Assembly (NCBI GenBank): GCA_004335835.1
Contig: RWJK01001462.1
Location: 49,318 to 113,317 of the forward strand
Length of the DNA stretch: 64,000 nt
Direction of reading: 5' to 3'
Source of the DNA: Scenedesmus sp. ARA3
Lineage: Eukaryota; Chlorophyta; Chlorophyceae; Sphaeropleales; Scenedesmaceae
Part shown: one piece after another, positions 1 through 64,000 of the stretch
Layout: every line of letters begins with the position of its first letter
Position numbering within the stretch: the stretch's first letter is position 1
The notes under the pieces: generated by a model
Told to the model about the DNA's origin: nothing
Seen by the model: the letters and a program-made list of their open reading frames with translations, nothing else
The model's database searches: none
Position numbers and translations under genes: made by a program

Positions 1-3000
1 GTCGTGTGCTTTTGCGCTGCTGCAGCTGTCGCTGCTGGACACGCAGCGGGTGTGGCAGCAGAGCTTCACCGCCTGGTGTGATGCACTACACCGCAAGGTC
101 ACAGCAGTGCAGGTGGGCTGCGCCTGGCAACACAATGCGCTTCCTGCCGCTACTGCTGATGGCTATGAAGGTTGTTGACTATGTGCTGTCAGCAAAGCGT
201 GCAGCACAGCTACATGACAATGCAGTTTTCCTGGAGGGATCGCACTGATGGTGGTTGTCAACTGCAGCTTCTGTTGAACTGCAGGTGGTGCTGGAACCCC
301 ATCACATAATCTGCTGTGTCTTGCTGCTGCAGGTGGCACAAGCCCTGCAGGCCAACATGCTGCGGCGCTGTGTGCAGCACTGGAAGGCGTGGGTGGACCA
401 GCGCGTGGACTGGCGCAGCTTTGGGGCCCAGGTTGTGCAGCATATGACGCGCAGCAGGTGCGCTGACAAGCATTACGACGGCGTTGATTAATCGGTGTGC
501 TGGTGCATGTGTATGTAAGGCACCGTCGCTGAGCCTGCTGTGTTCGGTCTGGTTGTCTCTGGCACATCTTCACATGTCGGCAGTACGGAATAATCTTTGT
601 TTGATTGAATTGTTCTTGCTGGCCGTTTTTCCTGCAAAAAGGGTGTCTACCATGGTGCAGCGCTGGCACATCAGCGCAGCACGCAGTGCAGTGACGCGCC
701 AGCTGCTCGCCGGCTTTCTGCACCAACAGCATCAGCGGCAGCTGGCTGCACACTTTGGTGCCTGGCGGCAGTACCTGAAGCGGCGCGTGGCCAAGCGCAT
801 GAACGCGCTGTCTGCGCTGCTGCACTGGGAGCAGGGCCTGCTGCGCAAGGGGCTGCTGGTGTGGGTGCAGCGCACGCTGGCGTGGCGGTGGAGGTGAGCC
901 AGCTGAACAAACATCTTGCAAAGGTGCTGCTGGCGTGCCTGCTGATGCAGAAGCTAGCGCAAGCAGTGCCTGCGGTCTGTGTAATGTATGGCGTTGACCA
1001 GCTGTGTATTATGATGCCTTTGCTGCTGCTGCTGCAGGCGCATGCGGCAGCTGCGTGCCGACTCGTACAGGGCGCTGCGGCTGCTGGACCTTGCGCTCAC
1101 AGCCTGGACCAGCGTGTGGACAGAGAGCCAGGAGCTGGCTCAAAAAGCTGCCTTCTTCCTGGTAGGGCGGCAGGCGGAGCTCAAGGTGCTGGTGCTGCGG
1201 GAGTGGCGGGAGCAGGCTGTGCGGCTGAAGCTGAAGCGGGAGCGGCTGGAGATGTGAGTTGATTGAAGGCTGCTGCTGCTCATGGCTTATTAGCCCTGCA
1301 TGTGATAGGCTGTCTGTAACTCTCAAAACAATTACAGCAAGGAGCTTGTCTGACAATGACACCTACTGCCGTGCCCCTGCAGTGCCGGCCTGCACAGCAG
1401 CCTGACGCGGCAGCAGCAGGTGCTGGCCTCCTGGCGCGTTGAGGCTGCCCGCCGCATCCGGCTGCGCGAGCTGGTGCTGTCGAGCCTGCAGCGCTGGAGC
1501 CACCTGGCGCTGTCGCGCGCCTTTGAGCAGTGGAAGCACTGGGCACTGCACAGGGCTGCGCTGCAGCGCAAGGCGCGCGCGGTGATGTCGCTGCTGGCTG
1601 GCCACACACTGCAGTGGTCTTTCAGCATGATGAGGTGAGCTGGCTCTATACACAGCACAAGTAGATGGAATGGTTGTGCAGCTGCTGCATCCAGGTTATG
1701 GATAAGGTGCGCTTGCAAGCCCTGCTGCAGGTCAATCTGCCGTTTGGGCAATGGGCATCGTGACTTCCGGTGTGTGTGCTGATCAACTGAACTCTGCCGC
1801 AGGGAGCATGCGCTGCGCAAGCGCCGCACCCGCTCCGCCCGGCACTACCGGCAGCAGATGCTGGCGCGTGCAGTGCTGCAGGCCTGGCGCCAGCTGGCGT
1901 CTGACAGCCGGGACTTCCGGCACGTGCTGCAGAGCGTGGGGCGGCGCATGCGGGAAGGGCTGATGGTGGAGACGTTTGGCGCGTGGCGGGACATGGTGGT
2001 GGCCAAGCAGTGGAAGACAGCAGCTATGATGAGGTGCGGTTTGTATTTATTAAAGAGTGTCTGGATGTACACACCGTATCTGACTAGATGTGGGCGACAG
2101 CTGGTGACAGCTTGCCGATGTACAGCTGGAAAAAAGTGTGCGATTGGGTGTGCATTGCTCCCTGTTTTTCCTGTGTTCCTTTGCTTGCGTGTCCTTTGCT
2201 TTGATTGTGCTGAAGCTGTATGCTGAGCTTTGCTGCGATGCATGTGCAGGGCGCTGATGCTGTGGGGTGGCAGCCGCAAGCGGCTGTGCTTTAAGACCTG
2301 GCGGCAGTGGGCAGCGCTCAAGCAGGGCAGGCGGGGGGCGCTGCGGCAGGCCCTGCACCACTGGCAGCACCTGTACCTGTCGCAGGCAATCATGGGCTGG
2401 CGATACCACACCCAGCGTGCCGAGGTGTGCGCTGGTGAAGCCTGAGGCTGCGTACAGCAGGAAGCAATTGTTGCTTGTTTACATCCGTATGCCTGTTCAC
2501 TGCATTCTCTACGTAGCACGCCAGCAACCACATGTTCAACACAAAGTTCACGTGCTTCTTCGGCTTGACATTTGACTTGCTGGCCTGCTGCAGGTTGCTC
2601 GCACCGTGCTGAGTCATTTCCGCATGAAGCGGCTGCGGCTGGCCTTCAGCACCTGGCACGCCTGGCAGCAGCGCAAGGCGTGGCTTGCAGCTGTTTTTGA
2701 CGAGCTGCAGGGCAGGGGCCACAAGCAGGTGTGAATGCTTTGGACAGCGTGCTGGTCAGTCAACCCACTAGCTGCTTTGCTTGGCAGTGACACCATGCCG
2801 TCATTTGCAGGCCTGGAGTCATCGATTTGCTCACCGCTCAACTTGACAGACTCAAAGGCACGCATTTGTTTTGCTTCCGCCATGCAGATCTTGCAAGTGG
2901 TCTGGAACGCATGGCGTGCATTCCTGCCCCGCAGCCAGACCAAGCGCCGTGTGCAGAGCCGCGCGCTGCTGTTCTGGCAGCACAGGCTGCGCGCCGTGTG

Positions 3001-6000
3001 CTTCTTCTCCTGGCAGGACTATGCTGCCTCCAGGCTGCGCAAGCAGCAGCAGCTGGTGACGGCGCTGCTGCATTGGGAGCAGCGGCTTGCTGGCGGTGCC
3101 TTTAAGGCCTTGCGGCAGGCCGCTCAGCTGCAGGTGTACAGGCGGCATGTGGTGCAGGTCATGAGCAGCAGGATGAGCAATGGCCTACTGTTCAAGACCT
3201 TCTCATGCTGGAGGTGAGCTCTGCAGATCTGTCTGCCGTGCACCATCCTGTTGACCTGCATCGCCGCACCCGTTGATGGCAGCAAGCCACCATGAGCGCA
3301 GCTGCAAGCAGATGCCTCGATTGGCTGCGCTGATATAGTGCTGCTGCTGCTGTCTGAGTTGCAGGGACTTGGTGCTTGCTAAGCACGCTCGGAGGGAGCA
3401 GGCATCAGCAGCGCGGGGTCGTTGGGTGCGCCTGCAGCAGCGGCGGGTGCTGCACCACTGGCGGCTGGTCGCGCATGACGAGCGTGTCACCCGGAAGGTG
3501 AGGGCTGCTGCGAGTACAAGCGCAATACCAGCCATCAAGCTGCAGACATGTTTGGTTAGGGTCTAGTTGAATCCATCACCCGATGCTTGTCATCAGCACG
3601 GGCTGCTTGAACCTGTGTGCGACGTCTGATCAAGTTGCCTTGTATGGTAATTTGCCTGCAGGTGATGCAGCACTGGCAGTATGGCCTGCTGGCACGCGCT
3701 TTCACGCACTGGAAGGACGCTGTGCTGCTGCGCCAGCAGTATGGCATCATTGTGCGCATGGTGGGCGGCAGCGTGAGCAAGCGGCTGCTGTGGCAGGCAT
3801 GGACGGCTTGGCGGGTGAGTGGTCTGTGCAATAGCTGTGAAAGCTCTGCGCTGCTTAATGTGTGGTGGACTGGCTTTCCGCCTTGATGTGCAGAGGTCAG
3901 CAGCAGCATGTGCATGCAGCTGATGGCAGGCCTAGACTGCTCGATACCAGAACAAGGGCGGTGCATTTGTGCTTCTCCGTCATGTAGTTTCATAGGTGTA
4001 TTTGTTGTGCAATGCAGGAGGTCATCGACCTGCGCCACCAGGTGTCAGGCCGCCTGCGTGGCGTTGCGGCACGCATTGCACACGCTGACCTGGCACGCGC
4101 CTGGGACGCCTGGCGGGAGCGCGTGCTGCTGCGGCAGATGGCTGCCATGGCTGTTGCGAGATGGAAGGCTGGCACTGCGGCAGGGTGAGGAGCGGCTTAG
4201 GTCTGAACCACCGCACCGCACACGTTGCCATGCATGCTAGCAGCAGCACACAACTCTAGTTACTCCGGTTGGTGAGTGCAGTTGGATCGCTTTGTGCGAC
4301 ATGAGTTTAGCAACGGAAGAAGTGCCAGAAAACATGCATCCTGATGGGCTATTCAGGAATTTAGTTTCGTGCTGCTTTGGACACATGAAAAACAGCTCTC
4401 TGACAAGCAAGCAGCTGGAATATGGGATGTAATGGTGAATCAGCTCGGTCTGTTTGCCGCCGCCTGTGCAGGTGCTTCAGGTCGTGGCGGCTGTGGGCAG
4501 CGCAGCGGCGCTCCGCAGCGCACAAGGTGCACCACGTCCGCAGCCGTGCTGAGCAGCGGCTGGCGAGTGCTGTGCTGCAGGAGTGGGCAGAGCTGGCATG
4601 GGAGCTGCCACGGGAGCGCAAGGCGGCTGCACTGCAGGTGAGCTCGGTTGTGATGGTGTAAAGGCAGCAGCTGGCCTTATGCTGATGCAACATGCAGTAT
4701 TGCCTTTGCCTGACACCATTATGCTACAAGTGGTGTGGTGATCAATCGCCCAAAAAAAATAAGAAAGCAATTATAAAAATGTGTAAGATGCTTCCTGGGC
4801 AAACCTCGGCCTTTATGCGTGGTGTCGCTGCTGTGCTGTTGCTCTATCACATGTAAAGAGCGACCCTATCATGTTACATGGGTGTGTGCTGCTGCACCCT
4901 TGCAGGAGGTGTGGCTGCTGCGCCGTGCGTTGTGGGGCTGGCGCGACTGGCTGCGCCTGCGCGTGCGTTGGCGCCAATTTGACGCTGCTGTTGCCACCCA
5001 CTGGACAAACCTGCACCTGTCGGCAGCCTGGCGGGCATGGCGAGGCTGGCAGTTGCAGCGGCAGCAGAAGCGCCAGGCGGAGCTGACAGTTGCGCGCAGA
5101 TGGACCAACCTGCACTTAGCAGCAGCCTTGCAGGCTTGGTGGGAGCTTGTCCAAGTGTACCGGCGCCGCAAGGCTGTGTGCGAGACTGTAGCTGGCCGCT
5201 GGCGCAACCTGCACACGGCTGCGGCGTTTGGCGCCTGGCGCTCGTTCGTGCGGCGGCAGGCGGCGCAGCGCAGCGCACAGACAGCAGTTGCTGCCAGATG
5301 GACCAATCTGCATCTAGCCATGGCGTTCGGAGCTTGGCGCGATGCTGCAGCAGAGGCAGCTCTGCGCGCAGAGGCGGCATCAGCATCAGCGCGGCGTCTG
5401 GAGCAGCAGCTGCTTGCTACAGCGCTGTTAGGCTGGCAGGAAGTAGCCACCCGCAAGGCAGCTGTGCGTGTCAAGGGCTCCACAGCGCAGCAGCGCTGGC
5501 GGCTGCAGCAGCTGCGGCGGGGGCTTGATGGCTGGCGAGTGGGAGTGGCATGGCAGGCAGCAAAGCGGCAGGCAGATGCGCACTGGCGGCATGTTGTGCT
5601 GGGCTCGCTGGTGGGCCTGTGGTGGAGCCACACGCAGCGCAAGGCCAGCTATGCAAGGGTGAGTTGGTGCTGCTGCTTCTAAACGTGCCTCGTGTAATGG
5701 GCGTATGCTGCTGTGATGGAACAGAAGGTTGCCAGAAGTTGCACATTGCATATATACCTGTATGTCCCCACCGCCAGAAGTTGCACGTTGCATATATACC
5801 TGTATGTCCCCACCTTCAAGTAATGCACACATAAGTCTCCTTGCTGTCAGATACCTCTTGCTGTGCGCATCATACTCTGACACTGCTGGCTGTGTGGCCT
5901 GTCATGCTCGCAGAACGTGCTGCTGCTGCTCAGCCGGTCAGAGCTGCAGCTGCTGCGCCGCAGCTTCGCCAGCTGGCGCGACTACACAACGTACAGGCAG

Positions 6001-9000
6001 CAGAAGGCAGTGGCAGACGAGTATGCAGCCTCTGTGCGGCTGCAGCGTGCATTTACTGGCTGGTGCCAGCTGGCAAGCCAGGGCAGGCAGCGCGCAGATG
6101 CAGCAAGCAGCATGTCAGCGCGCCTGCAGGCCCGCAGCCGCAGCCAGCTGCTGCAAGCCAGCTTGACCAGCTGGAAGCAGCACTCAGCGTACTACAAGCA
6201 GAAGGCTGCAGCAGATGAGTACGCGCATGCGAAGCTGCAGCAGCGTGTCTTCTGGGGCTGGCTGGTGCTGGCGGCTGATGCGAAGCAGCGGCACACTGCG
6301 GCTGCCAGCATGGCTGCTGGTGTCGCTGCGCGAGGAGCTCATGAGCTGCGGCTTGCGTGCTTCGCTGGGTGGCAGATGCGGGCAGTGCGTACACGCACCG
6401 TCAAGGTGCGCAACAGCTGAAGGAATAGACGCCACCTTGACATACGTCAGCATCTTGTGCCAGAGCCAGCGTTCTGTGCATAGAACTAAGGCATATTGAT
6501 ACGCCCAGGCGCTGCTGACATTGCCGCTTGCCCTCGTCTGCTGCATTTGTTTGCCGATCTTTTGCAGGCGACTGTGATTGCATTCAGCACACGCCGCATG
6601 CGCGGCTACCTGCAAGCCTGGCATGCCCACGCCCGTCAGCGCGCTGGCGCATCCCGTATGCTGCGCCTGCTGCTGGCTTCTACCCTGGCTGATGCATTCC
6701 TGGAGTGGCGTGCTGTGGCTGCTGAGAAAGCGCACTGGCGCAGGGTGAGTGCGGTGCTGAACCATCTTCTTGTAAAGCTCAGCACGTGCATAACAGCTCG
6801 ACTCCCTGGTCTTCAACCCCTTGCTTCATGCGGCGTTCACTAGTACTGGCCCAGGCATGCTTGCAACCTAGTATCTGCCACACTGTGCAGCCGAGCAACT
6901 CCCCTGCCTTGCTTGTTTTGCGCACAACGTTGCACTGAAGGCTCCGACTCATGAACCTGCAGGTGGGCTTGCAGCTGGAGCAGCGCACCCAGACCAGCAA
7001 TGGCAGCAGCGCGGCGCAGCTAGCGCGCACAGCCGTTGCCCGCTGGCAGCACTGGCCGCTGTCCCTTGCCCTCGCCAGCTGGCGCTCCAACACAGCAGAG
7101 CTGGTGCTTGAGCGCACCAATGAGAAGCGTGCCTCTACATTCCTGTACTACGCACTGACTCTGAAGGCCCTCACAGGGTTCAAGTGGGCGGTGCGGGATG
7201 CACATGTAGACAATGCTGCTGGGCAGCACAGGCAGGTGGTGACGAAGCGCTCGGTGCTGCGAGCCTGGCGGGTGGCAGCTCTGTATGTGAAGGTGCGGCG
7301 TGTGACGCAAGCTGTGCTTGGTGCAGCAGTCTGTTGCCTCTGAACGGCTCTGCCAGCCTGCTTCTGCGGTAGGTTTGCAGCGTGTTCTAGTCTGGTGTAA
7401 GGTTGGAGGTTGGCGACCTTGCAACAGTGCAGGATCTGATAGTGCCTGCACCTTGCATACACCTTGGCAGTGCGCCGAATACTAGCAGCAGCCGCAGCAG
7501 CAACACACCACACGCTCAATGTTGTGTTCTGTGGCGGCACATCTGCAGGAAAAGCGGCAGAAGCTGGTGGCTGCCCTATACACCTACTCCTCCAGCCTCA
7601 CCAGGAAGGCCACCCTCGCGTGGCTGCTGTACCTGCAGCACCGGCAAACCAAGGCGCAGCAGTGGCAGCGCGCAGCGCGGCACTACGTGCTGCGGCGCAA
7701 AGCGGTGTGCTTTGGCGGCTGGCTGCGGACGGCACGTTACCTGGTGCCTCTGCGGCGCAACATGGGGCGGCTGCACACCAAGGTGACTTGCAGCACTGAT
7801 ATGGACAGGTGGCTGTTGCTGGTTTGGCTTGTCGGGTTTGGCGCACATCGTCTGCTTCTGCTATGCATCATGCACATCTACTCCTAAGCAAGCCCCAGGC
7901 ATAGATGGTGCCAGGAGCATGCCATGCTGTGCCATCTTACACGTGTGGTTGATGCTGCGCAACTGCACACAGGCAGCAACTTACACGTGTGGTTGATGCT
8001 GCGCACATTTCTCTGCTTGCACTGTTGCAGCGCCAGCAGCAGACCATGCGGCAGGTGGTTGGGGCCTGGCAGCTGCAAGTGTACCGGGCAGAGCTGCTGC
8101 GGCATGCGCTGGCACGCCTGCTGCACAAGCAGCTGGCAGAAGCTTTTGGGACTTGGAGGCAGCTGGCATTGCTGCAGATGCGCAGGCGCTCGCTGCTGCA
8201 CGTGAGTGGAGCTGAGCATTTGCTGATGTGGTCGTCTTGTGCTTGCGTGCCAGCTACCCAACAGTGTCCGGATCCATGAGTAAGCTGCTACAGTGCGGAG
8301 GCTAGATGCCATGCATGCATGTATGTAGCATTGCTAGCACCGGCGCATTCGGTGCAAACGGCTGTGCTGTGCTGCTGTCCGCCTCATGTTGATGATGTTG
8401 ACCTGCCTCATGTTGACATGGTCTGCAAACGGCTGTGCTGCGCTGCTGTCCGCCTCATTGCCAACAGACGGCTGTGGCGCACATCAGCCACCTGCAGCTG
8501 TCACGCGCCTTCAACTGCTGGCGCGAAGCAGCGCAGCAGCTGCAGCAGCTGCGGGCTAAAGCTCAGCTGGTGCTGGCACGCACACTGGAGCGGCAGCTGC
8601 GGACAGCATACGGCTGCTGGAGGGCGTACGTGGCACACAGGTCATGGAAGTATGGGCGCGTTGCGCTGGCAGTGGCGCACTGGCATGGCGCATACTGCAG
8701 GCGTTCGGTGAATGCCTGGAGGGCTTTCAATGAGGTGGGTGGTTATTTGGCTCTGAGAGTCAGCAAGGTCCTCACGTAAAGTGTTGTTACAGTGGGGAAG
8801 GTGCTCTTGGGCGAGTGGTGTCCAGGGGCTGCATCCGCATCTGCTGGCAGCAACTGTGTTGAATTGCTTTGGCATCTTGACAGCTACAGCATGACTCAGC
8901 AACAAACGCACCCTTCCCTCCCACCTGCGTCTTGCAGGAGGCCCGCCGCTTCCAGCAGCTCTCGCAGAACATGCTGGCGGCGCGCCAGCAGGCGCAGCTG

Positions 9001-12000
9001 GCAGCAGCGCTGCACTGGTGGCACCTGCTGGCCCAGGACCTGCATCACCACCGAGTGGTGCTGGCGAGCTTCAGGGCCCGCCGCATGCGCAGGGAGGGCT
9101 ACGCTGTGCTGCAGGAGTGGCGCGAGTGGGCGCACGAGCGGGCACAGGAGCGGCGCGCAATCGTGTGCCACTGGAACAGGCTGTTGGTCACGGTGAGGAT
9201 TGGCAATTGGCTGTGCAATCAACATAGTGGGCTTGCTCACGATGTGGTTACTGCTAAAGACAGCGGGCGCTGGCTGCGGGTGTTAGGCTGCTGTGCCATT
9301 GGAGCAGGCTGCTGGTCACGGTGAGGATTGGCAGCTTGCGGGACACAGAGTGGCTGTGCGATCGATTGATTGGGCTTGCTGATTGAGGTGTTTGCTGCAA
9401 CTGAAAGCAAGTGCAATGCATGGACATTGCATATGCTGCTCTGACATGCCTATGTCAGCGCTTCATTTTAAGCAGCTGCCTGGTCTGTCAAACACAGCGA
9501 CTGTGATTGGCTGGCACTGAATGGTGTGTTGCTGCATCCACTGCAGGCCTTTGGCAGATGGCTCATGGCCCTCGAGGAGGCCCGCACAGAGCGCGCTGCA
9601 CGCATCACACCTGGTTATTGATGGCTGATGCTGACTCGTATGTTGCTGCATGCGCTGCTGTGCAGGCCTTTGGCGGATGGCTCATGGCCCTCGAGGAGGC
9701 CCGCACAGAGCGCGCAGAGGCGCTGCACCCATCACACCTCACAGCACGCGCAGTAGCAGCCTGGAAGCTTGCCATGGCGCTACGCCACCGCAAGCGCGTG
9801 CTGAGCAAGGCCGCGCAGCAGCTGTGTGATGTGTGGAGCTGCCGCAAGGGTCTGCAGCGCTGGATGGTGTTTGCGTACTACAAGCACATGGGGCATGTGG
9901 CGCTGCACTTCAGGATACGGCGGCTGGGCTGTGTCGTGATGCGCGCATGGCACCAGGTGGGTGCCGATGGTTAGCTGCAGGCTTAGAAAGTTACGGTCTG
10001 CACGTTGCAGGCTGAACAGTTGTGAAATTGTCCTCAATGCACTTCCTAACGCTGCCACCTGCATGCCGCTCTGTACTGCAGGCTGCGCATGAGCGTGCTC
10101 AGCTGCAGCAGGCCTCGCTGGAGTGTTGAGCAGAGCTAACACCTCAATGCACTATCATAATGCCGTCTTCAACTAAGCACTTTTTTTGCCTGCGGCCGGC
10201 TCCACTGCAGGCTGCGCATGAGCGTGCTCAGCTGCAGCAGGCCGCCTTGGAGCTCACGCACCAGCTGGCAGTCAGCACAGCTGCCAGCCTGCTCAGCCAC
10301 TGGCAGCAGCTGGCAGCAGCGCAGCGCCACCAGCGGCAGCGGCTGCTGCGCGGCTGCTGGGGCGAGTGGGTGTGCTGGACTGCGCGGCACCAGGTGCGCA
10401 GCCGCGTGCTGCGTGCTGCGGTGCAGCAGCTGGATGCGAAGAAACGCGAGCGCTGCTTCTACACGTGGCGCTGGTACTGCCAGGTGGGTGGTGCCGGCGT
10501 GTAGTGTGTCTCACACCACTCTATATGAACGCATATCATATTGTGGGCCCGTGAAACCCAACTAATCACAACACAGCTGACACTGCAGATGATCGCTGTG
10601 GCGTAAGCTGACTGGGGCTGTCTGCAATACTGCCGTGCTGTGTGCAGGTGCGCGTGCTGCGCAACGTGGCGTTCCAGCACAAGCAGCGCGCCATACGCGA
10701 GGCATTGGCCATTGGGGAGCAGGTGGCACGGCGGCGCCGCGCAGCGCTGCTGGCGTCGACCTTCATGGCCTGGCACGTGCAGGTGAGGCTCGCACAGCTG
10801 TGGCCCGCAGGCGTGCTCAAAGTCTGACTTTGTGAGCTACTCAGGCTTACAGCAATTGCAGCCGTGCACAGCCTTGCACAGCCTTGCTGTCAAAAAGTAG
10901 TTTGGGGTGCCAGCTGCCTGTCACAATGTCGTGTTCATAGCACCTGATGCCAGAGCCACATGTTTAAGTTTGGAATGCTAAGGACAGTTTCTTGCTAAAT
11001 ATTTGTCTGCTACATCACAGCACTAGTGTGCAGGTCAGCAAGAACCGCAAGGTCGCTGAGAAGCTGGCCATCTGAGCCACATGTTTTTTTTTTGCTAACC
11101 TTTGCGCGCTGCGATATCACTGCTTTGCAGGTCAGCAAGTACCGCGAGGTTGCAGAGAAGCTGGCCAGCCTGCTGCACCACAGCCTGGCCACCTGCTTCA
11201 GGGCCTGGCGAGATGCAGCAGATCATGCGCGCGTGGACATGCTGCAAGCAGAGCGCCACGCAGCCACTACCACACTGCGCAAGCTGCTGCCCGCATGGCT
11301 GGATGCAGCAGATGAGCTCAAGCAGCAGCGCGTACAGAATGAGGCTGCAGCAGACAGGATGCACAGGCGCGGTTTGGCAGGCAAAGCCCTGCAGGGGTGG
11401 GCTGAGGAGTGTGCGGTGCTACGGGAGCAGCGCAGCGGCCTGTGGCGTGTGCTGCTGCTGGTGCTGCACGCAGAAAGGACAGCATTGCTGCAGGAGGCTC
11501 TGCAGGGCTGGAGGGAAGCAGCAGCGCAGCAGGTGGCGCTGCGCAGCTGTGTTGCGAGCTTTGTGAACAAGCGGCGGCTGCAGTGCCTTGGGGAGTTTCT
11601 CACGCTGTGGCATCAGTATGCTGCTGCGATGCGGACAGATGGCGCCGCGCTGATCCCTGCTGCGCTGGCGGCGCCATCGCCGGCCGCTGCAGCAGCAGCA
11701 GTGCTTGGCAACAAGGGGCTTGCGAGAGCAGCGATGTCAGCTGCATATGCCAGTGCAGCTGCCAATGCAGGCGCAGCGTATTACTCGGCAGGGCCTGTGC
11801 TGCTGGGTGGCAAGCGGGCCAGCCGCATTGCTGCTGCTGGAGTGGCAGCCAGCATCAACGGGCCAGTGTTTGGCGCTGCAGCAGCATCAGCATCAGCAGC
11901 TGATTATGGTGGGGGTTATGATGATGGCGATGCAGCAGCAGGGCTGCAGCTGCCGCCTGGGGTGCTGCCAGTAACTGGCGGGCCTGGCTCACCGCTGCTG

Positions 12001-13645
12001 GGCCCTCGCACTGCACATCAGGACCGGCGGCTGGCTCGGCGGCTAGCAGCAATGGGAGGCGGCGCTGCTGAGGTGAGGACTTTTGCTTGGGTGGGTTGCT
12101 GGATGGCTGCTGTACAGGACTGCTGTTGTGTGCAGGTCGCCAGACGTGGGAGTGCAGCCAATGAAATGCAAAGGAGCCTGTGAACAAGCTGTGAATAGCA
12201 TACTGCAGCAGCCTTTACATGTCTGGCACAACAGCGTTCCATGCGTGCGGCCTGCTTACCCTGCTGCTGCCACCTGCACTTGCCTTCTCCTGCCACAGGT
12301 TGACACGGGGTCAGATGACGAGCAGCAGCTCTTCGCAAGCCTGCCAGCCACGCAAGCTGCAGCAGCAGCAGCGGAGCGCCGCGACCGACAGCAGCCGCTG
12401 CTGGCGCTCAGCCGCGGCTACAGGCGTCACCGGGTGACGCTGAATGACGAGCGGCAGCAGTACGATGACGCTGCAGAGTCTGGCTCCCCCAGATGTGCCT
12501 CGCCTGGCTTTGACCTGCATTCTGTGGCTGACAGCATGCGGCAGGTGGGTGGCGATGGCAATTGGTGGCAGCAGGGTGCTTGGAACTGCTTGTAACAGCA
12601 TCAGCTGTGTGTTGATCTGCACTCTGTGGCTGACAGCATGCGGCAGGTGGGTGGCGGTGGCTGGCAGCAAGGCTTTGAAACAGCACTATGTTTGTAGCTG
12701 CAAGCTGCAACCCCTCCTTCAGATGTCATGGGTGCACTACTGTGTCCAATGCAGTTTGCATGCTTCGCAAACCGTTGAAAGTTGGCTGGTGTTGAATCGT
12801 ATCCTGCTGTTGACGCTGCTGCTGCTGCAGGCTCACGAGCAGGGTCTGTCCCCCTGGCAGCTGCCCAGCGTGCGCTCCCCGCGCGCCAAGGCAGCACACC
12901 CTACTACCCTCTCACTGGACGAGCTGCACAGCTTCGGGCAGCAGTACCCATACCACCTGCAGCAGCAGCAGCAGCAGGACAGCTTGCGGCAGCAGGGCAA
13001 GAAGACCATGCACCAACAGCAGCAGCAGCAGCAGCAGGGTGGTGTGCAAGTTGTTGGCAGGCCAGGCTCTGCTGGCAGCTGTGCTGACTATCAGCCACTG
13101 CTAGAGCAGCAGCTGAGGCTGCACCAGCAGCAGGCGGAGCTTTGTGCATTCCAGCTGGAGCAAAGGGAGAGGGCCAGGCAGCAGCGCAGCCCTTCACCTA
13201 CCAAGCAGCAGCAGCAGCAGCAGGAGTATTATCAGCATTCTGAGCCTTGGCATGAGTCTGGCAGGGCCAACGGCAACAGCAGCCGCCGCAGCGCAGCTGG
13301 CGCTGCTGCCAGCGCTGCTGGTGCCGGTGATACGCATTGGCCTGAGCGGCGGCAGCATATCCTTGGCGGCTACAGTGCAAGCAGCAGCAGCAGCGCAGGC
13401 GGTAGTGTGAGTGGCAGCAGCAGGGACAGTAGCCCGAGTCGAGCCAGTGCTGCCGCTGGCTCACAGGATGCTGCGGAGCAGCAGCTGCTGCAGCAGCAGG
13501 AGCAGGAGCTCCACCAGCAGCTGTATGGTAGGTGGGCCAACAAGCAAGTGGTGTCATCCCCGCAGCGTCGGCAGCAGCAGCAGCCGGGGCTGCAGCAGGA
13601 GTGGCAGCAGTGGCAGCAGCCTGGCAGCCCTGCTCGTGGACATCC

Positions 13646-13681
<36 letters not shown>

Positions 13682-14009
13682 TGCAGCAGCAGCAGCAGCA
13701 GGGCCACGGTATGGCGCTGAAGGCCTTCCAAGGTCCCTAGCTGCACTAGTGAGTCCAGGCAGGGCAAGGCGTGGCACCACTGACAGTGCTGGCAGTGCTG
13801 CACCTGTCACGCCTGCTGGAGTGTTGGGCCAGCTTGCTCGGGGCAGCGTTGTGTCTGCATCACCTGCCGGCAGCAGGCAGCAGCAGCAGCAGGGGGTGAG
13901 GCGCGTGAGTACTGCTAGCAGGGCCAGTGGCAGTGGAGGTGGGGCAGGCAGGGGTGAAGGGGCTGCAACAGGGCTGTCTGTTGGCGCGTGGGACTTCGTT
14001 GGCCAGTGA
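1..14009 (+). CDS. SFI1-like centrin-binding repeat protein (5' partial, 27 exons)
   Basis: Exons: 26(or earlier)-112, 333-457, 642-893, 1038-1253, 1383-1634, 1803-2033, 2250-2424, 2594-2728, 2888-3213, 3365-3497, 3662-3814, 4018-4184, 4472-4637, 4906-5658, 5914-6405, 6568-6744, 6963-7292, 7549-7782, 8031-8201, 8468-8734, 8938-9192, 9666-9956, 10211-10483, 10648-10782, 11131-12072, 12299-12544, 12831-14009. All junctions have GT..AG and compatible phases, giving about 2,720 residues with the stop at 14007. The protein is a long run of alpha-helical repeats with an AxxxW core (AFGAWR, AFEQWKHW, AFTHWKD), like the SFI1 family, whose repeats bind centrin along spindle pole body or basal body filaments. 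Four 33-residue repeats in the 4906-5658 exon show the period clearly. The last two exons encode a Q/S/A-rich, non-repeat tail. Role at basal bodies or centrioles is inferred from the family. The true start lies upstream of the window. The 642 acceptor (after CAAAAAG) is the weakest junction. Confidence 0.87.
4973..5345 (+). repeat. Coding array of 33-residue SFI1 repeats
   Basis: Four successive repeats share the pattern W-[TR]-N-L-H-[LT]-x2-A-x2-AW and are exactly 33 residues apart from tryptophan to tryptophan. This is the centrin-binding repeat spacing of SFI1. The similarity of these four, compared with the more diverged repeats elsewhere in the gene, suggests local internal duplication inside one exon. 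Confidence 0.85.
5731..5814. repeat. Two tandem 42-bp copies inside an SFI1 intron
   Basis: The unit beginning GCCAGAAGTTGCAC and ending TGTCCCCACC occurs at 5731-5772 and 5773-5814 with one mismatch (ACATTG versus ACGTTG). It lies in the intron between the exons 4906-5658 and 5914-6405 and does not touch a splice site. Confidence 0.9.
9295..9717 (+). repeat. Intronic copies of SFI1 exon ends (donor side and acceptor side)
   Basis: The end of exon 8938-9192 with its GTGAGG donor recurs at about 9295-9330. The start of exon 9666-9956 with its CAG acceptor occurs first at about 9544-9597 and then, as the exon used in my model, at about 9664. Both copies lie in the one intron between these two exons, with spacings of about 120-130 nt. 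Confidence 0.85.
10079..11072 (+). repeat. Intronic copies of two SFI1 exon starts with acceptor
   Basis: About 37 nt (CAG acceptor plus GCTGCGCATGAGCG...) at 10079-10115 are repeated at the true start of exon 10211-10483. About 40 nt (CAG plus GTCAGCAAG...) at 11032-11072 are repeated, with changes, at the true start of exon 11131-12072. The 11032 copy runs into a TGA after about 13 codons. Confidence 0.85.
12507..12660 (+). repeat. Intronic copy of SFI1 exon end with donor
   Basis: The end of exon 12299-12544 (TGTGGCTGACAGCATGCGG then CAG/GTGGGT) is repeated at about 12609-12660 inside the following intron. About 50 nt match with a few substitutions, and the GTGGGT donor is kept. Confidence 0.88.
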
Positions 14010-14529
14010 GTGGGTGTGATGCTGCGTAGCATCGCAGATATTGCTGATTCCTTGTGTGTGGTTCGAGCTCGAGCTGCTGCTTGGTAGGGCAGTGGCGTTG
14101 AGGCAACACGTTGCTGGGCAGCGAGAAGCAGCTTTGATGCTGTAGCGAAATTGTGTTGGCATTTGGTGCCTCCATTGCAGAGATGCGGCAAGTGAAACAC
14201 AAATGTTGGTGAGTTGCAGGGTCGAGGACAACTTTAGTAAAAATCTGCGAGTTCGAAAGGCAGCAGATTAGCGAACCTCGGACGGGTTCTAGGGTTTTCA
14301 CATGCTCTGCTCATAGCAAATCGCGATGCCCTCCACCTGATGTCAGTACACTGCGAGCACTGCTGCGAACATTGTGATTGCAGTTACTTCCAACAGGCTA
14401 TCAAAAACTCTGTGCATCGCGGAACTCCAGAGCAATCTACGGCACCTTTGCCACATCTACAATCCAACGCAATGCCTGGCCGAGTTACTCTAAAAGCTGA
14501 CACACGTAGCTCTGCTGCAGCCAGCAGCC

Positions 14530-15763
14530 ATGAGCAAACGAACTTACTGGGGCGCTTTTAGAGACAAGCCGCAGCTGCGGCTTAAGCTGGCCTGCACAAC
14601 GACAGCTCCTGGCGAGCCAGGTAGGCTTTGCTGATTCCTGCACTATTCGTACACTGTCTAGCTCCAACAACACAGGCACGACTTGCGCTGTTGGCAGTTC
14701 AATTGACCGGGTACGTGCAGCCATGCACGCTCTTGCAACACAGGTCCGCTTTAAATAGCTCACTGCTGCTGCTGCTGTTGCTGCTGCTGTTGATGGTTGC
14801 TGCTCGCTCTTCCACACCTGCAGCGCAGTTGAAAGCAGACGAACAGGTGGTGCGTTTGCTGTCTTCACTGGCTGGTGATCTGCCTGAGACAGACGAGTGG
14901 GACCTGAGCGGTCTGCTGGTGGATGGCCAGCCAGTAAGCAGGGCCATTGTCGTGGCCTGGCTCAATGCAGCATACCGCACAGTCTACGCAGCAGATTTTG
15001 AAGCACAGGAGCCAGATGAGGACCCAGCATGCAGTGTAGAGGGCTGTACCTGCTGCTGTCCTTTGCAGATGCCGTTGGTTCCACCACGCCAGTTCTCAGC
15101 GCTTGCTGCTCTCGGCTGCAGAGTCTGCAGCTGCCCGCACAGCTAGGGCAGCAGCAGGTGGCGCTAGACACTGACGGGACCAGCTACTTTTTTGGAGGTT
15201 TCACGCGAATGCTGCTGCAACAGCCAAACCTGATTGAGTATGGAGCACCGATGGCAGCTGCTCCAGACCCTCAGGACGCAGAGCAGCGAAAAGCCTTTCG
15301 AAAGCAGCTGGCAGCACAGACTGAGCAGCTGCTGTGGCTGGCCTACAGGCTGCAGCTGCGGCCTTTAGTGCAGCGCATGCACAGCTGCGTCCGGGCTTTC
15401 GCTTTCAGCACAAAATCAGTGCTGTGTGAATGCCGTGATGCGATTTTCACCCCGCGCGTGCTGGAGGCTGCTGGTGTTGCCAGCCTGCCAGCTGGCAAGC
15501 AGATGCTGATCAACAGTACACTGGGGGAGATGCTGTCACTAGCAGACAGCACTGCTGCTGGACCAGCAAGTCTGCGGCCCATTGGCTTGACGCAGCAGCA
15601 GCAGCAGCCGTTGAAGTTTGATGCAGTGGTCAATTGCAGCACGCTGATCAAGCAGGCTGGTGCCACTGCAGCAGTCGAGCTGGATTTGTTCAATAAATCT
15701 GAGATCAAGATTGGTTCCAAGAGGTTCGCAGTGCAGCTCCGCATTGCCCCATACGAGCAGTGA
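14530..15763 (+). CDS. Unrecognised algal protein, BTB-like in feel; reading frame broken
   Basis: Exon 1 is 14530-14620 (starts MSKRTYWGAF, donor GTAGGC). Exon 2 starts at 14824 in matching phase and reads through DEWDLSGLLVDGQP and a hydrophobic helix to about 15034. Coding then continues convincingly in another frame (LLLSFADAVG onward) to the stop at 15761-15763. Two explanations fit. One is a frameshift at about 15033-15045, from sequence error or a real mutation. The other is an intron 14934-15034 (GTAAGC..GCAG), which restores frame but removes a segment that looks like real protein. The predicted product is about 370-410 residues. I do not recognise the family. The order of segments (acidic start, VVAWLN helix, later ADAVG helix) resembles BTB-type proteins only loosely, so no function is assigned. 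Confidence 0.5.
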
Positions 15764-17246
15764 TCGCGGCACGCTTGCTGCACTCTTGCTATCGCAGCTG
15801 TTGTTGGCGCGTCCACGGCAGGCAATGGCTGGTTGCTCACACATGTACTTATCTGGCAGCTTTTGTTTATGGTCTGCCACATTTTTTTGTACATGCAGTT
15901 TTAATGCCTGTGCTTTGGTTGGATTGCCGCATCTGTCACACTTGCATCACTGATGCACTGCAGGCTGAGCAGGAGGTTTTATTAAACAACACAGGCAGCA
16001 CATTCTCGTCTGGAGTGCTGTGAGCATCATGCACACATGTTGGGTTAGGTTTGTATGTGACTGGTTTAGGTGGTCACCACCTAATGCCACGGTGGCGTAA
16101 CACAAGCTCTGCATATATACACAAGCAATGCTGCGTTTGTCGTGGTGTGCTTGGTTGCCTATTATCATGCGGCGCTTGACTCAACAGAGGCTGCGGTTGC
16201 TGCCCAGCGATCGCGAGGGTCACCATTTGCACAGTTAACATACACTTTGGTGGTGCTGATGGTCCATTTCAAAGGATAAGAGTCTTTTGGTTTGGCTTGC
16301 GTTGACTTTTTGCTGTGCCCAACTTTTCCTGGGGCTCTGCAAACCAACCGAAGTAACACATGCCAGAATGCGGGTGGCTGTATACATCTGCATAGAATAA
16401 CAGATCGCGGCTCTTGTAACCACTGCATATACCACTGGTACAGTAAAGAGTAAAACATGTTTCATCTAAATCAGCTTCATTACATAACTTGAACTGCAGC
16501 AGCATTAACTTCAAACAGCCAGGCTGGCTGTAGCACACCCAAACCATGCGATACGGTAACTGCTGGAAACAACTCCATGGCTAAATCCGCCAACCGCTCC
16601 AGCAGCAAATGACACACCAACTAGATGCAGCTGCGCAACACTAATTGCATGCCAACCACAACAACGTCGCATTGGCAGCAAGGACAACCCGCCACCAAAA
16701 CCACAAACGCACTCCATGCGCTGTGCTTGCTTGCAGCATGCAAGCGCACCACTTGCTAGCAGGCTCTAGAGAACCAAAAGGTGTCACAGCAACAAAAGCC
16801 GGTCGCAAAAGACAGCATTTGCTGTCGCAACAGCATTAAAAGTCATAAACTTGCATTCAGTAATAGGCATGTCACAAGTCAACGTGTGAAAAGCACTGCA
16901 TGATACATACAAGCACGGGGCCACCATCACAAAACGAAAGCAAACATGTGTAGCAGAACGCCGTGCTCTGCTGTCAGAGTGCCACAACACTAGCACAGCA
17001 TAGCCACCCGCCCCATCCCAAACAGTGCTTGCTAGCAGGTTGCAACAAGAACCAAATCAGCTTGTGGCCAGCATGTCATGCCTGACAGCTCCCGCGCAGC
17101 AGCTGCAAAACGACGCACAAAATGCTCATCCCGCCAGCATACTTGTACAGCAGCAGCTCACGCATGCTGCAGCACCATCATTGCAGCTGTTGCCAAACAG
17201 AGCATTGCAGCCGCTCCGCTGCTGCTGCAACTGCTCCACTGCTGCT
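15764..17246. other. Convergent intergenic region
   Basis: This stretch lies between the stop of the + strand gene and the stop of the - strand RSZ gene, so it must hold both 3' UTRs. I see no supported coding exon, RNA gene or mobile element in it. Confidence 0.6.
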
Positions 17247-19973
17247 CTAGCTCCTGCTGCGGTCCCTGTCAGCAGCCCCGCGTGGTGAGGCGCTCCTGCC
17301 GCGCCTAGGAGGCGAGCCTGCGGGGCTGGCCCCCCTGCCATCTGGCGAGCGGCTGTCCCTGCGGCCCTTAGGGGGGCTGGCTGGCGGGCTGGCGCGGCGC
17401 TCCCTGCAGGTGACACGCAGCAGCAACCAGTGAGGCGATGGACAGGTGCGTGATGTGATATGCACAGCTAGACAGGTGCGTGGTCTGATAACCCACACAG
17501 GCCAGCAAATAGCTGCATATACAGCCTGTAGTTGCCTTTGAGTGGAAAGAGAAACAAGGACAGAACCATGTCAAGCAGCAAGGACTGTGTGGGTTTAAGT
17601 CTTGACCTACAGCATACGTTGCTGCTGGCGTGAGCCAGAGGTCAAAGCTCTGACGCACACAGCACTAGCCACATAACAGCAGCACGCTCGCCTGCGAGAT
17701 GGGCTGCCATCATGGCGCTCAGGGCTGTCATCAATCACCAACCCACACAAGCACAGCAGCATATCGCAAGCAGCGTATGCTGCAGACGGCCAAGGCTCTG
17801 ACCAACGCAGTACTTGAAGCGCGATACGACCGTTGATCAAGCGCCCCAACCCCCGTGTAATGAATGAATGTACGTACACTTGACTTTTCCTCGTGCGCTC
17901 ACCTGCGAGGGGGGCTGTCATCGCGGCGCCTAGGGCTGTCATCCCTGCGCCGTGGTGGGCTGTCGTCCCTGCGCCTAGGGCTGTCGCCGCGCCTGCCGCG
18001 CGGGCTGTCATCGCGCCTGCGTGGTGGGCTGCGGTCCCTGCCGCGAGGGCTATCATCACGCCTGCCGCGTGGTGGGCTGCAGCAGCAAGACAGGCGGTGT
18101 GGTTAAGTCGACCTACTTTCAATGGTATAGAGCGAAAGATCGCAAAAGCCAATGACACTGCAGGATCAAAGTGCTACGCAGTGTGTGCAAGGCGGCCGCT
18201 GCCAGTAAGCATACCGCACACAACCAGTGTTGCTGCTTGCTGCTGGCCCACACCATGACACAATGTTGTGCGCCCCAAATGCTCCAGCCCGAATCCTGCC
18301 AGCCTGTGCTATTATACAATCCCCAACCAACCTGTAGCGCCTGCCGCCGCCACCGCCCTCGCGCCTCAGGCGGCAGTCCCTGGCCAGGTGCCCCAGCTCA
18401 TTGCACTCGTAGCACCTGCAGCACAGATTGAGCGCAGAAATAATGCAGCAAGTGGCAGCCAGAGTGCAGATGTCAGAGGGCCATCATCACAACAGTCAGG
18501 TGCTTGCTTGCAGGTGCTTGCTTGCAGGAAACTGCCCTGGCAATCAGAATTCAAACAGAACATGTTCCTGCAACCACGAGCTGGGTGCGGAGGCCTGACC
18601 TGCCACAGCAGATATTTTGAGCACCCTGCTCTGCTCCCTGCTGTCATTCACACTTGCATCATCAAGCACTGCAACAGCCCTGCTGCTGTGACTACAGCTG
18701 TCCTGCAAGCAACCACAGCTGTCCTGCAGGCATCCGCGGCTGTCCTGCAACCACCCACAGCTGTCCTTCAAAGTCCTGCAAGCACCCACGGCTGTCCTGC
18801 AAACACCTGCCATGCCTGCTCACCTGAACTCTCCCCTGGGCTGCCTGGGGGGCCCTCCAAAGTCATCCCTGGCCCTTGCGCCGCCCGGGGGCCTGCGTGA
18901 CAGCTCCACCCTCCAGCCGTTGCGACCTGGCGGCACGAAAGCACCGCATGATGTGTTGCAGGAACCGCATGAAGTGTTGCAGGCACGTCGCAGTGAACAG
19001 CAGGTGATGATCCGCGATCGCGCATGTGGTCGACGAAGCAGCAGGGAGTGGAGACGCACACGGTGGAGATGCGGCGACGCATGAAGAGAGGCGCGCGGCG
19101 TTCTTTGTAGGCAGTTGTAGCGCGGCCGCAGGCGCGCATGGAGGTGCAAGTGTTGGACGACGCAGCGCGGAGGGACGACCACAACGTGTGCAGAGGCCGC
19201 AGAAGGAGACATGGGGGCCTTCTGGGCGCAGTGGAGTGGATGGCTCATGCAGGACGAGGCGTGGCAGCAGGCGCAGAAGACCATGCGAAGAAGAAGACCC
19301 ATGCGTGCAGGCGACAAGCGGCGATGCTGGCTGGCGCTGGGCACGTTCTGGAGGTAGCAGCTGTAGCTGTAGCTGTAGCTGTGGTTGTTGACCGTCCAGT
19401 CGCTGAGCCGCATGTTGGGGGCAACAACTGCTGAAGGGCGGGTCTACTGCTGCTGACCAATGTACTGGGTAGCGTGCCTAGCTCGCCGCAGACGCGCGTG
19501 AAGGCACATGAAGAGACGAGGAGTATGCTGGAAGATGAAGCCCTGGCGAGATCAAGCCGCTGGGGCTGGGGAAGAAGGCTGGGACACTGACAGTAGCGCT
19601 CGAGGCCACCAAACGGGCACCAGACGCAGCGACAAGACGTGCAGCCTCACGATGGGACTCCTGACATACCGTCTCCCCTCTTGCACGCGTCTTCAGCGTC
19701 CCTGATGTCCTCGAACTCGACAAAGGCGAAGCCGGGAGGCTTGCGAGCCACCCAGATAGACCTGATGGCTCCGTACTGGTTGAACTGCATTGCATAAGAT
19801 AGAGTATGCTATAAGTCAAGGGTTGTGCTGCTAGGGTGGTCCACATAAGCGCCCAGCAGCTGGATCGCGGGAAGTCTGCGATAAGGACGTGCCTAGCCTT
19901 GCCAGCGCACCTCATCCTCCAGCTCCCGCTCAGTGATCCCCTCGCGCAGTCCTCCAACATACAGGCGCGACAT
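17247..19973 (-). CDS. RSZ-type SR splicing factor (RRM + CCHC zinc knuckle + RS domain)
   Basis: Exons, in transcript order: 19911-19973, 19670-19784, 18824-18926, 18332-18415, 17903-18076, 17692-17724, 17247-17403. All phases agree and give 242 residues. The N-terminal RRM has RNP2 LYVGGL and RNP1 [10 protein letters not shown], with the family's ITERELEDE and RNGWRVELS segments. Next comes a CCHC zinc knuckle ([14 protein letters not shown]), then an RS domain rich in RRRDDSPRR and SPPR units, ending SRS. This order is diagnostic of the plant RSZ21/RSZ22 group (animal SRSF7 counterpart), which binds pre-mRNA exonic enhancers in the nucleus. The intron after exon 6 has a GC donor (CAG/GCGAGC), while the others use GT. 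The longest intron (18927-19669) interrupts the RRM. Family certainty is high and exon ends are probably exact. Confidence 0.93.
18690..18815. repeat. Minisatellite in RSZ intron 3
   Basis: A degenerate unit of about 25-30 bp built on CAGCTGTCCTGCAAGCA / CACCCACGGCTGTCCTG is repeated four to five times just downstream (on the gene strand) of the zinc-knuckle-side donor of exon 18824-18926. It is intronic and non-coding. Confidence 0.75.
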
Positions 19974-20668
19974 GGTGCTCAGAACTGTCTTGGAGCCGTG
20001 CTGTTGTGTTGGCCGGGCTCTTGAAAGCCACTTCTCAACCCTCGCTGCTGTTCGGTTCAATACAACACACTAGAAACGGTAGATTAAGCAGGACCCTGCT
20101 GCTAACCGCCCATATGCACTGCAGCTGAGCTGCACATCACTCTTTGCTCTCATACTGACAATGCCATGACAGTCCCTGGGACCCTCTGCAGAACTGGTGC
20201 TTTTCGCTCAGTCGCGCGGGTGACTGTGCGATGCCCACATGATACGCTGGTTTCGGGGTGTAGAGCTGCCAGCAGAGCCGGAAGGGGCGAGGCCAGGTTG
20301 AACATGTCGAGATGCACCACCCATCGGATAGCACTGCCTCAACACAAACAACGGCACAGCCGGCTCCTTGCCAGACTGCAGCTACCCAAGCAAGCCAGAC
20401 ACCAGCATTGTGCAACAGGCTGCCAGAAGCGCTGCACACTGTTGCAGCATGCGACATCCAGCACAGCTGACCACGAGACGTGCCAAGCCTCAGCCGGTAA
20501 TGCAGAGCATCTACACACAAATAAAACACACAGGCTGCTGTGCGTGCCAGGCACAAGTGCAACACAACCAAATCAACATGCTCAGTGTGCCAACACCTCA
20601 ACTTGCCGCCGCCGCCCGCCGCCGCAGCAGCAGCTGCTGCTTGCTTCAAATCGCCGCACTGCATCGCC
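19974..20668. other. Intergenic: RSZ promoter and AP-4 beta 3' UTR
   Basis: This lies between the RSZ start codon (19973, - strand) and the AP-4 beta stop (20669, - strand), so it should hold the RSZ promoter/5' UTR and the AP-4 beta 3' UTR. No further gene was seen. A short CCG/GCC-rich tract lies near 20606-20630. Confidence 0.6.
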
Positions 20669-23600
20669 TCATCTGTAGAAGCCCAGCAGTACCGTCTTCC
20701 ACACTGCCACAAACTGCGCCAGCAGCGGCTGCGGCGCGTCGCTCTTGATGGTGACCGTGGCGTGCCTTGAGGCTGTGGCCACCACCATCTCCACCAGGAA
20801 CAGGCACTGACTGGGGCCGTCCTGCGCATAAAAGTAGTACTTGAACATTGGTGCAGCGCCACCGCAGGCCATCGTGTACACATTTGCCTGGCCCACATGC
20901 CCACAGAAGTCCTTGTGGTCATTCGCAGCCAGCGCAGCAAGCGTCGCCATGTTCAAACTGTCCACGTACTGCTCTGCAGGAGCCAGCGCCCGCCAGCGCT
21001 CCTGGAACACCCCAGGCATAAGTTTAAACCCGGGGCTCAGCTGCAACTGCTGCTGCTGCTGCTGCTGCCCGGGGCCATTGCTGCTGCTGCTGCCGCCGCT
21101 GAGTCCACCTAAGCCGCCCATGAGGCTGTCCAAACCCCCGAGACCATCATCATCTAGCAACCCTCCCAACCCTGCTGCTGCTGCTGGCGCTGCTGCTGCT
21201 GCTCCGCCTGCCAATGAAGTCGATGACGGCTCATCATCTCCTAAATCTAGCAGATTTGCCTCCTGCTGCTGTACTGAATCCAGCAGGTTTGTGCTGGTAT
21301 CAACCAGCAGAGCATCCCCGCCATCCGCTGCTGCTGCGCCGCTGCTGCCTGCGCTGCCGGGGGCGTCTGCTGCTGCTGCCCCTCCCGGCGCATCGTATTC
21401 GTCTGCATGCTGTGCATGGTACTGCGCGGACTGCACAAAGGATGAGGCCGGCTGCTGGTAGACGACGCTGAGGGTGTTGAACTCGTCAAAGATGGCCTGC
21501 TGCGCTTCCTGCAGACAACAAACAAGGCGGCGGCAGCGACAGCAGCAGCAGCAGCAGCAGCAGCGTTACCACCCATTCAGCACCATAACCGCAGGGTTGC
21601 TGTTGTCAGAGTGACCCCCAGGAGCAAAATTCAACACAGCAGTGCTGCAGTGCACTTGATCGCATGTTGTGTCACATTTGCAACGTGCCAGGCAGTCTGG
21701 AATTCTGTACAAGCACAGGGATGGTTAAGATTGCGGCCTAAAGGGGCGCAGATGTGGCGTATTATGCTGTTCAAATGGGGGTGGACTCTCTACCCTGCAC
21801 TTCAGGTTGCTAGAGTATGTACACGCACACAGCACTGTTGTGACTCTGCCAATCAGCACTCATGCAACAGTGATAATCAGCACTCATGCACTGTCAGCAT
21901 CCTGTCATCGCCCGCACCTGTGGCAGCTCATCGGTGAAGAAGGGCATGGCCTGCTGCGGCTCATTGGGGTCACCTGCAATGACCAGCTGGGCCGTGCTGA
22001 CGTCCTGCTTCAGCAGCCTGCAGCAGCAACAGCAGCAGCAGCAGCAGCAAAGCTGAATCAAGCCAGCACCTGGACTGCTGTCAGGTGTGCCAGCCCTAGA
22101 TCAGCACAGCCGCCTCTTCACACACAGATGCTTGAGCTCACGCACATGCGCCTATTTCTAGGGTACATGCAGGTCACCACAAGCAAAGGTTGGCCAAACA
22201 CAGACTTCGATCGGCAGCTAGCGCCCCAGTACACTCCTCCTTGCTGTTTCCGGGAGCCCATCCTTGTCACTACAAACATCTGTATCACAAACATCTGTAT
22301 TAATCGCCTGAACAGAATCACCTGTAGTACAGCAGTGCACGATCGTGCACGTCCTGGTCGCTGTCATTCAGGCCTCCAGCAAGGCAACCACCCCACTTGA
22401 CTGTTCAACTCCTACAAACAAACACCCAATTCAACTGCCTGGCACCCACCTGTAGTACAGCAGTGCGCGATCGTGCACGTCCTGGTCGCTGTCATTCAGC
22501 CCACCAGCAAGGCACGCCCCCAGCAGCTTGCGGCTCTCCCCAGGCTTCTTGAAAAATAGCTTGGCAGCAGCAGTCAGCAGCGCCAGCTTGACTGGCTGCG
22601 GCTCGCTGCCAAACGCTTCGACCAGCGGCTGCAGCAGGTACGGCGCGGCTGCAAAGGCAGTGCAACGAGGCGGTACAGCAAGGCAGTACAGCAAGGCAGT
22701 ACAACAAGGCAGTACAAGGCAGTCAGCAGCGCTAGCTTGACCTGCAGCGGCTCAATGCCAGAAGCATGCGCAAGAGGCCGCAGCAGGTCCGGCGCGGCTG
22801 CAGGGACACGAAAAACAAGCGCAATACCACAGCGACGTTTACAGCAGCAGGCAGTAGCCAAGGATGCAATGCACAATCGCCCACCACTCACTGTCTATGG
22901 ATCCACAACAGCGCTGCGCTAGCTGTCAAGCAGAGAAACTCTCATCAAGCACCAACAGCTATGAGCGTGCAACCTGTTGCACAACCGTCTACCATTGTGT
23001 GTGAACAGGCACTCACTGTCTATGTGCTGCCCGAAGTGCCCCAGGATCCACACCAGCGCTGCGCTAGCAGTGACAGCCTCATCAAGCATTAAGAGCCGAG
23101 GTGCATGAGGAGAGGGGAGATGCCTGTCACTGTTTGAGGAAGCACTCACTGTCTATGTGCTGCCCGAAGTGGCCCAGGATCCACACCAGTGCTGCGCGGG
23201 CCTCAGGGTCAGCCACGCCTGAGGGCCTGATGTCACCCATGCTGAACACCTGCAGCACAGCACAGCACAGCAAGCCGCACGGTGACAATAATGTAAGATG
23301 GGCACTGCGTGTGGGGAGAAGCGCTGCAGTATGTATATGTAGTGTGCAGTGTCCAACTAAACGCATAGAGTATGCAGTGGTACAGTACGCTCTGGCTCGC
23401 CCAGGTCGGGGTACTGCCTGAGCAGGTGTTGAGCTGCACCAGCGTCTCGGCCACAACCTTGAAGTAGATGGGAATCACAATTATTACGCCTGTGGTGCCT
23501 TGGTACACAATTGTAATGCTGTTGAAGGACTAGCGCCTGCTGCATCGGTGGCGGCCTTAGGTGCGGCGGCAGCTGCAGCTACAGAGATTGGACTTGTTAC

Positions 23601-26600
23601 AGGCGCTGGAGGTCTTGCTGTACCTTTTGCAATGAACAAGCGCTTGAGCTAGAGCCTTAGCGCCTAATTCTTGAAATTCATTCCAAGCTAAATTCAGGTC
23701 CTCAAGCAAAAGAAGAGCCGCCTTATCAATGGATTGTGCAAGGGCCTGAATCCCTTGATTCCCAAGGCAGTTGTTAGCTGAATTGAGTTGCTTGAGTGAA
23801 TATAAATGACATGCTTTTTCAAAAGCTTGAGCTAAGGCCTGAGCGCCTAAATTCCCATTAGCCAGCGTCTCGGCCACAATCTCAGCCATGATAGGTTCAT
23901 AACAGCTTAGTGACAATCATCCAAATGCTGCAACATAGCATAGTAATAACATGTTACAATGGCTGGCGGCTCACCTCGCCCAGGTCAGGGTAGCGCCTCA
24001 GCAGGTCCTTGAGCTGCACCAGCGTCTCAGCCACGATGTGGTCATAGCCAGACTCCAGGAACAGCAGCAGCCGCTCCACAATGCCATTTACATCGGCAAC
24101 CTGCACGCCAATCAGAAACATTATGTGGGATGTAAGCATAAGGCAGGCACCATGTGCGGAAGGTTAGCATGCTGTAGTAGTCAAGAAAAGCAGGAACAAC
24201 AGCAGCCGCTCCACAACAAATTCAAGTCATAACCGTACCACACAATAGAGGCAGACAGTAGCCGTCAACAGCATGTGACAAGCGTCGAGCCAGCCGGCAT
24301 GCAGCAACCGTGGCTCCTGGCATGGCACCATCCCACACGCTGCCTGGCCCGCGACGTGTGACCAGCCACGCACCAACAGCACAATGAGGCCCACCGCGTT
24401 GATCTCCTGGCGTGCCGTGCCCGCGCTGATGTGTCACGTATACTCCGCCAAACACAACACACTGCAAATGAACATATCATCAATGTTTCAATGCCACTCA
24501 CTGAGAGCGCGATGCGGCCCACCGCCTTCAACGCCTGCTTTGCGGTGGCTGCGCTGATGTCGCGCGTGTACTTTAATCAAACTACAAACAATCAACACTG
24601 TTGCTGTATCAAAGCCACTCACCAAAAGCGCGATGCGGCCCACCGCCTTCACCGCCTGGCGTGGCGTGTCAGCGCTAATGTCGCGCGTGTGCTTTGCCAT
24701 ACACTACACATTGCAACGAAATGAACTATCACTGTTCCAATGCCACTCACCGAGAGCGCGATGCGGCCCACCGCCTTCACCGCCTGGCGTGCCGTGTCTG
24801 CGCTGATGTCGCGCGTGTACTCGGTGAGCTCGCCCACGATGTCGTACACGTTGCTGGCACTGGCCAGCAGCGTCAGGATCTCCATCTTCAGCTGCTTCAC
24901 ATACCTGCAGGGCAACGGTTTAATGAACACATGAATCCACTGTTTCCCCTGGATGTCATACACATTGAATCCACTGGCGCGGACGACAACGTGTGAGCAG
25001 GCAAGGCCCCTCGTGGGCCTCACCAGCTGTCGTGGATGCAGCCAGTGGAACGCCATGCCATGGCCTTCAACCAAATTTGGCGCGCGCGCCACAAGCAGCC
25101 GCGCCAAAAATCACAACCACAGGTCCAACCAGCAAGGTAACCCTCAACCCCAAACCCTAGCTCACCAGCTGTCGTGGCTTCGGCAGTAGAAGGCCATGTA
25201 ATCGCCCTCAAATATCATGGGGGCGCGCGCCACCAGCAGCCGCGCGTGGCACAGCACCGCGTACACAGCAGCGGGGTCCTCCCTGCTGATGAGGCTCTTC
25301 AGCTGCTCCTTGACTCGCTCCAGCACCTGCTGGTGTGTAGCAGTCATGCTGAGCGTCATGTACAGGAACACCTGCGGATTGCAGGAGCGAAGCATAATAC
25401 TGATGAGTGGTGTGTCTGTGGTTGTGTGAAAATCTGCTCCTTGACTCGCTCCAGCACCTGCTGGTGTGTAGCAGTCATGCTGAGCGTCATGTACAGGAAC
25501 ACCTGCCGATTGCAGGAGCGAAGCATAATACTGATGAGTGGTGTGTCTGTGGTTGTGTGAATATCTGCTCCTTGACTCGCTCCAGCACCTGCTGGTGTGT
25601 AGCAGTCATGCTGAGGGTCATGTACAGGAACACCTGCGACATGTACAAGCAAAGAATACTACTAATGGGTGTTATGTTATGTGGTGTGAATAGCTGCTCC
25701 TTGACATGCTCCAGCACCTGCTGGTGTGTGGTGGTCATGCTGAGGGTGAGGGACAGGACGTCCTGCAGCGTGACAGCAGATACGACTTCTCTGTCAGCTC
25801 AGACACCATCAATGTCGAGGCGTATATCACAAAGAGCTCTCCGGCCTCTCCAGGACATGGCCAGGGAGCTTCGACACCAAAGGAATGCCGTACACCAATT
25901 CAGCGCTGCTGGAAAGATATGTAGAGTAGGGTTTCTTCGCCAAGGTTGTCTGCTGTTGCGCACCTTGATGGTTGCCAGCACCACCGCGCTGTTGTTCACC
26001 CCGAGACGGTCCTCCAGCGCATTCAGCAGGTCATACACCTGGCAGCACAGCACAACAGCACACATGCAAGAGCAGACCCCAGTAAATCATTGTTGATGGG
26101 TTGCTCTGCCGCAGCTTCTCTGCCGTGATCTGCGCACGTCTACCCAGCGCATGTACTGCCGATGATGCAGCTGCTGGTGTGCGCATGTGGCCGACTTGGC
26201 GCAAATGCTGCTGCCATCGAGCCCAGCACATATCAACGGCCAGATCTGGCAGTGCTGCCGCTCAAACTGCTGCTGTTGTTGACCAATCCCTTTGCACCAA
26301 GCTGCTGCTGCTCTCGCCTGCCGCTGCTGCGGCTGGTCACACTACTGCTGCTGCTGCTGCTGCTGTTGCTTGAAAGCATTGCTGTTAGTCGCACTGCCGC
26401 CGCCGCTGCTGCTGCACACCTCTGCATCCGAGCCTGGTGTGTAATGAGCTACCAGCTCCAGCACCTGGCACTGTGCCCAGTCGCTGAACTCCTGCAGTAC
26501 GAAAAGCACAGCGCACAACCACTCAGCTTGTAATGCTTATTGACTGCGGCACACGCAGCATGTCGTAGCAGGCACTGCGCCCATTCCCTGAACGTCTGCG

Positions 26601-28327
26601 CAGCAGACACAGCCCAAAGACAGCGCACAGAAATAACAGAAGCAGACAATGCGCAAAGCAGCCGCTTCAAACAGATGGAATCCAAACGGCCACAACTCGA
26701 TATGCCAGCAACACCCCTCACAATTCAGACGCCGCACCTTGATCCTGTTGATCAGGCTGTACATGAGTGCCTTGTTGCTGCCATTCACATCACGGCTGAT
26801 CTAGACCCACTGCACCCAAAACAGCAATGAACCCTAGCAGCACCATACTTCAACCCCCCAAACCCCCACCTTGATCCTGTTGATCAGGCTGTACATGAGC
26901 GCCTTGTTGCTGGCGAGGCGCTTCACGCCCTGCACCTGCATCAGCAGCGTGAGGCAGTTGGCTGCCACCTGCGGGTCGCCGTCCTGCCCCAGCAGCTGCT
27001 GCACGTGCTGCAGCAGGCCCTGAGCCTCCACCACGTCTGCAGGACAAAACATAAGGAAGGATAGGTAAATGAGTTGAAGCAGTCGCATGCGGAAACATGA
27101 GTATGCATAGCAGCAACTGCTGCTGCACGTGCTGCAGCAGGCCCCGAGCCTCAACTACGTCTGCAGTGAAACAGAGACAGCAGCAGGCAGGCACCTGAGC
27201 ATGGTAGCTGCTGCGCGCGCTGCTAAGAATCTGCTACATTTTAGGACTCACCTGCTTCAGTGCCAGCAGCTGCTGCTGCCGTTTGCTCAGCTGCTGTGGC
27301 TACAGCATCATCTGTAGCTGCAGGACCTACTGCTTTACACAATACAGTTGCACAACCCAACCCCACTGCTTGCACGCTGCTGCTGCTGCTGCTGTCCTGC
27401 AAGCATCCTACCTGGGCTCATGTGCCAGATCTTGAGCACACCCATCACCGCTGTGCGCCGCACGTAGGGGTGCCTGTCATCCAGCCCAGCTGACACGGGA
27501 GTGACCTGCGGCAAACACCAAAAGATCGCGGGCATGTCAAAAGGTGTTTCTAACATGTCAAATGTAGTGTTGAGTTGCCGGCTGGACTAATCATAGGCTA
27601 TGTGAGCACAGCACATTTGCTGCCAGCGCATGGTTAACTGCTGCTAGGGTTCTGGTGTGCAGCAGCTCCTCATGCCTGCCACGATGCAGCTGCTGCTGAG
27701 GTTAACCTAGAACAGGAAACAGCTGCCCCCCTCAGCAAATCTGCTGCTGTGGTTGCAGCTATAGTAGTGATAACACCCGCCGTGGCCAACTGCTTGACTG
27801 CGCAGCACTGCTGCTGAAACGTGCTGTGCAAGCCTGCTGTGCACCTTGCGATCGGGCACGTTCCTTCCTGCAAGCCCCTAGGCCACTGATTTGCTTTTAT
27901 AATGTATAAAAATGGCTTTACAACTCACCACGTACTCCAGCAGGTTGGGTATGCGCAGGGAGCACAGGCTGCGCAGCGCCAGGCCCCTTACTGTAGGGTC
28001 CTGGTCTTGGCAGTCCTTGTGCAGCTGGTTGATGGTCAGCAGCGCCAGATCCGGCGTGCTGGCAGCATAGTGCGTGATGTAGAGGTACAGCATCTTCTTG
28101 AGCACGACGTCGTCCGGGCTGAGGTTTGCACAGGAGGTCATCATGGGGAACAGTCCTGCCATGTCCATGCCCAGCGTCATGTAGTTTATGACCTTCTTGA
28201 ACGCCTCTTTCTTTGCTTGTCGCAGCTCTATGTTTGAACGTTTGCCTGTCATGCACAGGCCCTGCAGCTGCGCGCTGAGCTCTGCGTATTCGCCCCGGGG
28301 CTTCGTGGGCCCCCTGGGCTTGCTCAT
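20669..28327 (-). CDS. AP4B1: AP-4 adaptor complex subunit beta
   Basis: Twelve exons in transcript order: 27929-28327, 27412-27505, 26870-27036, 26420-26491, 25964-26038, 25166-25371, 24751-24904, 23975-24100, 23150-23249, 22450-22648, 21918-22017, 20669-21508. All phases agree, giving 843 residues, about the length of plant AP-4 beta. The adaptin trunk is clear (KKEAFKKVINYMTLG near residue 50, TINQLHKDCQDQDP, VRGLALRSLCSLR, GLLQHVQQ, AAAKLFFKKPGESRK). After a hinge rich in Ala/Gly/Gln with leucine-acidic clusters (NLLDLGDDE) comes the C-terminal appendage subdomain (LSPGFKLMPGVFQERW to the end). The hinge lacks an exact LxxL(D/E) clathrin box, consistent with AP-4 working without clathrin in trans-Golgi export. 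The start is the second methionine-like codon in the ORF, because the upstream one is GTG. Introns carry many tandem copies of exon ends (separate entries). Confidence 0.93.
22318..22810 (-). repeat. Copies of both ends of AP-4 beta exon 10
   Basis: The exon's acceptor-side start (APYLLQPL... coding) is copied at about 22728-22808 (reads APDLLRPL). Its donor-side end (DVHDRALLYY then CAG/GTG) is copied at about 22318-22388. The real exon lies between, at 22450-22648, so a copy sits in the intron on each side. Confidence 0.9.
22885..23090 (-). repeat. Two tandem copies of AP-4 beta exon 9 end with donor
   Basis: The end of exon 23150-23249 (ALVWILGHFGQHID then GTGAGT) recurs at about 23013-23088 almost intact and again, shortened, at about 22885-22950. 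Spacing is about 130 nt. The first copy keeps the reading frame across the matching codons and the donor. Confidence 0.9.
23395..23465 (-). repeat. Copy of AP-4 beta exon 8 end
   Basis: This stretch matches the end of exon 23975-24100 (VAETLVQLKDLL..YPDLGE) with small deletions and without a good donor. Shorter copies of other parts of the same exon lie at about 23861-23893 and 24185-24215, on either side of the exon. Confidence 0.8.
23557..23862 (-). pseudogene. LRR-coding fragment lodged in AP-4 beta intron 8
   Basis: Read on the - strand, about 90 codons are open and encode ribonuclease-inhibitor-type leucine-rich repeats: LGAQALAQAF, LGNQGIQALAQSI, LEDLNLAWNEF, LGAKALAQALV. The DNA is visibly richer in A and T than its surroundings. 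Upstream the ORF merges with a partial copy of AP-4 beta exon 8 (EIVAETLA). It has no convincing splice sites of its own and no full gene around it, so I treat it as an inserted fragment. Its origin (host LRR gene, endosymbiont or other source) cannot be told from the sequence alone. Confidence 0.55.
24377..24700 (-). repeat. Three tandem copies of AP-4 beta exon 7 end with donor
   Basis: The last 23 codons of exon 24751-24904 (TRDISADTARQAVKAVGRIALS then GTGAGT, given here in part) recur at about 24624-24690, 24503-24572 and 24377-24440. Spacing is 121-128 nt. The first two copies have no stop, keep the donor and are preceded by AG, so each could act as a 69-nt in-frame cassette. The third has a TGA and a weaker GTGCGT donor. 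Confidence 0.92.
24945..25105 (-). repeat. Copies of AP-4 beta exon 6 end and an exon 7 piece
   Basis: About 80 nt at 25020-25100 copy the end of exon 25166-25371, including the CAGCTG/GTGAG donor (LLVARAP..E...AFxW coding). About 35 nt at 24945-24985 resemble an internal part of exon 7 (SNVYDI coding). Both are in intron 6. Confidence 0.82.
25437..25770 (-). repeat. Three tandem copies of AP-4 beta exon 6 start with acceptor
   Basis: The exon start (CAG acceptor then VFLYMTLSMTATHQQV coding) at 25371 is copied upstream at about 25437-25507, 25568-25636 and 25688-25765. Spacings are 131, 131 and 129 nt. The two nearest copies are almost identical to the exon for about 70 nt and keep the CAG. 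The farthest is diverged (MTTTHQQV). All sit in intron 5. Confidence 0.93.
26566..27165 (-). repeat. Copies of AP-4 beta exon 3 and exon 4 ends
   Basis: The exon 3 start with acceptor is copied at about 27124-27165. The exon 3 end (YSLINRIK coding) is copied at about 26734-26795. The exon 4 start (EWAQC coding, acceptor) is copied at about 26566-26600. Each copy lies in the adjacent intron. Confidence 0.85.
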
Positions 28328-29197
28328 CTTGACTCGAGGAGGCACTTGGAGCAGTATGATTATTGATTATTTTACGATCCACAGACTACACTTTGGAAAA
28401 CGAGGCGGATGCAGTGGGTGAAGAGACAGAGTCAGTTGGCAGCAGTACAGGACAGCAGCAGGAGACTGGCTGGCGTCATAGTGTACGTATGCCTATCACC
28501 TGACACGCCGACAACAAACTTGCTCTGTACTGTGGTTCGATCGACCCAGAGAGAACACCAGAAGTGTATGACAAGGGCACAGTTACACGACTGACAAACT
28601 GACGCACTGCTAATTTTCTTGGACCTGACAGAGGTGGCCAAAAGCTGCCCTCGCAAGGGATTGCCCTGCTAGATGTCACAAGTCACGTTGCACAGCAAAA
28701 GCCCTTCAAATCAATCTGGCCAAACACTGCGAGCCCTGCGCTCACACAGATTGCCCTGGCATTGCACTCCATTGAATGGCGTGATACGGAATCTGCAGCT
28801 GCAGCCAAACTGGCAGCAAAAACAAAATCAACAGGAGCACCATGCACATGATCATGTTTTCCTGCAATTGTAGCACCACATGCAAAAGTTCAGTACTAAT
28901 CAGTGCTACTGCGCCGCACGCACAATTAGAACCCCACAAACATTGGATGCACTCCAACGCTGATGTGCTTGCAAATACCCCGTCTGCAAAGCAATAACAC
29001 CATGGATGCAGCAAGAGCAGCAGCTCAAACATTTATGGAACGATTATGCAAACTGTATCTCAGCACTTCAATCAAATATGATCAGCATGCTTATGTGCAA
29101 CTTGCACATTCTCCGTCAACAGCAGGCATTATGCGCCAAACAAACATTGTGGTGTGACCGCAGCAAGCAGTGCAGGCAACCTGCAAGCCAGTTTACT
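28328..29197. other. Intergenic: AP-4 beta promoter and aldo/keto reductase 3' UTR
   Basis: Both neighbours are on the - strand. This segment should contain the AP-4 beta 5' UTR/promoter and the reductase 3' UTR. No convincing exon or RNA gene was found. Confidence 0.6.
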
Positions 29198-30409
29198 TCA
29201 CTGCACGTTGGCCTTGTAGGTCAGGTGCATGTGGCCATACCGATCTCCAGCCACAGCATCAAAAGGCACAGCTGCTTCCAGCTCCGCAACTTCACCCTCA
29301 CTCAAGCTGACAGCAGCAGCGCCAGCATTCTCCTCAAGAGCCGCAATGCGCTTAGTGCCGGGGATAGGGATGACATCCGGTGACTTGGCCAGCAGCCAGG
29401 CCATCGCCAGCTGACCTGGCGTGACGCCCTTCTTGGCTGCCATAGCCTCCACTGCCTCCACCAGCTTGAGGTTCTGCGGAGGCGGATGATTTTGTGCAAG
29501 CGTTTGCAGAGGAGCGTGGGTCAGTACAGCAGCGGAAGGAGCCTGGCTGACAACGTTGCTATCAGCAGCAAGGCATCATGCATGACATCCGGTGACTTGG
29601 CCAGCAGCCAGGCCATTGCCAGCTGGCCTGGGGTTACACCTTTTGTGGCTGCCATGGCCTCCACTGCTTCCACCAACTTGAGGTTTTGTTGCGGTTCAAA
29701 GGACCAAAACAGGAAACAAACAAATACGCAATGTTTTAGTATTTACAACAGTGCAGCGGCGTCAGAAGCAGCAATGCTTGCACCATGAGGCTGTAACAAG
29801 TAAGCCCCATGAGCCTTGTCTGGCTCCTTTGTGGGTGGGCCTGTGGCCCTACTTTGGTAACTGGTAAGCAGGATGCAAACGTAATAAACGCCATTTCCCC
29901 TGGCCACTCTCTGTTTAGCTGCCATGCTTGCCACAGCCTCCACCAGCTGAACGGTCTGCATTTCGGCCGACTTCATCTGCGTGGGGGTATGGTTGTGAAA
30001 AAGGAGGGTTTGGCCATATTTATGAGACAGCACGCACGGCAGCAGCAGCATGGCCAAACGTTGAATGTGACACGACATGTATATGCTTGACAGGCGCCAG
30101 TGCACGCCATTCTGCTCTACTACTGCACAATGCGCAAGCAGCGAAACAAACAAACAGCACATACACGTGACAAAACAGCAGCCGCCGCACCTGCTTCAGG
30201 TTCTCCTGGCTAAACCAGGGTGAGGCAGTCACCCTGAAGTCAGCAGGGTCCAGCTGTGCTGTGTCCTTGAGCTGCCCCGTCAGCAGGCCCCGTCCCAGGG
30301 GGCTGTAGGCCAGCACTCCAATGTCCAGCTCTCGACACACCGGCAGCAAGTCGCGCTGCAGCAGTAGCAGCAATGTACAGCAATGGCAGCGGAGGCACCG
30401 ACAGCAGCA

Positions 30410-30440
<31 letters not shown>

Positions 30441-31888
30441 TACAGGCCGGAAACGTTGATACTCACCAGTCAGCAGGCCCCTGTCTAAGGGGCTTTAAGC
30501 GAGCACTCCAATGCCTAGCTCGCGACACACCGGCAGCAGGTCGCGCTGCAGCAGCAGGAGTACAGACCGCATGTGTGGGTTTGATGTTATACATTACATT
30601 ACATTACATTACATCACATTACATATGTTATAAGTTGAAGCGTCAGCCGGCAATCACATGTAACCTCACCATACAGTGCCTGGCGTCAACACACTGCTAA
30701 GATCTCATATGCATGCGTGCTGCTGCCGCGTGTCGCTGAGTCGCTGAACTCACATAAACCAGCAGCACTACCGAGCTTGCCAAAGTGCAGCTAGGCATAG
30801 GAGATGCCCAGAAGTTTGTCTCTGTCAAGGCTGCACACGGACATCCTCGCACCAAACACAAACAGTAAGATCAGCAGCCAGCCCACAGCCAGGTCTTATG
30901 CTAACAGCGACAGCATACAGATCAGCTCACCCCAAGGTCATGAGCTAACACCGCCAGCAAATAGCAGCCCACCTCAAATCGCGCAGGAGAACAAGGCAAA
31001 GCATGCATATGTTTCTGTTATTTGCACACAGGAGAAGCATCAGTAGATACCACCTCACCTCCAGGTCGCGTGCAAACAGCGACCACTCCTGCTCAATGGC
31101 GCTGATGGGCACCACCGCAGCCGCCGCCCTGATCTGATTTGGCCCAACCTCGGACAGGCCCACGTGGCGGATCTTGCCCTCCTCCACAAGCACCTGCATT
31201 TGAATGTGCGTGCGCAACGGATGCAACAACAGCAGTCGACAATGTTGCGCATTTGCCCTCAGCAACAAGCACCTGCTATTGCATGCTTGCATGCACGCAT
31301 GCATACGGCAGGTGCAGCGGACAGCACGGCACTGTATGATGTAGCCGCACTTTCGCTGCGTTGCTGCACTTGAAGCAGCTTGATCAAACCTGGCACAGCC
31401 ACGCACGCTTTATAATGAAACTATAGCCTCAACTCAGAACAATTGCTCTTCCCTCTTCCCACATTGCTACCCAGCAATTCGTTGTGAACTTCCCACCAAA
31501 CTTCCCACCTTTAGCTCCTGCATCAGGTCCGCAATGTCAGTGCCGGGCTGCACAGGCCCCCGCAGCGTGAAGAGGTCAATGTAGCTGGTCCCTAGCCGCT
31601 CCAGGGCATCCTCACACGCCTTTCTTGCATATTCCCTTGTCTGGGTGTGGCTTATGCCTCCTTTGCCGTCAAACATGGGGCCCCACTTGGTGCAGATGGT
31701 GATGCTCTCGCGCGGCACGTCCTTCAGGGCTTTGCCTGGTGAGAGGGGCGGGTGGTGTAGCAGTAGGAGCAGCAGCAAAGCCTGAGCAGTACGTAGGTAC
31801 GCAAAGCACTGCCCCACTTGGTGCGCATTGTGATGCTGTCACGAGGCAAGTCCTTCAAGGCTTTGCCTGTGGGGTGGGGTGAGGCAGC

Positions 31889-31921
<33 letters not shown>

Positions 31922-32756
31922 GCAGCGGAAGTGCGTGAGCAGGAAGCATGTAAGCATTTTGTGGCCAGATGTGGCTAGCAGTTAAGCTTCCAATAAACGG
32001 GTGGCAGCCTGGCACAACTCCTGCTGCTGCTACTGCTGCTGCTACCACTGCTGCTACTGCTGCTGCTTCTGCTGTAAGGTTGTCAGCATCAAGTGCATTC
32101 CCTGCTGAACCTGCACCCAGCATGCCCGCTGCTGCTCAGAATGCGAAACGTCATCACATTAAAAACCACCAACAAAACATTGGAAACTATCAAGACCATT
32201 GTTGCTGCTGCCAGCAACTTTCTTCTGTTTCACTTCTGTGCACACCTAGCATCTGCTCATTTGTGTATGGTCCGTACAGGTCACTCGTGTTGAACAGCGT
32301 CACTCCCAGCTCCAATGCCCTGTGGATGAGCTTGATGGCATCTTCCTCAGGAATGCCATCCTTGCCATAGAAGCCCTGCGCAGCAGATAAGCAGTGAATT
32401 CCAGCAATGCAGAGGGTTGCAGTGGCGTCAGGCAAACATTGTGAACATGCATTGAAGAGGTGTTCCTCCTGGCTGTGACTTCTTTGCATGAGCTGCATGG
32501 CATCCTCCTGATCAATGCCATACAAACCCTGCGCAGCAAGGACTGCCAGATCAGCCATGCATGGCTTTGCAGTGGTGCAAGGCCTGCTTATGGTGCACCG
32601 CATGACATGCATTGAGCCAAGGCGAAGGAAGGCCTATGGCGATTTTTTTGGTGTCCCAGCCGTGCTGCGGCTGTCAGCGCTTGCACACATCAAAGCAATT
32701 CTAAGCAGCATCGACTGCAATCGGAGGTCACAGCAAAACGGAGCCAGCGCTGATGG

Positions 32757-32801
<45 letters not shown>

Positions 32802-32934
32802 AAATCTGCAGCTCCCACGCCACACGCCTCACTTAGCACCCACTACAGCAGCTCACCGGGGTGAGCGACATACATCCTAGCCCCAAAGCTGATCCTTTCA
32901 GGCCCTTGCCAATCGTGCGCTGAGGAAGGGGCAT
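29198..32934 (-). CDS. Aldo/keto reductase
   Basis: Six exons in transcript order: 32857-32934, 32246-32375, 31509-31735, 31059-31193, 30191-30355, 29198-29473. The phases join to 336 residues, a normal length for the family. Conserved blocks are LGLGCM, the Asp/Tyr block FNTSDLYGPYTNE, the catalytic-lysine block TICTKWGP, IRHVGLSEV, EQEWSLFARDLE, AYSPLGRG, QLAMAWLLA and the NADPH-binding IPGTKR. It should be a cytosolic or plastid NADPH-dependent oxidoreductase of an AKR13-like group. The substrate cannot be told. The usual HR(V/I)D segment after the YIDL strand reads FTLRGPVQ here, so the common active-site His seems to be replaced. Exon 1 is short (MPLPQRTIGKGLKG...) but fits the family start. 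Introns carry copies of exon starts. Confidence 0.9.
29578..29975 (-). repeat. Two copies of the aldo/keto reductase last-exon start
   Basis: About 110 nt at 29578-29690 copy the start of exon 29198-29473 (NLKLVEAVEAMAA... through AKSPDV coding). A shorter diverged copy is at about 29911-29975 (QLVEAVASMAA). Both are upstream of the true acceptor. Confidence 0.9.
30466..30555 (-). repeat. Copy of aldo/keto reductase exon 5 start
   Basis: About 85 nt match the start of exon 30191-30355, including the CTGCAG acceptor and the PVCREL..LGVLA..PL codons, with substitutions that create a TAA. It lies about 190 nt upstream of the real exon. Confidence 0.88.
30591..30624. repeat. (ACATT)n pentanucleotide microsatellite
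   Basis: Five to six ACATT units, one altered to ACATC, in the intron between aldo/keto reductase exons 4 and 5. Confidence 0.9.
31244..32535 (-). repeat. Copies of aldo/keto reductase exon 2, 3 and 4 starts
   Basis: Exon 4 start is copied at about 31244-31276 (lower similarity). Exon 3 start is copied at about 31810-31868 (GKALKDLPRDSIT coding, with acceptor). Exon 2 start is copied at about 32464-32535. Each copy lies 75-145 nt upstream of its own exon. Confidence 0.82.
32755..32804. repeat. (TGC)n triplet tract
   Basis: About 16 uninterrupted CTG/TGC triplets lie in the first intron of the aldo/keto reductase gene. They run in the opposite sense to the gene's acceptors. Confidence 0.95.
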
Positions 32935-34062
32935 GCTTCACGACAGGAATACTTCTGCTGCTGCTGCCTGAGCGTGTTGATTCGGGTTGATCAAGAACAG
33001 TTGTAGTGGTTGATCCTATCACAAGGTAGTCGACATAATGATCATGTACCCATACGCAGTGTTGTGCCTCTAAGTTCTGTCGGATCAGAGCGTATGAGTC
33101 CTACAATTCTTAGGGTTGTCCGTGCGCGTGTGAAGGATGCAGAACAAGCGCAGAAGCAAGATTTGGGGTTGCTGATGCAAATTGCATAGTTTGTTGGCGA
33201 CAAATTCAACGTTGCGCAGTCACGATCTGCATGCTGCTGCTTGTCACGGTCAGCACCCGCCATGGGCCATGGATGCCACCCGGGAAGTGCCCAGTCATGG
33301 ATTTATGCATGCGTATGTGCCATACATTGCAGCTGCTTTCTCATAATATCCTATGCTGAGGAAGAAAATCATAGATACATGGCTGCATCAGCAGCTGCAG
33401 CCTGGTTTTAGTTGTGCATGGCGTGGCAGCTTTTACAGCCACGCTGTAACAGCGCAACAGATGGGCCAAGCAGTACATAAGGAGTTACAGCGGGCATGCA
33501 GGTCAGAGGTTGCAAGCAAGCATTATGCAACATAATGAGTACAATATGATAGGCAACCAACGAGAGGTTCAGCAACTTCAAAGCGGTCAACGCAGTGTGT
33601 CCTTGTGCTGCGTCCTGGCAGTAATCCCAAAACAACTAAGCAGGCGCTTGTGGTGCGCGTCATAGCCAGATCCACCCCCCAGGACAACTGCAACTCTTTG
33701 ATACAACTGCACCGCTGCAGCCTCGCGCACATACTGTTCCCACGTTCAAGATGCATGGTCGTGCAGCAATGCGTAACAAAGTTTTGCTTGGCTTCTCGCC
33801 ACACGTCCAAGGATTCTGTTGTCATCAAGCTCAGTATCATCATCATGTTACTCATCAAGCCATAGCATCAACGCCATCAAGCTCAGTATGTAAGTGCATG
33901 CGCATGCTTGTACTGAACAGTGTTCACCTTTGGACACAGTTATCCGCCACACAGCTTGCTTCAGTTCAACATGCTGCAAACTCCAGTAACATATAGCCCA
34001 CGTGATGCTGCGCACTGCAGGCCTAGGCCAAAGATCCTAGCCTAGCCCTGAGGCCTTTGGTA
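32935..34062. other. Intergenic: aldo/keto reductase promoter side
   Basis: This runs from the reductase start (32934, - strand) to the terminal-exon copies of pyruvate kinase. I saw no supported gene. Confidence 0.55.
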
Positions 34063-34500
34063 ATTACTATATGTACGTGATGCCGAAGGCTTTATCAAGC
34101 ATCCGCCAGGGTGACAGCCTTGCCGCAAGCTTGGTCAACCGAGCCCAGCCGCATGGGTGTTTCAGGGCTGACTGGGCTCATCATATGCACTGCATATACA
34201 TGGCATATACCTGCTGCCGAAGGCTTTATCAAGCATCCGCCAGGGTGACAGCCTTGCCGCAACGTTGCAACGTTAACCTTGGTCAACCGAGCCCAGCCGC
34301 ATGGGTGTCTCAGGGCTGACTGGGCTCATCATACGCACTGCATATACATGGCATACACCTGCTGCCGAAGGCTTTATCAAGCATCCGCCAGGGTGACAGC
34401 CTTGCCGCAACGTTGCAACGTTAACCTTGGTCAACCGAGCCCAGCCGCATGGGTGTCTCAGGGCTGACTGGGCTCATCATACGCTGCGCACTGCATATAC
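34063..34500 (-). repeat. Three copies of the pyruvate kinase stop-codon region
   Basis: The segment coding [10 protein letters not shown]...ADA plus the TGA and about 50 nt of 3' UTR (real at about 34515-34620) recurs at about 34363, 34215 and 34081. Spacings are 152, 148 and 134 nt. The copies lie downstream of the stop on the gene strand and so are in or beyond the 3' UTR. Confidence 0.93.
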
Positions 34501-34529
34501 ATGGCATATACCTGCTGCCGGAGGCTTTA

Positions 34530-35594
34530 TCAAGCATCCGCCAGGGTGACAGCCTTGCCGCAGGCTTGGTCAACCGACCCCAGCCGCATGGGTGTCTCAG
34601 GGCTGACTGGGCTCATGAGTGTGCGGGCAGGGATGTCCAGGTTGTGTGCGCGGAGCTTGGCCGCTGCAGCAGTCACTGCTGCTGCTGCCTGCACGACAGG
34701 GCAGACAGGGGAGAAACAGCAGCACACAGAGCTCATGTGTGTGCGGGCAGGAATGTCCAGGTGGTGTGCACGGGGCTTGGCTGCTTCAGCACTTGCTGCT
34801 GCTGCTGCCTGCATGACAGGGCAGACAGGGGAGACACAGCAGGGCACAGAGCTCATCAGTGTGCGGGCAGGGATGTCCAGGTGGTGTGCGCGGGGTTTGG
34901 CTGCTGCAGCAGTCACTGCTGCTGCTGCCTGCATGACAGGGCAGACAGGGGAGACACAGCGGCACACAGGGCTCAGCAGAGTGTGTGGGGAGGCAAGTAT
35001 AGGTTGTGTGCGCGGGGCTTTGCTGCTGCAGCAGACACTGCTGCTGCCGCCTGCACGGAAGGGCAGACACGGGAGACACAGCGGCACACAGGGCTCATCA
35101 GTGTGAGGGCAGGGATGTCCAGGTTGTGTGCGCGGAGCCGCTGCTGCAGTCACTGCTGCTGCTGCCTGTAGCAGGGACGGCAGGAGCACCACATGGTGAT
35201 GGGAAGGGAGCCACAGGAGGGGGTGGGGTCACGGAGGCGCAGCAGTGAGTGGGGCTGTTAATGCAAAAGCCAAGGGTTGACTGCCTTGAGGCAGGGTCAT
35301 GATGCTGCAAGGGGGAGTTGTGCCTTGGCAGGGAGTAATCCGGGCTGCAGCTGTGTTAGGATAAGTCATGAAATGTATGTTTGACTGCAACACACCTGCA
35401 GCAGCTGTTGCGCTTGCTTGCAAGCCTGCTGCATCAAGTCATGCATGCACTACAAGCTGCTGTATGACTCACATTTGCCTTGTATAGCATGCTCGCTGAC
35501 TGCTTGAAGCTGCCAGCCCCGCCAAATTCGTGCTCCTCTTCTTCCTCTGTGTCGTCATCACTGTCAACCAGTGCACCTGTATGTATTAACAGTT

Positions 35595-35628
<34 letters not shown>

Positions 35629-36040
35629 GGACCTCGGCATACTTGTAAAAGCTTCATCCACGTTTGTTGCTCTGGTTCCTACTCTGACTTAACAACGCTA
35701 CTCTGACTTATCAACGCTGTTGATCAGGGCATCTGGTGTGTCTGCAGAAGTGCAGCAGCAGCAGCAGCAGCGGCTCATAGGTGAGCAAGTTAATCCACGT
35801 ATACAAGATCAGGTGCGCTGCCTAGTCTGTTGCTCGCTGCAGATACAATCTCTGGCCGTGATGCAGATACAGCAACCGTCAGGATCTGTCGGCTTTGACG
35901 TGTGGTGTATCCATTGTGCTCACCTGTGCTGCCGCTTCGTGTCGACATGCGCACTGTCTTCACGCCCGTGATGGTGCGTCCCACCATCTTCACGTTGCTG
36001 CCCACCACGCGGCTGCCGCTGGAGTCCAGAGACATCACCT

Positions 36041-36079
<39 letters not shown>

Positions 36080-36164
36080 TGCAATGATTATGAAGCATGG
36101 TTTGTCACAATCTTGACGTTGCTGCCCACCACGCGGCTGCCGCTGGAGTCCAGAGACATCACCT

Positions 36165-36203
<39 letters not shown>

Positions 36204-39200
36204 TGCAATGATTATGAAGCATGGTTTGTCACCATCTTGACGTTGCTGCCCACCACACGGCTGCCGCTGGAGTCCAGAGACATCACCTGCAGCAGCAGCA
36301 GCAGCAGCAGCGGCAGCAAGGGTCCACGCAGCTTAGTCAGCCACTCCAATCAAACTACGACGACGGCCTGTGTCACTGCCAAGCACACAGCATGCCGCTA
36401 TATGAAAGTTGGGAAAGTGACACTCAAGGTAAGAACCAGAAACACACCAAGCAGCAGCAGCAGCAGCAGCAAGCCATCTCACCTTCACACAGAAGTCTTC
36501 ATGGATCTGCTGCAGCACCACCACGTGGTGACGGGGCGCCACCAGCCCTGCGCGAGCAGCAGCCACCACCGCCGCCTCCAGCACCGCGTCCCCGTTAGGC
36601 CCCGGCGTGGCCAGCATGGGCAGCAGGCCGCGAGTGAGCTGGCAAGCTCGCGCAGTTGCCCTGAAGCACATAAAAGGATCATTCATTAGTATGTTAACAG
36701 TGACGAAACACATCCTGATAGGAGGCGGCTTGCTTGTTGCAGTTTGAGCTGGCAGGCTCGCGCAGACGCATTGCGGCACAATTCAACAAAGTCATGCACG
36801 ATGATCATGGTGTGATGACACATGATTTACAGCTTGGCCAGCATGGGCAGCAGCCCACGCGTGAGCTGGCAGGCTCGCGCAGTCGCCCTGCGACAAGCAG
36901 GTGAGATAGTGTGCGATGACTAATGGTGATGATAATGTGTGATGAGTTGCCAGCATGGGCAGCAGCCCGCGCGTGAGCCGGCAGGTGCGGGCGGTGGCCC
37001 TGCAGCACAACAAGGAATGATGCACCACATGCACATGTCGATGGAAGGCAGCTGCTTCTTGCATGACGAGGCTCGCCGGAGGACAGCGCTCCATCTTAGC
37101 AGCAGGTCATTGTCTATCACAATGCTGGCAGCACACATCAAAACTCTTTGTCAGATTGCAAAGGAAACTGCAGTGAGCTACAATGCAGCAGGCTGTGCAG
37201 TGCGGTGCAGCTGGCCCACAATGCGCCACTCACTTGCCCTCCAGCCTCCAGCGAATGCCGTCGTTGACGAGGCGCGGCACCACCAGCGTCAGGATGGGCA
37301 TTGGGGGGCGGTACTTGGCCACAAGCTGAGCAGTGCGGCCTGCAGGGCGGGCAGCACAGGAGACACACGAGTGTATCATAGAAGTGGTTGCTTGAATTGC
37401 ACAGGTGTAAGCCATGCCACAGGTCAGTGCGCTTGGTGCCTGCTGATCAGCCCACGCAGACTGCAGGCCCAGCATATGTAGATACTGCACATGCATGTGC
37501 ATGCCCTCACCTGTTGCCGTGTACACCACAATTAGGTCGGCCGTTGTGTTGCCGGCTGTCTAACTGCCGAGCTGGCGAGGCTCTTCAGAGAAGACATATG
37601 CTGCATGCAACCCATGTGAATGTTGGTGCGCATGTTTGCTGTACGGGCTGCTCACCTGTTGCGGTGTAGACCACGATCAGGTCTGCTTCTGTGTTGCCTG
37701 CCGTCCTCACTGCTGAGCCTGACACCAACACTCATAGCGGATGCCTCCAATCCAAGATATTTACCCCCCACAACAAAAGTGCACATCCACCAAACAATAT
37801 TTGAAGCCATATAAAGCTGCTCACCTGTCGCCGTGTACACCACGATCATGTCGGCCTTTGTGTTGCCTGCTGTCCTCACTGCTGAGCTGGCCAGGCTCCT
37901 TTCACGGATGAGCCTAACAACAGTCAAAGTCACTCTCCTTTTCTGGTCTCAGACCATGTGTTCAACCTGTTGTGGCTTATACCATCTAAGATGGTGCCAG
38001 GACCCATATATGTAACTATCTGCTCTAAAACAGTACATGTTTGCTACATGACTCTGCTCACCTGTCGCCGTGTACACCACGATGAGGTCTGCCTTTGTGT
38101 TGCCTGCCGTCCTCACTGCTGAGCTGGCCAGGCTCTCCAGCTTGCTCAGGTAGGGCAGCTGCTCACCAGCAGCAGCATACGCCATGCTGCCTGCAAAACA
38201 TACACACAAATAAGAGCAGGGTTGTCACGACAACAGGTACAGCGCATGCAGCCAGGCGTTCCAGCTTGCTTAGGTGGGGCAGCTGTTCCCCGGCAGCAGC
38301 ATACACCATGCTGCCTGCATTGCAGTAAGGTATCACACATAGAATATTTTGTTGGTCAAGGACATACATCGCATGCTATGGTGTCTAAACACGGCAGCTG
38401 CTTGCCAGCAGCGCCTGCGCTGCAGCCACAGCCATGCCAGGAGGATGGCAATCCTGTCTGATGCAGCCAGCCCTCTGTGCTGCCCTTGTGTGGTGCCAAC
38501 CCCACCTGTGCTGCATTTGTGAGTCAAAAAGCCCACGTTGTGTGCCAGGGTAAGAGATGTGACAACATGCAAAGCCCACCTGTGCTGCCCTTGTGTGCCA
38601 TGGAGTACACGCTCTGCGCGCCAGCACCGCCAAACTTTGTGAAGGCAGCTAGCTCCTGGTAGCCATCATATGCAGACTGCAGCAGCAGCAGCGGCAGCGG
38701 CAGCAGCAGCAGCAGCGGCGGCAGCAGCAGCAGCAGAAGGTGGAGCCACAGCTGACGCCATGCTATGAGAGCTAGCATGCCGTACTGGTCGCTACAGCCG
38801 GATGCCGCTGATGCCACCCACAACTCATCATCATCAGCAGCCATGTGTAGTGTCAAAGCTCCTGCTATTCAGTCGGCGGAGCATACATCAGCAGTATGGC
38901 AGTGGCATGATCATTGCTTTGCTGGTGTACATCAGCACGCACCGACAGCTGCTCACAAATGCCGCTTGATGCCAGCAGCAGAGCAGGCACGAATGTTACA
39001 AGATTGTCACAAGAGATGTTACGAGACTGTGACAAGGGATGTTACAAGACTGTTACAAGCAGCACTCACCGACAGCTGCCCATAGCTGCCGCTTGTGGCC
39101 ATGGCATGGATCTCATTGTAGGAGCCTGAGTCACTGGCCCTGCAGCAAAGCAGAGCAGGCAGGGGTGTCACAAAACTGTTACAAGCCTGTTACAAAGTAC

Positions 39201-40409
39201 ACACAACAAAGGTGCAGTTCTTTGGCGTTTGCGGTGCAGATGGGCACTGATCGTTGCATGATTACTCACTCAGCCTCCTCAGCGATGCCCTCCTCTGTAT
39301 CTCCTGGCCTTGTGCAAGCAGCAAACGCCACAGCCTTGCCACTCAGTGCACGGCTGCTGCTCCTGCTGCCTTACTGTAAGACATGCAGGCAGGCAGCCCC
39401 CAAGACAAGCAGGCAGTCACGCACAACGCATACATCGCATGCACCTTTTCAACTAGGCACACGCTGATGCTGCCTGGCGGAAAGACAAAGAGCAAACACG
39501 AGAGAAAAAGCACACTCACTCAGCCTCCTCTGCGATGCCCTCCTCTGTATCCCCTGGGCTCGTGCCAGCAGCAAAGGCCACATTCTTGCCACTCAGAGCT
39601 CCACTGCTGCTCCTGCCGTTGCCGTTGATCGCTAGCTGTGCTGTACTGCCCAGCTGAGGCTCTGCTGCTGCGGCGTACGTGACAGCAGCATTGAGCTCCT
39701 GGGCAGCTGCCATCAGGGAGTCGTAGTGGCTGGAGTAGTCGAAAACACCCTCCGCAACCCTGCAGCCGCAGCCGCAGCAGCAGCAGCAGCAGCAGCGGCA
39801 GGAGCTGTGGCATCAGTATAGGCAGAGAAAGCATGCATGGTTGCACTTCTGCAGAGAAAGCATGCATGGTTTCACCTGTAGATCTGCAAGACGATGGCAA
39901 CGCAATGCACTGGACACTGTGACAACATGATCATACATGCTGCCACCAGTGTGTTTGTTACTGTTACGTTACATAACAGTTTCATGGCATAACCCACTAA
40001 CCTGCAGATCTGGGTACTCCCTGCGCAACGTCTCCGCGCCCAGCAGGATGACACGCAGTACTAATGTAATGAAACCTGACACTTCATTCAATGATTTGAT
40101 GTGTTTGTTTACTGGTATTGTTTATTGTTTCGACTCACTAACCTGCAGATCTGTGAGATGGTCTCCACGCAGTGCACGGGGTACTCCCCGCGCAGTGTCT
40201 CCGCGCCCAGCAGGATGCCATCCACGCCATCCAGCACAGCATTGGCGATGTCTGAGCAGCAGCAGCAGCAGCAGGAGCAGCAGCAGGAGCAGCAGCAGCA
40301 GCAGCGGCAGCGGCAGCAGCAGGAGCAGCAGGCATGCATTGCATTAGTTTGCAGCAAGCCCAGCAGGATGCCGTCAACGCTGTCAAGCACAGCATTGGCA
40401 ATGTCTGAC

Positions 40410-40451
<42 letters not shown>

Positions 40452-42243
40452 GCAGGCAATGCATCAGTCCATCATGGACCATGATGGTCAACTCAACGCA
40501 GCAGATCAGCAAACCCAGTAGCACACCCAGAGCCAACTGGCAGCTGCCTGCAGTCCTCGCAAAAGCAGTAGCAGATGCAGCATCAACCGCAGCCGCAGCA
40601 TCTGGGGTATCAGTTGTTGGGATGCACAAGCGTGCTGTTAGCACCTCCACCGCCGAGCTCACCGGTTGCCTCTGCCCGCGTGGGCCTTGGGTTGGACACC
40701 ATTGAGTCCACCACGCGTGTGATGAGCACGGGCTTGCCCAGCAGGTTGCAGTGGCTGATCAGCTGCTTCTGCACCAGCGCCATCTTCTCAGGAGCCACGT
40801 CCAGCCCGATGTTGCCCCTGTGGCAGACAACACAAAGGCACAAAGCAGCTGGGCCATTGTGGCTGACATGACTGTGGCAGACCCAGACATGGTTTGTTCA
40901 CTAGTCAATCACCACCAGCAAGATGCTTGAATGTGGTGTTGCTATGTGCTTTGACGACAAAACAACGTAGCAGCAGTGCCAAACTCAGTCTGACACGCGC
41001 AGCAATGCGCTGTGGCCTTCCTAGTGGCGCTTTCTGCACACCCGCCTTGAACACTGCAGCCAGCGGCTGCTGTATCAGCAATCACCAAGTGCAAAAAGCA
41101 GCTTCTCACAAACTATGCCATGCAGCTATTCACAGCAGCAGCAGCAGCAGCCTACCTGCTCATCACGATGCCATCTGCTGCTGCTGCCGCCACCTTGAAC
41201 CCACAACACAAACAATGTGCAGCAGCCTTTCAAAACCCTGCAGCAGCAGCTTACCTGCTCATCACGATGCCGTCTGCTGCTGCCAGGATGCCTCGGAAAT
41301 TGAGCAGTGCCTGCCGCGTCTCCACCTTGGCCAGAATCTTGGTGTGCGTCATGCCCAGTGAGTCCAGGAACAGCCGCGCCTCACGCACATCCTCGCTGCA
41401 GGACACAAACAGAGAAACCACGCACAGGCAGTTGGGAACAGGTGAAGCACAGCAGGCTGAGGCCCAAGGAGCCCAGGAACAGCCGCGCCAGAGTCGCACA
41501 TCACTTATTATACCCCGCTGCTGCTGCAGCTTCTGTAAAGCTGGCACACAGTTGAGTTTGGTGTACCGCCCTTATCCCCCCCGCCTCACCGCGTGCGCGT
41601 GTAGGCGAGGTTGACGTAGTCGATCTCAAACTCTGCGCCCAGCGCCGCGATGGCCTGCCTGTCGTACTCGCTGAACAGCGGCAGGTTGTTCTGCAGGTTG
41701 NNNNNNNNNNNNNNNNNNNNNNNNNNNNNNNNNNNNNNNNNNNNNNNNNNGGGGGCAGCGGCAGCAGCAGCAGCAGCAGTGGCAGCGAGCAAAGTCAATA
41801 TGCAGGTCAAAGCTTTCAGAGATAGAACTGCGCAAATTACTCACAGAAGCAGCAGCACAGGAAAACACAGGCAAGATAAGCTTGTTCTACTGTTGCACCA
41901 AGTGCAGGTTGCTGACATGCTTTGTGACATTGTAACACATTTCAAAACTACCCCATGACAGCTCACCGTCATCAGGCCGTCCATGACTGCGCTGTTCTGC
42001 GCCTCGCAGATGATGTCCTGCCCCTCCACCTGCAGCACGGTAAGGTAGAGGCTGGCGCTGTCTGAGCCGCACACCAGGTACCTGAGATCAAGCAGCAGCA
42101 GCAGCAGCAGCGGCAGCAGAGTGTTCAGCAAATACACAGCACACAGACCGCCAGTGTCTGCTGAGGTAGAGGCTGGCACTGTCTAAGCCGCACACCAGGT
42201 ACCTGTGGGTGCAGTCGTGGCAGCGACATAACGGGGCAAGATC

Positions 42244-42281
<38 letters not shown>

Positions 42282-42989
42282 GCGGCAGTGGTTCAGCAAA
42301 TACCCTACGAACACAGAGCAGCAGGACAGGCAGCAGAAGACATCAGCAGACAGCAGGAGCAGCAGCAGCACCAACAACAAATAGAAGTACACCATACAGC
42401 CCCCACCTGCCAATGTAGATTGTGTCTCCCTCCTTCACCATGTTGTGCAGCAGCGGGTACGTCACAGGCAGCACAGTAGGGGATGCCTCCACATCCTGGC
42501 GTGTGGTGATCATCAGCGTCTGCAGGCAAAGCAATGTAACAGCAGCCAGTGTTCGGCAGATTCATACAGTACAATGTATTTTGAAATAGTAGGGGAGGCT
42601 TCCACATCCTGGCGTGTGGTGATCATCAGCGTCTGCAGGCAAAGCAAATGAACAGCAACTATTGTTTGGCAAGTTTATGGACGTCAACTTCAAAGTAGTA
42701 GGGGAGGCCTCCACATCCTGGTGTTTGTGATCATCAAGGTCTGCAGGCAGCAACAAAATCAGAAGCAGTTGCAGCCACTCTGGCACGGATCATTATGATC
42801 TCAACACCAAATCACTCTCACAGTTTGATAGTTGCCGCAGCCCCACCTGCCCTGCCGTGACGTTGAAGGGGTCTGGGTGTGCTGGCCAGCCATCGTCGCC
42901 GATCACGCACTGCCGCCGCACCATGACCTCCCGCCCCAGGCTGCTCAGCACCACAGCACACAGCTTCTTGGTGTTGGCCATGGCCGCCT

Positions 42990-43033
<44 letters not shown>

Positions 43034-43116
43034 GGTTTGAAGGTGCACCATGACCTCTCTCCCCAGGCTGCTCAGCACCACAGCACACAGCTTCTTTGTG
43101 TTGGCCATGGCCGCCT

Positions 43117-43195
<79 letters not shown>

Positions 43196-44000
43196 TTGAA
43201 GGTGCACCAGCAGCTCCTTTTCCAGGCTGCTCAGCACCACCACACACAGCTTTGTGGGCTTTTGCCTTGGCTGCTCTCAGCATGCAGGCGCAGAATCAGC
43301 ATAGCCCGTACGAGTGCAGTGTACAACGCAGCGTTCGTGCCAGCTGCTGAGCATTGCTGCCTGTGAGATTACCCAACGCCGCACGCCGCATGCATCATTG
43401 CCTAGCTCACGTTGAGTGCTGCCAGCGTTGCGCGGTGGAAGTCCAGGCCACCCCACGTGAGGTCGATGCGTGCAGTCACCATGCCTGCCCGCAGCATCTC
43501 CTCCAGCACCTCCACATTGTGGCTGCTTGGACCCAGGCTGCAGACCAGCTTGGTGGCTGCAGGCAGAACAGAGAGAATAAGAAAGTCAGGTAACGTTTGA
43601 GGTTTTGTGTGTGCTGTTTGCAGTGTGTTGTGAAGCTAGGTGGCGCACGGGGGCAGCATCTGGTCCAGCACTTCCACATTGTGGCTGCTTGGACCCGAGC
43701 TGCACACCAGCTTGGTGGCTGCAGGCAGGCAGAAATTGGGCAGCAGGTGGTGCATAGCAGACGCTGCTGAGCACACCTGACTTTGAGCAAGCACTATGCA
43801 TCCCTTCTACCACGCCACAAGAATTTCACAAGACAATTGTGGCTCAGGACAGTACATATGCGCCGTTGTGTGGTGCTCTCACCTGTGAATGCTCCTGGCG
43901 TATCATCTGCTGGCACCATCACCTCCGTCAAGTCAAGCGACTTGAAGAAGTGCGTCTTGGCCTTGACATGCATCCTTGGGGCTTTGCGTCCAGAAAACAT
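34530..44000 (-). CDS. Pyruvate kinase (plant At2g36580-like type) with insertion and C-terminal extension
   Basis: Exons in transcript order: 43883-44000, 43411-43556, 42847-42987, 42407-42519, 41967-42081, 41590-41690, 41255-41395, 40663-40817, 40143-40251, 39520-39759, 39070-39139, 38580-38676, 38062-38190, 37234-37339, 36483-36660, 35924-36038, 35473-35576, 34530-34688. Phases agree throughout, giving about 778 residues. Key blocks are [59 protein letters not shown] (catalytic Lys), [55 protein letters not shown] and RGLLPMLA. It converts phosphoenolpyruvate and ADP to pyruvate and ATP. About 110-130 extra residues (Ala/Ser/Gly-rich, exons 10-12) precede the C domain, and about 130 residues with an acidic run ([13 protein letters not shown]) follow it. 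Exon 6 begins next to the assembly gap. The exact last exon is uncertain because its start exists in five copies. Confidence 0.9.
34612..35170 (-). repeat. Five-unit 120-bp array at pyruvate kinase last exon
   Basis: Units starting at 34621, 34741, 34861, 34981 and 35101 are exactly 120 bp apart. Each holds a GCAG acceptor followed by AAAAVTAAA and [16 protein letters not shown] codons. The unit nearest the stop continues into the unique 3' coding end and is used as exon 18 in my model. The + strand ORF across this array (Cys-rich) is a shadow. Confidence 0.93.
36108..36300 (-). repeat. Two near-identical copies of pyruvate kinase exon 16 start
   Basis: The (CTG)n-CAG acceptor and about 60 nt of exon 35924-36038 ([14 protein letters not shown] coding) are repeated upstream twice at 124-nt spacing. 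The copies include the same triplet tract and the same intron sequence (GTGCAATGATTATGAAGCAT). Only a few bases differ, so this is the youngest duplication in the window. Confidence 0.96.
36743..37015 (-). repeat. Three copies of pyruvate kinase exon 15 start
   Basis: The [23 protein letters not shown] start of exon 36483-36660 recurs at about 36832-36905 and 36944-37012. A short version is at about 36743-36778. The two longer copies keep a CAG or AG acceptor. Confidence 0.9.
37505..38330 (-). repeat. Copies of pyruvate kinase exon 13: three of its end, one of its start
   Basis: The end of exon 38062-38190 ([20 protein letters not shown] then ACAG/GTGAGC) is copied at about 37805-37905 (nearly identical, in frame), 37648-37722 (in frame, shorter) and 37505-37590 (one-base deletion). 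The exon start with acceptor is copied at about 38246-38330. All four copies keep the splice dinucleotide. Confidence 0.93.
38472..40060 (-). repeat. Copies of pyruvate kinase exon 9-12 ends
   Basis: Exon 12 end is copied at about 38500-38520 and 38472-38492. Exon 11 end is copied at about 38934-38975. Exon 10 end is copied at about 39264-39365 (about 100 nt, GTGAGT kept). Exon 9 end is copied at about 40002-40060. Each lies in the intron that follows its exon. Confidence 0.85.
40250..40456. repeat. CAG tracts and a copy of pyruvate kinase exon 9 start
   Basis: Imperfect (CAG)n at 40253-40333 and (CAG)n at 40412-40452 flank a copy (about 40356-40410) of the start of exon 40143-40251, including the GACATTGCCAATGC-type junction (IANAVLD coding). 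The tracts are the polypyrimidine side of the acceptors on the gene strand. Confidence 0.9.
41144..41500 (-). repeat. Copies of both ends of pyruvate kinase exon 7
   Basis: The exon end with its GTAAGC-type donor is copied as GTAGGC at about 41144-41190. The exon start (ARLFLDSLG coding) is copied at about 41455-41500. The real exon, 41255-41395, lies between. Confidence 0.85.
41701..41750. other. Assembly gap
   Basis: Fifty N in intron 5 of the pyruvate kinase gene, just upstream (gene strand) of the exon 6 acceptor. The true length is unknown. The phases of exons 5 and 6 already match without it, so it need not hide coding sequence. Confidence 0.99.
42160..42750 (-). repeat. Copies of pyruvate kinase exon 4 and exon 5 starts
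   Basis: Exon 4 start ([14 protein letters not shown] coding with GCAG acceptor) is copied at about 42587-42645 and 42699-42747, at spacings of 113 and 109 nt. Exon 5 start is copied at about 42160-42204, 119 nt away. A (CAG)n tract at 42246-42282 lies nearby. Confidence 0.92.
42988..43275 (-). repeat. Triplet tracts and two copies of pyruvate kinase exon 3 start
   Basis: Exon 3 start ([17 protein letters not shown] coding) is copied at about 43040-43115 and, more diverged, at about 43198-43272. Long (CAG)n tracts (42988-43032, 43116-43195) separate the copies and form the (CTG)n-CAG acceptors on the gene strand. Confidence 0.93.
43640..43728 (-). repeat. Copy of pyruvate kinase exon 2 start
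   Basis: About 75 nt copy the start of exon 43411-43556 ([17 protein letters not shown] coding region) with the TGCAG acceptor, 160 nt upstream. Confidence 0.9.
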
Positions 44001-45221
44001 TGCGAAGGATGCGACACAACAACAGTCTGCGCGATGATCGGCAGAATGTGCACGGTGCGGACACTCTCAGGCACTGCCTTGGCGGGAGGCACGTACGGAG
44101 CATTGACGCCCACTTAGGCAATCAACAAGGACAAATGAAGATACACAGCTGATGCGTTGGAAGAATGAGCGAGTATTCTGGCTGCTGTGCACACTAGGGT
44201 TGCTGGGCACAAGCACATGGCTCACGTGGTGAAGCGCAGTACCCTGCTTGGCAAGACGCGCCGATTCAACCGTAATCAGTTGGTTAGAACCAGGAGGTAA
44301 GAGGCAGATGAAGAGGACGACGAGGGTTTCCTTCACAGCGTGTGGAAATGTGGCTCTGCCTGCACACAACCACTGCCGATGACTATGAAAGTGAATGAGG
44401 TGAATAAAGCTTCGGATTGCTCACGTCATCTGCTGTGAGTGGTACGGGAAAAGCAGGGTTGGTAGGGCTTAGTCTGCAAGGCAATCCTGCCAAGCGAATG
44501 ACGAGGCACGATCGCGTCCTTGATCACGATAGCTCATTGTTGATTTCAACCACTTGGAAACGTCAGAGCAGGTTTACACACCGTTGTCTCGTAGAATTGT
44601 TTGCAGTGAGGTGAGCAGTACTGCCCAGCAACAGCACACCATCGTGGCCACCTACCAAGTAGCAAACGCAATTCAAGTTGACAACCAGCAGCGTAGCAAC
44701 CCAGCAGACACTCCGCAGCCCGCCGATCGGCCACAACACACCAGTCTACTCCACGGCCCAGGAAAAGACCAGCCACCAGCCGTGATGCCACGCGCCAGAA
44801 ATGCACAGTGTTGGGCATACAGCATGCGTGCGCACAGCAGCAAAGGCTGAGTATCGATGCTGGTAATATTCAATTGAGGCAACCTGCCTGTAGCCATGTG
44901 CCAGTGCCTATCATCGCCTTGATATCACGTCACCAACCAAGCCATAGCAACAGCGCCAATCGTCAATGCCTGTGGCGTGCTACGCACCACCTCCTGGCCC
45001 CTGACCATGTGACCATGCAATCATCCCACTGTCCTCATAAGGTCCACACATGGTGCCCAACCCCAAATGTAACCAAAACCACTTCTACAGCACACCACAG
45101 TGCTGGAATGAGATGAACATTCACACGCACACTGTTTGCATTTAGTGTTTGCTGTCGGGCCGTGTTGGCTTGCCAAATCACATCAAAAAGAGCGCAGTTG
45201 CTGGTCAGCAGGCACAGCTCG
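44001..45221. other. Intergenic: pyruvate kinase promoter side
   Basis: This lies upstream of the pyruvate kinase ATG and downstream of the SDS22 terminal-exon copies. Open frames exist at 44554-44850 (+) and 43928-44369 (-), but none has recognisable domains or splice support. Confidence 0.5.
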
Positions 45222-45662
45222 CGCGCTTCCCGCTCCCGCAGCAAACTTGCATCCAGCTGCGGCAGCAGCACACCACATGATAAAGATACAGCAGCGCCAG
45301 ATCGCTGCAAGTCGGGCGCGGCTGAAGGTGCGCTGCTTGCAGCCTCAGCAGGTGTCAAACGTGGCTAAACAGCTGCTTGAAGCACCCAAGCAATCGTGCT
45401 TCTTCAGAGCTCAAGCCTGTTCCCGCTCAGGCAGCACACATTGGCATCCAGCTGCTGCATCGCGTGCAGCAGCTACAGCAGCCGCACACCAAAAGGAACA
45501 GCACCATACCACTGCAAGTCGGGCGCGGCTGAAAGTGCGTGCTTGCAGCTTCACCAGGCGTAAAAAGCATCCATGCAACCGTGCTGCTTCAAGACTCAAG
45601 CTTGGTCCCGCTCCGGCAGCACATTTGCGTCCAGCTGCTGCAGCTTGGGCAGCAGCTTAGGC
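45222..45662 (-). repeat. Three copies of SDS22 last-exon end beyond the stop
   Basis: The segment coding LPKLQQLDANVLPERE (real at about 45735-45785) recurs at about 45603-45660, 45416-45465 and 45222-45262. All are downstream of the SDS22 stop on the gene strand. Similarity falls with distance. Confidence 0.9.
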
Positions 45663-45727
45663 AGCAGCAGATGCAGCAGCCCACCAAAGGAACAACAACT
45701 GGCAGCGCCAAGCTAATGCTCGGTGGC

Positions 45728-47931
45728 TCAAGTTTGTTCCCGCTCCGGTAGCACATTGGCATCCAGCTGCTGCAGCTTGGGCAGCAGCGCCAGCAGCCGC
45801 TGCTTGTAGTCCGGCGCTGCTGCTGCTGGGTTGTGTTCCAGGTAGATGGTGGTCAGGCTGTCAACCTGGCGGCAGCAGCAGCAGCAGCAGATGGGTAAGC
45901 ATATGGGTAAGCACGGTCTGTCTGCTGCTGGGTTCATTTCAAGTCTAAAGGTAGAAGGTGGTGAGGCTGTCAACCTGGCGGCGGCAGCAGCAACCGCAAG
46001 CAAAGGCTTGATTACTACATGACAAGATCAGCATAGCAAGAATTATGTAACACTTGCAAATAGCAAGGGTGGCACAAGGCGCCGCAGGCAACCTGTTCTA
46101 TGAGCGCTTCCTTGATGACGTTCAGCCAGAGCTCCTCCATCACCGCCAGACAACAAAAACAAAATAGATAGTTGCCCACCTGATCTTCTAGCGCTTCTTC
46201 TATGCCATCCAAGCTGGGCATTTGGTTGTCATTGAGCCACAGGTCCTCCATCACCGCCAGATAACAAAAGCCAAATAGATAGGTGCCCACCTGATCTTTT
46301 AGCGCTTCCTCTATGCCATCCAAGCTGGGCATTTGGTTGTCATTCAGCCACAGGTCTTCCAGCTGGCTCAGGCCCTGCAGGTGCTCCACCTTGCTGATGC
46401 GATTGTTGCTCACATCAAGCACCTGCAGCAGCAGCAGCAGAAGCAGCAGCAGAATCACAGCTTAGGCCCTGCCGATGCTGCACCTTGCTGATGCGGTTGT
46501 TGCTCAAATCAAGCACCTGCAGCAGCAGCAGCAGCAGCAGCAGCAGAAACACAGCTTAGGCCCTGCAGGTGATCCACCTTGCTGATGCGGTTGTTGCTCA
46601 CATCAAGCACCTGCAAGCAGATGTTTGCATGTGCGCATGAGCTCCTACTTTTCAGCGCCTCACCGCAGCGCCTGCAGCTGGGCCAGCTGCTCATCAAGCA
46701 CAAGTGGCTGCCGATGCAAAGCATTCAATTGAATATGCTGCCAACGGACGTTGTTCATTGCCACTTTGCAGCGCCTCAACCGCAGCGCCCTCAGCTGTGT
46801 CAGCTGCTGGTCCAGGCTCCAGATGCTGCCAACATAAAGCATCAGTTGCGTCTACAACTGATGTGTTGCCGACTTATGTATTGTACTGCCATTTAGCAGC
46901 GGCTCACCCGCAGCGCCTTGAGCTGCGTGAGCTGCTGGTCCAGGCTCCAGATGCTGCCAACGCAAAGCATATGCGTCTGCAACTGATGTGCTGCCGACTT
47001 ATGTATTGTGCTGCCAGTTAGCAGCGGCTCACCCGCAGAGCCTTCAGCTGCGTCAGCTGCTCATGAATACCACAAGTGCAGGTGGCTGCCGCATGCCAAG
47101 CTTCTGCATTGGCAAGCCAGTTGCCAAGAGTCTGCAAAAGCATGTGCATTTCCTGGCACCTTGAGTTTATACTAGCAAGCATGCCACTCACCCGCAGCGC
47201 CTTCAGCTGTGTGAGCTGCTGGTCCAGGCTCCAGATGCCGTTGTGGCTCAGGTACAGCTCCACAAGGGAGCTGCAGGCAGCGATACCGCACATGCTCTCA
47301 AGCCTGCAGCAGCAGCACGCATGAAGCAGGTGTGGCTTCTGTGGCTACTGCTTACTATGATGAACTTTGATGTTTTGTCCCTGCCGGCTATCGCAATCGC
47401 CGAGAAAAACTCCCTTGCTGCGCAAGCATACGCTCATATCTGCTCCTCTGACCGGCAGTTGCCCTGCAGTGTCGCTCTGCACAGGCGCACCTGCTTTTGC
47501 TGCTGCTGCTGCTGCCAGTGACAGCCTGTTGCCGCGCACCTGTTGCTCTGCAGGGACATGCGACGCAGCGCAGTCAGGTGGCCCGGCACAATCCTGCTGC
47601 TGCTGCTGCTGCCTGTGGTAGGCTGCTGCCGCGCACCTGTTGCTCTTTTGTTCATATTGAGTTGGTTACAAGGGCTGGACCTAGCAACCATGCACTCGTT
47701 TCATAGACATGTCCTAGGACTCACAGGCTATGAGAGGATGAGGCAACTTGTCCCGACACTCTTCCCACAGCCCACCAGACACCCACCCCACCTGTTGCTC
47801 TGCAGGGAGATGCGCCGCAGTGCGGTCATGTGGCCAAGTGCTGCTGCTGCTGCCTGTTACAGGTTGCTGCTGTGCGCACCTGTTGCTCTGCACGGAGATG
47901 CGCCGCAGTGCGGTCATGTGGCCCAGGTTTA

Positions 47932-47983
<52 letters not shown>

Positions 47984-49345
47984 TCTTGAAGCCTGCTGCT
48001 GCCCACCTGTTGCTCTGCAGGGAGATGCGTCGCAGTGCGGTCATGTGGCCCAGGTTTTCGATCTTGGAGATGCGGTTGCGCCCCAGCCACAGCTCCAGCA
48101 GGCACGCCTGGCTCTGCAGCAGCAGCAGCAGCAGCAGCAGCAGGGGTGACAACAACCGTAGCAGCACTACAGTGAGCAAGGAGCCAGCAAGCAGCACCTG
48201 CCAGGAAGCCCAGATCTGCAGCAGCAGCAGCAGCAGTACTGCCAGTCCTGGCTTGCGTCACACGGCGCCTAACTGAAGGCAACAATGTGCAAACACAGTG
48301 ACAAACGTGACGTCTCCGCTCACCCCCAGGCCTTCTATGGTGCGGATGCGGTTGCTGCCCAGCTCCAGCACTGTGAGCTTGCTGAGGCCACCCAGTGCCT
48401 CAATGGCTGTCACCTTGTTGGCAGCCACAAACAGCTCAAGGAGTGGTGGGCTGGCAGCTGGGTCTGCTGTCAAGCTGCTGAGCGGCGCAAGGCTGCGGAT
48501 CTGCACAAAAATGAGAGAAATGAACAGAAACAGTGAGTAAAAGCGAGGTTGGAGGGTGCCAGCAAAAGCAAGTTGCAGGAGAGGGATGGTGCACACAACG
48601 GAATTTTCAGTGTGTGTCAGCCGGCCGAGGCCTTCCAGTGCCTCAATGGCTGTCACCTTGTTGGCTGCCACAAACAGCTCAAGCAGTGGCAAGCTGGCGG
48701 CTGGGTCTGCGGTCAGGCTGCTCAGAGGGGCCAGGCTGCGGATCTGCACAGAAGTGACAGAAATGGACAGAAAGAGTGAGTAAAAGAGAGGGTAAAGGGT
48801 GCCAGAGAGAGCAAGTTGCAGGAGAGTGATGGGTGGGCACAACGAAGATTATCAGTGTGTGTCAGCCGGGTCAGGCCTTCCAGTGCCTCAATGGCTGTCA
48901 CTTTGTTGGCAAACAGTTCAAGGAAACAGCTCAAGGAGTGGTGGGCTGGCGGCTGCCAAGCTGCTGAGAGGAGACAGGCTGTGGATCGGCGTGAGGCATG
49001 CAAACGATGAAATGATGATATGATGATAAGTTATTGGTAACGTGGGGCTGGGAGGTGATGGCCGCCAGCAACAGCAGCCACAGCGGCGGCGGCACGTGGG
49101 AGTGCTGCACCCTGCACAGCCATCTACCCCAGTGGTGACAAGCAATGCTTGAAGGTGCGCAAATTTGCGCTTTCATGTTAGACTGTCCATCCTTACAGGG
49201 CATGGGCACCTGTACCTTGCTACCTGTACGATTTCCAAGCATTGGGAGCTGTGCAAGCAGCAAACAGTCCACCTGATTGCATCAGAACTCCAGCCAGGTC
49301 AGCTTGGCACAGCCATACACAAAACCTGGCAAGCAGTTGTGCTAT

Positions 49346-49409
<64 letters not shown>

Positions 49410-50009
49410 TGCCAGCAGCCCACCTGGTTATAAGAAAACTCCAGCCGCGTCAGCTGTGAGAACCCCTCCAGTGTCGGGATCTGCACAGGCAAAGAGCAAG
49501 CAGGCAGACGCGGAGTCAGCAGCAGGTACAAAACGCCACAGGAGGCCAGTACAGCCGCTGCCGCTGCTGCCCACAGCCTCGCTGCAGAGAGCAGATTGCT
49601 GCATGCTGTCCACAGCCTCTTCGCACTGAGCAGCCGTTGTCTGCAGCTCTGATTCCTCTGCCGTTGCCGTCGCCGCCGCCGCTGCTGCTGCTGCTGCTGC
49701 TGCCCCTTCTTGTCAAAACCAGTACACAAGCTAAGTGCCCGCAAACATACTGCAGCCTCACCGCAGTGAGCAGGTTGCAGCCGCTATTGCTGCTATTGCC
49801 GCTGCTGCTGCCGCCGCTGCAGCCTCGCCTCAGTGAGCAGATTGCCGCGCAGCTCCAGGTCCTCCGCTGATGCTGATGCTGATGCTGCTGCTGCTGCTGC
49901 TGGTTCCTCTTCTTAAACCCAGCACACAAGAGATGAGTGCCCCAAACTTTAGTGCAGCCTCACCTCCTTGAGCACGTTGTGCCTCAGCTCCAGGTCTCCA
50001 AGCGCTTCT

Positions 50010-50040
<31 letters not shown>

Positions 50041-50776
50041 ATAACTGATTTTGAACATTACAGCAGCCTCACCTCAGTGAGCAGGTTGTCCCTCAACTCC
50101 AGGTCTTCCAGGGCCCCTTTGCAGCAGCACTCGTTCACGCCCGCTGCATCAGCGATGATGTTCTGGCGCAGGTTCAGCGCACGCAGTCCTGCAGGCAACA
50201 ATGGCATACATGTGCTAAGGGTTTACAGTTGTAGCTGTTATGGATAAACCCTACGTGATGTTCTGGCACAGGTTCAGCGCACACAGGCCTGCAGGGAACA
50301 CCAGCACACCAGCAGAGCCAGCCAGCGGATTGCTGCGTCAAGACGCCAATAGGGGTCGGTTCTGCATTGCAGCTGCTGTTATGTGTGACTAACAACCTCC
50401 AATGCCGTTATACAGCCATTCGCTGCTGCTGCTTCAGGCTCAAAGGTGCTGGTGGCAACGCTATTGAGAGAGCTGACAGCTGCTGCAGTCCGGTGCAATC
50501 CACAGGCAGCAAGAGGCTGGTTGTAGCAGGTGCCAGCAGTAAACCCCACCTGTCAAAGCTACAACCCTAGGGTCTAATGTTTGCAGGCGGTTTGCAGTAA
50601 GGTCTAGTGCCTGCAGGGCCAATGAAGCAGTGCAGCAATCAGCAGCTGTTGATGAAGAATGGCAGGTGCTACATTGCAGCTGGGCTACTGCTGCAACGTA
50701 CAGTGAGCGTAGGTGATATCTCTACGGTGGAAAGGTCCCTCAGATGCGAATTTGTCAGATCCAGAACGTCCGCCAT
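45728..50776 (-). CDS. PPP1R7: SDS22, protein phosphatase 1 regulatory subunit (LRR)
   Basis: Nine exons in transcript order: 50702-50776, 50550-50610, 50073-50188, 49424-49480, 48324-48500, 48007-48113, 47192-47303, 46291-46422, 45728-45865. The phases join to 324 residues. The protein is a run of SDS22-type 22-residue leucine-rich repeats: VLDLTNSHLRDL, ALDLTANRLQTL, ALNLRQNIIAD, LEDLELRDNLL, TRLEFSYNQI, LELFVAANKVTAIEAL, LTVLELGSNRIRTIEGL, ELWLGRNRISKIENL, LVELYLSHNGIWSL, VLDVSNNRISKVEHL, LEDLWLNDNQMPSLDGI. The LRR cap (IYLEHNPAA..YKQRLLALLPKLQQLDA) follows. SDS22 binds the PP1 catalytic subunit and controls its maturation and nuclear or cytosolic action. The short fourth exon (19 codons) is the least supported but fits phase and repeat register. 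Introns hold many exon-end copies. Confidence 0.92.
46090..47075 (-). repeat. Copies of SDS22 exon 7 and exon 8 ends
   Basis: Exon 7 end (WSLDQQLTQLKALR then GTGAG) is copied four times, at about 47030-47070, 46905-46960, 46776-46826 and 46660-46700. Exon 8 start (LDVSNNRISKV with CAG) is copied at about 46480-46520 and 46560-46615. Exon 8 end (EDLWLN..MPSLDGIEEAL with GTGGGC) is copied at about 46170-46250 and partly at 46090-46140. Confidence 0.92.
47535..47983 (-). repeat. Copies of SDS22 exon 6 end, plus (CTG)n tract
   Basis: The end of exon 48007-48113 (MTALRRISLQSNR then CAG/GTGxGC) recurs at about 47881-47933, 47793-47838 and 47535-47590, with a weaker trace near 47620. A run of about 16 TGC triplets lies at 47935-47983 between the exon and the first copy. 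Confidence 0.9.
48600..48995 (-). repeat. Two long copies of SDS22 exon 5 first half
   Basis: About 140 nt (IRSLAPLSSLTADPAAS..LLELFVAANKVTAIEALEGL coding, given in part) recur at about 48613-48750 with the CAG acceptor. A shorter version (SLSPLSSL, LLELF) is at about 48855-48990. Flanking intron sequence (AAGTTGCAGGAGAG) is shared too, so the duplicated unit spans the junction. Confidence 0.92.
49340..49409. repeat. (CAAG)n tetranucleotide microsatellite
   Basis: About 16 units of CAAG lie next to the donor of the small SDS22 exon 49424-49480. Confidence 0.97.
49757..50295 (-). repeat. Copies of SDS22 exon 3 ends
   Basis: Exon 3 end (LEDLELRDNLLTE then GTGAG) is copied at about 49965-50005 (LGDLELRHNVLKE), 49828-49870 (AEDLELRGNLLTE) and 49757-49785. 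Exon 3 start is copied at about 50255-50295. Confidence 0.88.
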
Positions 50777-51262
50777 CGTGTCTAGGGCAGGACGCTGCAC
50801 ACAGCGTCACTGTACTGCCTCTGTCCTTCAGCAAGTCCAACTATTCACTCAAATGCACAGATATCAAGGTTAACGAGTAGGTATAAATGCGGCAACAGCT
50901 TTCCGGGTTTTGCCTGGGAGATGCCGGACTGGAAGCAGAAGTGATCAAGCAGCAAGTGTCCCGTCAACACGCAACAGCTTCCAACCAGTTATTTTTACTG
51001 TTTCATAAAACATCATGACGAGCTACAGGGTGCAGAGCACACATGGAAGAACTAACAGATACACCATGGTACAGGGTTTCGTGTGTGGTGGATGAAGCGA
51101 TTAGCCAAGCTCCAGGCGACTCCGCGATGTCGCTATATCATCGTTGCCGGCAGATCGCTGGCATATCAAGGCCCTTCACGCCTTGCTTTCGCTCAGCCCC
51201 CAGACATCTTGTGTGTGTATTTGCTTTGAAGTCAGTTTCTACAGTCGCATTCGTAGTTCAAG
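50777..51262. promoter_or_regulatory. Shared upstream region of SDS22 and the SpoVS-domain gene
   Basis: The two start codons (50776 on -, 51263 on +) face away from each other across 486 nt. This must contain both 5' UTRs and probably a bidirectional promoter. No specific element can be named from sequence alone. Confidence 0.5.
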
Positions 51263-53715
51263 ATGTTGCCACGCGTTACCATAACGCCTGATGTTTCTGG
51301 CCGGACTGTTTCTAAGAACTTCTCCTCCAAGGCCAAGCCACAGACAGACAGCAGCAGGAGGAAGCCAGTGCACGCTGCGTATGCCCCAGCTGCAAGGTAT
51401 GCTTAGTCTTCATCAACTGCATCAGCGTCCATCGCACATGCGCACTATGGGGTTGTGCCATGCAGCCTGACCGGCCTGTCCGCGTGCTGGGTGACCTGGC
51501 CTGCCGACCCTGCTATGCATACGATAACCTGCTGACTCATATTGTTGTCCATGCATGCAGGTCGTCCGCACCCAAGGCCCTTGCTAATGTCACAGTCGAG
51601 GGCGTAAAGAGGCGCAGCTTCGAGAAGCCTCCTCTGCACAGCGCGCTCGAAGCCCCTGGTATTCAGTCATGCCTTATTGACGCCGATAGCGCAGGCAGCA
51701 CGCAGGATGTGGCCTCGCAGCAAGCCCTCTCACACACCACAGAGGCCAGCAGCTGCCACATCAGCAGCAGCACAGCCACACCATGCAGCAGCACCAACAG
51801 CCTCGCTAAGAGCGACAGCGAGCTCGCGCTGCTGCTAAACAACGCTGACCTGTCACGTCCAGGCATCACAACCATCAACATCGGCAGCATCCCTATCCAG
51901 GTGCCCCTGGCAGTTGTGGATGTCCCTGCTTCTGATGCTGCTGCTGCAGCAGCAGCAGCCCATGCAGCAGCACCAGCTGCTGCTGCAGCAGAGCAGCCTG
52001 AGGATGCAGCAGCAGCAGCAGCAGCAGCAGCAGCTACAGCCTCCAAGCTCAAGGCCACATCAGCTGAGTTTTACCCTCAGGCCTACCTGGCTGCAGCAGC
52101 TGCTACTGCCATCGCTGCCACCTCCCTCAGCAGCAGCAGCAGCAGCCACTCCAATGCTGCTGCAGCTGAGCAGCAGCAGCAGCAGCTTGCAGATGCTACT
52201 GTACTTTCATATGTTTCAAATGATCAGCAGCAGCAGCAGCAAGAGCAGGCTCCTGCTGCTTACGCAGCAGACGCCCAGCAGCAGCAGCAGGTTGTGGCCG
52301 CAGCAGACCCCCAGCAGCAGTACTGGCAGCACTGGCAGCAGCAGTGGCCGCAGCAGCACTGGCAGCAGCAGCAGCAGCAGCAGATGCCCATGGCAGTGCA
52401 TATGTTCTTCCCTGTGCCGGTGCCAGTCCCTCCTTACATCATGCCAGCCTACCCCTTTGCATACCACCAGATGCAGCAGATGCAGATGCAGCCGCTGCTG
52501 CTGCCGCACCCGCAGCAGCAGCAGCAGCAGCAGCCTGCTGCGATTGCTGCAGATGCAGACACCAGCAGCAGCAGCAGTGTGCCTCCCACACCAGCACCCA
52601 GCAGCAGCAGCAGCAGCTATGTGCCGCTGTCACCCGCACCTAGCCTGCCAGCTGATACAAGCAGCCTCATGTCAACCCCTAGGGGCCTTTCCGGCTGGGC
52701 GTTGGCTCACAGCAGCAGCATCTATGGTGGCAGCAGCAGCAGCAGGCCCGGCAGCAGCGCCAGCAGCATCGCTGGCAGCAGCTACAGCACCGCGCGTACC
52801 GGCCGGCAGCAGCAGCAGGCGCTGCGCGATGCCGGCACAGTGACAGTATCCGCTGCAAGCTGTGTGAAGGATGCTGCTGGTGCATTGGCCAAGGTTGTGA
52901 GCAGGCATGGCAGCTGCCTGCTGCTGTCTTTGGCACGCGCAGGCGATCAGGCAGCCCAGGCAACGCATGTTGCAGCTAAGTCGCTCGCAGTGGCGCGGTT
53001 CTATGTGAATGCACACATGTCGGCTGCAGGTGCAGCTGGCATTGATGCAGCAGCAGCACTCACAGGCATGGAGCCTTCTACTCCCGCTGCTGCTGCATCA
53101 GCAGATGAGGAGGTGGTGTTTATGCCCTTCAACCGCAGCGCTGTAGCAGCTGGCAGCAGCAGGGCTTCAGCAGCAGGAGATGCGGAGCCTGCGCTTGGCT
53201 TCATTGTAGCAAAGGCAGGTGCTAAGGACTTGCCTGTTGCACTTCCGCCACCAGTCGGCATCCCAGCATGCATGCAGGAGCGCCAGCAGCAGCAGCAGCA
53301 GCAGCATGATGCTTCTTCCACTGCTGCCGCCAGCAGCAGCAGCAGCACCGCAGCAGCAGTGTGGGCAGCACCGCTGCTGAAAGCTGGTGCTAACACAGAT
53401 GTAAACAAGCTTTCCAATGCCATCATCCACAATGTGTTGGGCTGCAACCACGTAGCTCTGCAGCTGGCAGGTGCTGCTGCATGTCACGTAGCAATGCAGG
53501 CTTTGATTAAGGCCCGCTCTCGGCTGCAGCGCAAGTTTGGCGCTGACATTGTGGCCACAGCCAGCTTTGCGAATGAGGACACCAGCCGCAGCATCGGGCG
53601 CAGCACGGTGTTTTTGCGGCTGGATGTGATGCGCAGCAACCTGCTGCAGCAGCTGGCGGCCGGCATGGCTGGGCAGCAGCAGCAGCAGCAGCAGCAGCTT
53701 GCTGGTGCTGTGTAA
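51263..53715 (+). CDS. Protein with two SpoVS/Alba-like domains and Q/A/S-rich linker
   Basis: Exon 1 is 51263-51396 (MLPRVTITPDVSGR...). Exon 2 is 51561-53715, ending in TAA, for 762 residues with matched phase. The first 460 residues are low-complexity: poly-A, poly-Q, poly-S, and a Pro/Met/Tyr patch (VPPYIMPAYPFAY). Around residues 470-610 a first domain reads TVTVSAAS..AAGALAKVVSRHG..AAKSLAVARFYV..EVVFMPFN..LGFIVAKA. Around residues 657-740 a second reads DVNKLSNAII..VALQLAG..MQALIKAR..GADIVATASFAN..RSTVFLRLDV. Both follow the bacterial stage V sporulation protein S fold (Alba superfamily, nucleic-acid binding). Function in an alga is unknown. RNA or DNA binding in a prion-like, condensate-prone protein is inference. 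The stop overlaps a TGTAA, the usual chlorophycean polyadenylation motif. Confidence 0.82.
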
Positions 53716-53763
53716 GGCTGTGGGGCTGTCTGGCTTTGCTGCTTATTGTATGTTTCCATTTGA

Positions 53764-54200
53764 AGGCTGCAGCGCAAGTTTGGCGCTGACATTGTGGCCA
53801 CAGCCAGCTTTGCAAACGAGGACACTAGGATGGCTGGGCAGCAGCAGCAGTTTGCTGGTGCTGGTGCTGGTGCTGTGTAAGGCTGTGAGGTTTGCTGCCA
53901 TTGGTATGTGTCAGAAACCTGCTGCAGCAGCCGGTGGCCGGCATGGCTGGGCAGCAGCAGCAGCTTGCTGGTGCTGGTGCTGTGTAAGGCTTGCGAGGAT
54001 TGCGGCCATTGGTATGTTGTGCAGCAACCTGCTGCAGCAGCTGGCGGCTGGCATGGCTGGGCAGCAGCAGCAGTTTGTTGGTGCTGGTGCTGTGTAAGGC
54101 TGTGAGGCTTGCTGCCCATTGGTGTGTTGTGCAGCAACCTGCTGCAGCAGCTGGCGGCTGGCATGGCGGCGGCAGCAGCAGCAGCAGTTTGCGGGTGCTG
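53764..54200 (+). repeat. Copies of the SpoVS gene terminal exon beyond its stop
   Basis: About 65 nt at 53764-53828 copy exon positions 53523-53586 (RLQRKFGADIVATASFANED coding, given whole here as 20 residues). Then the LLQQLAAGMAG..QQQ-LAGAV-stop segment recurs at about 53828-53880, 53922-53990, 54012-54100 and 54137-54200, keeping the GTGTAA. Spacing is about 90-125 nt. Confidence 0.92.
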
Positions 54201-54704
54201 TGTGAAGCTGTGAGGGTGTTGCATGATGGTATGTTGCCATTTGAAGAGTGACTGTATGGTAGCAGGTGTTGCTTTGGATTTGCTGGCAGTGAGTTGCCGC
54301 ACGGTGCAGGCATGCGGCTGTGTGCCTGGGTTGTGCAATGCTTGGTTACAGGCTTTTGTCAGGCAGGTTGATTTTGCAGGTTGTCCACATCTGACACAGC
54401 CGGACAGAGGCATTGAGCAGGTTGGGTGAGCTCCCATGTGTCTGTTGTGCACTACTTTGCCCGGCCTGATAGCAAGAGAACGTGGCTGAGAAGTTGGCTG
54501 CCTTGTGTGTCATCTGAAAAGCAGGCTTGTGTGTTATATAAAAAGCAGGCTTGAATAGAACGTACAGCGGAGCAGCGTGTGGAGAGCTTTCTTTACCAGT
54601 CTGTTTAAGCACCTCCGCAGCATCTTTGGCATGTGTATGTTATGTCTGGAAGCATGGTGCAGTGGCAGCAACCGGCTGGCTGTCTGCTGGCGGCGGTTGC
54701 GCTT

Positions 54705-54784
54705 AGTAGTAAGTAAGCCACACACCATGCTTGTGTGTGGCCTACTAGCCACACACCATGCTTGTGTGTGGCCTACTTACTACT
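54705..54784. repeat. Hairpin-forming inverted repeat
   Basis: Arms of about 21 nt at 54705-54725 (AGTAGTAAGTAAGCCACACAC) and 54764-54784 are reverse complements with one mismatch. Between them the unit GCCACACACCATGC...GTGTGTGGC occurs twice, each itself a 9-bp stem. The element could be a small foldback element or a structured RNA. Confidence 0.85.
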
Positions 54785-55539
54785 GGCTTGAAGATAATTT
54801 ATCAAAACAAACCAAAACAGTGTAACATAGCAGCATGGGATTGCAGGGCATGTACAACGCGGCTGGAGTTTGCAGGCAGGTTGGCAGGTGGGCAGGTTGT
54901 GTCTGTGCAGAGCAGCTGAAGAGGCAGGTCTTGTGGCGCCTTTTTGGCTGGCTGTCGTGCACGTGTATGAATGGCAGGACACATATACTGCATGGCAGGT
55001 ATGTTGCCTAGCGCGCACTAGTGTGTCTGCACACTGCATGAGTGCACTAGTGAGTGCTGGTTGTTTCTGTGGAGCCAAGTTGGCTACCCAATGTCTATCC
55101 TCATGTTGTTTTACGTCTTGATGTGCTTTGTCCTGCAGTTGTCACAGGTCTGGCCTTCAAACCCCTCACCGTACATTTTCATGTTTTTTTGAGCTGGGAT
55201 ATTTAGAGCATGTTTGGTCCGTCTGGCGCGCTCGTGGTGCCTAGTGATGGAGGGCTTGGAGCAACTTTTGCTTGGAGTAACATGCTGCAGCATGGCGATG
55301 GTGGCAAACGCTCACCTGTCACAGCTTGTTGAGCAGCTTGAGGTACGAGCAGCAGCTGATTGTGTCAGTAAGAAGCTGCAGGTTTCTGTCTGGGCCGTTG
55401 CCGCACTGCTGTAGCTGGTTGATTGTAGCACAGCTTATGGAAGGCTAGGCTTGCCGATACTTTACCTTGGCGCGGCACTTGCATGAAGATGAGGTGCATC
55501 GTCATACAATACAACATCATATGGTGTGTGCGTTTTGTG

Positions 55540-55612
55540 CAGCAGGGACGTTTGTTGTACGCAGCAGGGATGGACGTTTGTTGTACGCAGCAGGGACGTT
55601 TGTTGTACGCAG
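55540..55612. repeat. Three-unit minisatellite
   Basis: The unit AGCAGGGACGTTTGTTGTACGC is repeated three times. The middle unit is lengthened by 4 nt (GGATGGACG). Confidence 0.92.
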
Positions 55613-55884
55613 CACTGGGATGGTTGCGAAAGCAGCTGGTAGGCTGCAGTCGGTGGACTGCATGCAGCCGCATGGCAGTGCAGGTTGTGAGAGGGGTTGC
55701 AAGGAGTAGGAGTGATGGCGTGCATATTGCTTGGGCACCCGGTGCGGCGCATCGTGCGTGTGGCTGTTGCATGCTATGTAACACAATATGCACCTTGAGG
55801 CATGCACTGCGGCGAATCAGGGTGGCGCAGAAGGGACGGGGGCGATGGGTGTACTCTGCTGCTGTGTGCTACAGGAAGTACAGG

Positions 55885-55902
55885 GTGCACCCATGGGTGC
55901 AC
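55885..55902. other. Perfect 18-bp palindrome
   Basis: GTGCACCCATGGGTGCAC is its own reverse complement. No neighbouring gene explains it. It could be a dimeric factor site, but that is a guess. Confidence 0.6.
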
Positions 55903-57183
55903 ACAATCAGTCCAAAAAGTCTGCAGCTGCTTGAGCTCAAACAAACATCTCTGTGTTTGTACTCCGCTGCTACTGCTCATGAACGTCCATCCGTCCGTGA
56001 AAGCAGCTATTTTGCAAACAACTATGTCTCGTCTGCGCGAGCGCTGCATGTGCCGTGTTTTCCCCTACTCTGAGGTGAAAGCTTGACTCTGCCAGCCACG
56101 CTCAACCCCATGCAGACACCGCTACTTATGGCAATCAAGGTTTTGATGGTACGAAAATCAAGGTTTATTTATGAATAGAAGCTTGGTTGAGTGCCGAATT
56201 GACAAAAGAGGCGGAGGGTCACTGCAAGCGCGCATGGACCGCTAGCAAGAAGCCGCGCATCTGTCCAGAATCCAGGCCCTCGCTAAGTTCTGGTGTAGTC
56301 GACCACTGCATGATCGCAGTCTGCGTCAGTGCTCATCTCCGGCATATTTAATGCATATACGCAGCTGAATGATCAAGAACCCCAACCGCTTACCTACCTG
56401 CTACAGCTGCAAGCCCGCTGCAAAGGCGTGCATGCATCGATTTCACAGCAACCTAGACGATCTGGCATCCTGGGCATATGGCGTCGACGCCTGTAGTGGC
56501 CCTCGTGGCACTAGTGCCAGTACTGCTGGCGCTGTTGGCATCGCCCTCTGCAGCTGCTGTCATCGTCCGTACCCAGGTGAGGTGCTTCGTGCTTGGCTTC
56601 GTTCAAGGATGAGACCACACCTGTGCGGGCAAGGGTGCTGAACAGCGATCTGGTCCTGTACATCAAAAAACATGTGGCCCACCTGTTCAGACGTTGTGAG
56701 TCAAACAGTATGTACAAGTATTTGTCAGGCAGTGTGTCAAGTGTGACTTTTTTGAAGCAGTCCATTCTTATGGAGAAGAGCAAAACCACTCTGCGCAACG
56801 CCTAGCAAACTGCTTGCACTGCTTGGGTGTTACCACAGGCACCAATTGCAAGTCCTCGTCATCGCTTGCTGCTGCAAGGCCTTTGCTGCACAAGTTGAGG
56901 GCACTGGGAATGACATCCGAATCCATGATGGCTCGCCCCAAGGCAGATCTGCTGGCGCTGCAGCATCACGTGCTGCAGCAGCCATTCAGACAAATTACAT
57001 CGCTGCACCGCACACTGCTGATGCCCCTTTCGCCTCGAATGTGCCAGGTAGGAGCAAAGGGGCAAGTCCAGTCGGGTATTTACTGCATGCTGGCACAAGC
57101 AGCACAGCTGTGCCGCATTGTGCTGCATTGTACACATGCGCTGTTCCGTACTGCCACTTTTGCTAGGCAATGGCCTTGCTGCT

Positions 57184-57188
57184 GCTGG

Positions 57189-57220
<32 letters not shown>

Positions 57221-57228
57221 TTGTTAAA
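57184..57228. repeat. (TGC)n triplet tract
   Basis: About 13 TGC/TGT triplets lie upstream of the secreted-protein gene. They are not linked to a recognised splice site. Confidence 0.9.
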
Positions 57229-57558
57229 GCGCGAGATGAAGTATGTGTTGCTTTGTGTTGTTGCTGGCGACATGCAAGTTATCTGGTAGTATTGCAGATT
57301 ATGTGTGCGCTGCAGCAGATATGGTGCTGTAAGCGTGCAATTTGACAGTGTTGGGCATTGTGCCATCGTGGTCAGGGTTCCTGGTGCCAGCGGGTTGTCA
57401 GGGCAGACACTGTGCACTGGAGCTGCTATGCATAACTATTGCACATGCTGAAACGCTATCAGCTCCCACTGAACCCAGAGCAAAGCAGCACCACATCACT
57501 GCATGCTTTCAAATGGGCCTGCCTGTCGTACGCGCTGTTGCCGTGTGACAGTGAATGC

Positions 57559-60122
57559 ATGGCGTGTGACTTTTGTCGACAACAGTAGCTACAGTCAGCC
57601 AAATATGTTGAATTAACCATGTTGCCGCTGGTGCCACTCGTGGGCCCAGTGCACGTCTGACTGCACTGCTGTGCTGCCTTCTGCTACTTGTGCTGGCTCC
57701 TGCTGCATGTGCAGCCCATATAACTATATATGAGCGCTGCAACTATCAAGGCAGGGCTGCGCGTGGCTATGTTGGTCCTTTCCCATCCCTACCAGCTGAG
57801 GTGAGGCTGGCCCCTGGGCTGTGATATTGTGACCGGCAGCAGTACCGCATGTAATCTGAACATAATCTGCACGTCATCTTCAGACTCTTGTACATGTAAT
57901 TGTCAGACCCGTGTCAGTTGTTTGCACAAACAGCCTGCCGCGAATGCGCTCATGGTAGGGGGTTTTGTTACAAAGCTACAGCGACGGTCTTGGCTCACAC
58001 ACCCTCTTGAGCAGCAGTACGCACGTTGGGAAAAGCCGGGGATGCTGTAGATTTTGTAACTTGTAACGTCAGACCCTCGCCCGCAAGCTGGCGGCGTGTA
58101 TGTGCTGCGTCCTCATTTGCAACATACCTCAGTGTGCTGATCTGATCACAGCACGTATGCTGTCTTGAGTCAGTCAGTTACAGCATGCTATGGCGGGTGA
58201 GTTTGTACACAACTGCAGGTGCCCATGCCACCGTACATAAACCTGTTGGCCCCTTGTCACCTGTCCGCGTGCTTGTCAGCATTCGACAACTTGCATGCTC
58301 GCATCTGCCTGTTGTCACCCTGCAGTGGGGCAACCCAATCAGCTCAGTGCGTGTACCTATTGGCATGACAGTTATTTTGTATGAGCACGCAAACTATGCT
58401 GGGAACAGCTGGTGCATTCGGGCCGAGCAGACGTGCCATGCCTCCCAAGACCTACTACCTCTGGGAAAATCAGTAAGTGATATGCTCTGCCGCACGCTGC
58501 GACAACATGTGCCTGTCGAGTGGTTGCATGACAAAGCAGCACAGCAGGCGGCCCCTAACAAACTCTGCAAAGTTTGCAACAAAGCATAGTACCGCATAAC
58601 GCATCAAGAGCCGCGCTCAGCAGCTGATGCTTGGTTTCTGTGTTGCATGCTTTGCGTGGACAGCATTTCCAGATACGGTGTCTGCACGCACTTCGCAGAA
58701 GCACCCCTGAGCTACCCTGTGAGGTTGCTGGGCAACAACCATCATCTTTGTCACATGGGCATGGTGGTGTGTACTGCTGTTGCAGTCTTTGATGCGCCAG
58801 CTGGCGATGTGCACGTGTTGCTGGCACTTGCCAAGTCACTTGACCCAACAAGCACTGCGCTTCCAAAGTGGCAAGCAGACAACACCAAGGATTGGTGTAA
58901 GGAGTGGCTGGCAGTGCGAGGTTGCAGCTCACAAACTGGCAGACTCTGGATGCTGGACATAAGTCAGGCGGGGCTCAACGCGGCAGCAGCACTGCAAGGC
59001 ACGCTTCCCCAGCAGCTGCCAGGCCTAGCCACGCCCCTCAACTTCACAATGTTAAGCATATCTGGCCCTGGGATCATTGACAGCTTGCCGCCATGGGTGT
59101 TGCAGGTGGCAGACAACGTACAAATAACCGACACAACTTGAATGGGCCCACTGCCGTCACTGGCGCCTGGTGGAGTTGTACGGGCGCTGCAACTGCGGAT
59201 CTCGGCAAACCCCTGGCTGTCCGGCACACTTCCGGCAAGCTGGGCCACCTCATTGAGGCTGCGCAATGTTGACCTGAGCGCCAACGCCTTAACTGGCACC
59301 CTGCCAGACACCTGGTCAGAGTCCTCCACATTGGAGCAGATCAACCTTGCCGGCAACAAGTTGTCGGGCTCACTATCACGCGCGTGGGCCAGGGACCCAA
59401 ATGTCTCACCGCTTCGTCTGCTCAATGCACCCGGCAACGCTGGCATGGCTGGATGTCTAACTGATGCGATAGGACAGCCCTGGGAGTTGCTGCCTGTCAT
59501 CGACGCACGCGGGACGCCACAGCCAGGGTGCTTGGAGCAGCAACCTGCTCTGACTCAGTTTGGCGCACCACAAATGCAAGATGCCTGGTCACCTGCTTCA
59601 TGTGCTGTTGCAGGCTATGAGTTGAAAGTGCGCCAGTCCCCCACACAGTGGAACTGGATCCAGCGCTTGACCCTGTACACCATCCTGCCGCCAAATGCTG
59701 CTACTAAGACACCCTTTCCTCTGGCATCGCTTGCACAAACAGCAACCGCATGTGATGCCTTGGATGCTTGCGTAATGTTCACGTCCGACGGCGATCTCAT
59801 CGGAGCGTACAGATATGCCACAAACATCACTGTCATGACGGAGTTGCTGGAAGCCGAGAAGCGAGTGGGCCCATGGCAGTGGCGCACCATGCACTACTGC
59901 CCGGGAGAGTGCTGCGGCACATGGGTGTCAACTGGGTACAGCACCACACCGCTGGCTGTGGCTGCTGCACAGTCACACACCCCAGCAAGCAACGCTATGG
60001 GTGCATTTACTGAGCCGTCTGGCGGGCCAGGCCTGACTGGTCTAGTCGACTCGAGCATGGAGCGCTTGTACACGCTGTGCAGAGCTGCGCGCTGGGGTTG
60101 TCAGCAGCTTTTCATGCCCTAA
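57559..60122 (+). CDS. Secreted crystallin-like + leucine-rich repeat protein, interrupted by TGA
   Basis: Proposed exons: 57559-57563 (ATG GC), 57650-57800, 58326-58472, 58673-58718, 58786-60122. Phases agree. The start gives a signal peptide (MAARLTALLCCLLLLVLA, cleavage near ACA/AH). Next come two segments like a beta/gamma-crystallin or I36 inhibitor fold (ITIYERCNYQGRAA; VTVILYEHANYAGNSWCI-like, with T-V-I-L-Y-E). A plant-type LRR N-cap follows (LLALAKSLDP..WCKEWLAVRGC), then LRRs (LSGTLPASW, LRNVDLSANALTGTLP, LEQINLAGNKLSGSL) and a Cys-containing C-terminal region (CDALDACVMFTSDGDLIGAY). An in-frame TGA at 59139-59141 splits the LRR part. The frame continues unchanged after it. It may be a pseudogene, a sequence error or a missed intron. 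The tiny first exon and exon 58673-58718 are tentative. It was probably extracellular. Confidence 0.5.
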
Positions 60123-62137
60123 ACGCTGCAGGGTCGCCTGCTGTGCAAAAGCAGATGTACAGCATCTTTCAGCGGGCATGATACCAACCGCTCCCATGGT
60201 GTCCAGCAAGTACTTTGCCCAATGCTCTGTCGGAGCTTGCAGCAAGTCTTGTGGCTTCCCAATCCTCCAGCAGGTGGTGGCAGCACAAGCGCAGGTGTCT
60301 ATCGTGTCCGTGGCAGGCCAAGCGTACCTAGCACACATGAGCAGGGGGCAGGCAGCCAGGGCAGGCCCAACACCCATGTGCTCGTGCACACCCGGCGCGC
60401 CTGTGCGTTGCACAGTGTGCTGACGTTGTTCATCTGTGTCACTTGGCCAATGTTTCTGCAATAGACACATGCGTCTGCAGTCTGCAGTGTGCCTAGGCAG
60501 GCCTGCAAGCAGCACCAGCAGGAACCGCATAGGGTTGAATCGTGCCCTTCAGCTGTGTTGTCTGCTAATGTACGCGCTGACAGATTGCATTGTGATACCT
60601 TTGTCATCACATCGGTGTGCGTTACTTGTCTGCATTGAGAATGTGCTGTCTACACAGGATGATGCAGTGAAGTCACATGCGAGCGTCGTGCTTCACTGTG
60701 CGGCCGCAACTGCAAGAATGTAAGTAGCCAGCCAACAAGCTCTTTCAACAAAGGTGTGATACATCAATCCGTCGGCAGACGCTGTTGGTTGGCTCACTGC
60801 ACATCTTTGGTATTGTCCTTTCACATGTGGTGGGTGTTTTTGCTTCGGCTGGTGTTCACGTATGTAAGCATATGTTGCACGTTGACGACGCATGATGAGT
60901 CATGCGCGCGCATCTGTCCAACCGACGTATGTCTGCCCACATGCATGCGGGCTGTGGATGCCTGAAACCTGATTTATTGACGACGGTCACCGTGTTTGAA
61001 GTGAGGACAGAGCCATGTGTGGCCGGAATGCTACAGGAATGTTCAGCCGTCGACGGATCCTGATATGCACCGCGACTCAACACCAGTAACAGTTGCTCCC
61101 GTAAACCTGTCTGGCTCGCCAAGCAGTGCTGGCAGCACATATCCTGCAGGCCCACTAAGTTGTAGTCAGTATAAAGAATTGCAGGTAACACACATTGCAG
61201 TATCACAATGCAGCCTATTGCGTCACTCACATGTCTAGAAGTGGTCCCCCCAAGTGGCCACCATGGCTGTTGAACCACAGTTGTGCATGCGTCATCTGTA
61301 CAGTGCCACACGTGATTGCCACAATCTCGGTCTGTCTGTCTGTGTGCACAGCACAGGCTGCACTGCAACCCCGCAGAACTTTGCCATACAGGGCTGCCCA
61401 AACTTCGCATTGACGCCCAGCAGTTGCAAGCCTGCTGCTGTCATCCGATGCACGATGAGTCATCAAACAGTGTGGAGGGCCATGCACGTGTTCTGACACA
61501 CATATAGCAAAGCTTGATGCAAAACACAGCATCCACCTAGGGTCTGCCTGCCTGCCTGCAAGCCTGGTATATGAGTAGCATGCTGCCGCTGCTGTTCCGT
61601 CACATTCCCCCAACATCTGCTCCTGCTACTGCACACAGTCAAAATGTTGCTGCACCGCTGTCGCCAAGACCAGTCTGGGAAGCTGAAAAATTAACATATC
61701 AGAGTCCTGCGTGCAGCTGGTTCTGTTCCACAACACTGAAAGTCAAATGCCATTGCTGAGCGCCGCTGCTGGCGCTTGCTGAAGGAGTTGGCGCAGCACA
61801 GGCATCCACTGCCACCTGTGTTGCGCGCACTCTGCTGCTACAGTCAACAGTCCGAATCTTCAGCTGATATGCAGCTGATCAGTTTGAAAAAAGACACTGG
61901 CAGTATTCACAGCAACCACTCCTCTTCGACATGGGCGATCCCTGCAAGCCGCAGGAAGCTCCACCTTGCGGCCATGCTTCTGCTTCTGCTGCTGTTGCTG
62001 CTGCTGCTGCTGTGAGCTTCTCCACAAACCCCACGCAATTTGCGCTGCTGCCACCCCCAGTTGGGTGTGAGTTTCAACATGACAACGCCGCTTTGAGTTG
62101 AATGTTTTTGGAATGGTTGCAACGTCAAGGCGTGCAG
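60123..62137. other. 2-kb region with no assigned gene
   Basis: This lies between the convergent secreted-protein and acid-lipase genes, so both 3' UTRs should be here. Open frames such as 60178-60423 (+) show no recognisable domain. A short (TGC)n tract lies at 61980-62014. Confidence 0.5.
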
Positions 62138-62227
62138 CTACTGTGGTGCGTAGCGGTACAGCAGGTCAACCAGGTCCACTGCATGTCGCGCATTCCTGTC
62201 CCATACAAAATCCATGTGAGCGTACTG

Positions 62228-62276
<49 letters not shown>

Positions 62277-62672
62277 GCAGGGCAGCAGGCAGAGGGGAAA
62301 AGCATGGAACTTTGTGAAGGGGACGTGTGTGGAAACTTGCATCATTTTGTAAAGCAGGTGTGCCTCATTTGCAGATGTGCAGATTCATACGGCACCAGCA
62401 GCAGGGGTGCAGGCCGAGCAACCGCAACACACGTGTGCCAGTCCAGCTGTCCACTGAGCCATGCATACCGGGCGGCAGCAGCAACAACGGCGCTGGCTTG
62501 ACACAATAGCCTTTTTTTGTAAAACTAGAGATCAACAGCCAGCAACACTGACTCACGTTCTGGTATATTGTTTCTCCTGCAAAGGCCTCTGGTCTGAGCC
62601 GCCGCTTCTGCTCCGCTGCGTCTTCGTTGGTGGCCATCACATCCATCTCAGCCGCAAACAGGTACTGCATGG

Positions 62673-62721
<49 letters not shown>

Positions 62722-63947
62722 GACCATCATGCAAACATGGTGCCGTAATGTTGCAGAATATCCTGCTAAGATTACTAATCTGTGGTACAGGCTGCTGGAG
62801 ACCAGCCCTGCCACACACAACCCCGAAAACACCAACACTGGACAGTCAACACGTCACAAGTGGTTCACCTGTGGCGTCGTGATCTGGCTCAGGTCATATT
62901 CCGGCGGCTGCAAGCTCCCGTACCGCTGCTGGTTGCACGTCTCATCATATGGCCGGTTGCGGTGGCTGCAGCTGCGGGGGCAGACGGCGCAAGCGGTGAA
63001 CAACCACAACGGCAGCACCAGCAGCAGCGGCAGCAGCATAACCTTGAGCATGCAGGGGCGACGCCATGCTGCACATGACTTTGCATTGCAAGCTGCACTC
63101 CTGCAAATGTCTGGGGCCTTAGCATGATTGCACATACAGACTGAAAAGCCATTAGCAGCTGCAATCCTAAGTGGCAGCTACAAACAAAAGCCACAACTGT
63201 CTGTTCCCTTAAATAGAACCCCAAAGTCCTATGAACTCAGTCAAGCCTCACACACTTTGTGCCATGGTCGAATCTTTGGAATCGCAGCTGTCCATCTGTC
63301 AGCATCTGCGCCCAATGCGCCATGTTGCGCCCTGAGACAGACGCGGGCCATGTCTGGAAGATGACCGGGTTGTCATCTGGAGAAATGAACGCGCTGGGGC
63401 CTGCAGCAGCAGCAGCAGCAGCAGCAGCAACGGCGGCGGCGACTATCAGCTTTGACGACAGACTTGCACATGCAGTGATGCGCACCTTCAGCACGCCAAG
63501 GCAACCAACACACCAACACACCAACAAACCAACAAACAGCGCACCAAAGAACATGATGTTGAGCGTTGACATGCAAAGATCGCTCCAAATGGTCTGATGT
63601 ACTCCTATACATTCTGCATGCTTGCAACCCACTGGCACACCATGCCTCCAGCACAGTACAGCGCAAAATAATACAGTACACTACCGGCTGCTGCTGATGC
63701 TGCGCACCATAGAACGTGATGTTCAGTGTCGACATGCACAGCTCGCTTTATATGTACGCTACATATGCTACATGCTTGCGACCCACTGGCATGCAGTACA
63801 GTGCAGCACAGAATCGCGCACCGTAGAACATGATGTTCAGTGTCGACATGCACAGCTCGCTCCATATGTACTCGGTGCATGTCTTTACGTATGGCGCCAG
63901 CATGCGGTACCACAGGAACTCGCCCAGCCAGGAGTTGTAGAAGAACT

Positions 63948-64000
<53 letters not shown>
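62138..64000 (-). CDS. Lysosomal acid lipase / gastric-lipase family, C-terminal part (5' end outside window)
   Basis: Exons in transcript order: 63822-63945, 63256-63400, 62869-62971, 62557-62664, 62138-62224. The phases join to 188 residues ending YRYAPQ. Upstream exons lie beyond the window. Family landmarks, in order, are a helical segment FFYNSWLGEFLWYRML, the block TWPASVSGRNMAHWAQMLTDG..RFQRFDHGT, PPEYDLSQITTP, the catalytic-Asp strand YLFAAEMDVMATNED and the catalytic-His block YAHMDFVWDRNARHAVDLV. The nucleophile Ser exon is not in view. The enzyme hydrolyses triacylglycerols or sterol esters in lytic compartments. The donor of exon 63256-63400 could instead lie 4 nt further on. Exons start after long (CTG)n-CAG acceptors. 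Confidence 0.87.
62230..62277. repeat. (CAG)n tract at acid lipase last-exon acceptor
   Basis: About 15 CAG triplets, read as (CTG)n on the gene strand, run directly into the acceptor of exon 62138-62224. A similar tract at 62677-62720 precedes exon 62557-62664. Confidence 0.95.
63543..63768 (-). repeat. Two copies of acid lipase exon end with donor
   Basis: The end of exon 63822-63945 (WSELCMSTLNIMFYG then GTGCGC) recurs at about 63701-63765 and 63543-63600. Spacings are about 110 and 163 nt. Both keep GGTGCG. Confidence 0.92.
63948..64000. repeat. (CAG)n tract at window end
   Basis: About 17 CAG triplets reach the window edge. On the - strand this is the (CTG)n-CAG acceptor tract of the first visible acid lipase exon. 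Confidence 0.97.

Follow-up and report, generated by a model that had tools for sequence, protein, structure and literature searches.

Near copies of exon ends, together with their splice sites, lie in the adjoining introns of many genes of the alga analyzed here. About 50 letters of the first or last part of an exon are found again, once or several times and slightly changed, further into the neighboring intron. The 87-Mb assembly belongs to Tetradesmus obliquus or else to a strain very close to it; we analyzed one stretch of 64,000 nucleotides (here, the window) together with other stretches of the assembly. As a tentative explanation, which we hold at slightly below even odds (about 0.45), we propose that tandem duplications of 90 to 150 nt recur across the edges of coding segments and that exchange with the working exon preserves their coding end and splice site. 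A literature search found no comparable pattern.

Copies of exon ends in the window and elsewhere

Self-BLAST of the window on the plus strand yielded 91 direct pairs, all of them separated by less than 1.5 kb; three first-order Markov shuffles of the window gave 0, 0, and 0 pairs. With a self-trained gene model and a copy threshold of at least 28/36, the window holds 34 junction arrays with 54 copies, in agreement with the more than 50 copies, on donor and acceptor sides alike, that an earlier reading of the letters alone (here, the sequence-only reading) had counted. That reading had placed them in seven genes; five array genes of the window carry a Pfam-based label, namely a beta-adaptin, an aldo/keto-reductase, an LRR gene, a SpoVS-domain gene, and a fifth whose pyruvate-kinase-like hit is weak and falls short of Pfam's cut-off (Table 1). 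The gene model is a stricter one that replaced a first run in which introns were over-predicted (1219 in the last round); it still calls some copies exons and chains adjacent window genes into one. Contig C1530 (34% G+C stretch) was excluded from the gene models and all later analyses, and every seed scan omitted low-complexity seeds.

At exons anchored by Pfam matches, a near copy was present at 45 of 126 junctions. Acceptor copies lie upstream in 30/32 cases and donor copies downstream in 49/54, as duplication across an edge predicts. Anchors comprised 56 of 59 chaperonin matches and 27 of 37 adaptin matches, the remainder lying outside the analyzed stretches, containing internal stops, or falling on repeat-protein contigs (C1524, C449, and C951); 130 kinesin matches were left out. 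Four anchored exons that we regarded as copies themselves remain in this count of sides and are excluded from the exon-/intron-side seed and inner-edge tests below.

The arrays consist of head-to-tail units of near-constant length, as tandem repeat arrays and minisatellites do. Pooled over all analyzed stretches, the window included, 152 of 238 adjacent spacings measure 90 to 149 nt, with the peak at 120 to 129 nt. Among spacings below 200 nt, 52/196 are in phase 0, that is, the spacing is no multiple of three; the phase bias itself (90/54/52) was left unused, the units not being independent. Head-to-tail order, near-constant spacing, and the related intron flanks of part of the pairs (see below) support the sequence-only reading in naming tandem duplication as the source.

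Among 171 repeat blocks, 110 involve a junction versus 36 that are wholly intronic, with introns making up 129,838 of 200,709 classified bases; the shuffled control gave 17 blocks, without the low-complexity filter applied to the real set. The sequence-only reading had staked its idea on copies being more common at junctions than elsewhere in introns, and it survives this sample count because junction copies outnumber those in the adjoining intron. Density is very uneven: copies occur at 7 of 93 junctions in five random stretches and at 0/21 (C367), 0/16 (C837), and 0/30 (C810) predicted junctions, as against 19/23 in part of C1492.

Table 1. Positions in the window of the beta-adaptin gene and of the copies and arrays described in the text
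Feature	Position	Strand	Remarks
AP-4-type beta-adaptin gene, 13 exons	20669..28327	-	Pfam PF01602 and PF09066; spliced protein open to stop
Beta-adaptin exons 1-7	28327-27929, 27505-27412, 27036-26870, 26491-26420, 26038-25964, 25371-25166, 24904-24751	-	
Beta-adaptin exons 8-13	24100-23975, 23249-23150, 22648-22450, 22017-21918, 21508-21305, 21001-20669	-	exon 12/13 borders from gene model only
Exon 3 start copy with acceptor	27119..27166	-	45/48 identical; 42 exon and 6 intron bases; offset 124
Exon 3 end copy with donor	26735..26780	-	45/46; 43 exon and 3 intron bases; offset 132
Exon 4 start, degraded copy with CAG	26560..26600 (approximate)	-	by eye
Exon 6 start, three upstream copies	25434..25766	-	offsets 131, 262, about 391
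Exon 6 end copy with donor	25019..25104	-	offset 142; 79%
Exon 7 end, three downstream copies with donor	24365..24703	-	offsets 128, 249, 377
Exon 8 end, distant copy, donor lost	23396..23454	-	offset 579
Exon 9 end copy with donor	23009..23064	-	54/56; offset 133
Exon 10 start copy with acceptor	22719..22802	-	offset 149; 81%
Exon 10 end copy with donor	22319..22386	-	65/68; offset 128
Three short pairs (9164/9292, 9508/9622, 10075/10204)	9164..10252	.	self-BLAST; left end of the span given by the sequence-only reading
Acceptor-side copy pair, gene with aldo/keto-reductase exon	31680..31909	-	
Two adjoining tandem arrays	34071..35168	-	148-nt unit; 120-nt unit with predicted junctions inside
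Acceptor-side arrays, gene with weak pyruvate-kinase-like exon hit	35971..37024	-	
Donor-side array	37484..38376	-	members 38097, 37860, 37691, 37546
Several donor- and acceptor-side arrays including LRR-domain exon region	46366..48990	-	
SpoVS-domain ORF, copies of C-terminal coding end with stop	53614..54246	+	about 113-nt unit; past stop 53715; by eye

The beta-adaptin and CCT-epsilon genes

The beta-adaptin of the window and that of Scenedesmus sp. NREL 46B-D3 share 97% identity over 82% of the query. On the minus strand, in the direction of the gene, copies of exon starts lie upstream together with CAG, and copies of exon ends lie downstream together with GT. An ungapped 30-nt seed (at least 24/30) finds 9 copies at 7 of its 24 junctions, and more are seen by eye when gaps are allowed. 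The two nearest copies of the exon 6 array are 186/189 and 73/74 identical. By eye, copies are absent from the NREL 46B-D3 beta-adaptin and from a related transcriptome protein. A further, truncated copy of the exon 9 end was seen by eye near 22890.

The CCT-epsilon array consists of six head-to-tail units of 107 to 108 nt, and AG precedes the copy. The copy encoding DNMVRVEQYAM recurs, with one residue changed, as an exon in another T. obliquus protein record, where this extra exon may be a gene-prediction error.

Stop codons, splice sites, and codon positions

Two arrays span stop codons: that of the SpoVS-domain ORF, whose seeds are low-complexity in the seed test, and one outside the window in a Cpn60 gene (C1260); one stop-codon array copy reads VEAPEEKKAAPAMPDMGIY-stop. 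The pattern is therefore not specific to AG/GT sites, and it would seem to be no splicing device. The sequence-only reading had reported copies past the stops of three last exons; in the window we find them past that of the SpoVS-domain ORF, and no copy follows the beta-adaptin stop (20669). The seed test found copies at none of the 6 testable predicted stops and at one of 11 testable predicted starts (of 16), an uncertain 180-nt repeat in C1450.

AG is kept in 32 of 33 acceptor copies and GT in 41 of 51 donor copies; of the donor misses, three belong to one array with the model donor 2 nt off and two are the C1260 stop copies. At the inner edges there is no clear excess of AG in the 51 donor copies or of GT in the 33 acceptor copies. 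A mini-exon structure (AG-copy-GT), an idea prompted by the CCT-epsilon array, is thus not found in general. For the earlier suggestion of intron gain through duplication of AG/GT sites, neither these inner edges nor the NREL 46B-D3 beta-adaptin, copy-free by eye, provides support.

In multi-copy arrays, the columns with differences among copies number 70, 65, and 126 at codon positions 1, 2, and 3, respectively; of 269 derived states, a single one is a stop. The third-position share of 0.483 compares with the 0.42 to 0.47 that neutral copies can give together with an exon evolving synonymously (z from 2.05 to 0.41), so that the signal exceeds this expectation only weakly. Array-level counts of synonymous, nonsynonymous, and stop changes are 103:107:3, and exon-only changes fall 4/1/26 on the three positions. 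Codon counts made pair by pair (third-position shares of 61% and 57%) entered shared changes more than once and were set aside in favor of these weaker array-level counts.

Coding end and intron part of the repeat unit

The copied sequence is concentrated on the coding end. At donors, 57/178 exon-side seeds are copied versus 0/166 intron-side seeds; at acceptors, the counts are 44/175 and 8/141. Simulated neutral tandem duplication gave intron/exon ratios of 0.61 to 0.84 over six settings, the rates and unit sizes being our assumptions, and plain duplication with neutral decay misfits this coding-end excess.

The sequence-only reading held that the duplicated unit includes intron sequence, and this is so for part of the pairs. 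A gapped check shows recognizably related 50-nt intron flanks for 73 of 150 anchored pairs; over all arrays, 134/358 pairs have related 36-nt flanks. Similarity is lower, on average, in the flanks than in the exon part. A related intron flank is present in 57 of 110 arrays; in these, the exon part, which served as search seed, has the higher similarity in 40, the lower in 14, and the same in 3. Seeding on the flank instead gave 38 pairs with an exon match, the exon part being higher in 22 and lower in 8, where taking the best of nine shifts favors the exon. Flanks are shared by 42/65 inner pairs of an array as against 31/85 pairs with the outermost copy.

Of close copies (identity of at least 0.93), 40/72 lose ungapped homology no more than 8 nt from the donor, and 26/50 no more than 7 nt from the acceptor. 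A sharp homology edge at the splice site, suggested by the ungapped profile, was softened once the gapped check had found about half of the flanks related. The young unit at exon 6 of the beta-adaptin is near-identical throughout, including 120 intron bases. In C530, a search of the genome placed the intervening stretch at its own array and nowhere else, and the flank of the outermost copy is unrelated.

Possible origins of the arrays

Under the proposed explanation, small tandem duplications, mostly of 90 to 150 nt, would arise often in this genome. One inside an exon would break the protein; one across a donor, acceptor, or stop would leave the working exon intact and place a spare end in the intron or 3' UTR. 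Once two such ends exist, arrays could grow and shrink as coding blocks of about 50 nt undergo unequal exchange or gene conversion with one another, the stretch between them being free to decay. Since any copy can become the working end through shrinkage or conversion, coding block and splice site or stop would stay usable. The duplication mechanism, the part played by exchange, and the lack of a role in splicing are inferred, all from one apparently haploid assembly that offers no polymorphism. Possible, if rather doubtful, is the extension that coding-segment ends are small reservoirs, in which spare exon and stop ends in introns and 3' UTRs turn over by exchange, exon ends are replaceable from the reservoir, and purifying selection reaches noncoding copies through exchange.

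Plain neutral duplication would need only random events that survive across coding edges or in introns and then decay unconstrained, the exon being better kept because the working exon is constrained. The related flanks of anchored pairs, the near-neutral array-level ratio, and exon-only changes mainly at third positions suit it; the lack of copied intron-side donor seeds against the simulated ratio and the low share of wholly intronic blocks, given how much of the sequence is intron, already disfavor it, and we consider it unlikely. We judge no more favorably a process that writes only exon ends and splice site into introns, whether linked to RNA or splicing or to break repair with filler, so that the intervening stretch is never homologous. 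The abrupt end of ungapped homology in close copies and the C530 array are as such a process would have it, but stop-codon arrays have no splice site, about half of the anchored flanks are related once gaps are allowed, and some young units, such as that at exon 6, are near-identical throughout.

That the copies are functional, as alternative or mutually exclusive exons or as decoy splice sites under selection on splicing, appears improbable to us. AG or GT is mostly kept, third positions vary most, and an annotated T. obliquus CCT-epsilon uses one copy as an exon; yet the inner edges lack a clear AG/GT excess, the spacing is no multiple of three, the two proteins compared with the beta-adaptin are copy-free by eye, and stop codons have arrays as well. 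Least probable is an artefact of collapsed or falsely joined haplotypes. The assembly is a draft of 1567 contigs, but the copies are diverged, regular, and spread over many contigs, and the presence of the CCT-epsilon copy in another T. obliquus record counts against it.

Relation to known systems

Intron gain by tandem duplication across an intron-exon boundary shares with the arrays a boundary-crossing duplication that copies splice signals too. The known case is a single event that makes a new intron, unlike many-copy arrays in many genes and at stop codons. Tandem duplication across or within an exon, as in the AGGT model, is seen in the alga, but its duplicated segments show no clear sign of supplying GT and AG for a new intron. 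Tandem or mutually exclusive exons are copies bounded by acceptor and donor, which those of the alga generally are not. Intronic minisatellites are head-to-tail repeats with unequal growth; the unit of the alga is likewise head to tail, but it has a coding end as its anchor, it is chiefly this end that persists, and the parts of the unit do not all decay alike as in a neutral minisatellite.

As described in the accessible parts of the sources cited here, novel introns in Drosophila arose from tandem duplication of proto-splice sites (PMC2891723). There too, duplicated coding sequence partly turned into intron, but the copies provide the splice sites of the new intron. Introner elements, whose hosts include green algae, are similarly recurrent additions to introns, but they copy themselves into many genes (PMC9860276), and the copies of the alga are local. 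No similar sequence over many unrelated introns was seen here: the window has no far plus-strand pairs, and the intervening stretch noted above (79 nt), the sole one tested genome-wide, occurs only at its own array. Fill-in at DNA breaks, which makes small tandem duplications in mouse and human cells, is a candidate source of short tandem duplications, but the accessible part of that account describes no coding-edge bias (PMC8355091).

For T. obliquus, a mean intron of 462 bp and a coding share of 15.7% are given in the portion available (PMC5966456), and junction arrays may account for part of these long introns and low coding share. If the proposed explanation is true, exon edges too, and not only introns, would be turned over genome-wide by short tandem duplication, and the alga would offer a natural system for following intron growth, exon sliding, and the birth of alternative splice sites between strains. 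Gene finders may call such copies exons; one public CCT-epsilon record seems to be a case of this.

Arrays of exon-end copies in the window

Self-BLAST of the whole window yielded 91 near direct repeat pairs and no far pairs, while three shuffles of the sequence gave 0, 0, and 0 near pairs. A self-trained gene model places 54 copies in 34 arrays across the window, each copy being a diverged duplicate of an exon end in the neighboring intron. In the beta-adaptin gene, readable in 13 exons on the minus strand, a strict ungapped seed detects 9 copies at 7 of 24 junctions, and further junctions carry decayed copies when read by eye. These copies take in 32 to 71 exon bases and 0 to 23 intron bases, save for one young unit that includes 120 intron bases.

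Adjacent spacings fall mostly between 90 and 149 nt (152/238), with extra bumps at 180 to 189 nt (23) and 230 to 269 nt (26). Stacked copies reveal arrays with an intervening stretch common to the inner units but often not to the outermost; the flanks (the intron beside the copied exon part) proved related for 42/65 inner pairs and for 31/85 of the pairs that involve the outermost member. At least one flank pair is related in 57 of 110 arrays; exon similarity exceeds flank similarity in 40 of these, falls below it in 14, and equals it in 3. One intervening stretch, searched against the whole genome, has no match outside its own array.

Distribution across the assembly

We searched the 87.27-Mb assembly (1,567 contigs, here numbered C). 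By protein similarity, the source organism is Tetradesmus obliquus or a very close strain, because the predicted AP-1 gamma protein is 99% identical to a T. obliquus record and the spliced CCT-epsilon prediction matches T. obliquus record P0241 at every aligned residue. Anchored junctions were drawn from 69 gene-model exons with an in-frame Pfam match (Adaptin_N or Cpn60_TCP1, exon by exon), located on the window's contig and 14 others. Requiring at least 30 of the outer 36 exon bases to be identical within 1.5 kb, we found copies at 19/61 acceptors, 30 of 32 lying upstream, and at 26/65 donors, 49 of 54 lying downstream.

Individual genes range from no copies at any predicted junction (0/21 in C367, 0/16 in C837) to copies at most of them (19/23 in a part of C1492); the high shares are inflated because the model's exons take in some copies. 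Five randomly sampled stretches had copies at 7/93 predicted junctions, 5 of the 7 in one stretch (C1130). Copies therefore occur across the genome, though patchily, and they are commoner in chaperonin and adaptin genes than in this small random sample.

Stop codons can carry arrays as well. The Cpn60 gene on C1260 ends ...EAPEEKKAAPAMPDMGMY-stop; a copy 155 nt beyond reads VEAPEEKKAAPAMPDMGIY-stop, a second, poorer one lies at 284, and the 3′UTR-side seed has no copy. The SpoVS family takes its name from a bacterial sporulation protein, and copies of the end and stop of the window's SpoVS-domain frame are visible by eye beyond position 53715. The adaptin stop has no copy, nor do any of the 6 testable among nine model-predicted stops.

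Relative to the prediction, P0241, presumably from strain UTEX 393, has 52 additional N-terminal residues, one V missed by the gene model, and 15 additional residues, DNMVRVEQYAMRAFA. One CCT-epsilon intron copy in the assembly reads DNMVRVEQYAMQAFA; the copy is therefore present in a second T. obliquus record, with one residue changed and annotated as exon, which supports it independently of this assembly. The public protein thus probably contains a false exon drawn from an intron copy. In P0298, a CCT-epsilon record from a related alga's transcriptome, the product ends in apparent read-through into the intron that directly follows the exon carrying the array in this assembly.

Origin of the copies

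Sliding one 30-nt seed at a fixed threshold along the anchored junctions gave copies for 23/61 donor exon seeds centered 10 nt inside and 5/60 at 60 nt; in the donor intron, counts were 0/58, 0/54, and 0/54 at 10, 20, and 30 nt, with a renewed rise at 120 nt (11/57), where the copies themselves lie. For acceptors, the exon seed at 10 nt gave 17/60, and the intron seeds at 10, 20, and 30 nt gave 3/47, 3/45, and 2/49. Neutral decay alone fits these counts badly, since a simulation combining tandem duplication, neutral decay, exon constraint, and indels puts the intron/exon ratio at 0.61 to 0.84 over six settings of our choice. Ungapped blocks spaced 60 to 200 nt number 171: predicted junctions take part in 110, and 36 pair intron with intron. 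The shuffled counterpart yielded 17 blocks, without the low-complexity filter applied to the real set.

Among columns varying between copies, 126/261 are third codon positions, and stop codons make up 1/269 derived states. Neutral copies alone predict a third, yet the third-position excess is suggestive only, because a synonymously evolving exon lifts this to as much as ~0.47. The splice dinucleotides are kept in 32/33 (AG) and 41/51 (GT) copies, not clearly above general similarity. The stop-codon copies on C1260 and in the window speak against a function in splicing, and the inner edges show no clear AG excess in 51 donor copies and no clear GT excess in 33 acceptor copies; the arrays are probably not a splicing device. 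The rival readings are neutral decay alone, copying confined to the edges, and a function in splicing. We most favor, at a probability of about 0.45, a reading in which short tandem duplications would recur, would be tolerated at the edges of coding segments, and would then let copy and working exon exchange sequence. Fill-in at breaks, known to produce small tandem duplications in mammalian cells (PMC8355091), is a candidate source in the alga.

Such arrays are undescribed in the literature searched, most subscription journals lying outside its coverage: neither the UTEX 393 genome announcement (PMC5255914) nor the available portions of Sphaeropleales genome papers (PMC7955037, PMC5966456, PMC12571836, PMC7590803, PMC5552973) describe them. 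The closest case in that literature comes from potato, where one duplication spans an intron-exon junction (PMC4974935), whereas the alga has arrays.

Other observations

A low-G+C stretch of C1530 was excluded from the counts. C1524, C449, and C951 hold long open frames with internal 129-nt (43-codon) repeats and a weak Adaptin_N match; they look like coding repeat proteins unconnected with the intron copies. Donors, acceptors, and some stops have copies; of 16 model-predicted starts, many of which may be wrong, 1 of 11 testable has one, a 180-nt repeat in C1450.

Features with coordinates in the window and on contig C1530
Location	Coordinates	Strand	Feature
Window	51316-53715	+	799-aa open frame, C-terminal SpoVS domain (PF04232, E 4.6e-06)
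Window	54705-54784		80-nt imperfect palindrome (81%), a short way beyond the SpoVS-domain gene's stop-codon array
Window	49669-49703 / 63409-63443		Inverted repeat, 35 nt, 97% identical, separation 13.7 kb
Window	13647-13701		CAG/CTG trinucleotide tract, one of several
Window	32757-32801		CAG/CTG trinucleotide tract, one of several
C1530	5760-9344		34% G+C (nearly all other stretches examined, 54-61%); 2619-aa open frame with a chaperonin-family match
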